Positions 1 through 64,000 of a stretch of DNA of 64,000 nucleotides are shown here, one piece after another (the stretch's first letter is position 1; each line of letters starts with the position of its first letter). The stretch is from Asterochloris sp. CNOR1 (lineage: Eukaryota; Chlorophyta; Trebouxiophyceae; Trebouxiales; Trebouxiaceae). The stretch spans positions 62,001 to 126,000 of the forward strand of contig OZ017751.1 of assembly GCA_963969365.1 (NCBI GenBank), in the 5' to 3' direction. The notes beneath the pieces are model-generated. The model was given only the letters and a program-made list of their open reading frames with translations. It did not search any database and was not told the origin of the DNA. The translations under genes were made by a program, and so were the position numbers.

Positions 1-3000
1 CAGGAGATTGGTTGAATAAAGACACTTGCACGCATGCATGGGGCTGCCACGATTCACCAGGTGCAGCCAACCAGTCATGCACAGAATGCCAAGATACAGA
101 GCCCGCAGTGGGTGGACTGTCTGCAGGTGGGATGTCATGAGTCGTTTAAGCACAGCCTGATGGATGCAGGCAACAGCCAATGCACACACTCATTGCAGGT
201 CTGCTGCCCACGCGGTGCTCTCATAACTCCCAGCATGACATGCCAGATGCTGGCAGGATGCGCGTGTCGACAGCAGGACGTGCCATGCCAGCTGAGTCAC
301 CTTGCGAAGGCGAGGAGTGTCCTGGATCTCCTCATTGTCAAACTCCGGCACAGACGCGGCAGGAGCTGCCCTCTTGGCAGCACGCTGCACACTGACAGGC
401 TGAGCGGGCACTGTGGCCACAAGCCCTTCCACAGCGCGCCTTGGCACCTCTGGAGCATGTCCTGGCTCCTCGTCAGGGGCATCTGCGGCTGCCATGGTCT
501 CGTCCTGCTCTGGCTGCTGTGAGGCAGTGACCTGGGAGGGACAAGATGGTTGTGTTCAAAGGTGTACAGATGCAGACCCGGAACTGCGCCGCAGACAAAG
601 CACAGTCTCTGGAGGCTCCTAGGTCATGGCGCCCTGCAAGAGTGTGCGGACTGAGAGTGCAGGTGAAACAGACCTGAGACGTTGAGGTGAGCCTGCTGCT
701 GCCAGACTTACATTGCCCTCTGGCAACAAATCATTGCCTTGGCCACGGCAGGCAATCCCACCCAGCCTCTGATGCAAAAGCTGATCTCACAGCATCGCCT
801 CCAGCGCTTCTCCAGCGCGCTGGCACTGTGTTGGGGTCCCTGGCTGGGCAGCATCCTGACTGCTACATGCAAACTCCACAAGCAGGAGAACACGACTGGG
901 GACAGCCCAGCACCACGCTGGGGAGACTGGCCCCACAGTGCCCAGTTGCTTCTGCTTGTTGGCACTGGCAGGCTGCATGCTAGGTCTCAGAGGAGTGCCG
1001 CTGTGTGGTGCAGGCCCTTGGTGCTGCCCAAGCCTGGCTGCCCGCTTGCTGCCTAGAGGATCACATGTGCTACGGTGGACCTAAGCTGTTGCGAGGCAAC
1101 ATCACAAACAGTGCAGAGCCTGCAAGGTGTCATGTCAGAAGGTGACCCAAGCATGTGGGTCACCTGGTGCTCCAAGTCGCGCTTCTCCTTCTCAGCGCTG
1201 GCAAGTTGCTCTTTCAGCTGCCTACACGACGCCTTGCTCCGCGCTGCCTCCTCACGTGCTTGCTCCAGGCTTGACACTGCAATGCCCAGCCACTGTGGTT
1301 CAGGGGGTGCCAGGTGCATTTGGAGGGCAGCTTCGGCAAGGCTGCTGATGCAGAGGCAGGGTGCTCAGTGCTGGGCACACGGCGTGAGAAAGGCAACTTG
1401 ATGGCTGTGCACCACACTGGCACTTTGATTCTGCAAGCAGTTAACATGTAGCTGGACCAACAGCCCAGCATCAAGATTCAGCTCAAGGTTCATGCAGCAG
1501 GTAGCCCTCATCGCAGCTGCAGTCAGTGCAGGCCCAAGAACAGCCTCGATCAGCCTCTTGCAATTGTCCCAAAAGTCAGCAAGCAGCTGCCCCTCTAGTG
1601 AACTGATAAGCTGCAGCTGCAGTGCGCAGTGTGCTTCTCTGCTTCCCAGTCACAGCTTGAAACAGAGCTGCACAAGCGCAAAACAGGCTCTCTCCTCTTG
1701 ACACAACCCCAAGAAGCACAGGAACAGGCGCCTCAGCTTCAAAGAGACCACCATCAGCACACAACAGGTGCTGCAGCTCTACACAGCACCAAGATACAAA
1801 GAGGCACTGAGCTCACCAAGGTCATCCTTCTCCCGCTGCAGCTGCTCCAATGACCCGCCCACAGCCTCAGCCTTGGCCAGCGCAGCCTGGGCCTCCTGCA
1901 GCCTGCTCTCTGCATGAGGCAGGCGCATCAAGTCAGTGTGTGGCAGTGCGCTGGGGTTGCACGAGGCACCAGACGCCGAGGTCGATCGTCTGCTGAGGGG
2001 GTCATTGACACAGTATATTGCACAGGAGGGCGACTGCTCTCTGCTGGGATGAGGAATGCCCGCAACCCTGCAAAGCAGGTACAAGGGTGCACACATCCTT
2101 TGTTTGCAAGGGGTTCATAGTAACCTTTTGTGATAAGCTGAAAGGCAACCCCTTGTTTCTGTCTTACCAACACCCTGGTACAGCGTTGCGCTGCAGGAGG
2201 CAACAGACTGTCGCAGGGCTGCTTTGTGCTGCTTCATCTGTGGCAGTCTGTCCAAAACCTGCTTAACACCTGGAAGTGTACAGAACTGCACGCCCACTCT
2301 GCGGCATTTCACCCTTGGGTGCCCAAGCAAACCCTGTGTTCACAGGAACATGCACAACCCTGCACGCCCCATGGCAGATGCTCCGTTCTCAAAGGTAGCA
2401 AGTAGGCTCATGCAGGGCCGCTTTGCGCCACCTTCTCTGTGGCAGTACATGCAAACCCTTCCCCACGCTTGGATGTAAAGCTCAATTGCAGCTGCCTTGC
2501 TCAACCATTCAACTTACTTGGCAAGTACAGGCATCACGCATCTGGGACTCCTTGTCTCGCCCTAGGCAACTCCACCACCAATGCACACCCAGGAAGCACA
2601 AAGTACGTGTTCTGCTGGTGGTGTCGCCTCAATGTTCCTGGTGTCAGTCTGCAGCTGACAATGCCTCATCGATCAATCCCAACGGCAGCGGGGCTCGCCC
2701 AGGCTGGCCCTGCATGTGTGCACCTGTGCACTCATCCAGATTCCCTCTGAGACCAGTGCATAGCAAAACGCTGGCCATGCTTGCCTGCCACTGTGCAACT
2801 GGTCAAGACGCCCCCTCAATCGCTGCGCAGCACTGGGCTCACCCAGCTGAGACTTCTCCTCCCCCAGGCGCTCCAGATCGTGATAGGTGGCCACCTCATT
2901 CTGTGCCAGGCGGTATTCGTGGGCGGCAAAGCTCTGCTCCACCTCGTGGTTCTGGCGTTCCAGCTCTGCCACACGGGCTCGAGCTTGGGCCTCGCTACTG

Positions 3001-6000
3001 AGCACCTTCTGCAGCTGGTCCTCTGCAGGCAGAACTCAGGGCATTAAGCAGCTTGGCCCAGTGGCATCACATCGTTTCATAAACTTGCTTGAACTCGCGC
3101 TGTACAGGCAACGTGAAAGTGGGTGACAGGCTACAAAGACAGGCTGGTCATGGGCAAGGGCCTCCACATCACCCGCTGCTGCAGCTGGTGCTCTGCAGGT
3201 GGATGCAAGGATGTGGCTGCAGCTGGAGGAGCATGAGCGCAGCTCGGTCCACAACAACGGATGTGGCCACAAATTTGCTGACCTCTTTGTGCTTGTGCTC
3301 TGCAGCCAGATCATCACAACAATGATGGCTGCAATCAATATGTGCTTGGCTTTGATCATGCTGCCGTGTAAGGAGTGCTGCCTAGCTCTGGCCTTGTTCA
3401 GACGCCCAAGGGGCTGCAAACACACCGCTGCATGTCCAGCACTCAAGCGCTCAGCGCCTGTCGCCACTTGACCATGGCACACAGGAACCCCACCTGCTGC
3501 CACCTGACCATCCACTGATCACCCAGCAATGCGATGCATGTCCCCCCATGCCGCCATGCTGCTCTGCCCAGCACCGTCCGGCAGGTGTGCCCATCGCCAC
3601 TTGACCATGACACAAAGGACCCCCCCCCCCCCCCCCCCCCCTGCTGCCACCTGGCCGTCCAAGAAGCACTCACCAGGAAACGCATGTGCTGTGCAGCCAC
3701 AACGCTCTGCCCGGCACTGTCCGGCAGGTGTGGCGCAGCTGGCGCACCCCTCAGCACATTTTCTCACCTGTGGTCACCACCTGCCGCCGCATCTCCAGCA
3801 GGCCCTCGCGCAGCTCATCCCGTACTTCCTCTCTGGCAGCCTCCTCTGCGTGTTCCAGGTCAGCCTCCATGTTCCTCCGCGCATCCACCTCAGCCGCCAG
3901 CTGCAGCTTGACAGCAGCCAGCTCGGCGCCCAGCGCCGCCAGCTGCAAGCCCTGCGCCCCTGCGGTGTCCTGGGCTGCCTGTAGCTGCTGCTGCAGCCGG
4001 TCCCGCTCAGCCTCTGCAGGGCACAGCAGGGAACAGGGTCAGATAGGTTGAACTGGTGGTCGTGCAGCTTGTGCCACTGGAAGGGGCCTGCAACCCCTGC
4101 TGTGCCCTGCAGAGCTGCGCTCAGCCTCTGCAGGGTTGCGCTCAGCCTCTGTGGGGCACACCTTGGAGGTGTTCTCTGGATGTTCATCGTTCATCAAGCG
4201 TAGTGACCTCAGACGGTACATGTATTTTGCTTTGCAGGAAACTCCCTGCCTGCGGTCGACGGCACTGGCAGTTGGCAGTGCCATGCCATGTTGCAGCGGC
4301 ATGTCGGTGCAGGTTCACTCCATAGTCACCCAGGGCAGTGGTTTTGGCAGCAGCCTCGCGGTGCTGCCTCATCAGCTCCTCGCCGCGCCTCCCAGCAGCA
4401 GACAGCAGCGCGGCCGCCTCCGCCTGGGCTGCCTCCAGCTTCTGCTGCAGCTCTGCGACCTGGCAGTGGGCCCCCGCCAGCTTCCCATCCCTGGCCGCGA
4501 CAGCAGCCGCCAGCGTGCCCTTCTCTCCCTCAAGATCCCTGCAGCTGGTCACGCATGGTCTGAGCCTTCAGGACCGTCCAGGCAGAGCTCGCTGTCCTCT
4601 GTGGTTGCAGCCTGCAGCATGCTGTTGTCCCCCTCAAGATTACTGCAAACAGGCCTTCAGGGCTGTCCAGGCAGATTTACATGCTTTCTGAGGTTGCAGC
4701 CTGCTCGCATGGTGAGGCATTGCCAGCCAGTGTGGTGTACAGGCAGCAACTGCAGAAGAGCAGCTATGCAGGCAGCTGTGGGGGCGATCACCCCCCTCAC
4801 CCCTTGTCCTGCATAAGCTTGAATAGCTCTGGACATTGAAAATGCAGCACTGGCAGCCTGCGCTATGTAGACTGCTTGCAACGACAGGCATGGATTTGGC
4901 GCCAACAGCTGTAGGGCCAGGCTGCCAGAGGACCATGACGCAACCTTGTGCGCAGGGCTGTTTGTGAGCTGTGTCCCCACATCTTCTCCTGTGCGAGCTG
5001 GGCTTGGAAAGCTGTAGACTCTGAGCGCAGCACTTGCAAACTGAGCCCAACGGACAGCTGCGCTGTATAGACTTGTTGGCATTATTGGCATGGGCATGAT
5101 GCCCTTGACTCAGCTCCAGGGGCCCTGTGTAGCGGCTGCCAGATGGCGATAACCCAACCTTGTGTGAAGCTGCCGGTGTGAGCCCTGTCCCCACCTCTTC
5201 TCTTGCGTGAGCTTGGCTATCTCCTGCCGCCGTTCCGCAAACCTCTGGTTGATCGTGTCCAGCTGGTCGCGGTGCTGCTTGTCAGTCTCGATGATGCTCC
5301 TGGAAATGGTCTCCAAGACATCCTGCTGGGTGTGCACCACGCGGTCTGCAGACTGCACCACGCAGGACATGCACAGGCTCAGCAGGTTTGTACAACCTGC
5401 GCTGATGGGCGGTTGGGCAGGCTTCCAAGGCCTTCACCAAGCATTACGTGCTCAGCGTTACGCATGGAGGACGTGTGCGGGCTCAGCATCTCAGGATTGA
5501 CTGTGCCTAGGGGCAAGCGTGCAGGCAAGTCTGCAGGAGCAGTACATACAGGCTCAGCGCTGCGGGTGTGGGCCAGCATGCAGAGGCTTGGCCCCCTGGC
5601 ACAGAGCTTCTGGTCACTGTCTGGAGCCAGCCAGAGGCCAAGCAAGGCATTCTGCAGTGGTGTGCAGAGCCGCTCTGAGAGGTGGATGATTGGACCGAGA
5701 TGGCTGAGAATGCAATGGTATCAAGACTCACGCTGCGCTCATTGCGCATCCACTCCAGTGCCCCCAGAGCTGCCTGGACCCACCTGTCCAGCTGCCGCAT
5801 CTGCATGCCGCCAGGAGAATAGTCAGCATTCGCTGCATCCAAAAGAATGCAGTGCAGCAGTAGCCAGCAGATCTTGCTGACCTTGTCAAGGCACATGGCA
5901 TTGCTCCAGTCCTGTGCCTCTGCCTCTGACAGGGGGCGGTACACATACTCAGCAGCGAGCACCTTGTACTTGCACAGAGTCTGCTGCAGGTCCGCTGGCA

Positions 6001-6025
6001 CTGTGAACACATTGGGATTCACCAT
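1..6025 (-). CDS. Coiled-coil protein of unknown function (3' end beyond the window)
   Basis: Eight exons read on the minus strand: 5732-6025, 5195-5352, 4330-4538, 3768-4013, 2843-3022, 1817-1909, 1164-1276 and 301-531. All junction phases agree, giving 508 codons so far; the gene continues past the left edge. The N-terminal ~100 residues look globular (MVNPNVFTVPADLQQ..., rich in Leu, Trp and Cys). The rest is long Glu/Gln/Ala/Arg/Leu heptad-like coiled coil, with stretches such as LEQAREEAARSK and EADLEHAEEAAREE. The last visible exon is acidic and proline-rich, probably disordered. This suggests a cytoskeletal or scaffolding protein, but I recognise no family. An alternative upstream start at 6257 (MPCSLESGLQ...) is open for ~50 codons but cannot be spliced cleanly to the first exon. 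Introns around 3100-3240 and 4085-4165 hold decayed copies of exon edges. Confidence 0.75.
3620..3641. repeat. Poly-C tract (22 C)
   Basis: An uninterrupted run of 22 C lies in an intron of the coiled-coil gene. On the transcribed strand it is poly-G. A second, shorter homopolymer (12 G) lies at about 10766-10777 in an amidase intron. Such runs are length-unstable and also prone to sequencing error. Confidence 0.9.
4004..4165. repeat. Tandem copies of an exon acceptor segment
   Basis: The acceptor of the coiled-coil exon at 3768-4013 reads gctcagcctctgcagggcac on the plus strand. Two near-copies, gctcagcctctgcagggttg and gctcagcctctgtggggcac, follow at about 4119 and 4140, upstream of the real acceptor on the transcribed strand. 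They look like tandem duplications of the splice junction in which one copy has lost its AG. Confidence 0.7.
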
Positions 6026-7707
6026 GTTGGCTCCTGGCTCTAATTCTGGCGGTGATGCATTTCCCCTTCTTGCATGCAGCATGGCGCCATCACCGATTGA
6101 TATCTTGTTGTGCATGTAGCACAAACGTTGCTGTGTCCTGTGACAAGGCCAGCTCAGCCTGCTTAATGATGGCATTGACTACCTGCCGAAGTGCCACACC
6201 GAGTGAAACACCCCTGAGAAGCTGGGCCTGCAGCCCACTTTCAAGACTACAGGGCATCTTCAAGGCCGAATGTGTCAGGTAGCGCCAAGATGACCAAGGC
6301 AGCCTCTGCCACCATCACAAATCTAGTTGACAACAGGTGCTCAGCGCCCTGGAACAGGAATGACAGTCCCCTCTACCATCTGCAACAGCGCGTGTCCCTC
6401 ATCTGCAGGCGTCGCAAATACTGCAGGCTGGGATTTTTTGCCAGCACCAGGAGTCAGCTTTGCACATCTCCATCTTGCTGGAGTGGCAGGTTGCAGTGCT
6501 GTCTCTTGCTGGCAACGTGTGCGGTACCTTGCCATGCCTGAGTGCCTGATCCTCAGCCCACACTGAAATCTTACGCATCATATACCTGGCAATTGCGTTG
6601 CCTGCCCCTCACAGGTGGCAGCACATCTTCAGCAATTATGCAGTAGCGGCCCACAGCACCTCTGCACTTCATCCTTGCCCCTGTCCAGGTGGCAGCAGCT
6701 GTTCCACCTGAAACACCATTGCCTAGGCAGAGCATTTTGAAGCTGGCATGACGCTGGCCTTGTGGAGAATTGTGTTCCTGGGGACGCAGCCCGGGCTGTG
6801 AGGCCCCATGGTCCAGGCCCGCAGCAGGAGCCTGGCAGGGACAAACAGCAGGAATGCGCTGCGCAGGCCTCGCACTGGGCACAGCGCTTCAATGCTGAGC
6901 TGTAGAACACTGTCGCATTGTGCTGCTTGTTTCCTGCCTGCATGTTGCCTTCCAGGCCTGTGCCTGCAACGGATACATTGCATTTGCTGAGGAATGTGCC
7001 AACCTCTGCAGGATTTGCAGTGCTGCTGCGCCCGCAATGCTGAGCTCAGCCCTTGAGGGCAACTGTGCACCAAAGAGTCCACAAGTTGATGTGTGAAAGA
7101 AGCACTGCATTGCTTATTGCACTTTGTGAGTCCTGTTCCACCTGTTGTCTCACTGGCGCCTACACACCTCAGCATTAGGCTCTGAATGTTACGACAATGG
7201 ACACCAGCATATTGAAGGTAAAAGCAACTCTGAATGACGAAGGGGGCCCCTGGGGTTTCCTGCATGAGTGTCATTTGCAGAACAGACCGGATTTGTCAGA
7301 AGACAGCAAAGGGCGTGACCAAGGGGCACGCAAGCGTGGTGGTATTGCTGAGGGAGCACTTTCAGCTGTAGATTGCAGAGACAGACAGGCCAATTGATAC
7401 ACCCAAGGACTGAGGCCCCTAGGGCTACAAGCTGCGGCAGCTATCCCAGGCAGAGGCGTCATGCATGAGGGGGAGGGATGGGCTGTGTTTTGGTAATCCT
7501 CCTTGACAAGTATTGTATGAAAGGGCCAGAAGTCGGGTACAGGGTGTGGCCCTGTTATGGCCAAGCGCTCGCAGAAGCAGCGTCCAGGTCAGCACCCCAG
7601 ACAGATGATGCCAAGAGGCCTGGCACCTGCCAGCAAAGGCGGCTATGGCAGCAGTTTTGGTGCAGACCCCTGGCCCAGCGCCAGCCACGCAAGGCTGCTT
7701 CAGAGGA
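6026..7707. other. Intergenic region, nothing supported
   Basis: This 1.7-kb gap lies between the 5' end of the coiled-coil gene and the 3' end of the amidase, both on the minus strand. Short open frames exist on both strands but none has protein-like composition, recognisable homology or consistent splice sites. It should hold the coiled-coil promoter and 5' UTR and the amidase 3' UTR. Confidence 0.5.
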
Positions 7708-10700
7708 CTAGCGCCGGCCAGCGGCCTGAACTGGCGTTGTCGACGTATTGTAGAGCTGGGTGTGGTTGACGCCCATGCCCAGAATCCCGTTCTTCCCGTA
7801 GTCAGTCAGGAAGTTGGAGTTGCAGGCTCCCTCGAATTGCAGGCTGAAGTAGCTCCAGACCTCATTGGCTGAGGGCTGCACCGTCGTGTTGGTGTAGGTC
7901 ACCTGCCACAATGACCAAAGAACGTCTTGGGTGCTCAGTGGGGGCAATTGCCTGAGCTGAACAAGCAGCTGCATTCAGCTTGAGCCTGTTGCTGTCTGGT
8001 GAGCAGGCACTTGAGTACACATGGGCACCTGCTCACGCCAGCCTGACAAACAACTAGCAGCATATCTGTTTCCACAAAGCAGCACGTGTGCTCTCTGCTG
8101 GTTGCCGCCGACCTCTCGTGCAGGCCAGCCTGCTGTGCTCTTGAGCCTCCCATGGTTCCATCAGGAAGAGCTAATGCCACAGTGCCCTGCTCATAACGCG
8201 GCGTGCATGCGCAGGCAGCACCCACCGGCACAGCGCTGGTGTTGACTGTGCAGCCGGCACATCCAGCCACGAGGCTGGGAGGCTCCATGGGGCCAAACAG
8301 CTTCTCCATGGCCAGTGCCAGGGACAGCATCAGACTGTCCTTGCCGTGGGGGGCAGCAAACTGCAGCCCAGCTGGGATGCCCTGCGCGTCAAAGCCGATG
8401 GGGAAGGCCAGGGCTGCGGGGCAGCAGACCGGGCAGGGTCAGCACACCTGGACATTACTTTCAAGTTCGTAATTCGTAGGGTTTGACTGTGCCGGAGCCA
8501 GGAGCCATCAGCAATTCCATCTGCCCGCAGGGAAGGGCGTATTTGCCTGAAGGGCAGAAGCCCGCCAGAGTATGGTGACTGGCTGATGTTGAGCCAGGAG
8601 GGTTCCATCAGGGTCCCTTGGGACACAGGCCAAGCCCTGCTGACCTTAGCATTGCAGCGATGAAGGCGGGGAGGTCAAAGTGGCTAGCAGGCACGGGTTG
8701 TGCAGCAGGGCAAGCAGAACAGCAGCACACCCGCCACTGCCCCCATGCTGCAGGCAGCAGGATGGGCAGGTCAGTGTTGCTGGTTCTGTCCGCTCTGCTT
8801 TGCATATCCCGCACAGCATGTGCCTGATTGCAGGGCTGGTCACGGCTGCGGGGCAGCAGACAGAGCAGGGGCCTGAGCTGAGCTCGTCAGGCTGGCAGTG
8901 CACCTGCCGCAGCTGCCAAGGCAGGGGCAGCCAGGAGGCGCCCACAGACCACAGAAGCAGGACGGCATGGGCAGTGCAGCAGCAGTAGGTGTGCTGTGGC
9001 CGCCATGGTCCCTGAGCAGGCAAACAGAGGTTTCTGGTGACCCTTTGCAGGAGTGCAGGGGTGTGGCTTCAAGCTCAGGCTCTGGCCGGCCCTAGGCCGC
9101 AGGGTCCTGCTGAACCTGAATCTGCCAGCCCTGCTGCCTGCTGCCAGGCTTTGGCTCAGAGGCACACTTTGCTGCTGGCGCCTGATTGCAGAAGCTGGAT
9201 CTGAGGCTGCCGCCAGGTCCTGCTGACCCACCTGTGATGGTTGCCTGAGCGTCAATCTCGAAGAAGTTGTAGTTGTTGGAGGGGACCACCGATCCGTTTG
9301 TGAGCTGGATGAAGGGCTCGGCAGCATCGACCTCCCTGCAGGTGAGGGATTCGGGGTTGACTTGGAAGTGCTCTTGTGCAGCTGCATGCCGCTGCAAGCC
9401 CTTCAAACGCAAGACAGATGCTGCAGCAATTGGAAGACCTCATCAGGCAACCGCCTCAGCTGGGTAGCACTGGTAGATGCAGCACCGCGAGTGCAGCTTC
9501 TTGCTGGGGATGTGAGGTGCCCATGCAGCAGCTGCTGTGGCAGAGACATCGCCTGTGCCATGTCTTGCCTGTCCTGGGCAACAGGATTGCCAGGGCACTC
9601 ACGGGATGGTGGTGGCAAAGCCAGGGTACAGGAAGACGTCCACATTGTACTTGTTGAAGGTGTTGTTCCATTGCTCAGTGATGTTTGGGCGACCTGCAGG
9701 CAGAATTTAACCCCCTTTGAGTGCATGCTTCTCATGCTAGGACGCCTCTTGTCGTCACTGAGAGTAGGCTTCCAGGTGTGCGCTGCTCTGCTCATGAGCT
9801 CAGCAAGCAGCCAGGACTGCAGGACCGGAGATGTGCTGACGCAACAGCACTGGGCAGGCAAGCAGGCAATTGGCAGGTCAATCTTGTTGGCCAAAAGAGA
9901 AAATATAGACGGCTCCTACTCATGGCAAGCTGCACGGCTGGTGCACAGGTGCACAGCAGCAACACCGGCAGCAAACCTGCTGACCTGTCTGCAGGTAGTG
10001 CACCCAGTTGGTGTTGCTTCCAAGGCGGGTGTCGTCGGTGGAGAACAGTTGGGAGGTGTAGAGGAGCTTCAGGTCGGGGCGGTTCACAGCATAGTACACC
10101 TCAGGGACTGAAATTGAGTAATTGTGCCTGTACAGGAACCTGCAGGCAAACTCGCCAAGTCAGCTGCATGGGTGGCAAGAGGGCGGCTGGAGAGCCCACA
10201 ACAAATTGTTTCTACCACCTGGAGACTTGAGCGAAAGGTGGCTGGCCACTGCACCTACGCAGCATGTGGCAGCATGCAGGCCTGCTTGTATGCTTGGGCA
10301 CGCAGGGGCGGACACCATCTGCTGTTGCCTGTTGGCGACGGGAGCCCCCCTGGCACCCTGCAATGCAGCTGCAGCATACTGGGCCAAATGGCCCGGAGGT
10401 GACTGTTTCCGACTACCACAAGAGCCCCCCTGGCGACACGCAATGCCAGAGTGTCTGTGACTCTGAACAACCGCAGCCCACTGACAGTGCGCAATGCAGC
10501 TGCGGAACACACCGGGCCAGGGTGTCCGTGTCCTCATAGTCGTACGACTCCAGGCCGCCCCCCCAGGCCATGGCGCTCGCATCGTTCAGCACCTGGGAGT
10601 CGAAGGGCACCAGCACAGCCCCGGCTGCAGTCAGCTTGGCTGTCGCATTGTTGATGATGTCCTGAACCTGCACCGCGGGCCAGTCTGGCGTTTGTGGGTG

Positions 10701-13700
10701 ATGCAGGAGAACAGCCCAGCAGGTGAGGGCAGGGGATCATGCTCCAAGTGGGCCGACACTGAATTGGGGGGGGGGGGAGAGGTGCAGCCATCAAAGCAGC
10801 CACAAGTCCAGCTGCCTGGCAGGTGCTGGGAGCAGGTGCAGCTGCTGGCAGAGCTGCAGCTTTTGGGCTTCCAGGTCTGCAAAACCGCAGTGGCTGACGA
10901 CGAGAGCGGTCTCAGGGGTTACAGAGGGTTTTGCGCACCTCTGCCGACAGCCCGGGGTTCACCCAGCCGAAGTTGGACGGGAGCCCGATGCGCAGGCCTG
11001 CCAGGCTCATGTTGGTGTCCACTGACACCGCGCAGGACACGATGTTGTCGGGACTGGCGCCCACTGCGTCGGTGGTCGCGTTGGCAGAGCGGATGATGCT
11101 GTCCAGCAGTACCAGGTCTTCTGCTGTGCGCCCAAAGCTGCCTGCAGACATGCAGCAGCGAGACTCCTTGGGGAGGTGATCATGGCATGCAGGCACAGTC
11201 AGGTGGGCCTTCTGCTGTGCGCCCGAAGCTGCCTGCAGACGTGCAGCGGCAGAGACTCTGAGATTGGAACCATACAATGCAGGCACAGTCAGGTGGTCCT
11301 TCTGCTGTGCGCTTAAAGCCGCCTGCAGACATGCAGCGGCAGGACTCCCATGTCTGGCCGCCATGAGATGCGGGCACAGTCAGATAGGCACGCTCTGTGC
11401 TGTATGCTGATGAATGCCTGCACCCAGCGTATACTGATTGAGGCATGCTCTGCAGCAGCACCGGGTTGTGTGCTGTGTCGCCCCAACTTCTCTGCAGCAG
11501 GTGCATGCAAGCATACACTTGTGTGCCTTCGATGCGTCAAGAACAATCCATGGGCAACTGGTTAAGAGGGGCTCTGCTGCAAGGCGCCATTAAAGTTCTG
11601 CATGGGACTGTTGTGCAGCTTGCAAGCAGTTGCCTGGGACTAGCAGGCAGATCCTCCGGTCTGTGCAATTTGTCTGCAGCATGCCACAGTGCAACCCTGG
11701 GCAGGCTCAATTTCAGGGAGTCCGCTCAAGCTCAGGTGCTCACCGACAGTGTCCCGTGTGAAGGTGGCTGGCACAAGGCTGTCTGAGAAGTTGTAGCAGC
11801 CCAGTGTGGGGCGCAGTCCAAAGATGCCTGCAGCAGCAGGTGTGTGTTTGGGTATTAGCAAGCTGTCGGCAGACCACGGCCCCAGGCATGAACCAGCATA
11901 TGCAGGCAGGTGGACAACCCCCTGACATTGGCACACTGGGTGGACAACCCCTCGCCGGCCTAAACCCCCAGTCCTGCACTCGCAGCCTGCTTTAACGCCC
12001 TTCACCTTGCGCCATTGCGGGTGCCCGGCAGGAGCCGCCAGTGTCTTCGCACAGCGCCCATGGGGCGAAGCGCGCCGCCACTGATGCCGCTGAGCCAGCG
12101 CTGCTGCCTGCAGGGGCAGCGCAGGGGCTCAGCTTGTAGCGGTGCAGACCCACGTGACTGGGGCAAGTGGGCCACGCCCTTCATTAACACACTCTTGAAC
12201 AGAATCTGCGGGGTGACACAGGTGCAGCTGGCAGACAGCGCAAGTGTGCAGGTCCAGGCACAAAAGCTGCTTGGTACAGCAGAGCAGAGTCCAGCTCAGG
12301 CGGACCACAGGCAGCCTGCCGTCCCACCTCCTGGCATGCGAGTCTGGTTGTAGACGTTCAAGGGGTTGGTGATGCCGTTGGCATCCACATTGATGCCTGT
12401 GACTGTGCTGGAGAGCTCCACCAGGCTGCAGGTTGGGACACAGGCGCTTAGACAGGGGCTGCAAGAGGTGACAAGGTCACGCTCAAATGAGTGCTGGCAG
12501 CACAGCTGGGCACACAAGCCGCAGACAGAGGCACTGAGAGGGGTGAAGGCGCCAACAAGGTCACCCTCCGTTGCGGCTGGCAACACAGCCAGGTGCGCAT
12601 GTAGGCAGGCCTACAGGCCTGCAAGTTTGGAAAAGAAGGAAGCTCCAGTGCCACAGCCAGAGCTGCATGGCAATTCAGCTGGGCTCACTTCATCTTGCCC
12701 AGGATGATGCCATTGGCATCCCTGTAGGTGGTGACCAGAGGAGCCTCAAAGGATGGGAAGGCGCCTGCACCATCAAAGCCCAACTCAGCAGGACAGATCT
12801 CATACTGTGGCACATATCAGCTGTGTAATGGGTCATGCAATTAGGCCAAGCAGGCGAGATTGCATGCAGCCAGCTTTTAAGCACAGAGTGCAGCAAGGGA
12901 AGCTCACCCAGCAGAGCAGGAGTTGCTGCTGAGGTTGGGTAGCCCAGCACGTCAATGGTGTCCTGCAGCCGCAGTGACTGCTCAGCAGCTGGCTGAGCAC
13001 ACCACTGCCCCTCTCATATACCAACTGAGTTCTGATGCCAGTACCAAAAAGGTGCAGCTTGCCAAGTAGCTGCTGCAAGTGACTGCTCAGCATCTGGCTG
13101 AGAACAGCACTGCCTCTCCCATACTGACTGTGTTCCGGCCACAACATCAACAACCTCATATCTGCCCAGCAGCTGCTGCCTGCCACCATCTTGACTGCTA
13201 GAAGTTTGGTTGCCCAGGCGGCTGTTGGGCAGATTGCTTGATGAATGCAGCAGCTGCTTCACCATTGCAGCAGTTGCTCAGCAGATCTTGACAAGCCCGG
13301 CTGACCTTGACAGCCAGTGGCAGTCCGCACAGGGGGGTGATGCTCTGGCCCGCTGCGGCCTTGGCATCGATGGCAGCAGCCTCCTCCAGCACCTGGCAGG
13401 TTAGATAATAAAAATTCAGGGAGGGTGTGGGAGGTTACATCAAAGCCACATCTGCAAGTAGGTCTGCATTGCGGCTGAAGGCAAGCCGCTCAATCAGGCA
13501 AGTGTGGTGGGGGCCTGTGGAGCGGCAGGGCTGTAGGTTGATTTACCTTGGTCCTGTTGAAGCCGATGAAGGCGTTGACGCAGCTCCATCCCCCAGTATC
13601 ATAGTGAGACAGCAGGGCGTTCACATACTGCAGGCAGGTGAGGGTCAGCTTGTTGCGGGAGCAGTGATGCTGGCCAGGATCACATCGCTGCACGCAGCCA

Positions 13701-14268
13701 GATCGTGTGGAGGATTGCGTCAGGTTTTGAAGAGGGGGCCAGGCCGTACCTGCACTGAAGTGACCGTCCTGGCACACAGCAAGCTGATTGCCTGGCTGGC
13801 AGTCAGCTCATACAGCGGTGTTGCTAAGGGGCCCAGAGCCGTGGATGGCGCTGGGGCAGGCGCCGTGGATGGCGCCGTGGCCTGAAGTAGCTGCCTGCCA
13901 GTCCCAGCATGGGCAGAGCCTGCATTCAGTTGGAGGTGAGTTGTTTGAGATGGCCTGGCAGGCTCTGCTGGTGTAAGTCAGATTGCTGGTGAAAACTGCT
14001 GGTGAACACTGGAAGCACCCCTAAGAGGCACAAAATCTTCTCTGCCGGCACCTGGCAAAAGCTTCTCTACCGCCAGAGAGTAGCATGCTCTTAGCACATC
14101 ATTCCATCAGAAAGAAGCATAAACTCTTTCATTAAGAGACACAAAACAGGAAGCGTCCTCCTCACGTGGGGCCATGTGATCACACACAAGTGCTGGTGTC
14201 ACACACAAGTGCTGGTCAGGTAGCTCACCTACTGCCAGCAGCAACAGAGCTGCTAAGGCCTGCAACAT
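7708..14268 (-). CDS. Secreted amidase-signature family hydrolase (FAAH/GatA-like)
   Basis: Sixteen exons: 14229-14268, 13750-13919, 13547-13627, 13306-13392, 12908-12962, 12689-12764, 12328-12425, 12006-12107, 11744-11827, 10939-11141, 10513-10667, 9985-10139, 9603-9693, 9232-9335, 8226-8413 and 7708-7902. They total 1884 nt, a 627-aa protein. Residues 1-18 form a signal peptide (MLQALAALLLLAVGSAHA), split by intron 1. The amidase fold follows, with all three catalytic residues: Lys126 in GLPLAVK, cis-Ser204 in GGSSAGS and nucleophile Ser228 in DTGGSCRAP; the 24-residue Ser-Ser spacing is typical of the family. Several NxT/S sites (NNT, NTT, NHT, NTS) fit an extracellular or secretory-pathway enzyme. 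The family hydrolyses amide (sometimes ester) bonds; the substrate cannot be read from sequence. Introns hold decayed junction copies (11117-11345; around 10330-10500). Confidence 0.93.
11117..11345. repeat. ~90-bp tandem repeat, three copies, starting inside an amidase exon
   Basis: Copies begin at about 11117, 11208 and 11298 (periods 91 and 90). Each starts with cttctgctgtgcgc and contains gcctgcagac. The first spans the acceptor of amidase exon 10 (10939-11141); the other two lie in the intron and keep potential AG acceptors. The duplicated acceptors could compete in splicing or simply be decayed copies. Confidence 0.85.
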
Positions 14269-14623
14269 GCTTTTACCCAGGGTGCAATGAGATCAGGTGG
14301 AGGGAAGATCTAGGGGCTGTTCTGCCTGTGCAGCAGGCCGCTACAGTCTGTAGATTTTGTGACTGCGATGGTGCGCACGCAGGGAATGCTTAAGTAAGCC
14401 ACATCATGAAATTGTGACCTGATCCTCCTTCAGATTAATTACGTAGGCTGCCATGAAAATGGGCGTGATTTCGAGTCTCACACTCGTCATAATTCAAATT
14501 TGTCCTTTCATTGGATCTGGTAGGTCTACGAAGTGAGAGGTTACAAAGTGACACAGCTTCAGCGCTGGTGGAAAGGCAGACCTCCAAGGGGGTGCTGCAT
14601 GTCACTCAAGGCTGCATGCAACT
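14269..14623. other. Intergenic region between amidase and CipC-like gene B
   Basis: This 355-bp gap should contain the amidase promoter and 5' UTR and the 3' UTR of CipC-like gene B. It is AT-richer around 14400-14530 than the flanking genes. Apart from the TGTAA motif listed separately I see no defined site. Confidence 0.5.
14541..14545 (-). terminator. Candidate TGTAA poly(A) signal, CipC-like gene B
   Basis: TGTAA on the minus strand lies about 80 nt past the stop codon of the gene ending at 14624. TGTAA is the usual polyadenylation signal in chlorophyte algae. A five-base motif is weak evidence alone; position is the main support. Confidence 0.4.
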
Positions 14624-16159
14624 TCAGTACTGTGGGACATCGGAGTCCTGGCCGTACTGAGAGTTGTCGTACATCTGATAGGCCTGCAAAGCAGCAAAGG
14701 GTGTCTAGGTTTCGGGAGTAGGATGCCAAGTAAGGCATGTTCTCCTGCTGTGTCCTGGTGCTAGCAAGTGCACGACACAGAAGACATGAATGTATACGCG
14801 ACCCCCACCTGGTCCTTAGCGTGCCTCTTCGCCTTCTCCCTGTCAATCTCGTCCAGGCCTTTGGTCTCACACAGCTTGTCAACCTGCACAATGCATGCCA
14901 GGGGTGGCTGCGGAACGCTTGACTTGCTTCCTCAAGGCTGCAAAGAGCAGCTGGCAGCCGGGCACAGAGTTTTTGAACAGATACAGGAAGCCCAGAGCAG
15001 ACAAAAGCTCCTTGAGGTGCACAAGGACCAGTGCATGATGTTGGCAGAGGGGTTGCAGACAAAAAGCATGACACCCTCGTCTGCAACACAAGCACACTGG
15101 CACGTGTGTCTAGAGGGGAGAGAAGGCAAGCGTACAGCAGGATGGGTACCCACCTCGCCACCGGCAATGCCAGCAATCAGCTCCTTGGCAAACTGGTGGT
15201 TGGGTGGCTTGCCCTCAGCGGCTTGCTGCAGGCAAAGCACTGGTAAGTGGGCATGGAAACAGCTGCAGGTTTTGCACAGCCAGCGGGAGCAGCACAAGAC
15301 AAGGGGTGTGGCTTGCTAATGGCACAGCTGCCATGTCAGGCAGGCGACAAGGTGAAGAGGTCAAGGAGTCAGCAGAGGCAGCGCAGGGGAGTTGAGCTCC
15401 ATGTGCAGGCACAGGCCCAGTACTCACGCGCTTCTCATACTCTCTGCAATCCAGGAAGGATGGAAATGAGCGGAGGCAGCAGAGGCAGCAGCAGCAGCAG
15501 CGATGCACAGGAGCCCTCAAACTGACCTCATGGCAAAGAAGGCTGCGCCGCCTGCCACAGCCTGCAGGCAATGTTTGGCAAGCTCTAGAAATCAGGATGG
15601 AAGCGTTTGGGGTAATGTGGCCACTTTTGACAGCGGAATGGTACCCAGGCAGCTGCAATGCCCTAGCCCACCTCGTGGCTGAACTTGCCCTCATCTGCAG
15701 CAGAACAGATGATCTGTCAGTGACTGGACAAATGCGCCACAGCAACCCAATTGGTACTGCTTCAGGGGGCCATTGGTTGCATTTGTCTGGTATGGAAATC
15801 CCCTGAATGTGCCTTAACAAGGCAATTGCAGCACAGCAGCCGACAACTCCCATGCAAATGGCAGCTGTCGCTAAGGGCAGCTGCTCATGACTAACACCAG
15901 CAGGCTATGTGCAGCCCTGTGGCACAATGCCTGGCTTACGTGGCTGGTCACCATACAGCTGGTCATGAGCCTGCTGCTGGTCATTAGAGACTGCAGCACA
16001 CAGAAGATGGCAGATTTTTAGCAGAGCTGAGATCAGCTGCCAGGCAGCTTGCAGCCTGCATTGTATGCTCTCAGACGCCAGACTGGTCTGATCCAGGACG
16101 TAAGCAGCATTGCAGGAACGATGCACTGGCTTCGATCAGATCTACTCACACCAACCCAT
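14624..16159 (-). CDS. CipC-like (DUF3759) protein B
   Basis: Eight exons: 16150-16159, 15940-15990, 15672-15694, 15527-15561, 15428-15443, 15154-15225, 14809-14883 and 14624-14683. They total 342 nt, a 113-aa protein. It starts MGWFSNDQQQAHDQLYGD and follows the CipC/DUF3759 pattern: QPHEGKFSHE, then AGGAAFFAMREYEKR, then KPPNHQFAKELIAGIAGGE, then VDKLCETKGLDEIDREKAKR, ending DVPQY. The family is known from fungi (concanamycin-induced protein C of Aspergillus) and is linked to stress response; no biochemical activity is established. The first coding exon is only 10 nt and the fifth 16 nt. The gene lies directly downstream of a longer paralogue on the same strand, so the pair is a tandem duplication. 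No signal peptide or membrane segment is visible. Confidence 0.9.
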
Positions 16160-16459
16160 GATGTCGAGACGTAAAGTGGGAGGGGCTGGAGCTGTAGTGG
16201 GAGGGGCTGAAGGCGTTCACTGGGACTGAAGGCACTAGGTTGTGCAGAAAGAAGTTGTTCACTTCAACGTCGCTTCTTAACCTAACCCAAGACTCCCATG
16301 CTGCTGTCAAGATGCTCCTGATCGAGTAGATGCTTACAACTCCATCACAGCTAGACTGCTTCATATCACAGCAATGAAAGATGGCACAGTGTTAGATACG
16401 CATTCTTGCAGCGCAGGCAACTTCAGCATCTGTGGTGACATCTTGCAGGTGAAGCTCGA
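16160..16459. other. Intergenic region between the two CipC-like genes
   Basis: These 300 bp hold the promoter and 5' UTR of gene B and the 3' UTR of gene A, including the TGTAA at 16334. A degenerate duplicated gtgggaggggctgga segment is seen near 16176-16213. No open frame with protein-like content is present. Confidence 0.5.
16334..16338 (-). terminator. Candidate TGTAA poly(A) signal, CipC-like gene A
   Basis: TGTAA on the minus strand lies about 120 nt past the stop of CipC-like gene A (16460), a plausible position for algal polyadenylation. Support is by motif and position only. Confidence 0.4.
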
Positions 16460-19400
16460 TCAGTACTCCTGTTGGTGGTGGTGATGGTGGTGGTGGGGCT
16501 CCTACATCAGAGGAGAGAAGCTGCTGTCAGCAAAGTGCCAGCTGTTGCAGCCCTTGGCAATGCCTAAAGGGCTCAATCTCCCTCATCCCCCCACAGGTCA
16601 AAGCCGAGCAATGAAGGCCTGTGACAATAACCACTGCTTGTTCAGGGGGCTGCGTTCTGCACACGCAGCAGCACTCCTCAAGCGCATAAGCCAGCCCCCC
16701 AGGTGCACCAAGGCTGGGTGCTTGCAGTGGCCATCACGAGGCAACCTAGATGGCGCTGGCGCACACCAGCGGCCCTGAACCCCCGAACCTTCCCCAAACC
16801 CAAACAATGTTTCTCACCTGCTGGCCACCATAGCCGCCGCTCATCTGGTTGTTCTGGTTCATGTTGCCGTCGTAGCCACCCTGGTTTCCATAGCCCATCT
16901 GCTGGCCACCATAGCCGCCCCCACCCTGGTTGAAACCACCACCACCCCCACCCATGCCCTGGTCAAATCCGCCGCCCCCGCCCATGCCCTGGTTGAACCC
17001 GCCCTGGTTGTATCCGCCCTGGTTGTATCCGCCGCCGCCGCCCATGCTCTGCAGCAGGAGGAAGGTGCAGTGTCAGCAGGCACGAAGATCTCAGCTGGGG
17101 CCAGGCCACTGACTGGGTCAAAGCAGCCTATGTTGCAGCTGCCTGCCAGTCTGCTGACTGTTCATGTGTGTGCCTTGCATGAAGGCCTGACAGACAGCTC
17201 AGCATAGCCACTGCAAGAGCTCCTGCGGCATTGGCCTGGTCAGGTGGCTGGCCTCAGAGTGTGCACTGTGAGCCGGCACAGCGTCACAGCTAGGTCCAGG
17301 CTCAGCATAGGCATAGCAGCTGGCAGGCTGCACCATTGTGGTGTCACTGTCAACAGGAACAGGTGTCCCTCGACACAGGAGGCGTATGACCCAGCGGGCT
17401 GCAGCATGGTCACTGGCAGCTTGCTGATTGCACAGCAGTGCCCAGGGCCCACCTGCTGGTAGGCTTGGTACCCCTGGCCCTGCTGCCAGTCATCATGCTG
17501 CTCCGGAAGGTCGCGGTTGTACATGCCGCTCTGCTCATACATCTGCTCTGCCTGCAGTCAGCAGCCAGTGGCGTGACAGCCTGTCACTGCTAGGTACAGC
17601 CAAAGTAAAAGCAACTGCCATAGTGGGTGCATCTGCTCACTCTTGCTGCGTACACTTGCGGCAGCAGGGCACTGCACTACAGCTGCAGAGGGAGCCTTGT
17701 GTAGAAAGAGCTGTGTGAAGAAGAAGGGCAGTGATGGGTAGATAGCGTTCATCAGCAGCTCCGGGGGGCTTTGTTGCAAGCAAGGCTTTCAGCCCCACAG
17801 CAGCAGAAGCAGCCACCATCAGGTCTGAAGGCTGTTGCTTACCTGCTGCTTAGCATGCCTCTTGGCCTTCTCACGGTCCATGTAGTCCATTCCCTTGGTC
17901 TCGGCAAGGCGATCGACCTCAGCACCTGCAAAGGCCATCAACAGCACCATTCAGAAAGTTGGCCTCAGCACTTTAATTGCCCATCCAGCACCGCTGCTGC
18001 AAGAGTTGGCCCCAGCGCGTGGATCGGCCATCACTGGCACTGCTGACAGGGTTGACTGGCTCCTGCGATGGCTCAAACCGGCACTGCTGAGAAGGGCTGC
18101 TCAAGTCACAACAGCCCGCAGAAGCACACATGGCTAGGTTTGAGGGGGTGTGACAAATATGGATCGTCAGGCACCAGGAGGTGTCTCAGCTGCTTTGCAA
18201 GATGTGTTTCAGAGCAGCAGGTGTGTGACGGTGCAGTCCCTGCAGTCAGCAGGCAGTGGCCAGGGAGTGGGTGCAGCCTGGCATAAGCACACAATAAGCA
18301 GTCAATCCCTGCTGCAATGAGCTGCTAGCATTGTGACCGGCAGCTTGTCCTGCTGCAAGACCACAGAGAAACAGGCCTCTCCTCAGTAATGCTTGAAGCT
18401 GTACTTCGCACAAAGGTGGGTGGCAAGGCAGTCCAACTGTCTACGCTGCAACCTGAGCAAGGGTGTTCGCAGAATTGCTCCCCAAAGCCTGCACACACAT
18501 CAGCCAGCTAGTGGGCAGTGGCCGAGGACGTGCAGCTCAAACTGCAATACTCCTGCAGCACCACAGAGTCTGGGGTGGTGTGGGGTGCAATCTCTGACTG
18601 GGCAAGCCCCATCCTTGCATACCTGCTGTTCATTGCAGCTGAGGCTGTCCCTGGCATATGCGGATTGGTTGCAGCACTGGAGAGATTTGGTTTGCTGCGC
18701 TTGACCTGGCTTTTGCTGCCTGCCAGCCAGATACAATTGCCCGTGCCAGGGCAGATGATCAAGACAGCAGCAGGATGGCAGGCTACAGAGGCAGCTTTTA
18801 CACAAAGGACCCAGCACCCCTTCGTACAGCACCAGCAGCAAAGCTTGCCTGCAATGCCGGCCAGCATCTCCTTCACAAATGCGTGGCTGGGAGGGTTGCC
18901 ATTCTTGGCTTGCTGCACACATGGGCCAGTGTGCTCAGCACATGGCCGTGCACATGCAAAGCTCGCACAACCTGAGCAGACCACAGCTGGGGGCGCAAGG
19001 TGCAGACAGGCAGCAATGCCTGGCTTCAAACTTTGCTCACATGCTTCTCGTACTCCCTGCAGCCATGAGAATAGCGAATCCCCGTCAGCTTCAAAGGCGC
19101 AGGCCACGGTGCTGTAGCGGGTGAAGGGGCAAGTCAGTGCACAGTCCTGCAAGGGCTTGCCTCATCGCCATGAAGGCTGCGGCTCCCCCCAGCAGCTCGT
19201 GAGACATCTTGGCCTCGTGAGGCTGCTCATACACCTGCAGGCAAGTGGGGGAGTCATCGTTTGAGCGCACCAGCCCCTTCGCCAATGCAGCAAGCTCAGC
19301 ACTAGCAGACCCTGAAGGTGAAGGAGCATACATCAGAATGCAATCAACAAAGCCATGCCAGCTGTACCGGCATCTGCTGGAAGCTACCCTGCAGCAGTGA

Positions 19401-19646
19401 TCACTGTGCATGCAGCTTACCTGCTGGTATGCCTGCTGGTTGTTGTCATTGCCTGCATCCAGGCAGGCATCTGTCAGGGGCAATTTGCTGTGCTGGCAGT
19501 CGTCAACTGAACCCCCTGGTGCGCATGCATGCAATGCCAGGCCGAAAAGTTGTGATGCAGTGGCTGCCAGAGCTCTGCTCGTGCTTATGCTGCATTCATC
19601 CCGCCAGACGTGCCTCGGAGAGCATCGGAGCGGACTCACCCCACAT
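16460..19646 (-). CDS. CipC-like (DUF3759) protein A with Gly-rich and His7 tail
   Basis: Nine exons: 19640-19646, 19421-19452, 19161-19234, 19041-19056, 18849-18912, 17843-17925, 17453-17551, 16818-17048 and 16460-16501. They total 648 nt, a 215-aa protein. Residues 1 to ~125 match the CipC/DUF3759 pattern (VYEQPHEAKMSHELLGG, NPPSHAFVKEMLAGIAG, EVDRLAETKGMDYMDREKAK). A Gln-rich linker follows, then ~77 residues of Gly/Tyr/Asn/Gln repeats (GGYNQGGYNQGGFNQGMGG type), as seen in low-complexity, condensate-forming or aggregation-prone tails. The last exon encodes EPHHHHHHHQQEY and stop. Two introns use GC donors (after 19161 and 18849) and the first coding exon is only 7 nt. The tail is absent from neighbour B, so it was gained or lost after duplication. 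Function is unknown; metal binding by the His tail is only a guess. Confidence 0.92.
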
Positions 19647-20154
19647 GTTGCCGTCGGCGATACTTGTTGATCAGAGCTTTGGTGAGAGGCTGAAGATGGC
19701 TATACAATAAGGAGCTGCTGTTGTGTCGGAGATTCCCCCTGAAAGTGCCCTGGCTCAGCTAGGTCAACTCATCACAAGCTGTTTTTAGTCATGTCAAGGC
19801 TGCTGTTGATTGACATCACAGCTGTGAAAGGGCCTTCACATGTCATCATGTGTTTGATGGTCATGCAACAATATCTTTGAGGTCACATAAGAAAGCCAGC
19901 TGGCAATTCTGCCTTCTGGCATTGACTTGAATGCAGGCCATGCTCTTAGTGTGCATTCAAATCACCGCCAAAAGAGGTGTGCACACATGTGGAGGTTCAC
20001 AAGTGCCAGGCATGCTGCCATGCACCCTCGGCTGACAACTTGCTGTCAAGTCTTAGGCACTGCATACGATGTGTGCACGCTCATGAGACATGTTTGGTGC
20101 TCAGTCGAGAAAGCAAAGCTTTTGCAAGGAGTCGTGTTGCTGTATGAAGTGTCC
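19647..20154. other. Intergenic region, nothing supported
   Basis: About 0.5 kb lies between the start of CipC-like gene A and the stop of the 187-aa gene, both on the minus strand. It should carry the CipC-A promoter. AT content is higher than in the flanking genes. No open frame, repeat or RNA gene stands out. Confidence 0.5.
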
Positions 20155-21117
20155 TCAGTTTGTGTACATCAGCTTGCCACCTGGCAGCACCCAATATATC
20201 CAGAACAGTGGCGCACCAACAGCAGCCAACATGCCCTCGGCTCTCAAGCGTCCAATGTGACGTTCGGGGCGTTCCAGTCTTCCAGGTTCCACATTGGCCA
20301 TGTCTGCCCAGTAAAGCAGCTGCGCCTCTGGTTCATGTGCAATCTTAGCTTCCGCGTATTTGGCCAAGGCTCGTGCTCTGTACGACCGGTTGGTCAAGAC
20401 GGCCACGCCGGTCAGGATGGAGACGTAGAAGCCGTAATGTTTATAAGGTTCTGGCCGATTGAGCTTCTCGGCCAACCAAGGGCTGAAGAGGGGGGCATTG
20501 GTGTTGTACCTCTCTACAGCCCTTGGTTGGCCGAGCCCTGAGTCACCTGCAGAGAGGCAGCATGTCAGAAATATGCCTGTGTGCATTGCAGGCGGCTAGC
20601 TCATGAGCAACCTCACCTCTACGCTTGCACCGCTGTCAGCCCTTGCAGACCCAGACAACTTCATGGCCCAGGTATCTGCAGAGCACAAGAATTTCCAGTG
20701 TGTCCCTCACACCCACAACACCACAGCCCAGCACCTGTGAAGTCTTGCATCTGCAGACTCTTGCAAACAACCAGACCTGGCAGGCGGACCACAGCACCTC
20801 CAGACCTCACCTGTGGCCGGAGGCTTCTGTGAAGCCCTGGTGACGATCCCATGAGTATGCATGCTGAAGAAGGCGTTCAGCTTGAGGCAAGGTGATGCTT
20901 CTCAGCACAGCACACCTCATCTGGATCTCACCTGATGGCTCTCACCTGATGGTATCAGCTTGATCTGCGCGGTTAAAGTCTCGGCCTGCATTTGAAGCTG
21001 TGTCACCAGATCCTTATCACGCCTTGCGCCTTTGCAGAGCTCTTCGCCTGCCAGCCTGGTGACCCTGTCCAGCTGCTGCTTAAGCTGATCCAACTGTGAC
21101 GGAGATGGCCCTGCCAT
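20155..21117 (-). CDS. Unrecognised 187-aa protein with two hydrophobic segments
   Basis: Two exons, 20946-21117 and 20155-20546, join in phase (564 nt, 187 aa). The N-terminal ~55 residues are hydrophilic and helical, possibly coiled coil (MAGPSPSQLDQLKQQLDRVT...). The second exon has a conserved-looking stretch (NAPLFSPWLAEKLNRPEPYK) followed by two hydrophobic segments, around HYGFYVSILTGVAVLTN and GMLAAVGAPLFWIYWVLPGG, separated by a charged loop. This looks like a small organellar membrane protein, but I cannot name a family, and transit peptide and location are uncertain. The start was chosen because an acceptor-like tgcag lies just upstream and no other ATG is in frame downstream. Confidence 0.72.
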
Positions 21118-22320
21118 CTTGACAGGGGCTGCAGGCCACAAAGACAGAAGAGTGGTCAGGTTCATCAGCTACTGTCGACACGAAAGAGCACAGCTGAGCA
21201 GACAGGCATTCATGCGCTAGAGACAGCTGTCCTTTATGCCCGGTTGCAAGTGCTCTCTGTTGTACACAGGTATCTGCAACCAGTGCCTGTCTCTGCGCTC
21301 AATGTGCCCAGCGTTGAAGTCTCTGGGCCAACATGAGGGGGTACCAGCCCCAGATACAGCAGGTGGCTTGGGAGCAGCCATGCCTGTCACTCCTGAGGAG
21401 GCGGCTCGAATCCAGTGCAACCAGGCCATCCATCTCCGTCACGGGGCAGCCCAGCCACAGGACACACTTGAATGCTGAAAAGTGAACTGCCAAGAGCTGG
21501 GAGCATGGCCTTTCATCCTGTCCTTGATTGCTTCTTCGAGGCTTTCCAGGGCCATGTCACCCACAGACATTCACTCTTGCAGATACATTGTGAGCAAAGA
21601 CGCCCCATGCTGGCCAGCTCAGTCTCAGGTCAAGGATTCCCAACCTGGCTTGCAGTGCAGCAGAACGCTGCTGCCTGCTTTTTCAGCAGTGTGAGGTGAA
21701 AGGCTGCTCTGCTACTGTGCCTGTGCTGGGGGGTCATTATTGCAGCACCCCAAACCCCCGCCCTGCTATCTGCCTCAGGAAGCCCAACACCAGGCTGAAG
21801 CGTTTGACATTATCACCAGCATCCAGCTAGAGTTGCCAGATGAGTTGTGGACGTTACTTCAAGATGTCAAGCAGATCATGCATGAGCAGAAACATGAGCA
21901 GCTGAGGCGGGCGTTTCAAGGAGGGGAGTTTTGCAGGTGACCGACTTGCTACTTCCTAGCTCACAGCACTGTGTCAGAGCAAACAGAGGGTAATGCGTGG
22001 AGCATGCCACATGAGCAGTGCACCTCATTAATCTGAGTAGGGGGCTTCCGCCAGCAGCTGCAAGGGCATTGGCCGGTGTGCGGCAATGCCTACATAGTGT
22101 AAAACCTGTGTGGCCATGTTGACTCGTCTGTACTAGCTGGCAGCAGGCATCCTGCACAGTGTATGCCTGCTCTCCAGACGATGCGGCCCAACAGACGGTT
22201 GCGTGGGCACCAAGAGGGCATCACGGCTTTTGAGAAGCAGAGGCTGGGCTGCGCTTCAACCGCTGTGTGTGCAGTCAGCGTCGGCGAGCCTCACAGCCCA
22301 GACAAACTCCCCTTGTGGCA
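21118..22320. other. Intergenic region with a possible small plus-strand exon
   Basis: This 1.2-kb gap lies between the 187-aa gene and the 3' end of kinase 1. On the plus strand, about 21779-21940 is open after a ctgcctcag acceptor-like site and reads EAQHQAEAFDIITSIQLELP and onward for 53 codons to a stop. It is charged and helical, as a real terminal exon would be. A second open stretch near 21380 starts MPVTPEEAARIQ. I cannot join them into a gene, so this is a lead only. Confidence 0.3.
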
Positions 22321-25300
22321 TCACTCTGAGGGGCTGGCAAACAACTCGGCATCGGCCTTTGCAGCCTCGTCAGAGTCCCTCGGCAGTATCATGTCCAGCT
22401 GGCGAGAGGCCGACACCGACTTGCGCTTGTTGCGGCGCTCCAGCTCTGCCCCTCGCCACTCCTGCACAGGTGAGGTTTCTCTCAGTGGTGAGCCTTGCTG
22501 CGCAACTGCTGCTGCATTGCCAGCTCTGAGCATTGCCAGTCTGCCAGCGCTCAAGTGAGGCTGCTGCCATTGAGAAGACTTGAGTTGTAGATGCACTTAC
22601 TGCTGCTGGAGGCGCTCGATCACTGCTTACCTCGGGGTGAGAAGCTAGGGGGCTGCGTGGAAGCCCAAACCACTGGCAATTGGCTGCAGCCCTGGCCAGG
22701 ACACGCAGGAGAGAGTTGCTGGGCAACAGCATGAATGGCTGCGGTGAAGCACGCCAGCAGCAGACACAGCAACAGAATGCCAGCCAGTTGCCAGTGGCTG
22801 CAGCCACAGCAAAGCCTGCCAGCCAGGTGCCAAATGCCAGGCTGGACCACCAGCACGGCTTGCCTTGATGACACCAAAAAGAGGCATGACATGGGCGCGC
22901 TCTCCTCCTGTCACATGCCCACCCCATCAATGCACCAACCATCCACACATTCACCAGTGTCTGACCCACTTGGCAGCACAGACCTGCTGTCTTGCCGGTC
23001 AGCCGCCAATGGGGGTGCACAACAAGCATCGCCCCCAGATCTGCTCACTTTGATGACATCAAAGACTTGCTTTGCGCTGGGCCGCTTCCAGGGCTCGTCT
23101 TCTAGGCACTGCTCTATGAGTGCAGCAATCTCGGCGGGGCAATCATCCGTCGTCAGAGCCCGCATGTGGCCTCGCTTGGGCATCTGTGGCAGGCATGACA
23201 TGGTGAGGTGCACTGAGCGGAGTGCAGAGGCCCGCAGACAGTCCAGGCCAGGGCTTGCTTGGTCACAGACAGGCTTGCACGGTCAGGGCAGGTGTGGACC
23301 GCAGCACCCTAGATGGAGAGCTCAGTGCCTGCCGCCGGGAGGCGCATGTTTGGGGCAACCTGCCGGAGCTGCGTGGTCCGTGTGTCCCATGGCGTCTGCA
23401 TGCTGACCACAAAGCTGCACAGGTGCCATCCGTTCTGGTCAGCTACACTTATCACATCATCATTGTGGCCCAAACCTCAGCTCACCTCCCTTGTCACAAT
23501 CTCCCACCTGCAACAGCGGTGGCAGGTCGCTATCGGGGGGTTGGGGAAGAACCCCGGGGAGCATCACACCCATGGAGCTGCCTTCACATCACAAGCATTT
23601 GCACAGGAGCACCACTCCAGACACCTTGAACAAGCCAGGTGGGGACACTCACATCACGATGCCGGCCGCGTAAATGTCGACCTGCAGCGAGTAGGGTCTG
23701 GTGTGATGGGGCACACTGGATCGTCAGCACTTTTAGGCAAGCCCCGCAAGGAGCGCTGAACGTCAGCGGGACACAACAGAGGCAGACAAACACTGCTATG
23801 CGAGGCCCCACTTGCAAGCAAGACGCCAGCATGCTCAGCATGGCGACTGCAAACCAGGCATGGTGGTGAGGACGGGCTGGCAGCAGAGTAGTTTGTTGAG
23901 AGAACAGCAGCATTTACAGTGCCAGCTGCACACACACCAGTCACCTTTTCGTTGCAATACTTGGCCATGAGAATCTCAGGCGCGCTGTACCTGCAGACAT
24001 GGCAGAGGCTGTAGTGGCAGCAGTGATCTTTCAGCAGCAGCCATGTGTGACGCTTCAACAAGACTGATGGCAACGAAAATCATGCAGAGGCTTTGTGGGC
24101 AGTCCTGCTCATTAGATCCTGACAGCAGGCAGTGAGAAGCAGCCTGGAACGTGAGCAGCTGCTTTACAGGCTGCACATGCTGGAACCCAGTAGCCTGCAG
24201 GCTTTGCCACAAAGCTCGATGTGCATGCCGTCACCTGCAGCACAGACAAGATGCTGCCAATGCAGACCAGTGCCCTGCAAGCACCGGTGCAGTGCCACCA
24301 GTGGCATCCTGCCAGAGCAGAGCCTGGCCCAAAAGGGACCAGCACCTGGCAGGCAAGGGCCAGCCGATACCAGTGCCCTGCCAGTATCAGTGGACTGAGA
24401 GCAGTAAGGTATGCCAGCTTGCAATGACGCACAAACTGCAGGGACCAGTCACACTGCACCAGGACAGGTGCACTGGCAGGCACTACAGCGCTCACTCGAA
24501 GGTGCCCACTGGGAAAGCTACATCGTTGTTGCCGCTGGTGTTGTCACCAACTGTGGTCCTGATGATCCTGCTCAAGCCCACGTCGGCCAGCTTGGCAACT
24601 GTGCGCTCCCTATTCAACAGCAGATTCTGCAGCAGTCAAAGAGCTGCATAGGTTGTGGTGTGCCATCAACAGTGTAGTCAGCCAGACCACGTTCACAGCA
24701 GTTGTGCAGCTAGCAGCATGTTCAGCTCAGCACAATCACGCTGTCATGCAGCGGCGGTGCAGACAGGAGAGGTGCACTCGCAGCAGGTGTGCAGCTGCAA
24801 CATGGACAGCCTGCAGCTTTTCAACTGTGCTGGATACGGCACTTGTTTCAGGGTTGGAGGCAGCACATGTGCCAAGTGCAAACCATGGCTGCAAGTCGGC
24901 AGCTCGTCCAAGCGCCCAGGAGGCCCACCTTTGACTTCACATCTAGATGGATCACCTGCACGGCACAGCAGCAGCAGCTGAGACTCCCTGCTGGAAGGCC
25001 ACGTGCCATGGTTCTGGAGCACCTCAAGCACATTCCTCACCCACTGCCCTGCAGCGAGACAGCTGGTGCAGCACGCACAGCCTTCAAGCCATGCAGCTGG
25101 TGCAAGTTGCCTGCAAAGAGCCCAGTCCCAACTGCTGTCTCCCCCAGCCCAGGCAGTTCCCAGCTGCGTCCTCCCACAGCTCAGGCAGGCAGGCAGACCC
25201 ACTGTGCCCCGCATGGGTGGCAGCGCCCAATCTCCAGGTAGGCCGGCTCACTTTGTTTTTGTGCAGGTACACAAGCGCCCGCGCCAGGTCGAGCGCGATG

Positions 25301-28300
25301 TTGTGGCCCCGCCGCATCCACCTGAGCTCTCCCCGTCTGTCCTGTGCAAGAGCTTCCATCAGGTCGCCTCCGGGCATGTACTCCACCACCAGGACAGTGC
25401 TCTCAGTCTTCAGGCAGGCGCCGTAAAACTGCAGCAGGGACAGCAACGGCAGGTGACGACGGCAACTGAGCTGTACTGTGCAATGTACTCCACGTTCAGT
25501 GTGGTGCCCTTGGTGTTCAGGCAGGTGCCAGTCAATGCAGCAGGGATAGGCTTGAGACTAAAACTGACTGAGCAGCAGTCAGGTCTTGCGACCTGGACAG
25601 CGCAACCCCCCTCAAGTGTGGGGCAGTGAGAAGCTGCAGCGGAGGGGCAGGCAGGATGGCGCCCTCAGGCTCGAGACAGGTGCCGTGACAGTGCAGCAGA
25701 GCACAGCATCAGGCTAGCCAGCCCTTCACCAAACTCTGCATGGCCACTGCATCCTGGCATGCAATCAAGCAGTCTCCTGGGGGCAATGCTGCAGGCAGGG
25801 ACACGAACTATCACGAGGCTGGACTGCAATGATGTCTAAGGCTCAGGCAGAACATCGCCTTTATGCTTGAGGCGGGCTCTGTCTGCAGGGGGCACAGCAT
25901 TTGCGGCCAAGCAGGTGCGTCCTGAACGGCAGTCATGCTTTGAGATGCATGGCAGTGTCGCTCTCTGCAGACCCTCAGCACCCAATAAGGGTGCAGGAGG
26001 CAACACTGCAGGCAGAGCAACAAGCATGAAGGGTGAGGGGTCAAGTGCACCACATGGTGACCAAAGATTGACATGCAGCGGTGATAGTGCACTCTGTGTT
26101 GCTGGCTGCTCTGCCCTCAAATGCGCAACTCTGGACATTTCCCTGCCACACAAAACCCCTTTCCTTTTGCTGATGGCAGGGCAGCCGTGGCTGCTGGACA
26201 TTACCTCGACCCACACCTGTCACCTGAATGATGTTCCTGTCAAAGCTGATGCCCTTCAGCAGCTTGATCTCATGCTCAAACTGCTGCAGCTGGGCTGGGC
26301 CACTGTGCCCCAGGACCTTGACGGCCACGTCCTGCACCCCGTTCTTGAGACCGCGGTACACCTGCAGCCAGCAAAAAATCTGTCAGGAGGCTGTGGTGGG
26401 TGGGAAGGGGGTCAGGAGGGTGGCTCAGGCCACAGTGCACCACCTACAGCCAGCCAGTAGACGTTCTCAGGAGACTAGGATGCAACAGAAGAGTGGTCCA
26501 GACCGCTACACACTGCAGCATGCATGAGAGAGTGAGCATAGCCCCCTGCAGTTGGCAGAAGCACCTCAGACGCAGGCTGCAGATAGCCTGTTGGCACTGC
26601 AGCTCAAATGCATGTGTTGCTTATTTTGGACTGAAGTTCTGGAAAGTGCCAGGAAAGGGGAAGGCATGTGCAGATGCAAACCCCATGCTACAGCTTCCCC
26701 AGGCATCTAGCTGCACAGCAGACTGTGGATGCCTAGCCACAGTGGGTGTTAGTGTCCATAATGAGCAAGACCACACACACAGCCCCAGCCTCACCCTGCT
26801 GGAGGCCCCTATGCCGAGCAGCCAATCCGAGCCGTCTGGCTTCAGACAGATTTCCACATCTGCCAGCTCAGTCCTGTCGCCCGTGATGAGCTCCACCTGC
26901 TTGAGCTTGCGCTCAGAGCCTGGCAGGCCCAGGGGGTTGGAACTGTTGCCTGCACCTGCAGCAGCATTCCGGGTGGCATCACGTCCACATATCCTGTGCA
27001 GCTGGAAGACGGAGGCCGCCCAAGATAGCATGGTGCCTTGTCGTTTGACTAACTGGTAGGGGTAGAGTGTCACAGCTCAAAAACCCAGCACCGTTTCCCA
27101 GACATAGACAGGCCTGCTGTGGGGCGCAAGCCAAGCTGCCCAGCCTTGAGACTTGGGCCTTTGTGGCTTGGTGGACCCATCGCATACAGCCAGGCAAGCC
27201 TGCTAGCGGGTGCCAGGCACATGCTGCACAGCCTGCTACATGTCCTTGCAGTGCCAAAGCATTGCAATGGGCTCGTCTCACCTGAAGCCCCGCCGTGGCT
27301 GCTGATCTCACCTGAGGATGAGCTCCGCTGGGCGCTGTTGTAGTGCCAAGGCAGGATGGGCAGCCCCACCACAAGCATGATGATGGCCATGCCGCCAAAC
27401 AGGCTGGCCATTGCAGGCCAAAGCCAGCCACTCATGACGGTGTCGTCCCTGCAAGCAGGTGCCACCTGACTGTCACAAAGCGGGCAGTGACAACAATGAA
27501 GCAGCTGGGGACGACGGCTTTGCATTCAGACAGGCTAATCAGAGCAAGCCACAGTCAGCCATCAGTGCAGCGCTGTCGTTCCTGAAGCCAGCAGTGACTG
27601 CTCGGGCTCTGACTGTGTACTGACGGCCATGCAGCCAAAAGGGCTGCCCACTTTGAGGCGAGCCTGGTGTCCCTGGTGCCTCTGCAGAGCACCACCCTGA
27701 CAGCGCTACTGTCTGCCAACTGGTCTTGTAAGCATTCAGCAGCAAGGCAAGTATCCGCTCTCCCAAGTGGATTGTTCCCCTGCCCTGACAGGCACCCAGC
27801 AGCAAGCCTTGCATTTGTTACAATTCTGCCTGCCAGATTGTGAGTTTCCCTGACGATGGCCCCTAGCAGGCAGCATGCAGTACCAGCAGAGCATTGCAGG
27901 CAGCAAAATGCATCTGCTGCGGCTGGATCTGCAGCCGCTCCCCAATACGTCTGCCCAGTGCCCTGACAGGCAGCCAGCAGCAAGCTGCAGCTGAGCCTGC
28001 TGCGCCAGGTGTTCCCCACAAATGTCTACCATGTGCCCTGACAAGCAGCCAGCAGGAAGGCCTGCATCTGCTACAGCTCAACCCTCAAAAAGCTGCAGCT
28101 TCAACCTACAAGAGCCACTTTGTATGCTCAACCAGGCCGCAAGGTCTCGACCTGCCGCAGGGCTCTCGCCAAGATGGTCTATGCGCAGACCAACAAGCCT
28201 GCCATACACACTCACAGGCACCCTGCAGCAAGGCCCGCAGCTGCTGTGTCTTGTCCTGCTGGCACAGGAGCTTTCCTCAAGGTCTACCTTGTGCCCAGAA

Positions 28301-31300
28301 AGACATAAAGGAGTAAGGTCAATTCTTCCTTCATCTTCTTCTTGTTTGTATTTGCTACTTCTACAGCTCACCCTGCCAGATGTTGCAGCTGCTCCCCAAA
28401 AGTCTCCCCCTGCACCCGTTTCGTGTAAGGGCACTGCACGTTCACGCCACGCAGGCCCCTGTCTTCTAATGCCGCCTTCAGTTGCGGCAATTGCTCCCTG
28501 ATTCTCTGCAGCAGACATGGAGACTCTGATGCCCAGTGCTCATGCGTCATGTGTTTGGGTTCCACATGGAAAAAGGTGGGTGACGCGAGCTGCACATGTG
28601 CCATAAGGGAGTCATGGTTGTGAGGCAGGCAAACGCACACAGAGACACAAATTGGCAGCATCATGCAATTTCTGGTGCTGCCAGCTGAGGGCAGGTGCAG
28701 CGCTGCTGCAAGGGGTGCAAGTCGTGACGTGCAGGCATCAAAGCGATACAACACACCACAGGCAGGAGCAGGCACAGGGCCTGCTGGCACTGGGGGCATC
28801 TGCCCCACTGCGACGTGCTGGGCTCCTACATTGTGGAGCCTGCATGCAAAACCAGACTGGGGAGAGTCTCTCACTTTATGGAATTCTTTGTTGCTTCTGC
28901 CCATGTTACGCTGTGCAACCTGTCTATTGACTTGGAGAGTGATGTAGACGGTGGACTGCTTGCTGGCTGCCTTGATGTCTGAGATGCGGAAGTAGGCGCT
29001 GGAGTGGGGCAGGGCCTGAGAGATGTGCCTCAAGGACAGGAGCACCAGGTTCTCCTCATCAAGCTTGAAGGGCAAAATGTTGTCGGCAGTGATCTGCAGA
29101 CAGAAGAGGGGCAGCAGCATCAGGTCCAGGCCTCAGGTGACCAAGATTCGACACAGGCCTGACTCCAGTTGAGAGGATCCCAGAGCCTGCAGCTGACCAG
29201 ATGCTCAAGGTCTTCCAGCACCTGGTACACTCCTGGGAGGCATTGCTGCCTGCCACACAGGTAGGCGTGCACAAGACGGGCGGTAGCAGGGCAAAGCTTG
29301 GCACTGAACGGCAGTGCACCTCCGCCAAGAAAGCAAAGGCTGCCATGCTGCACTCAGCCACCACACCTTCAGCTGAAGCTCCATGCCCTCCAGCTGCAAG
29401 GTTTGAGAGTCCACTGGCATGTAGGGAGCCACCTCTGCCGCAGCCGGCAAAGCCAGCCACTTCAGTGTGAGCGCTGCCACCTGCACAGGGGAACAGCACC
29501 TTCTGACAGGCTGATAGCACTCTTGGACAAGCCCTTGGTGCTCAGCAAATTGCTGGCAGATGGCAGCACAAACATGATGGAGATGTGGCACGCTGGAAGC
29601 CAAGCGTGGAAGGCGCTGCAAGGTGACACCCCAGCATGAGTGCAGCACCCCTGCTGCCAGCTGGGCTGCAGATGCACACAGCACTGTGCAGACAGCCAAA
29701 AGAAACAGTCAAGGTCCTGCTCAGACCAAGTGGAACAGCAGGCCTTGTGTTGAAACTTAGCTGCTGAGGTTGTGCAGTGCAGCCCCAAGTCAGCCCCTCA
29801 AGCAGAGATGCCAGTTCACGTCATGCAATGCACACAACAGCCCAGCCAAGTTCTTTGCTCAGCTCTCTATGCATGCCAGGCCCATCTTTGTGGTGCAAAG
29901 TCCTCTGATTGCAGGACAGCCTGGCTGGTGGACGTTTAGCCAGCTGCAGCAGTGACAGTGCGAGGAAGGCAGGGCAGAGAACAGGGCAGTTGCACTAGTG
30001 TCACGTGGTCACACCTCCTGCCCTATCTTTTGCTGACTGCAGTCAACATGTGACGATACACACACAACAGTGAGTGCTGTGACCTGACTGCTGCACCAGT
30101 GGCCAGACAGGCCTCGCGCAGCGTGTCATCAAGGAGTGCCAACCGCCCACCAAGCTGTGCATAAACTTAGCATGAGCCAACCCGGCACCTAAAGCCTTAC
30201 GTTGAAGCCCTCTGAGTGCAGGATGGCTTCAACAATACTGTTGATGTGGCTCTGTGTTGTTCCCATGAGCACTGAGTCCTGGCTATAGGCCTTAGCCCAC
30301 AGCAGGTCAATGCTGGCAAAGCGGGTGTAGCGCCAGTACCCAGGGTGGTCTGAGGCGCAGTCCTGGCATGCGCTGCCATCATCCATGTCCGGATAGACTG
30401 AGAGGCGGCACTGCTTGGCGCATGGGTTGCCTGCAGCAGGTGAGACAGGTCTGTCCAGCAGAACAGAACCAGACATAGACCCAGTGGCATCCTGCTGACC
30501 TGGGCTGTACCCCGTGCCACCGGCTTGAAGATAGCGGCAGAGCAGCTCTGCAAGCAGGCAGCTTGCAGACTGTCCCTGTGCTTGCACACTTGCAGCCCAG
30601 AGCGCGAAATGGGGCAGCATTCTGCTGCCCATCTGCAGAAGACTCTCCTGCGTGCAGGTGCACAGGCAAACATGGCCCTTCAGAGCCCTCCTTCTAGGCC
30701 AGCCTGGCACAGCCTCCCCCAGCATCATCACCCATCCCTCTTGCTGTGTGCCACTGCTGTTCAGCCTGTCTGCCCTGCTGCAGCCCATGCATACTCAGCC
30801 GCTTGACCCTGCTGCAGACGACGCTGGCAACAGGAAGCCCACTGAGCAGCCCCAATGCTAATGTCTGCTGTTGCAGATACCTTGACCCTTCATGATTGTT
30901 GACTTGATACTGGCGAAACACGATCCAGCAGCCACCGTCCCAACTTGCTGAATGCTAGCTACTAGCAGGTTCTCCAACTCAAGACCAGACTTTGAGCAGC
31001 AGCTTACCCTCTGGGTGCGCCTTCTCCGGCAGCCCAAGCTCCTGCACGGTCCCCTCGGGTGTGGTGGTCACTGTGAGGTTGCACTGCACCCGTAGTGTGC
31101 GGCAGATTTTGTTGCCAACCTGCCACAGGCTACGGGACAGGCTGTGCGTGACAGGCCACACATCCTCTCCAATCAACCTGCACTGGACAAGCAGCACTGT
31201 CAAGGTCAAGTCAGCCCCCTGCCACAGGCCCTGGCCCTGACAGGCCACACATCCTCCCTAATCAGCCTGCAGCACTTGGACGGGGGAGGCAGGATCAAGA

Positions 31301-32758
31301 ACCAGGCAGATGGGAAACCGAGTGGGGTTTCTGGAGTGACAGCATGGAGCCCTGATGACCATGCTTGCTGGCGGGATGCAACTTTGGCCAGACTCACAAA
31401 CCAGGGCCAGGGTTGGCAAGCCCTGCAGCCCTCTGAGCAGCTGTGCTAAAAAGGCTGCCAGCCTGCAGCTGCCTGCTGCATGGTGCATCGAGCCACGATG
31501 ACCATGTTTGCTGGAAGCAGCTTTGGCCAGACCAGCAAAACCAGGGCTAGGGTTGGCAAGCCCTGCAGCCCTCTGATCAGCTGCGCGACGGGCTGCCAGC
31601 CTGCAGGCAGCGGCTCAATGGTGGCTGCCTGCAGGCTGACAATCAGCGTTCATCGACCATCCTACAGTTCGAGTCTTGATGCACCCAACGTGGGGCACAG
31701 GTTGGCCCCCAACCAGCAGACCAGGGCTGGAACTGGCAAGCTCTGCTGTGTGCTCAGAAGAAGCCATCCGGTCAGCCGCGCCAGAGGCTGCCTGCCTGTG
31801 CTGCTCACAGCCACCACCACTCCCGGCGCGGCGGCCACACCTCCAGCGCCAGGACTGCCTCACGCTGCCGCAGTCGCTGCGACAGCACCAGCAGCCTCCC
31901 TCTCTGCCCCTTCCATGCACCAGCGCAGACAGGCGGACCCCATGCTGCCCAGTCCTGGACAGCCGGCCACACTGGCGGCCTTGCACCAGCGCAGACGATC
32001 GGACGGCACATCGCCACAGCCGCCACACTAACAGACTTGCCCCAGCGCAGACAATCGAAGCCCAAGCTGCCCAGTCCTGGACAGCCGGCCACACTTTGCG
32101 GACTTGCACCAGGGCTCACACCTGAGAGCCACTTGCGCAAGGGGCCGGTGCGCCAGCTTGTCCGTCACAGCCTGCGGAACCATGTTGCCAAAGGTCTGCA
32201 GGCAGGGCAACACACATGTCAGTACCTGGTGGGCAAAGTCTCTGCTGGGCCTTGGTAAGGCATGCTGCCCAGCCCACCTTTGTGTAGCTGATGCCCGCAA
32301 CTCGGGGGTTGACCTCTGCCTCAAACTCCGGCCGCATCGGCTGCTCCTGCAGTGCGGTGTGGCCGTTTCTGCAGCTGCCAGCCTGCCGCCGCAGCAACAC
32401 GTGCTGCTGCATGTCCCTGTCTGCAGCAAGACTCCCCTGCCAGCTTGCTGATGCCAGAGGCGCTCGTTGCTGAGGCTGGACACAGCTGACGCCAAGCTGG
32501 GCTGCTGCATTGAGAATCATGCACTGGCCACTATCATGCCAAAGCGGGATGGACAGCACCCTGTGACATTCTGCACAGCATCCTTGGACTGCATGGCGCC
32601 CGAACGCAACGAATCTAGAGCCAGTATGCATGTACAGTCCTGCAGGAGCTTGCCTGCTTCCATCCTGCATCTGGCATTCCCACGACGCGCTGCAGGCATA
32701 AGTGCAACAGCAGGAGCCACTGCAGCGTAAGCCTGAGCCAAACAACTCCTCTGGCCAT
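22321..32758 (-). CDS. Transmembrane receptor-like protein kinase 1
   Basis: Nineteen exons: 32654-32758, 32278-32346, 32122-32195, 31008-31177, 30201-30430, 29367-29480, 28875-29093, 28372-28505, 27312-27448, 26795-26949, 26224-26361, 25252-25428, 24929-24955, 24496-24626, 23945-23990, 23653-23681, 23486-23507, 23049-23183 and 22321-22461. They total 2253 nt, 750 aa. Signal peptide: core LQWLLLLHLCLQ. Ectodomain ~36-372: no known family, with a Cys cluster (CRLSVYPDMDDGSACQDC). One TM helix ~380-405 (MASLFGGMAIIMLVVGLP). Kinase domain ~460-704, TKL/RLK-like: P-loop GIGASSRV, Lys484 in VAVK, HLDVKSKN with Asp579, DVG at 598-600, SAPE, then a basic tail. The invariant Lys and both Asp remain, so activity is plausible. 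Intron 1 is GC-AG. The paralogue at 40353-51248 shares nearly all exon boundaries. Confidence 0.93.
25376..25700. repeat. Decayed copies of a kinase exon edge inside its intron
   Basis: The 5' part of the kinase-1 exon 25252-25428, with its acceptor (about 25376-25440), recurs at 25482-25546 and, shorter, at 25657-25700. All three share the core caggtgcc or caggcgcc followed after 9-13 bases by tgcagcag. Only the copy nearest the exon keeps an intact reading frame into the kinase. Confidence 0.75.
31119..31273. repeat. Partial duplicate of a kinase-1 ectodomain exon start
   Basis: The exon beginning at 31177 (reading LIGEDVWPV) has a second partial copy at about 31219-31273 that reads LIREDVWPV behind its own ctgcag. 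The two share ctgccacaggc, gacaggccacacatcct and aatcaRcctgca. The copy stops being exon-like after about 50 bp, so it is a decayed pseudoexon. Confidence 0.8.
31354..32110. repeat. Two intronic tandem repeat pairs (143 bp and ~121 bp periods)
   Basis: Within a kinase-1 intron, a block starting gatgaccatg at 31354 recurs at 31497 with the shared core gttggcaagccctgcagccc. A second pair, with core cccagtcctggacagccggc, starts near 31943 and 32065; its second copy runs up to the exon at 32122. Neither resembles a known transposon. Confidence 0.8.
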
Positions 32759-32947
32759 TCAGCAGAGGATCATGGAGCTATTTGGTGGAACTGCAAAAAT
32801 AGTTGGTGTCTGCAAGAGTTCAGGATCCTGCTCTGGAGTGTCTACTATGTGCTTCCTGACTGGAGATGTGGTGCGCCGACAGCTCAGGGCAGTGCAGGGA
32901 TAGAAGGAAAGACCACGCAACGTCAAGGTGCACGACAAGCTGCAGGA
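32759..32947. promoter_or_regulatory. Short divergent (bidirectional) promoter region
   Basis: Only 189 bp separate the start codon of kinase 1 (minus, 32758) from that of ENY2 (plus, 32948). This interval must hold the 5' UTRs and core promoters of both, or their promoters overlap upstream exons. No clear TATA box is seen. Divergent sharing is inferred from spacing only. Confidence 0.5.
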
Positions 32948-33679
32948 ATGGCTGCCAACATCAACAGGCCGCCCACTCCAGAGGCAGAGCATCGCGAGCT
33001 CTCGATGGAGGACCATGTCCAGCTTAAGGTGTTGTGCTTTGCCCTCATGTACTGTTCCTTGGATAAGAAATGGAGATAAGGGCCCCCAATGCTGACACTA
33101 AGATCCTGCTGCTGTAGCTGGTGCAAAGCGGGGAGCTAGACAGGTGCAGTGGAAGCTTGGGTGTTGTGCTGACCTGTACTCCAAAACCATGCTGGGTGCA
33201 ATGGCTGCCCTGAAAAAGCAAGAGACGTCAGGAGTAAGTAGTTGTACTGCTCAGGATGCTGTGCACTGCAGGCTCAAGGACTTGCTGTCGCAGAGGCTGA
33301 TGGAGTGCGGCTGGGTGGAGGAGGTGAAGGAGCGCATGCAAGGTCAGTCCATGTCTCACGTTGGGCTCTCTGTTTTCGCTGCAGCTCGCTTGGCTGCTCC
33401 TGGGAGTCCCTCAAGTGACTGGCTGAGCCCACTGCAGGGGTTCTGCAAGGCGTGCATGGGCAGTGAGGCCTGCATGCCAGAGGTGTTGCTTGCACCCTTC
33501 ATGCCAGCTCTCAGAGAGGTGCTGGCCCCCCTGCAGAAGTGTTCAAGGAGAGGCAGCAGCAGGGCCAGTCGCCTTCCAGCGCAGATCTGGTGCAGGCAGT
33601 GAAGCCCTTTGGGCGCAGCAGTGTACCAGACGCTGTCAAGGCTGAGCTGCTGGCCAAGCTGACAGACTTCATAGCCTGA
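32948..33679 (+). CDS. ENY2: ENY2/SUS1-like transcription and mRNA-export factor
   Basis: Four exons, 32948-33028, 33118-33143, 33272-33342 and 33537-33679, join in phase (321 nt, 106 aa). The product matches the ENY2/Sus1 family along its length: LVQSGELDRLKDLLSQRL, then MECGWVEEVKERMQEVFK, then DLVQAVKPFGRSSVPDAVKA and a C-terminal Leu-rich helix ending DFIA. Members are about 100 aa. ENY2/Sus1 is a subunit of the SAGA histone deubiquitinase module and of the TREX-2 mRNA-export complex, in the nucleus and at nuclear pores. The second exon is only 26 nt. The first ~20 residues (MAANINRPPTPEAEHRELSM) are poorly conserved, as in other members. It is divergent from kinase 1 and convergent with the P450. 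Confidence 0.95.
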
Positions 33680-34242
33680 TGTTGCCCTCAAGGCTGGAGT
33701 TACGTGATACAGGGCACTAAGAGGCAAGCACATCTGGCAAAGTGGCTGCTGATGCGGCTTTTGAGGAGGCAGCGCAGCTCTGTTGATCATGATGAGCACA
33801 TGCAGTGCTGAGGCGCTAGTGTGGCTGAGGAGGCTGAGACACTATGCTGTCCCTCATGATCTGTGTTGCATGTCCTGCTCAATGTGGAGCATGTTGCATT
33901 GATGTTGTAAGGATGTACAGTGACAACACCTTCATCAAATTCAGTCTTGAACCAGCTCAAAGTCAGTACAAGCCCAGAATGTACAGCAGCAACAAACAAT
34001 ATAATCTGAGCATGATTGATAGCGGCTTGGTGCAAATAGTTAGCATACAAGAGCTGGGAGTGAGCAGGCGTCTCAAGCCTCATTGCTATTGATCAATCAA
34101 AGCAAAGAATGCTGAACATAGCCGTGTGCAATGCAGAGCAGGGCCCCAAAGATGATGGTGGAGCAGAGCACTTGTACAAAAGGAGGACAAGCAGCAACAG
34201 GGACGGCGCCTGTGTGCTGACAGGGGAAAGACATGCGCCCAG
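33680..34242. other. Convergent intergenic region (ENY2 / P450 3' ends)
   Basis: About 560 bp lie between two converging stop codons and should hold both 3' UTRs. It is AT-richer than the genes, especially 33840-34060. TGTAA at 33906 fits ENY2 polyadenylation. Nothing else is supported. Confidence 0.5.
33906..33910 (+). terminator. Candidate TGTAA poly(A) signal, ENY2
   Basis: TGTAA lies about 227 nt past the ENY2 stop codon in AT-rich sequence, a plausible algal polyadenylation signal. Weak on motif alone. Confidence 0.35.
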
Positions 34243-37200
34243 CTACTGTGGCACAGGCGAGAGTTGCATCTGCAAGCCGTTCTTGGGGCCGCCCCCAATG
34301 ACTTCTGTGTGGAATCCCTCGTTTGGGTCGCACAGCCTCCACTTCCAGGCCTGCAAGTGGCAGACAGCATGACCCCTTCACTGACAGCAATGATTGCGTA
34401 GGTTGGGAGATGAGGCAGCCGGCTGCATGGCCAACCTTGGCCCCTGGATTGTAGGCGCACTATAGCAGGTCCAGCATTGCTCTCATGTCATTCCTCATGA
34501 CACAGCAGCTCACTTCCATGAGAACTTGCTTATCCCAGAAGACCCTGCCGAGGCAGCCGCCCAAGATGCTCAGCTAGCTGGCAAAACTCAACCAACTGCT
34601 GCAGGTCTCTCAGGAGACTGTGCTGCTGCGTCATCAGGGATGACACAACAACCTGGCCAATGGGGCCAGCGGCACCTGCGGTGCAGCTGCTGTCACCTGG
34701 CTGATGCCAGCTGTACAACCACAGGCAGAGTGCAACCAGCCTGCTGCGCAGCAGACGACACCTGGCGCACACATGTGCTGTGAAGGCCAGCAGACTGCAG
34801 GGCAAGGTAACTCTGCAGTGCAGCAGCCACCACTGCTTGTGAGGGGCAGCTGGCTGTGCTTGCTGTCACTCTGCAGTGATGGGGCAGCTGGCTGTGCTTG
34901 CAGACGTCTTGCTAGGTTATTGCTGTCACTTGCAATCGCTGTCACCTGGCAGACACGGGCTGTGAAGGCCAGCAGGAAAGCTACGGCCACGTGCTTTCCC
35001 CCGCAGGCATGGCTGTTGAAGCTGTCCTCTGCTCCAAAGGCCAGCATGAATCCCTCTAGACCTCCAGCAGTCCCCTCATTCCGGGGCGGTAGGAAGCGCT
35101 CTGGGTCAAACCTGTGAATGATGACTACAGGTTTGAGTGGAATTGTCATGTTGAAAAGCGGCTGTGCGGGCGTAGCATGCCTGTGCAGTGAGCACTCTCC
35201 CTGTCCTTTGCAGATAGGGAAAGTCGGCTGTACATGTGCTTCACCTTGGTACGCTACCACTGTGTATGCCCAGTTGATGCAGCACTGCCAGCTGTTTGAG
35301 CTAATGCAGCAAAGCAGGACGGCACCAGCTTGCCTATCAAACTGTTCAGGAATATGTGTGTTGATGTGCAAAGTCCAGTCTGCCCTGCGGCGGCGTACTC
35401 ACTTGTCAGGGTCCAGGTACACTGTGGGGTCCATCAAGGAGGCATGGTTGCACATCATCAGTGTCTTGTTGGCAGGGATGGTGAAGCCCTCAACCTCAAA
35501 CTCCTGGAGGGAGACACCCGGCACTGCGCCTGCTGCAGGCCACCACCTGTGGCCAGGACATGGCTGTCTGGGCAGCAGTCACAGTCTGATGGCATGACAG
35601 TCAGCTGGGCCCAGCTTCTAGCGCATGCAGCCTCGCGCAGCTGCACAGATGGTGCATCGTACATGGCCGAGCAACACCTGCATGTCATTTGTGCCAACAG
35701 GGGCACCAGGAGGGGCCTTGTGGTGCGGTCAGACCCAGCAGTCAGCTGGCAGCTGCTGCGCATGAGGTACGAGGAGATGAAGCTGCATGCACCTAAGGGC
35801 CTCCTTGACGACTGCGAAGGTGTAGGGCATGGTCCGCAAAGCCTCGACAGAGGTTGGCCTGGTGCCCAGAATGCGGTTGGCCTCCTCTGCTACTCGCTTG
35901 GGGATGTCTGCATGCTGAGCAAGCTGACGGATGATCATCGAATTCTGCAGGGGTGGCACATAATGGCATACAGTATTACCCATCATCCTGGCCTTTGCAG
36001 TGTTGCCAGAGCCAAGGCTGCTTGGAAAGGCAGATGTTGTGATTGTTCAGCTGGCACTGCGGCAGGCTGCACAAGATTCTCACCATGGTACACAGCCCGT
36101 AGGGTCCATCTGCCAACATCTTGTGCATGTCCATGACAATTGTGGCATCATCCAATTTCTGTACCTCCAGATCTGCCAGGTACGGCCCCAGGCTTGTCCA
36201 GCCAAAGCTCCCAGGGTCAGAGCGCACCTGCAGCAGGCTGCTGATGAGGTCAGACATGCAATGCCTGCTGAATGGTGCCAGGCAAAGCAATGAGCTGCCA
36301 CAGCTGCACCAGTGGAGGACAGTGTGCTGGAGGCTCCAGGGGTGTGACATCTGCGCCATGCAAGTCTTAACCAGCCACAAGAGCACCATTTTTAGGGCAC
36401 GCTCCAGGTAGGCGAACACAGCGTCCTTTGCAACCATCTGCCCAGTAGTGGCTGGCTGCTGACCCCCAAAGACTGTGAACATCTCCGCCATGGCTGCAGT
36501 GACCTACAGGCAGATGTGCTGTGTGTGCGAGCAGACCAGCACTTCCTTGGTCAAACATGCTTGCAGGAGCCTTGTGAGAGACCACGCTGCGTCTGTGACA
36601 GAGCACAAACCTGACATGGACGCCAGCATCAGCACCTCTGCAGGTGGGGCCTACCTCATCTATGCTGTTGCCGGTCTGGTCCTGGTAGTCTTGCAGGCTG
36701 AACCCAAACAGCTGGTGAGAGAAACCTTGCAGCAACATCCTGCACGTAGACCCTGAAACACTGGCGATATGCTACGCTGCGGCCACAACACCAGAGGAGA
36801 GAGCTTTCAAACTAGGCCGCACAGCTGTGCCCTGGGATGCAGAATGCAGCTTAAGCTTTACAGGCACATCGCCTTTGGTCTGCCAGGTGCATGGTCTGCC
36901 AGGTGCAGGGAGCACCATGTGCCGCGACAGTCTGCAGGTGGCATGACCACCATGTAGCACTCAAGCTGGACTCTTCACCTGCGACAGGCAGCGTGCATAG
37001 AGAATGGAGAGCCATCTGAGCCCAGGCCTGCCAGCGTCTGCTGAATGAGCCCGTCCAGTTCCTGCAGTGGAGCACTGATGATGCAACCAGATGGCAACCT
37101 GCCCTCACAGCACTTGTAAGCAAAACGCCGCTTTATGCCCAGAGTCTGGCTTCAGCTGCGGCTGGCAGCTGGCGGCAGTACCACACCTGCAGGTAACGCT

Positions 37201-38042
37201 CCGCCTGACCTTTGGAGGTGATGTGACTCATGATAAGGCGCTTGCGAGTCAGCCAGGCATCCTCGTCCATGGCGCTCAGGTTGAACTTGCCCTGCACATG
37301 TCAAGCATGGTGAACCAGAGATGATACCCATGGCCCCAGTGCATGGCCCAGCCTTGTGCAACCAGTTCCGTACAGACATGTAGGGTGAGGTCTCTGCACC
37401 CACCTTGTACTCCCAAACAACATCCCTCAAGGTCTGGTTGCCTGCCGCAATCTGGGCGCGCCCAACCAGCTTTCTGCAGTAAAACTTCTCCACGCCTTCC
37501 CTGCCTGAAACGCCAATCATGTCCCCCAGCTGCCAGACGCGGCCGTACCTCTGCAGGGGCCCCGGGGCACAGTCTAGATAGCTGAGCTAGCTGGCTCAGA
37601 GTGAGGCAGAAGGGACATGTGAAGGCTGCTGGCGACATGAGACCTTCACGGCAACAGAATGGATGTGCACATCGGGGGGAGATGCCCCTCACAACATCAG
37701 CATACGCTGCCACAGCTGTTGAGGTTTCACAAGCATACCAAGGTACAACTGTTGCCACTCGCGCCCTGGCATGCTACCACAGCACTGAGCCACGCAGTTG
37801 CTGACCTGCACAGCCTTGGCAGAGAAGACCATGATTCCCACTTGGGCAGGGTCACAGCCCAGCTCCGCAGGGTTGACTTGTGGAATCACAGCCCTGCTGG
37901 TGCTGATGGCCACACCACTGCTGGGTCCCCTGGGGATGCTGGCTGCACCAGCCACCACGTCGCGGCCTGCAAGACAGGAGGGTTTGTTTGCGCCCTCACC
38001 TGCAAGGGTATCACACAGGCTGCAGCTCCAAGGGTCAGGCAT
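34243..38042 (-). CDS. Atypical cytochrome P450-like protein
   Basis: Twelve exons placed: 38000-38042, 37806-37966, 37404-37550, 37187-37291, 36979-37061, 36655-36739, 36387-36503, 36084-36227, 35793-35944, 35403-35503, 34946-35111 and 34243-34350. Phases agree except between 35793 and 35503, where one short exon (length 1 mod 3) remains to be found; expected size is about 480-490 aa. P450 hallmarks: a K-helix (TMPYTFAVVKEALR, ExxR), FDPERFLPP (PERF), and a Cys-ligand loop (FGAEDSFNSHACGGKHVA) followed by a hydrophobic L-helix. The heme loop is four residues longer between Phe and Cys than the canonical FxxGxxxCxG. The I-helix region (LADGPYGLCTM) lacks the acid-Thr pair used for O2 activation. 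These deviations recall CYP74 and CYP8 enzymes that rearrange peroxides without O2, but subfamily is unproven. No N-terminal anchor is evident. The start (MPDPWSCSLC) is tentative. Confidence 0.85.
34759..34979. repeat. Decayed copy of the P450 heme-exon 3' end
   Basis: The end of the P450 exon 34946-35111 (plus strand cacctggcagacac then gggctgtgaaggccagca) is repeated at about 34759-34795 (cacctggcgcacac then atgtgctgtgaaggccagca). Translated, both read LLAFTAxVC up to the donor. The copy sits in the following intron and has kept a GT donor. Confidence 0.75.
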
Positions 38043-39360
38043 CGAGGGGTGCCTCACCTGATCTTGGGTGACAAGCTTTGCAACCGACAGCAACCCGTTG
38101 CATCGGGTACAGGAGTAGTGACGGAGTGCGACACGTGGTTTGTGAATTCATCGCTGGGCGGTCAGGATGCACGGAAGTCAAATCCGAAACGTGTTGGGGT
38201 CAAATCACCCTGGAACGCCCAGGATGCAATGAAAGTTGCCATCTGGGCCCAGTCCTGCCAGCCTCTGCTGAATGAGCATGTCAGGCTTTTTGCAGTGGAG
38301 CATATTTTGGCCTAAGTGGCTGCCACTGAACTCTTCAAGGCTCCTCATGTGCTGCTGGCAGGTCATGACCTGCTAGTGGTAAGTGTAATCAGAGTTATGC
38401 TTTGTGCCCAGAGCCTGGCCCTGAACGCGGCTCAGCTGAGCTGCAGCAGCTGGCAGCAGAACAGCTGGCTCTTGAAGGGGATCACCTTCACTTGCAAACG
38501 CCTCACCGTGAGTCACATCATCATGAAGACAAGCTCAAGCACTAAATTTTGTGAATCATGGTGAGGCGTTTGCACGTGAAGGGGCGAATTCATGCTTTCC
38601 CTGCCCGCAACGTTGATTGGTTAACCCCAATCACACCTCCAAACCGTATCTCTGCAGCTGCAGGGGCGCTGCGCAGACATGCCTCAAGCTCAAAAGATGC
38701 AGAGCAACCACAGGAAGGCTGCTGGCAACTTGAGACTCACAAGCCAGGCAGCGAGATACATATGGTGACACCAGCAGAAGATGGCCCTGACAACATCAGC
38801 ATGCAGCCACAGCTTGTCACCTTCAGGGACTGGCTGAGTATGCTACCACAGCACTGAGCCATGCAGCTGCTGACCTGCACGTGCAGTGCACAGCCTCTGC
38901 TGCAGAAAAGTCATCCCTCACTTGAGAGGGGTCGCCTGCAGCTGCAGGGCTGACTTGTGGTATCACAGTTCTGCTGGCTTTCAGAACCTTTCTTTAGTGC
39001 TGGATCCCTGAGGATGCTGGCTGCACCAGACACCACGTTGTGGCCTGCAACATGAAAACAAGGGGTCACCTCTTAAGAGCTCAGGCCATCACCTGTCAAG
39101 GTGACTCACAGAGCCGCATACGCAGGCTGCAGCAGCCCCACGGGTCAGGCATCAGGCGCAAGGGTGCAGGTGCCTCACCTGGACTTGGTGATTGAGCCTG
39201 AGTACCGACAGCAACCTGCTGCATCTGGCAGAGGATTAGTGGTAGCGGTGACAGGTAGTATGTCATCGTGGGTAGGATGCCCAGCCAGCTGCAGCCAGTC
39301 AAACTCAAAACGTGTCGGGTCGACTTTCATCTCCGACATGCAGTAAGTCGCACTACAGAC
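36979..39360. repeat. ~1.2-kb direct duplication of the P450 5' part
   Basis: The segment 36979-38240, with the first P450 exons, resembles 38240-39360 just upstream. Matching pairs include ccagcgtctgctgaatgagc (37031) with ccagcctctgctgaatgagc, ctaccacagcactgagcca (37775 and 38840), ggatgctggctgcacca (37934 and 39012) and gggtcaggcatc (38032 and 39138). The upstream copy has lost reading frames and splice sites, so it is a decayed 5' P450 fragment. The copy adjoining the rest of the gene is intact. Confidence 0.75.
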
Positions 39361-40352
39361 CAGAGTTTTTGTAGAGGGATCCACCCCGACAGAGCTCTGC
39401 AATTTCGGTGTATAAAGTAGCTTTGCCTGAGCTAGGCAACCACAGGCAGCTGTGCGGAGCCAACGTGCATATCGCTTGCAGTGACTTCGCCCACTCAACT
39501 TGCCCTGCTTGGCAGCATGGCTGCCAAACAGCAAGATTCTCACACTGCTGAAGCTGGAAGTGAGCATGCTGCAGCACACATGCAGACGCCCATGTTTAGA
39601 AGGGGCTGCCAGGCTGCATGAACTGCGGCAGTGCCTGCCAGGCTGCATGCAGCTGTCACCATGTGGCATGATGGAAAGGCGCTCATTGATGGGCAACAGC
39701 TGGCTGCATGTGCACAGCGACAGGCTACAAAGCCTACGCAAACACGCCGCGGGCGTGAGGAGACTATCGACAAGATTCCAGGTGACAGCCATGACTCTGA
39801 CTGTGGTACTCTTCAAAACTAAGCCAAAGCTGCAGAGGGTTGCTCTGTGCCTTCACATCTCCTTGCTTCCCCCAATCAAGCATGGTGACATGGTGCAAGA
39901 AGCCAGGGCCTCCAGGCGCTTGCCAGGGCAAGCTCACATGCACACAGCACGTGGGGCATTGCTGCAAGGCTTGTCCTGCCATGGAGCTGACAGAAAACCA
40001 GATGTGCTCAGGCTCACAGCCCCTTCCAGAAATTTTCTCGGGGGAGTAACGGGAATCTGCTGCCTCTGACGGCAAGTGGGCTGCTAAGAGCTGAAGCTAT
40101 GCGCCAAGAGTCTGTCTTGTATAGCCTTGCAGTAATGTCTCTGGTAGCCTGGCAGGTTCCTTGCTTCCCTCTATCCTGAACTTCCTCTGTAGCCTTCTGC
40201 AGCCCTTGTGGTTTGCCCATGGTGATGGTCGTCCACGTGACTTTAGGTCTGACGGAGGGGGCCCAGTCTGAACTCAAGGCAGCACTGGGGTTGGTACACA
40301 AAGATGACGGATCTCATGAAAAGCTGACACATCGTTCACCTCTGACCGAACA
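38043..40352. pseudogene. P450 5' pseudo-copy and kinase-2 upstream region
   Basis: From 38043 to about 39360 lies the degraded duplicate of the P450 5' exons; fragments such as TRFEFDWLQLAGHPTHDD remain on the minus strand but cannot be joined. From 39360 to 40352 I find no supported exon; this part should carry the kinase-2 promoter and possibly the P450's own promoter if its 5' UTR is long. Confidence 0.5.
38480..38584. repeat. Imperfect inverted repeat (hairpin)
   Basis: The left arm (cttgcaaacgcctcacc, about 38491-38507) is complementary to the right arm (ggtgaggcgtttgcacg, about 38560-38576). The arms extend to about 25 bp with few mismatches, around a ~50-bp loop. It lies in the decayed P450 duplicate. 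It could be a small foldback element or chance. Confidence 0.55.
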
Positions 40353-43300
40353 ATGATGCCAGAGGGCACCCTCAACAGCAACGCCTTAGGCCTCACTCTG
40401 ATGCTGACCGGATTGTTGGCACTGTTGAGACTCAGCTCTGTCAGTGGGCACACCGCAGGATGGGAGGTGGAGGTGAACCTGTGAATGCACAGCATCAAGA
40501 CCAGCATGAGCAGGCCCTTGTTTGCTTTGTCATGCCTAGCATGCTGGGCTCTGCAACAGGAAGCAATTCTGCGCATGCAGACCAGCATGAGCGGGTCCTG
40601 CATCTGCATTGAGGTGCACTGCTTGCCAAGCTCTGCAGCAGGCCTGGCTGCACAGGCAGCAGCAGGACCACCCAGGTTGCAGAGCTGGTGCGGCCAGCTC
40701 GTGCCACTGCAGAGTCTGCAGCTGACGCAAGAACATGCCGCGCCGCATGGAGTGCACCAATGTGGCGCCTCAGCTCACTGGGCATGCAGGCCGGAGTCAG
40801 CCTAGTGCACTGCAGGACCAGCCGCAGCGCCCGCTGTGGACTGCAGAGGCCAATCCCACGATCAGCGGAGTCGGCTTCACAAAAAACTTCGGCAGCCTGG
40901 TGGCACCCCACCTCGTCGCCAACATCTCACACCAGCCGCTGTGCCAGGTGGCCGTCAGGTGACCACCCAGCACTGCACATGCCAGGGAGGCACTGTCAGC
41001 TGGCATGAGCGATAGCCATGCTCTGATAAGGCAGCAAGCAGGGCTGTTCAGGATACACCGCTGTCTGGCTCGAGCGGTAGCAATGCTCTGCCCAAGCTCC
41101 ACGCAGGCGGCTCCATACATGCAGGCTGGGGATGGTGCAGCAGCTGAGGCTGGATGCCGGGCTCCGCGAGCCCTGCTGCATGAGCCCCCTCTGCACCCTG
41201 TTTCAGTGTTGACTGCGCTTCTGCACTGTCCCTCTGCACTGCAAGCTTGGCCAGCCACTGGCTGATTGCATGTGCCAGGCAGCTTGGCAGGCTCTCTACC
41301 TCTGCAGTGTCCAGGCTCCTGCCCAGCGCCTCCGGACTGTCCAAGCTGCTGCACCTATGTGACACGCTCCCGCTGCCGTCGAGAGCCCTGCCGGGCAGGC
41401 TGCTCAGGGTCTCTGCCTGCCCTGTTGTGTGTCCCAGGCAGCTGCACAGGAGCCCTGGCTCCAGGCAGTCCCTGCTGCTGTCCCTGCAATGCCAGATGGG
41501 TCTGACGCAGGCATCCACCTGCTGCTGCTGCGCTCTAGGTTTTGCTGCACTCCAGCCGCCCCCATCGAGAGGTTGGGGGCCTCGACCTGCCCTGCTGTAT
41601 GTGCCAGGGCGCTGCCTTGCGCCCTGAATGCCATGACCTCCCTGCTGCTGCTCAGAGCTGCCCACTCAGAACTGCTGCAGGCTGACCCTGCTGGCGCTGC
41701 TGCATGGGCCACCTGCTCCTGTGCGGTTCCTCACACAAACACACTTGGTCACTGGCGGTTGCACACACCAGCCTCTGGCGGGCCGCTGAGAGCTGCTGGC
41801 CTGCCCTGCTGCAGGCTGATTGGGGAGGATGTGTGGCCTGTCACGGCTGGCCTGTCCCGCGGCCTGTGGCAGGTTGGCAACAAGATCTGTCAGACGCTCA
41901 ATCTGGACTGCAACCTGACAGTGACCGTCACGCCTCAGGGGACGGTCAGTGAGCTTGGCCTGCAGGAGGGGGCTCATACAGAGAGTGAGTGCTCAGGGCA
42001 GGCAGTAGTGGGTAGGGAGCAGCATGCCTGCTCTGGGAGCCACGGTGCGCTTGTCTGACGCACCCTCTGAGTCGCACCACAGTTGGCAGTGCTGTGGTAT
42101 GCAGCCCCAGGCACGGACCATGGCATGGTTTCGGAGTGTGCCTTGCACCCTGATGATGGTGCGCTGTCAGTGCCTGGGGCGAGACGTCGTCCCAGCTGGT
42201 CCAGAGCGCTGGCTGTGCCCCCCATCCTCCCAGTGCTGACACAGGGCGCTCACGCAGCTTGGCAGACGCTCACACTGCCAACGGCTGCTTTCCTGCATTC
42301 ATGGGAGGTGCAATTGTGAGGCCTGTATGCAGATGACAATATAATATATTTATGGTAATTCTGTGTGGAAATCACTGCTGGCCCCTGGCGCCCCTGAGGC
42401 TCTGCACCTGCACTGCAGGCTCCTCCGACGTGTGCGTGGAGGTCTGCCGCCTGCAGGTCTACCCCCAAATGGACAACGGCAGCAAGTGCGAGCGCTGTGG
42501 GCTGGCGCATAGCAGTGTGTGGCAGGAAGCCCGCTTTGCCAGCATTGACCTGGTGTGGTCCAAGGGGTACAATGCCGGCTCAGCGCTGATGGGCACCACC
42601 CAGAGCCAGATGGGGCAGATTACCCATGCAGTGCTGCTGTCGGAGGGATTCAATGTGAGGCTGCCCCTGGGTGTGCCTCACAGCTTGTCTGCTGTGTCAG
42701 GCAGCCTTGGTCATGCCACAGGCCACTGCTGCTGCTCTTTTAGTGCCTGGCCCATCCTTGCTTGTCTGCATGAAGTGGCTGTTCAGATTGGCGGGCATCT
42801 GTCTGTCCAGGCTGCTCATTGATGCAGGATCTGACCTGCCTGTGTGGTGCCGGCAAGCACCAACCTTGGTTGCCATGAGCTAGTCAGCCACTGTCCCTGA
42901 GTCAACCGCTGATTTGAGTGTCATGGACGAAGTAACACGCAGTGCTGGCCTGCCGCATGCTCATCACCCCACCCCAGCTGCTGCTTGTGCTGCAGGTCAC
43001 AGCGGTGCCACTGAAGTACCAGGTACTTCCAGCCGCTGTGTTGGTGGCGCCTGCCATGCCAGTCGACTCCCAGGCCATGCAACTGAAGGGCTGGGAAGTG
43101 AAGCTCAAGGTGATCGCAGCAGCTGCCAGAGCTGGTGCTGCTGCTTCTCGAGTGTTTGACTGGCCGGGCCACATCACACGTGGAAGAATGTGGACGCCCT
43201 GACAGCATGTGAACATAGCAGCTGCACGAGGTGCAGCACTGACCATTGACAAACTCAGCAGCTGCCAGGTTGGGAAACTGGCTGGGGCGCTTGACTTGCG

Positions 43301-46300
43301 CAGTGTGGAGGCCCTGTCTGGCCAGGCTGCTGCTGACTGCTGGCATTTACACCATCCTGATGGCCAGGCGTTCTGGATTGAGCGGAGCCTGTAGAGCAGG
43401 GGTGTGTGGCCTGAGCATCATTATCATGTATCACCCAGGTCAGCCGCCTATAACGGGGCGTCAGGCTGCCAGTTGTTGCTCAAAGACATGGGTCCTGCTC
43501 TTGTGAGTGGCAGGCAGCAGCAGACACATGACTCCGGCTCCTATGTGCAAGGCCTGTGTGAAGCCACTGCTTGTGCCCTGTCACAAAGCATGTTCCAATG
43601 TTTGTGTGCCATGCAGATTGTGTCACCCACCATCCTGCCCTTCACAGTGGAGCGAGAGAACATGCTGCTGGATGCGACGGTGTCGGTGCAGCGACGTTTG
43701 CCCCACTCGAATGCCTACTTTCGTGTCTCGCACGCCAAGTCATCCCTGAAGGAGCACACCTTGTGGGTCACGTTGGTCATCAACAGGCAGTCATTCAAGC
43801 ATGGGGCTGGTCACCTCACCTACAAGCAGGTAAGCGCTGGAAACCTCAGGGCTGTGACAGCAGCCCACAAATACTGGGCTGTCGCATAATTAGGTGGGGT
43901 GCTGGGGGCAGTGCGTGATGCTGAGCTGAGGCCGCTGACAAGCAGCTGCAGTGACCCACTGTCTGGTTTGCACTACGAGTCTCAGGGCTGTTACAGGAGC
44001 CCACAAATACTGGGTTGTCGCACTATCAGGTGGGGTGCTGGGGGCAGCGCGTGGTGCTGAGCTGAAACTGCTGGCACGCAGCTGCAGTGGCTCACTTCTG
44101 GGAGCGGGGATGGGGGGCCATGTGGGTTGTGAGGCAGACAGGGATGGGCATCATGTGCAAGCAGGTGGCCAGTGTAGAGCTTTAGGTGCGCTGTCAGGGC
44201 AGCCTTTTGGGCATGTCGGCGGGTGTTATGCAAGCAGGTTGGCTGCTGGCCTGAGGAAGGGCATGTTGCCTGGAAAGAGTATGTGGGCCTCAGCAGGGGT
44301 TTAGTGTCATGCTGTAGGGTTTCAAGCTGAATGTGAGCAGCGGCAACCTTCCGCACTGCCTTCTGCAGCTCACAGGTCCTGCCACCAACATCAGATCAGT
44401 GCCAGACAGCTGGCATGCTTCCACTGCAGCACATCAGTGGCAGAGGACAACAGCGCTAATTGCTGTGCCTAAAGAGGGTAGCATTTGCAACCATAACACC
44501 TTCAGCTGTGCACCTCGTAGCCCTGGCACTTTTGCGAGTTGCACATCATTGGTGATGAGGTAGCTCAGTGCTGTGCGCCCAGACTGTTGCCAAAGCCCCT
44601 TCGCCTGCCAGAGCCGGCAGATTATGAGGCATCTGAAGAGATGCAGCGAAGTGACTCCCAAAACGGCCCCCCTTCTGACGCCTTGTTTGCTGGCTGCAGC
44701 TGGTAGACTCCGAGATGCCTAACATTGTTGCCGCGCTGGAGGAGAGGGGCATGAAGGATGTGTCCGCAAGGATCGTCTATGCCAAGCCGGCCATCAACGA
44801 GACCTTGTCCTACCAGATGAGCAAGATGGCAGGGTGAGCACCAAAGCTGTACCCACTCCCCTTGCTGATCTGCTGCTGTCAATGGTGCTGCTAAATTAGG
44901 GGATCGGCATTGCCCCCCCCTGGCTCATGCCTTCCACTGACTTTGTGACTGCAGTGGCACTTATCCCTTCCCCAGCAACTCCTGCTGCAGATTTGGGGGA
45001 ACGGGCAGCACCTCTGTGGGTGAAAATCACCCCTGCAGACATTTATTGTTGCCAGCTCGTGCTGCATGCACGGGGCATCATCAGCGCATCCATGGGTGGA
45101 GCACTCGCCTGCGATGAGTTAGGGTTCAGGGTTAGGGTCATCCTGGGTCACTCCTGCTGCAAATGTGAGGTGGGAACGGCTCTCCCCTGGGTGTTGCCAG
45201 CCTTTGCCACCCAGAGTGTGGGTCTTGCTCGTCTCTTCTCGCCGTCGCCTCTTCTCGCGGTGTGCCCTTGCTGCCACAGCAGCCACAGAGCCTCGCCGTT
45301 GTCCCCCTCCTGCTGCAGATTGGAAGAGGAGACTGCACTCCCCTGGCTGTGGCCGGCCTTTGCCACCCTGAGTGCGGGCATCGCTCTCCTCATGCTGGCT
45401 GTGGGGCTGCCAGTGCTTCCCTGGCACCGCTATGGCAGCGAGAAGCTGAGGTCAGGGAGCAGCATGCGATCAGGTGGGCTCACACCTGAGACGGGGGTTT
45501 AGGGCTTTAAGGGTTTTAGGACCCCTGGAGGTCTGCAGAGCCCTCTGCCAGGTCCCCCAGCAGTGTGCATTGAGGCAGGCTCACACCTGAGACCTCTGGA
45601 GGTCTGCAGAGCCCTCTACCATGTCCCCCAGACAGCACTGCAGCTGTGCGACTGGTGCTGTTGCCGCATGAGAGGTTGTCGTTTCCCCACAAAGGTGACA
45701 AGATCTGGAGGAAATGGAGGGGCCTCATTGAACTGCGCTCTGTTGTGCAAGCAAGCTCTTCATGTCCCCTTTTTTCCTGCCTCTTCTTGTACTTGCTTGG
45801 GTCCATGAGCACACACAAGAACTGCCATGCTGACAGCTTGCTCTGCTGACTGCTTGCTACGGTTCTGCTGACTATTGCCTGTTTCCGCTTGACAGATGCT
45901 CCAGAGAGCTGGCACATGATTTGCAATGGGATTCTTGTGTCAGCATGTATGGCACTGGCATGAGCACGCGTGCAAGCCACAAGCCACAAGTCACACCATT
46001 AGTGCTAGCTGCAGATGTTCACAACATGAGGTTCCCACAAGGCCATGGCAGTTTTGGGAGTTGATTTCGAGTACACGTGGCACTGGCATGAGCAGGATGT
46101 GCGACACTTCACTCACGTACACACACTGACACTTCCTTGAGCATGCATGCAAGCGCCATGGGTAAGAAAAGGTGCCAGCTGCATGAGGCTCCATGCATCC
46201 ATCCCTTCAAACCTGTAGACCAGTGCAGTGTCCTCTGGGCTGGGGCCTGAGTCTGCAAAAGTGCTCAGAGTGAGTTGTGGCCCTGCTCTGCAGTAGATGA

Positions 46301-49300
46301 GTTCACGTCCAACCCCTTCAACATGCCGGACTGCGACCGCAAGCTGAACCAGCTCCCCCTCATCACGGGCGACAAGACGGAGATGGCCGACATCGAGATC
46401 GTGGTGCGCCCTGACGGGAAGAACTGGCTGCTGGGGACAGGCACAGCTGGCAAGGTGAGGCCTCTGAGTGACCTGGTAGCCCTGGTAGACCATGTCAAGA
46501 CGCAGCTAGAACTCCAGAAATGACTGCCGGCAGAAATGCTTGCAGAGATCATTGTGCACTGGGACGACAAGTGTGCCCTGTCAGGGACAGACAGTTGCAG
46601 CTGGCAGAGTCAGTGGATGTGGCAGCTGGGAGTGTGCAGCGCTGGCTGGGCACCAGGGATCTGAGCAGTCACAAAGCTTGTCAGGAATCACTTGTGCGCT
46701 GTGATGCCAGGAGCTGGCTGCTGGGGACGGGTGCAAAGGGCAAGGTGAGCAATGCAGACAGCAGGGGATGTTGTCAAGAAACTGACTGGGCACCTCGAAG
46801 GGATCACAGTGTGCTCCAATGGCTGGCTGCTGGGGCTGGCAAAGTGAGCCAGAGGCGCAGCTGTGACCTGGCAGCTGTGTCCAAGTGGAGCTGGAAACCC
46901 AGGGATGGCTGCAGGCCCTGAGGGTGGAGGCCATTGTGGGCTTTGACGGCATGACTGTGCTGTCAGGGACAGATGCAGCTGGCAAGGCAAGCGGGCCTGT
47001 CAGCTGTGACCTGTTTTCTTTGTTTTTGCAAGCCTCATTCCTAGGACATGCAGCTAAGTTGCCTGACTCCAGGTCAAGTGAGAGCAAGATGGCGCACCCA
47101 CCTACCCATCCTCGACACAGCACCCCCACTTGACGGATTCACAGTTGCTGCAGGTGTGCCGTGGCGTGGATAAAGGTGCACTCCCCTTCTTCCTCCCTCC
47201 AGCACAACACAGCCTCCCGCCAGGTGTCGCTGCCTGCTGCAGGCGTATCGAGGCCTGATGCACCCTCCTGTTCCTCTCCCTGGCAGTGCAGCCCCCTTGA
47301 GGAGTTGGCCATGCGCTGCTGCAGGTGTACCGCGGCCTCAAGAACGGGTGCCAGGACGTGGCCATCAAAGTACTGAACCACACAGGGAAGGCCCACCTGC
47401 AGCAGTTTGAGAACGAGATCCGGCTGCTTAAGGGGCTGAGCTTTGACAGGAACATCGTTCAGGTGTGCTCTCAACCCCAAAAACACCCTGCCTGGGTCTG
47501 CTGCCAGGCTTGGCTGTAGCTACCGTTGGGCTGTACAGGGTCACTGCCACTGCTCCTGCTGCAGCATCCGCAGCCTCTGCCTGATGCCCACGCTCAACGT
47601 GCCACTACAGCCCAGCCTGCACCTTCAGGGCAGTCGTTACTTTGCCCGCCGCACTTTGACCGCGCCTGCCTGAGTTTCAAGGAGCCACTGCATTCATGAC
47701 TGCACTCACTGGACAGCTGCTGGCCCAACCTGCTGCAATTTTCACAGCTCATCTGCTATTGCTTACCCCTTGCTGCAGTTTTATGGCGCGTGCCTGAAGA
47801 GTGAGGGAGCCATCATGGTCCTGGAGTATATGGCTGGCGGCGACCTGATGGAGGCCATCGCCCAGGACAAGAATGGGGAGCTCAAGTGGATGCGGAGGGG
47901 GCACCTGATTGCCCTGGACGTGGCTCGGGCGCTAGTGTTCCTGCACAGGAACAAGGTGGGGTGGTAGTTGGCTGTGAGGATGCGGTGCGCCTCAGGGAGA
48001 TGGCGGGCTGCCAGCCCCCTGACGATGATATGACTGCATTGCATATTGGAGAGCTCTGACTTCAGCTGGCTGCCCAAATTGTTTTGAGACCCTGGAGGTG
48101 GTACGAATGGGGGTGTCTCTGCACAGGACTTCAGCTGGGATAGCCCAGCTGCCTGTGTGCAAACACACGCAGACACACATATATACAAGTTTGTGAATGT
48201 ATGTGTATGTGCCATGAGGTGGGTGGCTGGGGCAGTGCCTTGGCTGTGGCGTGGGCGCTCGTGGCCTTGCACAGCAGCAGAGTTGGGTGGGCAGAGGCGG
48301 GTTGACACAGACTCACTCCAGCTGCGTCAGTTGCTTGGTCCTCTGCATTTGCTGTCTCTGGTGCTTCTGCAACAAGACTAGGTGAGATTGATGATATAAA
48401 CAGTTCAGGTTGTGCAAGGAGGAAAGAGGCACCCAACAAGAGGCACCTCCAACGAGCAACGGTTGCAGTCTTTTCAGCAGGGAGGATGAGGGCACCGTCT
48501 GTACTGGGAGATGCCTGGGTATTTGCTTAGCTTCTGAGTGTGACACAATCATCTGCGGGCAATGTGGTACTGCCTGCATGCATGGTCAGGGAATGGAATG
48601 ACTACTCGAGCCAAACTTTTCAGCAGAGTTACTGCATGCCCTGCAGGTCATTCATTTAGATGTCAAGAGCAAGGTGGGCATCTGTGACAGTCTGTTGAGC
48701 AGCGCCACATGCATGAAGAAGCTTGATGGGCACCTCTCAAGCCTTGATCATGCCTGTGTGGCGAGCACAGTGCAAGCGCAAGCACATGGCAGCCTGAGAG
48801 GCAGCTCTCAAAGCTCTGATCGTGCCTGCATGCACAGTAGTGGAGCACAGCACAGCCCCCTCAGCTCACTCTGCCTTGGAGCAGCTGAGCGTCTCTGCAC
48901 GCTTGAGTCTGCACCTGCTCAGGGACAGTGCCCGCTCTGCAGAATATTCTCATGAATCAGGATCGTTCACTAGCCAAGCTGGCCGATGTGGGCATCAGCA
49001 GGATCGTGCACACCACCATCGGTGCAAACACCAGTGGCAACAATGACGTCGCGTTCCCCGTCGGCACCTTCGAGTGAGTTGACGGGCTGAGTGAGACCCT
49101 GCTTGGCTGCCTACAAAGGGGTCGCTGGGTGTATATACATAGGCTCTTGCCTGTTGCCTGGGTCCCGTGTGTCCCAGCGCAGCCACCAAGCACACACGCG
49201 GCCTTGCATGTGGCCTGACCACAGATGCACCTCATGACACCCAGGTGGGTGTTCGACCAACCAGGTGTTTGGAAGGTTGTGACTGGTCAGCCCTGATGTC

Positions 49301-51248
49301 CTGGCCCTAGAATGCCCAGGGTTCAACCTGACTGAAACAGCAGCAATACCCTGGGAGCAATTCATAATTGTCTGACCTAGCCCTGTGTCTGCCATCACAC
49401 TGCTGACATCAGCCTTCTATGAGGGAATTTGGCCTGTTGCAGGGGTCCTCACATTGTTCCACTGCATCGTGCAGGTACTCAGCCCCAGAAATCTTGGTTG
49501 GCAAGTACTGCAATGAGAAGGTGAGTCTGCTCGTCTGTCTGCCTGCTTGCTGATGCACAGCATGGACGTGGCCTGCCTGCCTTGGCTGCTTGCCTTTAGA
49601 TTGACATGGCCCCATCTGCCTGACCTGCTTGCGGCTGTGCACAGCGTGCAGCTGCAGCTGCATGAGCTGCCTGCTGGTGGCAGCCTCACTGCTGCAGCAG
49701 ATGAGCTGCCAGCCGGTGGTTGCTGCATGGCGCTCAAGGGATGCTATTTGCTGTTGTGCAGGTCGACATCTACGCAGCTGGCGTCGTTCTGTGAGCTGCA
49801 CCTGCCTTTTGTGTCGGCTGCCTGCCGCCTGCAAGTGTCCTGGCCTCTACCTCCACTGCATATGTCTGCGGCTGCAGCCACCTTGTCCTTCTTCCTGACA
49901 TTCGTGTCACTCTACTACTGTCAGCCAGCCTGCACACGCCATCAGCCTGCTTGCCCGCATTGTCGCCTGGTGTCATGCTGCATCTGCTGCTGCAACACGC
50001 CTGCAGCACCCACTTGTTCCTCAGCCTGCGCTGGCAAGCTGCCTGCTTGGCCAGAGCTGCGCCACTCACTGTGTGTCGTGGCTGTCTGCAGGTGGGAGAT
50101 TGTCACGCACATGGTGAGCTCAGCTTTTGGCCCCACTAGTGCTGTCAAGCCCACCGGCACCAGCCCCAGCTGTCCCTGTCCAGGCACTGCTGCCCAGCCC
50201 AGCACTTCCATGCAGGCAACGCAGCTGGCACTTACCATCCCTGCCTCCCTTCTTCATGTGTCCATGCACACCTCAGAGCTTGCTGCAGCTGCCGCCACTC
50301 ACCCGTGCACTCCCATGTCCAGGTGCCCCACCCCTCTCAAACCCCTAACCCCAACCTCGTTCTGTGCCCAGTCCAAGACCTGCTGCCACTCACCTGTTGT
50401 TTGGTTGCCACCAGTCACCCAGGTGCTTCCTTTGCAGATGCCGGTGCGCGGCCAGATGAGAGACATCGACCCCTCTGAGTGCCCACCAGAGATCGCTGCC
50501 CTCATAATCCAGTGCCTGTCAGAGGACCCCGAGGAGCGGCCTACTGCCAGGCAGATGTTTGAGACAATCAATGTGGGTGGTGATGGAGCTGTCTGGCTGA
50601 CAGCGCTGCTGCTCCCAAGTGCCAGCACGTTGTGCATGTCTGCCCCTCTACGCTGAGCGCCTGCCGGACAGATGGGCAGGTAGCCCATTCCTGTATTGAT
50701 TGCCAGCACATTGTTGAGGGGAACATGCAGGTCCCGCAGTCACACCTGCTGGCTGGTCAGCCTAGACTGGCCACTGTAGAGGTGGATTACTCCCCCGCAC
50801 AGTGTTCCCTGCGTGCTGCTGAGAGGCCAGCATCTGTGTGCTCAGCCTGGCAGCCGCACAGGGGCCACCACTTGGCAGTTGAGGGGACAGCACCAGCTGG
50901 CTGCCCCTGTGGCCCATACAATACAATCATGATGATCAATGTCTCACATGGGGTTGGGTGACGGTGCTGTCTCTAGTGCTTGTGTTTGCTTTTGGAATGC
51001 CTGACAACACCACGCAGACCAGCTGGCCTGCGCTGATGCAGGGTTGGCGCAATCAGGAGCTCCTGCGCCGGAAAAAAATCAATCCAGTGTCCTCCCTGCG
51101 AAATGTCAGCAATGCCCTTCCCTCGTCGTCATCTCAGGCAGCCGCTGATCCCCCAAAGCGCACCCTCTCTGACAGCATATGGCGGCTCGGCAACACCTCA
51201 GAACCTTTGGAGGAGCTGCAGACGCAGCCCCTCTCCGACTTGATGTAA
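40353..51248 (+). CDS. Transmembrane receptor-like protein kinase 2
   Basis: Eighteen exons: 40353-40472, 40816-40958, 41815-41984, 42419-42654, 42996-43109, 43617-43829, 44700-44833, 45319-45473, 46294-46454, 47325-47462, 47779-47955, 48647-48673, 48943-49073, 49475-49520, 49762-49790, 50092-50113, 50438-50572 and 51042-51248. They total 2358 nt, 785 aa. Signal peptide: core LGLTLMLTGLLALLRL. Ectodomain ~35-380 is of the same unknown type as kinase 1, including CRLQVYPQMDNGSKCERC. TM helix ~386-411 (SAGIALLMLAVGLPVLPW). Kinase domain ~470-717: P-loop GTGTAGKV, Lys497 in VAIK, HLDVKSKN with Asp592, DVG at 611-613, SAPE, CPPEIAALIIQCL near the end, then a Ser/Arg-rich tail. Exon sizes match kinase 1 almost one for one (114, 134, 138, 177, 27, 131, 46, 29, 22, 135). 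It probably signals from the plasma membrane to Ser/Thr substrates; ligand unknown. Confidence 0.93.
45151..45395. repeat. Tandem pseudo-copy of the TM-encoding exon
   Basis: The kinase-2 TM exon (45319-45473) is preceded at about 45151-45230 by a diverged copy in the same frame, reading GTALPWVLPAFATQSVG against the exon's ETALPWLWPAFATLSAG. The acceptor AG is mutated in the copy (ctgctgcaa), so it is probably not used. A weaker trace (cctgctgcagatttggggg) lies near 44980. Confidence 0.85.
46424..46850. repeat. Copies of the kinase P-loop exon end within its intron
   Basis: The end of exon 46294-46454 (ctggctgctggggacaggca then caaggtgagg) recurs at about 46711-46750 (ctggctgctggggacgggtg then caaggtgagc) and more weakly at 46820-46850. 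The second copy would again encode WLLGTG followed by a GT donor. They appear to be duplicated exon-donor junctions. Confidence 0.8.
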
Positions 51249-51809
51249 TCTCATGAGCGGTGTTAATGACTCAGATCTAGATCCAGCCCGCAGGCAGCTG
51301 CCATCTCCCCCGCTCGGCTGTGTGGCACTATTTTTTGAGAGTCTGAATGCCACCTGGGCATCAGTGCTATTGGTGTCACACCTTGTCAGTCTGCAGCAGC
51401 CAGGTAACGCTACAAGAACATTGCTAGTGTTCCTGACAGTGTCAGCTGGCTGACCACCATTCTGGACTGTTTCATCATGCTGTTCTGCCTGACTGCAATG
51501 TGAAATGCCTCGATGCGCTCACTTTTCTGTACACTGTGAAATTGGTCATTTCTTGGTAATCCAGTCAGACCTTCTCTCCTTCTGGCCTCTTCAAAGGTAG
51601 TTAACTGACCCTGCCTGTCCCAAGTTCCTCCTCATATCTTGAAAATGCAGAAGCTGCTTGCAGGAAAAACGCGGTAGGTTTTACAGTGTTCAGCATGGGG
51701 CCATGGGTGCTGGTTTTGGTGCATGGCAGGCAACCAAGTAATCTAGAAAACCCTCATGGGCATGTCAAGTCTTGGTTTATGATACGTCAACCACAGTCAC
51801 TCCTGACAG
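51249..51809. other. Convergent intergenic region (kinase 2 / CAP-H 3' ends)
   Basis: About 560 bp lie between two converging stops and should hold both 3' UTRs. It is AT-richer than the genes. TGTAA overlaps the kinase-2 stop region (51244-51248), and minus-strand TGTAA occurs at 51679. No other feature is supported. Confidence 0.5.
51679..51683 (-). terminator. Candidate TGTAA poly(A) signal, CAP-H
   Basis: Minus-strand TGTAA lies about 130 nt past the CAP-H stop at 51810, in AT-rich sequence. Position fits an algal poly(A) signal; the motif is short. Confidence 0.4.
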
Positions 51810-54800
51810 TCACAGCGGGATGTTGCTGATTGCTAAGTGGTCCAGACTGGGACATCCAGAAATTTCCAGGCCCTTTTCGTTTGCCAAGTGCAGCAGACAG
51901 ATGAAGCACAGATGGACAGACACGTCCTCTGGCCTGCCTGCAGCGCTGTCTGCCGGGAGAGCGTGTATGACATCATGGAACGACACCTGCAGAGCAGTCC
52001 TCAAGTTGAGGTTGTAAAATGACAAACCTCAGGGCTTGTTGCATTTGCCGCACTGCCAATCAGAGGTGCGCCACACAGAGACACCCCGCTGGGTACCATG
52101 TCACCCCCAGATCTGGGGACCAACACGCACTTGCTTTGATGTGCAGGGGTGTGCTTGGCCTGTCACCTGGTGCTGGCCAGTGTCTCCCTCTGGCTCCACA
52201 TGCTGCATGGAGTCCCACAGAGACTCCTTCAGGGCTCGCACATCCACCTGTAACGTCAGGTGGACCCATCAGTCAGGACTTCTTGGTATCCAGACACCAG
52301 CCCATTCCTTCCTCAGAATGGAGGACCATGCTCACCTGCTTGGAGGAGCGCGCGTAGTTCACGGTGATCTGCTGCACCTTGCGTGGTGCTGCCAGCCCCG
52401 AGCCCTCCCCATCTGCTGCAGCGCCAAAGTCCGTGTCGCCCCAGCCGCCAGCGTCGCTGTCGTCGTCGTCGTTCCCTGCAATCAAGGACGGGCCATCACC
52501 TGGCACCTCTGGTGGCGACAAACGTAGAGCTTGGCTCTTCCTCAGAGCCGCCGCAAGTGCAGGCATATGCTGCTCTGATGGCTACTGCGGCTGGGATGGA
52601 GCCCTGACACACAGGTGTCCCCCCCCAAGCCAACATTGGGCACAGGCGGGAGCATGGTGGACAGACAAACACACAGCTCGTTTCTCGACACCTTGGCCAG
52701 GGTCAAACCCATCATCCGGCCCCAGGTCCTCCTCATCTGCGCCTGCAGCCTCCACTGGCGCAGCACAGCGAGCCACAGCTGACAAGGGCTTCAGAAAGAG
52801 CCTTCGCAGCATGCTGGCCTGCAAAGCAGCAGGAAGCAGCTTGCTGAAGGGACTGCACAGAACAGCCTCCTCCGCGCAACGACCTGCAAAAAAGCAGGAC
52901 GCCACTTGGCAAGAGGATGAGTCACCACGTGCTGCAGCCCCGTGTTCTGCTGCGCACCGCAGAGCAGCAAGCTGCCTGCAGCGTGCAATGGTGGCAGTCG
53001 ATGTGGAGCTGAGCATGCTGCAGGATGTGTCTTTGGCAGGCTGCTTGAACCCTCTCTGTGTCAAGCACTTTTGTTCAATGCACAAGCAGGGGCCCCAGGC
53101 AGCTGCCAGGCTGGCGGCAGGAAGCTGCAAGTCTGCTGCTCCCATGGAAAAGGATACTGGGCCACAGCTGTTTTGCTGACGCCCTTGCCATGGTGTGTCC
53201 CTGCTGGCTCTGTATGGTAGACTGACCACACAACAGCAGCTGTCATGCTGAAGTCCCTGGCCCTGAGGGTGTTGCTGGCTTAGTCAAAGCACTCAGGCTC
53301 TGCTGGCCATTTGGCCTCGCTGCGGTCCTCGCTGCAGGCTGTTGCTTGCTGCTGCCGAGGCGGCTTGGCAGTGCTGTCTGCAGGCAGCAATGGAGCTACA
53401 TGGTGCCCTGGCGGCTCCAGCTGGAACACACCCTGCACCTTGGCCAGGTCAAGCCAGTGTGGAGGATCTGGGTGGTCAGATGGTCACAACCTATGACACT
53501 CCAACACAGGGCTGGGACAGAGGAGCCCTCTGATACGCTGCTCATGGCCTGGCTGAGGGCAGATGCTGGTCATGCCTGTCTGCTTCCCTGCTTGTGCTTG
53601 ATGAAATGGCCTGGCCACGCAACACAGCCAACCGAGGCTCGTGGCTCGACAGAGCGGTGCTAAACTGCTGACTCCTCTGCGTGATCAACACTGTTTGACA
53701 AGAAGCTGCAGCGCTGCAATTGCCTCTATGCTGTCAGATGGTCAATGGGTCATGCAGACTGGTGGGCAGCAGAGTCTTTGTGGCGGCCTCAGATGCGCCC
53801 AGCCCTGTGCTGCGCTGTGCGTGAAGCCCACCTGATAGTGCAGGTCGGGCGGCAGCAGGGTGTTGACGGCGGCCCGGCTCTTGAGCGAGATGGCTGCGTT
53901 GGGGGCCAGGTCAAACGCTCCCGGTGGCAGTGGGTCCAGGTTCTCAAAGTCAATGACCACCGCAGCCTTCTTGCGCCTGCAGGATGGCTGCACCAGTGAG
54001 GCTGCAGCGAACGGGCCCCTACTGGGGCACCTCCAGGGCCAGCGCCTGCCCAGAAAGGCTCTCACCTGCCGCCAGCTGCAGGCCTGCTGGTGACCTCGCC
54101 AGCCCCAGCAGGGGCCGCCCGGTACCTCCAGTGGGAGGCCCCGGCCCAGGACGCGCCTGGGAGGCTGCTGGCGCTGGCAGATGGCTCCTCTCCTGCGGCC
54201 GTGCTGACGGCGCCTTGCAGCAGCCACTGGATGTGGTCGCTGCCCGCCTGCACAGGGGCATGCAGTAGCAATAAGCACTCCATGCACTACAAGCAGCCCA
54301 CTGGAGGGTTTTGTCAGGGTCAGGGAGTCCCTCACCTGCCTGCCCAGCTCAGTGCTTATTCGCAGGCTGCTGGCCGGCCCCAGGCTGGCATGGCTGTCCT
54401 GTTCCATGTTGACCCCCTCTGGTGCATGCTGCTCAGCCTCGCCAGCACCGCCGCCGCCCTCGTTCACTCCATCATAGCCAACACCGCCGCCGCCCTCGTC
54501 CATGCCGTCATAGCCAGTAAAGCCATCAACTGCAGTGCCAGCCCACAGGCTAGACGTCATGTGGAGCTGCGGTTTAGGGCCAGCATGATATGCTGCCGGT
54601 AATGCTCTGGATAATGGTGCAGAGAAGCGCCGCCTCGCGATGCCACCTGCAGGACAGTCAGGCTCACTGATGTGCCCCCTAATTGCCGACGCCCTCCTTC
54701 ACAGTTGGGTTGTAGCCAGCAAAGTCACCACCTGCAGAGGAGACAAAGAGGGGCCTAGGTCAGCCATGTTCAAATTGGGGGCACATCTGCTGCCACATGC

Positions 54801-57800
54801 ATGAATGTTTTGGGGCTGGCAAGAGCAGCTGCACCTCAGCAATTGCCGTCTTGGAGGGTCTTGGTCGTCCAGTTTCAGGCCAGTCTCAGGTGCGCCATGA
54901 GGAGCTTCTGCCCGGCTGCCCAACCTTGAGGTGCAAGGCAGACGCTGTTCATTGCCCCAGAAGAAGCTTGTGGTCTGCATCATCCTGATCAGCGGCAGAG
55001 CCCACCAGCGCCCTAGCCCAGAGCAGTTGGCAGGCTGTATAGGCAGCTTGACAGCCACCATGCAGGTCCTACATGGCTGCCTGAAGTGTTTGCCCCTAAA
55101 GCCCATCAACACACCCCCCACCTGCCACCCACACTGCTGCCAGGGTCTCAATACCGCGGAGGGGACTTCTGACGACGCAGGCAGCTCAGAGGCACCCACA
55201 GCCCAGCGCCAGCTGCCACAGCCTGCACAGCACCCAGGCGCAACATTGCAAGAAGCCACCCTCCCTTGCAACCCCACAATGCGGTCCAGCACGCCACCGC
55301 AGCTGTTGCCAGGGCTTCAACATGACTATGGAGACATGCAGCCACAGCCTGTGCAGCACATTGCACGCCCCACCTCCGTCTGAGTCGCCATCATCGTCCA
55401 TCCCACCACCCATGCTGGCATCAGCGTCTGCTCCTCCCGCCCGACCAGGGACCATTCCAGGGTCTGCTGCAGGTGATCCTGCGCGGACTGCTGCATGGAG
55501 CCAAGACGCCCGCTGGGTGCCTGGACAGCCCACTTGCGGCGTCAGCAGGGCAGGAATGGCCTCATGGGAATGCAGTTTGGCAGTTGCAAATCGTGTGATC
55601 CTGTTCATGCAGATGGCCTTTGCTGACGTACTGCCCTGTTTTGGGCTTGCCCTTCAGCCGCCCTACCAGGCCATTCACCTGCTGCCCTCCACTGTTGAGA
55701 GGGTGTGCAGGCAGTCATGTGCACACCTGCGTCTTCAGCAACATTCCGCTGGGTCCCTGAGCATGCAATGACACGGCTCCTCTCTGACATGGGGACCGCG
55801 CCACCCAAATTCCAGAACTGTGCCGGCCTCAGCCGCCGGCACCACCACCAGAAACATCTTCAAGGCCCCTTCCGTTCCGGAACACCAGCTGCTGCACACC
55901 TGCAACCTCAGCAACGAGCTGCCTGGCCTCCTCTGAATCGCCTGGGCTCTCTGCAGACCCCTCTTCCAGCAGCGCTACCAGCTGCGGCAGGCTGGGGCAG
56001 ATGGCAGCGTCTGGGTCTGAGCAGGCCGCCACTGCTGCTGCCACGTCATCCCCCAGAGCGCTCAAGTCCACCTCCACCTGCGCAGCAAGGGTCCGCATCG
56101 TGAGACGATGCGGACAGGGGCAACAGTGAGAGCTCTGTCTTGCACCAGCAATGTGCAGCAGGATCCACAGCTTGGGTCGAGGGGACATGGACAGAGGCAG
56201 GCCTCTGAGCGTGGGCGCCTCTCCCTCACACTGGCGCTGCCATCATGTGCACAACACCTCCACACGAAGTTGTTGCAGATGCTGGACCTCTGACCGGCAG
56301 CAGCAGCAGACAGCGGCAAGCCTGGCGCACCTCCTTGCTGCCTGGCCTGTACTGCTGCTGGTCTGCCTGGACGGCCTGCTCTGGCACGTCTGCGGAGTCA
56401 AACACCAGCTCGCAGCCCTTGAACACGCTCAAGTTGGCGAGCAACAGACCTGCGCAGTTTCAGGGAAGGCTTTTACTCTTTAGGAAATGTGTTCGTTGCC
56501 AAGAGCCCTGACAGACCCTGCAGGCCATGCCCTGTTGCAGGCTGCAGGCGCAGCTGCGGGTGCTTGTGCGCTTCGTCTTCGGATCAGCTGATATTGCTGG
56601 GCAGGGGCGAGCCCTGGAACACAGATGCAGGTGTCGAACAAGCTAAAGTTGGCAGGCAGCAGTGGCAGGAGAATATTCGTAACCATCTGAGGCAGGTCTG
56701 CTGCTTAGTGCCCTCACGAACCCTGCAGGATGGTGTGGCAGGGGAAGCCAAGCAGCTTCTCACAGGTCCCTGCCTGCAGTGGCAGCTGCTTACGCACAGC
56801 AGAGGCACCTGCTGCCCTTCCAACACAGCAGAAGTCCAGCAGTACGTCCTGACATGCCACCTTAACACCATTCCAATATCAGCTCAAGCTCACAGTGTTG
56901 CAGTGAATTGACCCCCACAAGAGAACACAGGACAGAGGTCAGGAACTCCCTCAGCCATCTTGGCAGGCACACAGACATGCCAGGCACTGGGTGCGACCCC
57001 CTGAAACACAACCAAACCCAGAAGTCAGAAAATGCCTCAGCCAGCTGGACAGGCAGACAGACATGCCCGGGCACTGGGTGCGGACCCCTGAAACACAGCA
57101 AAACCCAGAAGTCAACAAACCCCTCAGCCAGCTAGACAGGCAGACAGACATGCCAGGCACTGGGTGCGGCCCCCTTAAACACAACAAAACCCAGAAGTCA
57201 GAAAATCCCTCAGCCAGCTGGACAGGCAGACAGACATGCCAGGGCACTGCGTGCGGCCCCCTAAAACACAACAAAACCCAGAAGTCAGAAACTCCCTCAG
57301 CCAGCTGGACAGGCAGATAGACATGCCAGGGCACTGGGTGCGGACCCCTGAAACCAACGAAACCCACAAGCCAGAAAATCCCAGCGGGCCCCCCACCTCT
57401 TGCGCCGCCCTCATCAAACTGCGCAGACATCCTGTGGAACAGCGGGTCCACAGCAAAGGCCAGGTCAAACTTCTTGACGTTCAACGCCTCCCAGGAGGGC
57501 TCCAGGGTGGCTGAGGGGTTGGAGTCTGCCGCGGTGCGGCGCTTGCGCCGGGCCCCGCCCTGCTGGCCCTCCTCCCCCTCTGCATGGCGCAGAGGTCGAC
57601 GACATAGCCCCAGACAAGCAGAGCTGCAGACCCTGCTGAAGGCAGTTGGTGTTGATGGGGGCAAGTCTGTTGCCTGAGAGAGGCCATCCAATTGCTGAGC
57701 AGACCTCATGTTTGGCCAAGTGCAACATATCTCAGTCAAGGACATGACAACCCTCTGCCTGTGTGAAGCCTGGAATATCCAGGTGAAGCAACCAGGCTTA

Positions 57801-58577
57801 CCTGCGTCCTCCCCTTCGCCATCCTCACCCTCATCCTGACTGGCAGGCAGGGCTGCCCGGCTGAAGCCTGCCAGTGTCTTGAAGGCGTCATTGTGTACGC
57901 TGTCCACCCGGTATGAGTAGATTTTGACCCCTGCCTCCAATGTGCAGCTGGCAGCCTGCAGCAGAATGCCCAGGATGGTGCACAGCAGACTCTGCCTATC
58001 ACCAACGTGTGCTGAACAGCAGCTCAGCATTTCATCACCAGGTCTCTGCAGGGTACACCCGGCGGCCTGCAGTCAAGGGCCCAGGTCACATAGTCATGCA
58101 GAGGCTGGTCCCAAGCCAAATCACTGCTCGCTGCCGCCCTTGAGGAGGCATGCAATGCTGAGCAGCCTCTAGGGTGTGGCTGCCGGCTTGCAGCCTTGTT
58201 GCAGTGCTACACTCAGCTCTGCTCAGCACAAATCTGCAATGCCACGCAACGCTGCCTCAGTGGTAGGGCTGGCAGCCAGCCGCGAAAGTATGCGCATGTC
58301 CCCATGCGCCTCTGGGTCAGACAAGGGGCAGCCCAGTCTCAAGCCACAGCATGGCGCGCACAGAGTGCACCGCTGCTCTTAGTGCACACCCCCAAAGATG
58401 GATGCCACACCACGCGGCCCGATTGACTCCCACCTGAAAGTTGGTGCTGCGCCCCTCGCTGTCCGCCGGCTTGACTAGGTCACTGAGGTGGTCGATCAGG
58501 CCCAGGCTCCAGGTGTTGTTCTTGTTGATCTTGTTCTCGCTGGCCAGCTTGAGGCAGTTCTGGTACAGGTCTGTCAC
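51810..58577 (-). CDS. CAP-H: Condensin complex subunit 2 (CAP-H / Barren, kleisin); N-terminus unresolved
   Basis: Exons: 58434-58577, 57802-57955, 57397-57579, 56331-56449, 55849-56077, 55374-55466, ~54680-54731, 54336-54529, 54066-54247, 53832-53976, 52692-52818, 52336-52475, 52167-52247 and 51810-51986. Phases agree except around 54680-54731, whose donor is uncertain. CAP-H family blocks in order: CLKLASENKINKNNTW, LEAGVKIYSYRVDSVHND, WEALNVKKFDLAFAVDPLFH, LLLANLSVFKGCELVFDS, an acidic Gly/Asp-rich middle, WAGASHWRYR, VVIDFENLDPLPPGAF, LHYQASMLRRLFLKP, VQQITVNYARSSKQ, VDVRALKESLWDSM, and the winged-helix end FICLLHLANEKGLEI. CAP-H bridges the SMC2/SMC4 heads in condensin I and compacts mitotic chromosomes. 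The middle carries an internal duplication (GYDGMDEGGGG then GYDGVNEGGGG). First exons are missing, probably within 58600-59900. Placed part is about 670 aa; the family is usually 650-750. Confidence 0.93.
56331..56672. repeat. Decayed copy of a CAP-H exon
   Basis: Upstream of the exon 56331-56449 (reading LLLANLSVFKGCELVF), about 56617-56672 reads LLPANFSLFDTCICVP on the same strand, with matching base positions. It is too diverged and too short to be a usable alternative exon, so a decayed tandem copy is likely. Confidence 0.55.
56934..57384. repeat. 87-bp tandem repeat array, about five copies
   Basis: Units begin at gaagtcagaa or close variants: 57021, 57108, 57194, 57281 and about 57368, with part of a further unit before 57021. 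Period is 86-87 bp. Each contains ctcagccagctggacaggca and gggcactgggtgcgg. The array lies inside the CAP-H intron between 57397 and 56449. Because 87 is a multiple of three, several frames stay open across it and produce long spurious ORFs. Confidence 0.95.
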
Positions 58578-60335
58578 CTGCACCCAGCCCAGCAACACCT
58601 GGAGTGAAGTTTGGTACAGTTGTGCTGGGACTTGGGCGTGTGCAGCCGGTGACAATCGTCTTACAGCTCCGCCACCTGCACACGGGCCAGTGCCTGCGGC
58701 AGTATCTGCAGCAAGACCTGTGCCAGTGCAGCCTGAGATGGGCTTCCTTTTGTGGATCAACCAAATGCGAGCAGCGGGAAAGCGCTGGTGCATAGGTGCA
58801 TGGTGCCTTTGCCATGTGCCAGAGGCCCAGTTCACACACATGGGCACCTTTGAGCTGGATGGCACCATGTGCCAAATCAGCACCGAGCCACTCATGCCAC
58901 TGGACTGCCACCTGCAGGTTGCCCAGCAGCAGGGTGCACAGGTGCATGGCAGCTGTGCCATGTGCTGGAGGCCTAGCATCTGTGACACATGGGTGGGTTG
59001 GTAGCTCTGCCACCCGCAGGCAAATTGCCGGGCTGGATGACAGCATGCGCTAGGACGGCAGTGAGGCACGTTTGTCTTAGCGCTGTCCACCTGCAGTCCC
59101 ACCAGCATCTGTAGCATGCAAAAGGGTGCAAAGGCCTGCAAAGTTCGCAATGCACATCTGCTACAGCTCTGCAACTTGCAGGTAGCCCAGCATCTGTCCC
59201 ATCATGACTTGGCATGCCATTGAGATTCAGCAATGGGCAGCCTTCCCACCTGCAGGCCAGAACCTCGATTGCAGCATACTGCTGCTGCTCCGGCACAAAG
59301 CAGGTTTGCTGGGCATCGAGGCTCGGATGCACAGACAAGGGCCTTTGCGGATCTTGAAACGCAGCCCACATCTGGCACAGCACAGTGCCATGCAGCGGGC
59401 AGTCAGGTAGCACTGCATGGTCGACAAATTGGTCCTTACAGTGATCATAGCTGGCATGCAATGCAGGACCCAGGGTTGCAGTGTCATCCATCACACGCAG
59501 CTTTACATCCCGCAGGGCCTGCACACAAGGTGAAGGAAAGTGTGTATGCGCCTCAAACCCTGTCAACACCTGCTGCCTGTCCAACACTTGTGGCTGGGGC
59601 TGTCCACCGCCCTGGGAGTGGCTCTGCATGGGAGCACTTTGCTGGCTCGCGCCTGCAGGTGCTGCCTGCTGATGAGACGCTAATTCAGCCTGATCCTGAG
59701 ACCTGCACTGGGAGCCATGGCAGTCAGCTCTTTTGGGGGTGGAATGCATGTCCCAATGGGGAAATTTCCGGCTCTGCTTACCTCCTTGACATGGGGGTGT
59801 CATTCTCTTGATCACTATCTGGCAGCTGCTGCAGACAAATTGCAGAGGCGTCAGCAGCATGACCACACACAAGGCCTGCAATGACTCAGCCAATGCCCCT
59901 GACAACAATTGCCTGCTGCACTGCACCCCTGCTGGCCTTCCATCTGCCCGTCTTGACATCAACCATTGCATTATTCGCCTGCAGAACTCCCATGGTAGAA
60001 GTCCGGTCAACGCTGGGATGAGGTGCTAGATCGATATGCCGGAGTGAGAACGGCGACTGATGATTCTTTCATGCAGGAGGCTGCCGGGGCTGCATGGTCA
60101 ACACTTTCAGGCATGTCATTTGACTGGCCCTGCCAACTTGCATGATAGCTGGCCCTGTATATTTGAACTGCTAGACACTCCTTCTTCAAGAGGCACGTGG
60201 CAGACGCTGCTCAGCTAAGTTGACAAATTGCAGTCACCTTCAAGCTGGCAAGATGAGTTCTTCGCCAAAATCTAGGTTGCATGCACAGCTGCATCAGAAA
60301 CAAACAGCTGAAACGATTCCTAATCACCAAGATGC
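58578..60335. other. Probable CAP-H 5' region and actin 3' flank
   Basis: About 1.8 kb upstream of the first placed CAP-H exon. Between 58570 and 59260 it holds degenerate repeats of acceptor-like segments (cacctgca then gcccagca), with four or five copies. On the minus strand about 59470-59800 is open, Gln/Ser/Ala-rich, and could be the disordered CAP-H N-terminus, but I cannot splice it confidently. Nearer 60336 there should be the actin 3' UTR. No other gene is supported. Confidence 0.4.
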
Positions 60336-63537
<3,202 letters not shown>

Positions 63538-63726
63538 CTCTGCTATACCCTGCAGGGAGGCAGGGGCCTGAATTCCCAGGCTGCCTCCTAGCATGTTGGA
63601 ACTTGGCGCGTTGCCATACATGCAGCTGTTCAGCTCCAGGGAAGGGGCGCACTCATGCCTCAGCATGGCCTGCAGCTCACAGCAGACGGATTGCGCTGAT
63701 GCATGCAATCACTGACCTGACTCTGC

Positions 63727-63810
63727 TCAGTTTTTGCCGCCCTTCAGCTGCTTCAGCGCAGCCTCAAGAGTGCTGACCCTCTTCTCAAGGCCTTTGTCGT
63801 ATCCCTCTGC
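63727..63810 (-). CDS. Last exon of an unidentified gene
   Basis: An exon of 27 codons plus stop follows a clean tgcag acceptor: AEGYDKGLEKRVSTLEAALK then QLKGGKN and TGA. It is helical and charged, possibly the end of a coiled coil. It lies 190 bp upstream of the actin start on the same strand, so its 3' UTR and the actin promoter share little space. The preceding exon should lie upstream, but 63841-64000 gives no clear exon and the gene runs off the edge. Family unknown. Confidence 0.45.
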   Translation of the reverse strand, partial: AEGYDKGLEKRVSTLEAALKQLKGGKN

Positions 63811-64000
63811 CTGCACAGCATCAACAGGGTGATCAGCAGGTGCTTCTCAGGGCCGCAGGTAGTGGGCCTGCAGGTGCTCAAACACCATCCCAAGCACCCT
63901 GGATCAGCTGCCGGGAGCTCCATAGATGTGCCTGGTGATGTGCATGGGCAGCGTCATGACGTGTGGCTGGCTGGTGGTGGGTGTCACGACGCAAATTGAT
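63811..64000. other. Window edge, no placed exon
   Basis: These 190 bp probably belong to the same minus-strand gene as the exon ending at 63727. One minus frame reads MTLPMHITRHIYGAPGS before a stop, but no matching splice sites are evident. Confidence 0.3.

Follow-up and report, generated by a model that had tools for sequence, protein, structure and literature searches.

A divergent pair of predicted transmembrane TKL kinases with a shared ectodomain of no known Pfam family in the green alga Asterochloris sp. CNOR1

Background

Among the PDB sequences compared (best 60 of 2623), the kinase domain nearest to those of the algal genes described here is that of CTR1, a plant TKL kinase of the Raf-like, MAPKKK type. 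Unlike the algal proteins, in which an ectodomain and a transmembrane (TM) helix precede the kinase, CTR1 is not known as a single-pass receptor. This succession of an ectodomain, a single TM helix and a TKL-group kinase is shared with the RLK/Pelle receptors found in land plants and, in small numbers, in chlorophytes, and the algal proteins would function like them in outline. According to the available excerpts of PMC10868138, chlorophytes have 1 to 4 RLKs per species, and 9 of 18 have any. For Trebouxia lichen algae, the excerpts of PMC11523091 report kinase families in flux, with gains and losses, one of which (OG0000219) is named CTR1 and others LRR or cysteine-rich receptor-like kinases; the names are given there by best protein match and the excerpts describe no ectodomain. 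The family described here may be among them under a different name.

Results and Discussion

Gene models of the divergent pair

The window is a stretch of 64,000 nucleotides with a GC content of about 58% and many introns. These features resemble those of Asterochloris glomerata, which has a GC content of 56-62% in 98% of its nuclear genome and 9 introns per gene (PMC6652019). Gene A runs from 32758 to about 22321 on the minus strand and gene B from 40506 to about 51248 on the plus strand, with start codons 7.7 kb apart, which bears out the divergent orientation proposed in a sequence-only reading. Exons were found as coding blocks conserved in both orientations, after which splice sites were read by hand; a home-made spliced aligner reproduced the hand model of A entirely and that of B save for a single pair of exons where the TM and juxtamembrane regions meet. 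Since the profile of the aligner itself contains A and B, this agreement is a consistency check. The features are listed below, supported by the hand model and the aligner unless noted.

Gene A, minus strand
32684..32758, minus: start codon and probable signal peptide exon (MARGVVWLRLTLQWLLLLHLCLQRV), tentative; GTGGGA donor, phase 0; unlike B
32278..32346, minus: ectodomain exon 1a (EQPMRPEFE...YTK)
32122..32195, minus: ectodomain exon 1b (TFGNMVPQ...VALR); 69+74 nt correspond to the single 143-nt exon of B
31008..31177, minus: ectodomain exon 2, start of module 1, RLIGEDVWPVT
30201..30430, minus: ectodomain exon 3, C-x3-C-x13-C-x2-C insert and second half of module 1 (RFASIDL...GTTQ); also alignment
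29367..29480, minus: ectodomain exon 4 (MPVDSQ)
28875..29093, minus: ectodomain exon 5, module 2 (ILPF...HSSAYFR)
28372..28505, minus: ectodomain exon 6, proposed final helix and strand of module 2
27282..27448, minus: exon 7, TM helix (ASLFGGMAIIMLVVGLPIL); also hydrophobicity
23049..26955, minus: juxtamembrane region and kinase domain (PF00069, 2.3e-45), nine exons: 26955-26795, 26361-26224, 25428-25252, 24955-24929, 24626-24496, 23990-23945, 23681-23653, 23507-23486, 23183-23049
22321..22596, minus: open frame with the C-terminal tail exon (WRxxELxRRxK...), acceptor tentative; from homology of tails

Gene B, plus strand
40506..40613, plus: start codon and probable signal peptide exon (MSRPLFALSCLACWALQ...), tentative
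40816..40958, plus: ectodomain exon 1 (DQPQRPLW...QVAVR)
41815..41984, plus: ectodomain exon 2, start of module 1, RLIGEDVWPVT
42419..42654, plus: ectodomain exon 3, C-x3-C-x13-C-x2-C insert and second half of module 1; also alignment
42996..43109, plus: ectodomain exon 4 (MPVDSQ)
43617..43829, plus: ectodomain exon 5, module 2; AlphaFold2 helix, strand, strand (low confidence)
44700..44833, plus: ectodomain exon 6, proposed final helix and strand of module 2
45319..45473, plus: exon 7, TM helix (ATLSAGIALLMLAVGLPVL); donor after 45473 (hand) or 45496 (aligner)
46294..50572, plus: juxtamembrane region and kinase domain, nine exons: 46294-46454 (aligner: 46302-46454), 47325-47462, 47779-47955, 48647-48673, 48943-49073, 49475-49520, 49762-49790, 50092-50113, 50438-50572
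50883..51248, plus: open frame with the C-terminal tail exon, acceptor tentative; from homology of tails

The core of A comprises 681 aa from 17 exons and that of B 677 aa from 16 exons; both are stop-free after splicing. The proposal of two intact transmembrane kinases with a common ectodomain is supported. All introns between core exons are GT-AG (16/16 in A, 15/15 in B). The near-identity of exon sizes remarked on earlier is confirmed (A: 69+74, 170, 230, 114, 219, 134, 167, 161, 138, 177, 27, 131, 46, 29, 22, 135; B: 143, 170, 236, 114, 213, 134, 155, 161, 138, 177, 27, 131, 46, 29, 22, 135): counted after the first (69+74 = 143), 12 of 15 are equal in length. In a BLASTP alignment that starts at LIGEDV and runs through the whole kinase, the two proteins are identical at 368 of 635 residues, and the ectodomain motifs named in the sequence-only reading are present. 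The C-terminal tail exons are homologous as well (local score 70, against 52 for the best of 500 shuffles).

The gene models of A, B and a third gene, C, show the ectodomain, the TM helix and the TKL kinase in one spliced reading frame. Given that the models derive from genomic sequence alone and contain introns of up to 944 nt, two or three adjacent genes (for a secreted protein, a TM protein and a kinase) might have been wrongly joined; we consider this very improbable in view of the phase-compatible GT-AG introns, the near-equal exon sizes of A and B and the recurrence of the same order in C and seven more loci.

Both genes have start exons with probable signal peptides, graded strong in A (MARGVVWLRLTLQWLLLLHLCLQRV) and moderate in B (MSRPLFALSCLACWALQ...), attached to the ectodomain via phase-0 GT-AG introns. 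The signal peptide described earlier as common to the pair is thus present in both models, but because the two sequences are unlike each other we only infer it. Since proteins of the plasma membrane and of the ER may alike carry a signal peptide and a single TM helix, A and B might instead act inside the secretory pathway, as receptors in the lumen of the ER or the vacuole that sense unfolded or wall-precursor proteins; this is unlikely, as the gene number, the tandem amplification and the faster change of the ectodomain would fit the cell surface better.

In the interval between A and B, one of ten open frames scanned matches ENY2 over 24 residues (7.6e-5, below the cut-off) and is a candidate further gene. 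A bidirectional promoter was judged unlikely, since 7.7 kb with a possible gene separates the pair.

Searches with the ectodomain

The absence of a known receptor domain, claimed in the sequence-only reading, held in the sequence searches of Pfam, NCBIfam and the PDB. No curated Pfam cut-off was reached by the ectodomains of A and B (E up to 10) or by C, L040 and pieces of L029, L033 and L037 (E up to 1); NCBIfam gave no match for B, and no PDB sequence was convincing. In the Pfam scans of these paralogues no LRR, lectin, LysM, WAK/EGF, SRCR, pherophorin or malectin model was listed, and the SEA profile was absent from the matches; the algal ectodomain thus differs from RLK/Pelle receptors in matching no RLK ectodomain type in Pfam. 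The strongest hits, FliK (2.6e-4, A) and YfcL (0.0053, C), were below the cut-off and found in one paralogue each. FliK, PilM, YfcL, VirE2 and Flg_new_2, as well as the PDB matches 5evf (0.022) and 6lcq (1.9), were attributed to chance, all of them being weak and the Pfam hits each being confined to one paralogue. Scans of one viral and one prokaryotic contig collection (viral_contigs and genome_contigs) confirmed no relatives, and no description of this ectodomain appeared in the literature titles and openings of abstracts that were listed.

A putative two-module architecture

The ectodomain looks like a tandem of two homologous beta-alpha-beta-beta-alpha-beta modules, each proposed to consist of a strand, an xGxxLPFT turn, a helix, two strands, a helix and a final strand, with the C-x3-C-x13-C-x2-C insert placed between the halves of module 1; in the models of L033 and L037 this cysteine motif was not recognised. 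This reading draws on a 14-column profile match, on periodicity and on one low-confidence exon model. Aligned with hhalign, modules 1 and 2 match with E 0.0022 (none of 400 column shuffles scored as high) over 14 columns with a probability of 13%; three-row profiles gave no signal, which appeared solely after members were added, and hmmsearch with module 2 against module 1 sequences reached only E 0.4-3. Periodicity agrees in 10 of 12 segments and disagrees in 2. AlphaFold2 predicted a helix (11-27) and two strands (31-42 and 47-57) in exon 5 of B, with a mean pLDDT of 58.6.

We take this order of strands and helices to be ferredoxin-like or SEA-like. The ectodomain may then be a far-diverged SEA or other ferredoxin-like domain, and the receptors a familiar type altered by strong sequence drift, a possibility that we hold to be somewhat below even: the predicted order fits such folds, while none of the Pfam models listed represents a domain of this sort.

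The family in the genome

Ectodomain modules were found upstream of a TKL kinase, on the kinase strand, at 10 distinct loci and in two tandem copies. Beyond A and B these are eight further loci, namely gene C (contig C2), a third full gene with a clear signal peptide and the same ectodomain-TM-kinase order, and 7 of 12 other TKL loci fetched, together with the two tandem copies; the remaining 5 of the 12 revealed no module. A listing of kinase loci in the genome comprises 104 places. At L029, L030, L031 and L036 the ectodomain and the kinase are not part of one joined model. In the first, uniterated profile pass, the E values of these four (0.7-3) did not improve on those of chance hits in L034 and L032. 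Independently of the iterated profile, L029 as a query found L037 (8e-12), L033 (1.5e-5), L036 (3.6e-5) and the three C9 copies (0.02-0.04), L040 found L031 (1.9e-4) and L033 found L029 (2.9e-5). A hydrophobic segment lies between module 2 and the kinase in 10/10 loci; second-best hydrophobic stretches score up to 2.24, exceeding the TM helix of B (2.15). A hit in C12 was rejected as a family member: it is an isolated exon-like fragment containing a TAG, and no kinase exon matched in the 9 kb fetched.

The pair had been put forward as the best candidate for a novel sensing system. The shared ectodomain and the receptor architecture stand; the inverted pair is unremarkable as a pair, with members at eight further loci. 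At least about a dozen genes with a common ectodomain make a good candidate for a separate sensing system, a predicted label that follows from architecture alone.

The kinase domain

The kinase of A matches the Pfam models Pkinase (PF00069, 2.3e-45) and PK_Tyr_Ser-Thr (PF07714, 4.3e-42) and, with its retained catalytic residues, is classed as a TKL protein kinase. Among PDB sequences alone (best 60 of 2623), CTR1 is nearest (5e-30, 107.7 bits), followed by MLT/MAP3K20 (94.3), SymRK (88.6), FERONIA (87.7) and BRI1 (83.5); the last three lie 19-24 bits below CTR1, a gap that speaks against an RLK/Pelle kinase within this comparison. The kinases of A, B and C keep the ATP lysine, the alpha-C glutamate, the catalytic Asp and Asn, the Mg-binding Asp and APE. 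The HRD arginine is missing, DVG/DCG stands where DFG is expected, and the third glycine of the G loop is missing in A and C. The non-RD loop, the replaced DFG and the missing glycine would suit pseudo-kinase adhesion or wall-strain sensors, with the ectodomain anchored to cell-wall material and the kinase as a scaffold. We regard this as improbable given the retained catalytic residues and the purifying selection on the kinase; moreover, all 13 of the 13 rows covering these sites have DVG/DCG and lack the HRD arginine, so that both traits are general among the TKL kinases compared here.

Measured A against B, both domains are under purifying selection, with dN/dS of about 0.22 (0.211/0.98) in the kinase and about 0.39 (0.458/1.18) in the ectodomain. 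The faster change of the ectodomain and the recent tandem amplification suggest a diversification of what is sensed.

Conclusions

A and B probably belong to a lineage-specific family of single-pass type I receptor kinases, which would sense a ligand and signal via a Raf/CTR1-like kinase. The modules would be exposed to the cell wall or the medium and bind a ligand or partner, drawing together the kinases, which are predicted to be active and would phosphorylate in trans, thereby launching a CTR1/Raf-like (MAPKKK-type) cascade; since the HRD arginine is missing, activation may depart from the usual mode of activation-loop phosphorylation. Bolder, and in our opinion rather doubtful, is the view of a green-algal receptor superfamily that combined a new two-module ectodomain with a kinase of the Raf/CTR1 type and gave rise to a dozen or more receptors by radiation, independently of land-plant RLK/Pelle, possibly serving in the recognition of partners, lichen fungi or bacteria for instance.

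Receptor kinases of land-plant type are scarce in the chlorophytes covered by the excerpts of PMC10868138, yet several Trebouxia families appear receptor-like by best match (excerpts of PMC11523091). If the proposed reading is true, a green alga would have built a surface-sensing repertoire separately, from a dozen or more TKL kinases of receptor shape that carry their own ectodomain, and the family offers specific genes with which the perception of such an alga can be studied.

Organization of the gene pair

Comparison of the window (C6:62001-126000, from a genome of 56.4 Mb in 21 contigs; GC ~58%) with itself revealed colinear coding blocks at 20-34 kb on the minus strand and 38-54 kb on the plus strand, with two genes coding for an ectodomain, a transmembrane (TM) helix and a TKL kinase:

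32758 to ~22321, minus strand: gene A
40506 to ~51248, plus strand: gene B

The splice sites define cores of 681 aa from 17 exons (A) and 677 aa from 16 exons (B), with GT-AG at all introns between core exons (16/16 and 15/15). The products are identical at 368 of 635 positions (BLASTP, exon 2 onward), and the near-identical exon sizes remarked upon in a sequence-only reading are borne out by equal lengths in 12 of the 15 exons that follow the first; the first exon of B (143 nt) is split into 69+74 nt in A. The C-terminal tail exons are homologous. The signal peptide that the same reading proposed for the two proteins is plausible in both, but the exons that encode it are unlike each other. 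A home-made spliced-alignment program reproduced all exons except for one boundary in B; since its profile includes A, B and C (a third full paralogue, see below), this agreement is a consistency check and not independent evidence. The dN/dS values (ectodomain 0.458/1.18; kinase 0.211/0.98), although imprecise with dS near or above 1, indicate that both halves are under selection and that the duplication is old. The following features were also observed:

28506-28874, minus strand: 369-nt intron separating ectodomain exons 5 and 6 in gene A, open in frame; its retention would lengthen the protein by 123 residues with no stop codon
31209-31274, minus strand: partial duplicate of the beginning of gene A exon 2 (RLIREDVWPVRAR), intronic, directly upstream of the real exon
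31342-31606 (gene A) and 43845-44101 (gene B): tandem duplications of ~120-130 nt within introns
33102-33599, plus strand, between the two kinase genes: short match to the transcription factor ENY2 (7.6e-5, below the cut-off)
56912-57382: ~86-nt tandem repeat (about five copies, 82-89% identity) where the open frame 56954-58072 (minus strand) ends; this frame matches condensin subunit 2 (PF05786)

The ectodomain

The B ectodomain gave no match in Pfam or among PDB sequences at E up to 10, nor any in NCBIfam, and that of A gave sub-threshold Pfam matches (E up to 10) to FliK (2.6e-4), PilM (0.0074) and shikimate dehydrogenase (0.12). The A/B/C profile reached a best E-value of 0.022 against PDB sequences, and a Pfam scan of C, the related locus L040 and pieces of L029, L033 and L037 (L030, L031 and L036 lay outside it) reported nothing above the cut-off. 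The ectodomain noted in two transmembrane kinases by the sequence-only reading is real, with no match above the cut-off in these Pfam, NCBIfam and PDB searches. No description of it was found in the accessible parts of PMC10868138, PMC6652019 and PMC11523091, nor was a paper on it listed in searches of the open-licence literature.

Hhalign brought the starts of the two units proposed to be homologous, module 1 (8 rows) and module 2 (10 rows), into the register RLIGpgllPvT with lqxxGpxLLPF (E 0.0022, probability 13%, 14 columns, score 18.1), compared with scores not exceeding 13.8 over 400 column shuffles and a score of 10.2 for the reversed control; with fewer rows, 0 of 200 shuffles scored as high. 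Three-row profiles gave no signal, and hmmsearch between the modules reported E-values of 0.4-3. Hydrophobic periodicity fits the proposed strand or helix in 10 of 12 segments, the exceptions being one nearly tied strand and one contrary helix. An AlphaFold2 model of exon 5 (two rows) comprises helix, strand, strand (mean pLDDT 58.6, core block means 60-73). Two beta-alpha-beta-beta-alpha-beta modules are offered as a supported guess.

The wider family

A genome search with the B ectodomain identified a third set of ectodomain exons on contig C2. The corresponding gene C (L027) has a signal peptide, ectodomain, TM helix and kinase, and shares 37% overall identity with A, falling to 26% in the ectodomain; it apparently contains a GC-AG intron (CAG/GCAAGT, L027:3870) after ectodomain exon 3. 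A, B, C and L040 all carry the C-x3-C-x13-C-x2-C pattern exactly; the L033 and L037 models did not show it.

Further TKL places emerged from a genome search for kinases, and 12 of these loci were examined. In the first pass the A/B/C profile matched L040 (E 0.00084 and 0.0086), L037 (0.0014), L033 (0.041 and 0.12), and L029, L030, L031 and L036 (0.7-3), the last four no better than the chance matches in L034 (3.2) and L032 (4.9). Four iterations over the same frames (E up to 0.05, these E-values being optimistic) reported modules in 7 of the 12 loci, in every case preceding the kinase on its own strand and never on the wrong strand, plus a piece on contig C12. Support independent of iteration comes from single-query searches (L029 module 2: L037, 8e-12; L033, 1.5e-5; L036, 3.6e-5; three copies on contig C9, 0.02-0.04; L037: L029, 2.2e-11; L033: L029, 2.9e-5; L037, 0.006; L040: L031, 1.9e-4) and from a module 1 profile built without L029 and L036, which found both (1.1e-8 and 0.0011), each upstream of its own module 2. 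The sole match at E <0.05 outside the set in four single-query searches was a weak one to the L040 ectodomain (C4:3352682-3352951, minus strand, E 0.036), with one internal stop and outside known loci. No module was found in L032, L034, L035, L038 and L039, the last four of which form one kinase clade (support 0.988).

For A, B, C, L033, L037 and L040, the respective aligner models run from the ectodomain through to the kinase; in L029, L030, L031 and L036 the link consists of order and strand only. Between module 2 and the kinase, the 19-residue stretch of highest hydrophobicity scores 2.15-2.73 in all 10 loci, but second-best stretches reach 2.24.

Contig C9 carries three tandem family-kinase copies spaced by 6873 bp (2911235, 2918108, 2924981), L030 comprising the first and part of the second. 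The first two are 99.8% identical over 3127 bp of overlap, and in the third the ectodomain matches are displaced by an additional 123-150 bp; the sequences suggest either that the amplification is very recent or that the assembly has duplicated the region. The C12 piece (C12:2721554-2721649; L028:4647-4426, minus strand), a lone exon-like segment 56-60% identical to B module 2, is interrupted by a TAG in the matched frame, and the 9 kb examined contained no match to a kinase exon; it is probably a decayed relic. The family totals 10 distinct loci and 2 further tandem copies, i.e. at least 12 genes, a lower bound with 100 further kinase regions outside the count. Both genes of the proposed inverted pair are real, but they are two members among these.

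The kinase domain and functional prediction

The PDB sequence best matching the family kinase was CTR1 (among the best 60 of 2623 matches). The ATP lysine, alpha-C glutamate, HxD aspartate, KxxN asparagine, DVG aspartate and APE are invariant in A, B and C. The HRD arginine is absent and DFG is replaced by DVG or DCG in all 13 rows (of 15) covering these sites; these are therefore traits of the kinase group compared and not of A and B.

Gene structure and kinase type point to a green alga as the source of the window. The reviewed literature, as far as accessible, reports few RLKs in chlorophytes (PMC10868138), expanded kinase families in Asterochloris (PMC6652019) and kinase families in flux in Trebouxia, where one of the families bears the name CTR1 and several others are called receptor-like kinases (PMC11523091). 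Judged by architecture, the family members are putative receptor kinases. Beyond this, we infer that a ligand or surface contact outside the cell would cluster the kinases inside, which might then signal through a CTR1/Raf-like cascade. A and B are ordinary in their general kind, as receptor kinases, and unusual in their ectodomain and in the number of members of their family.
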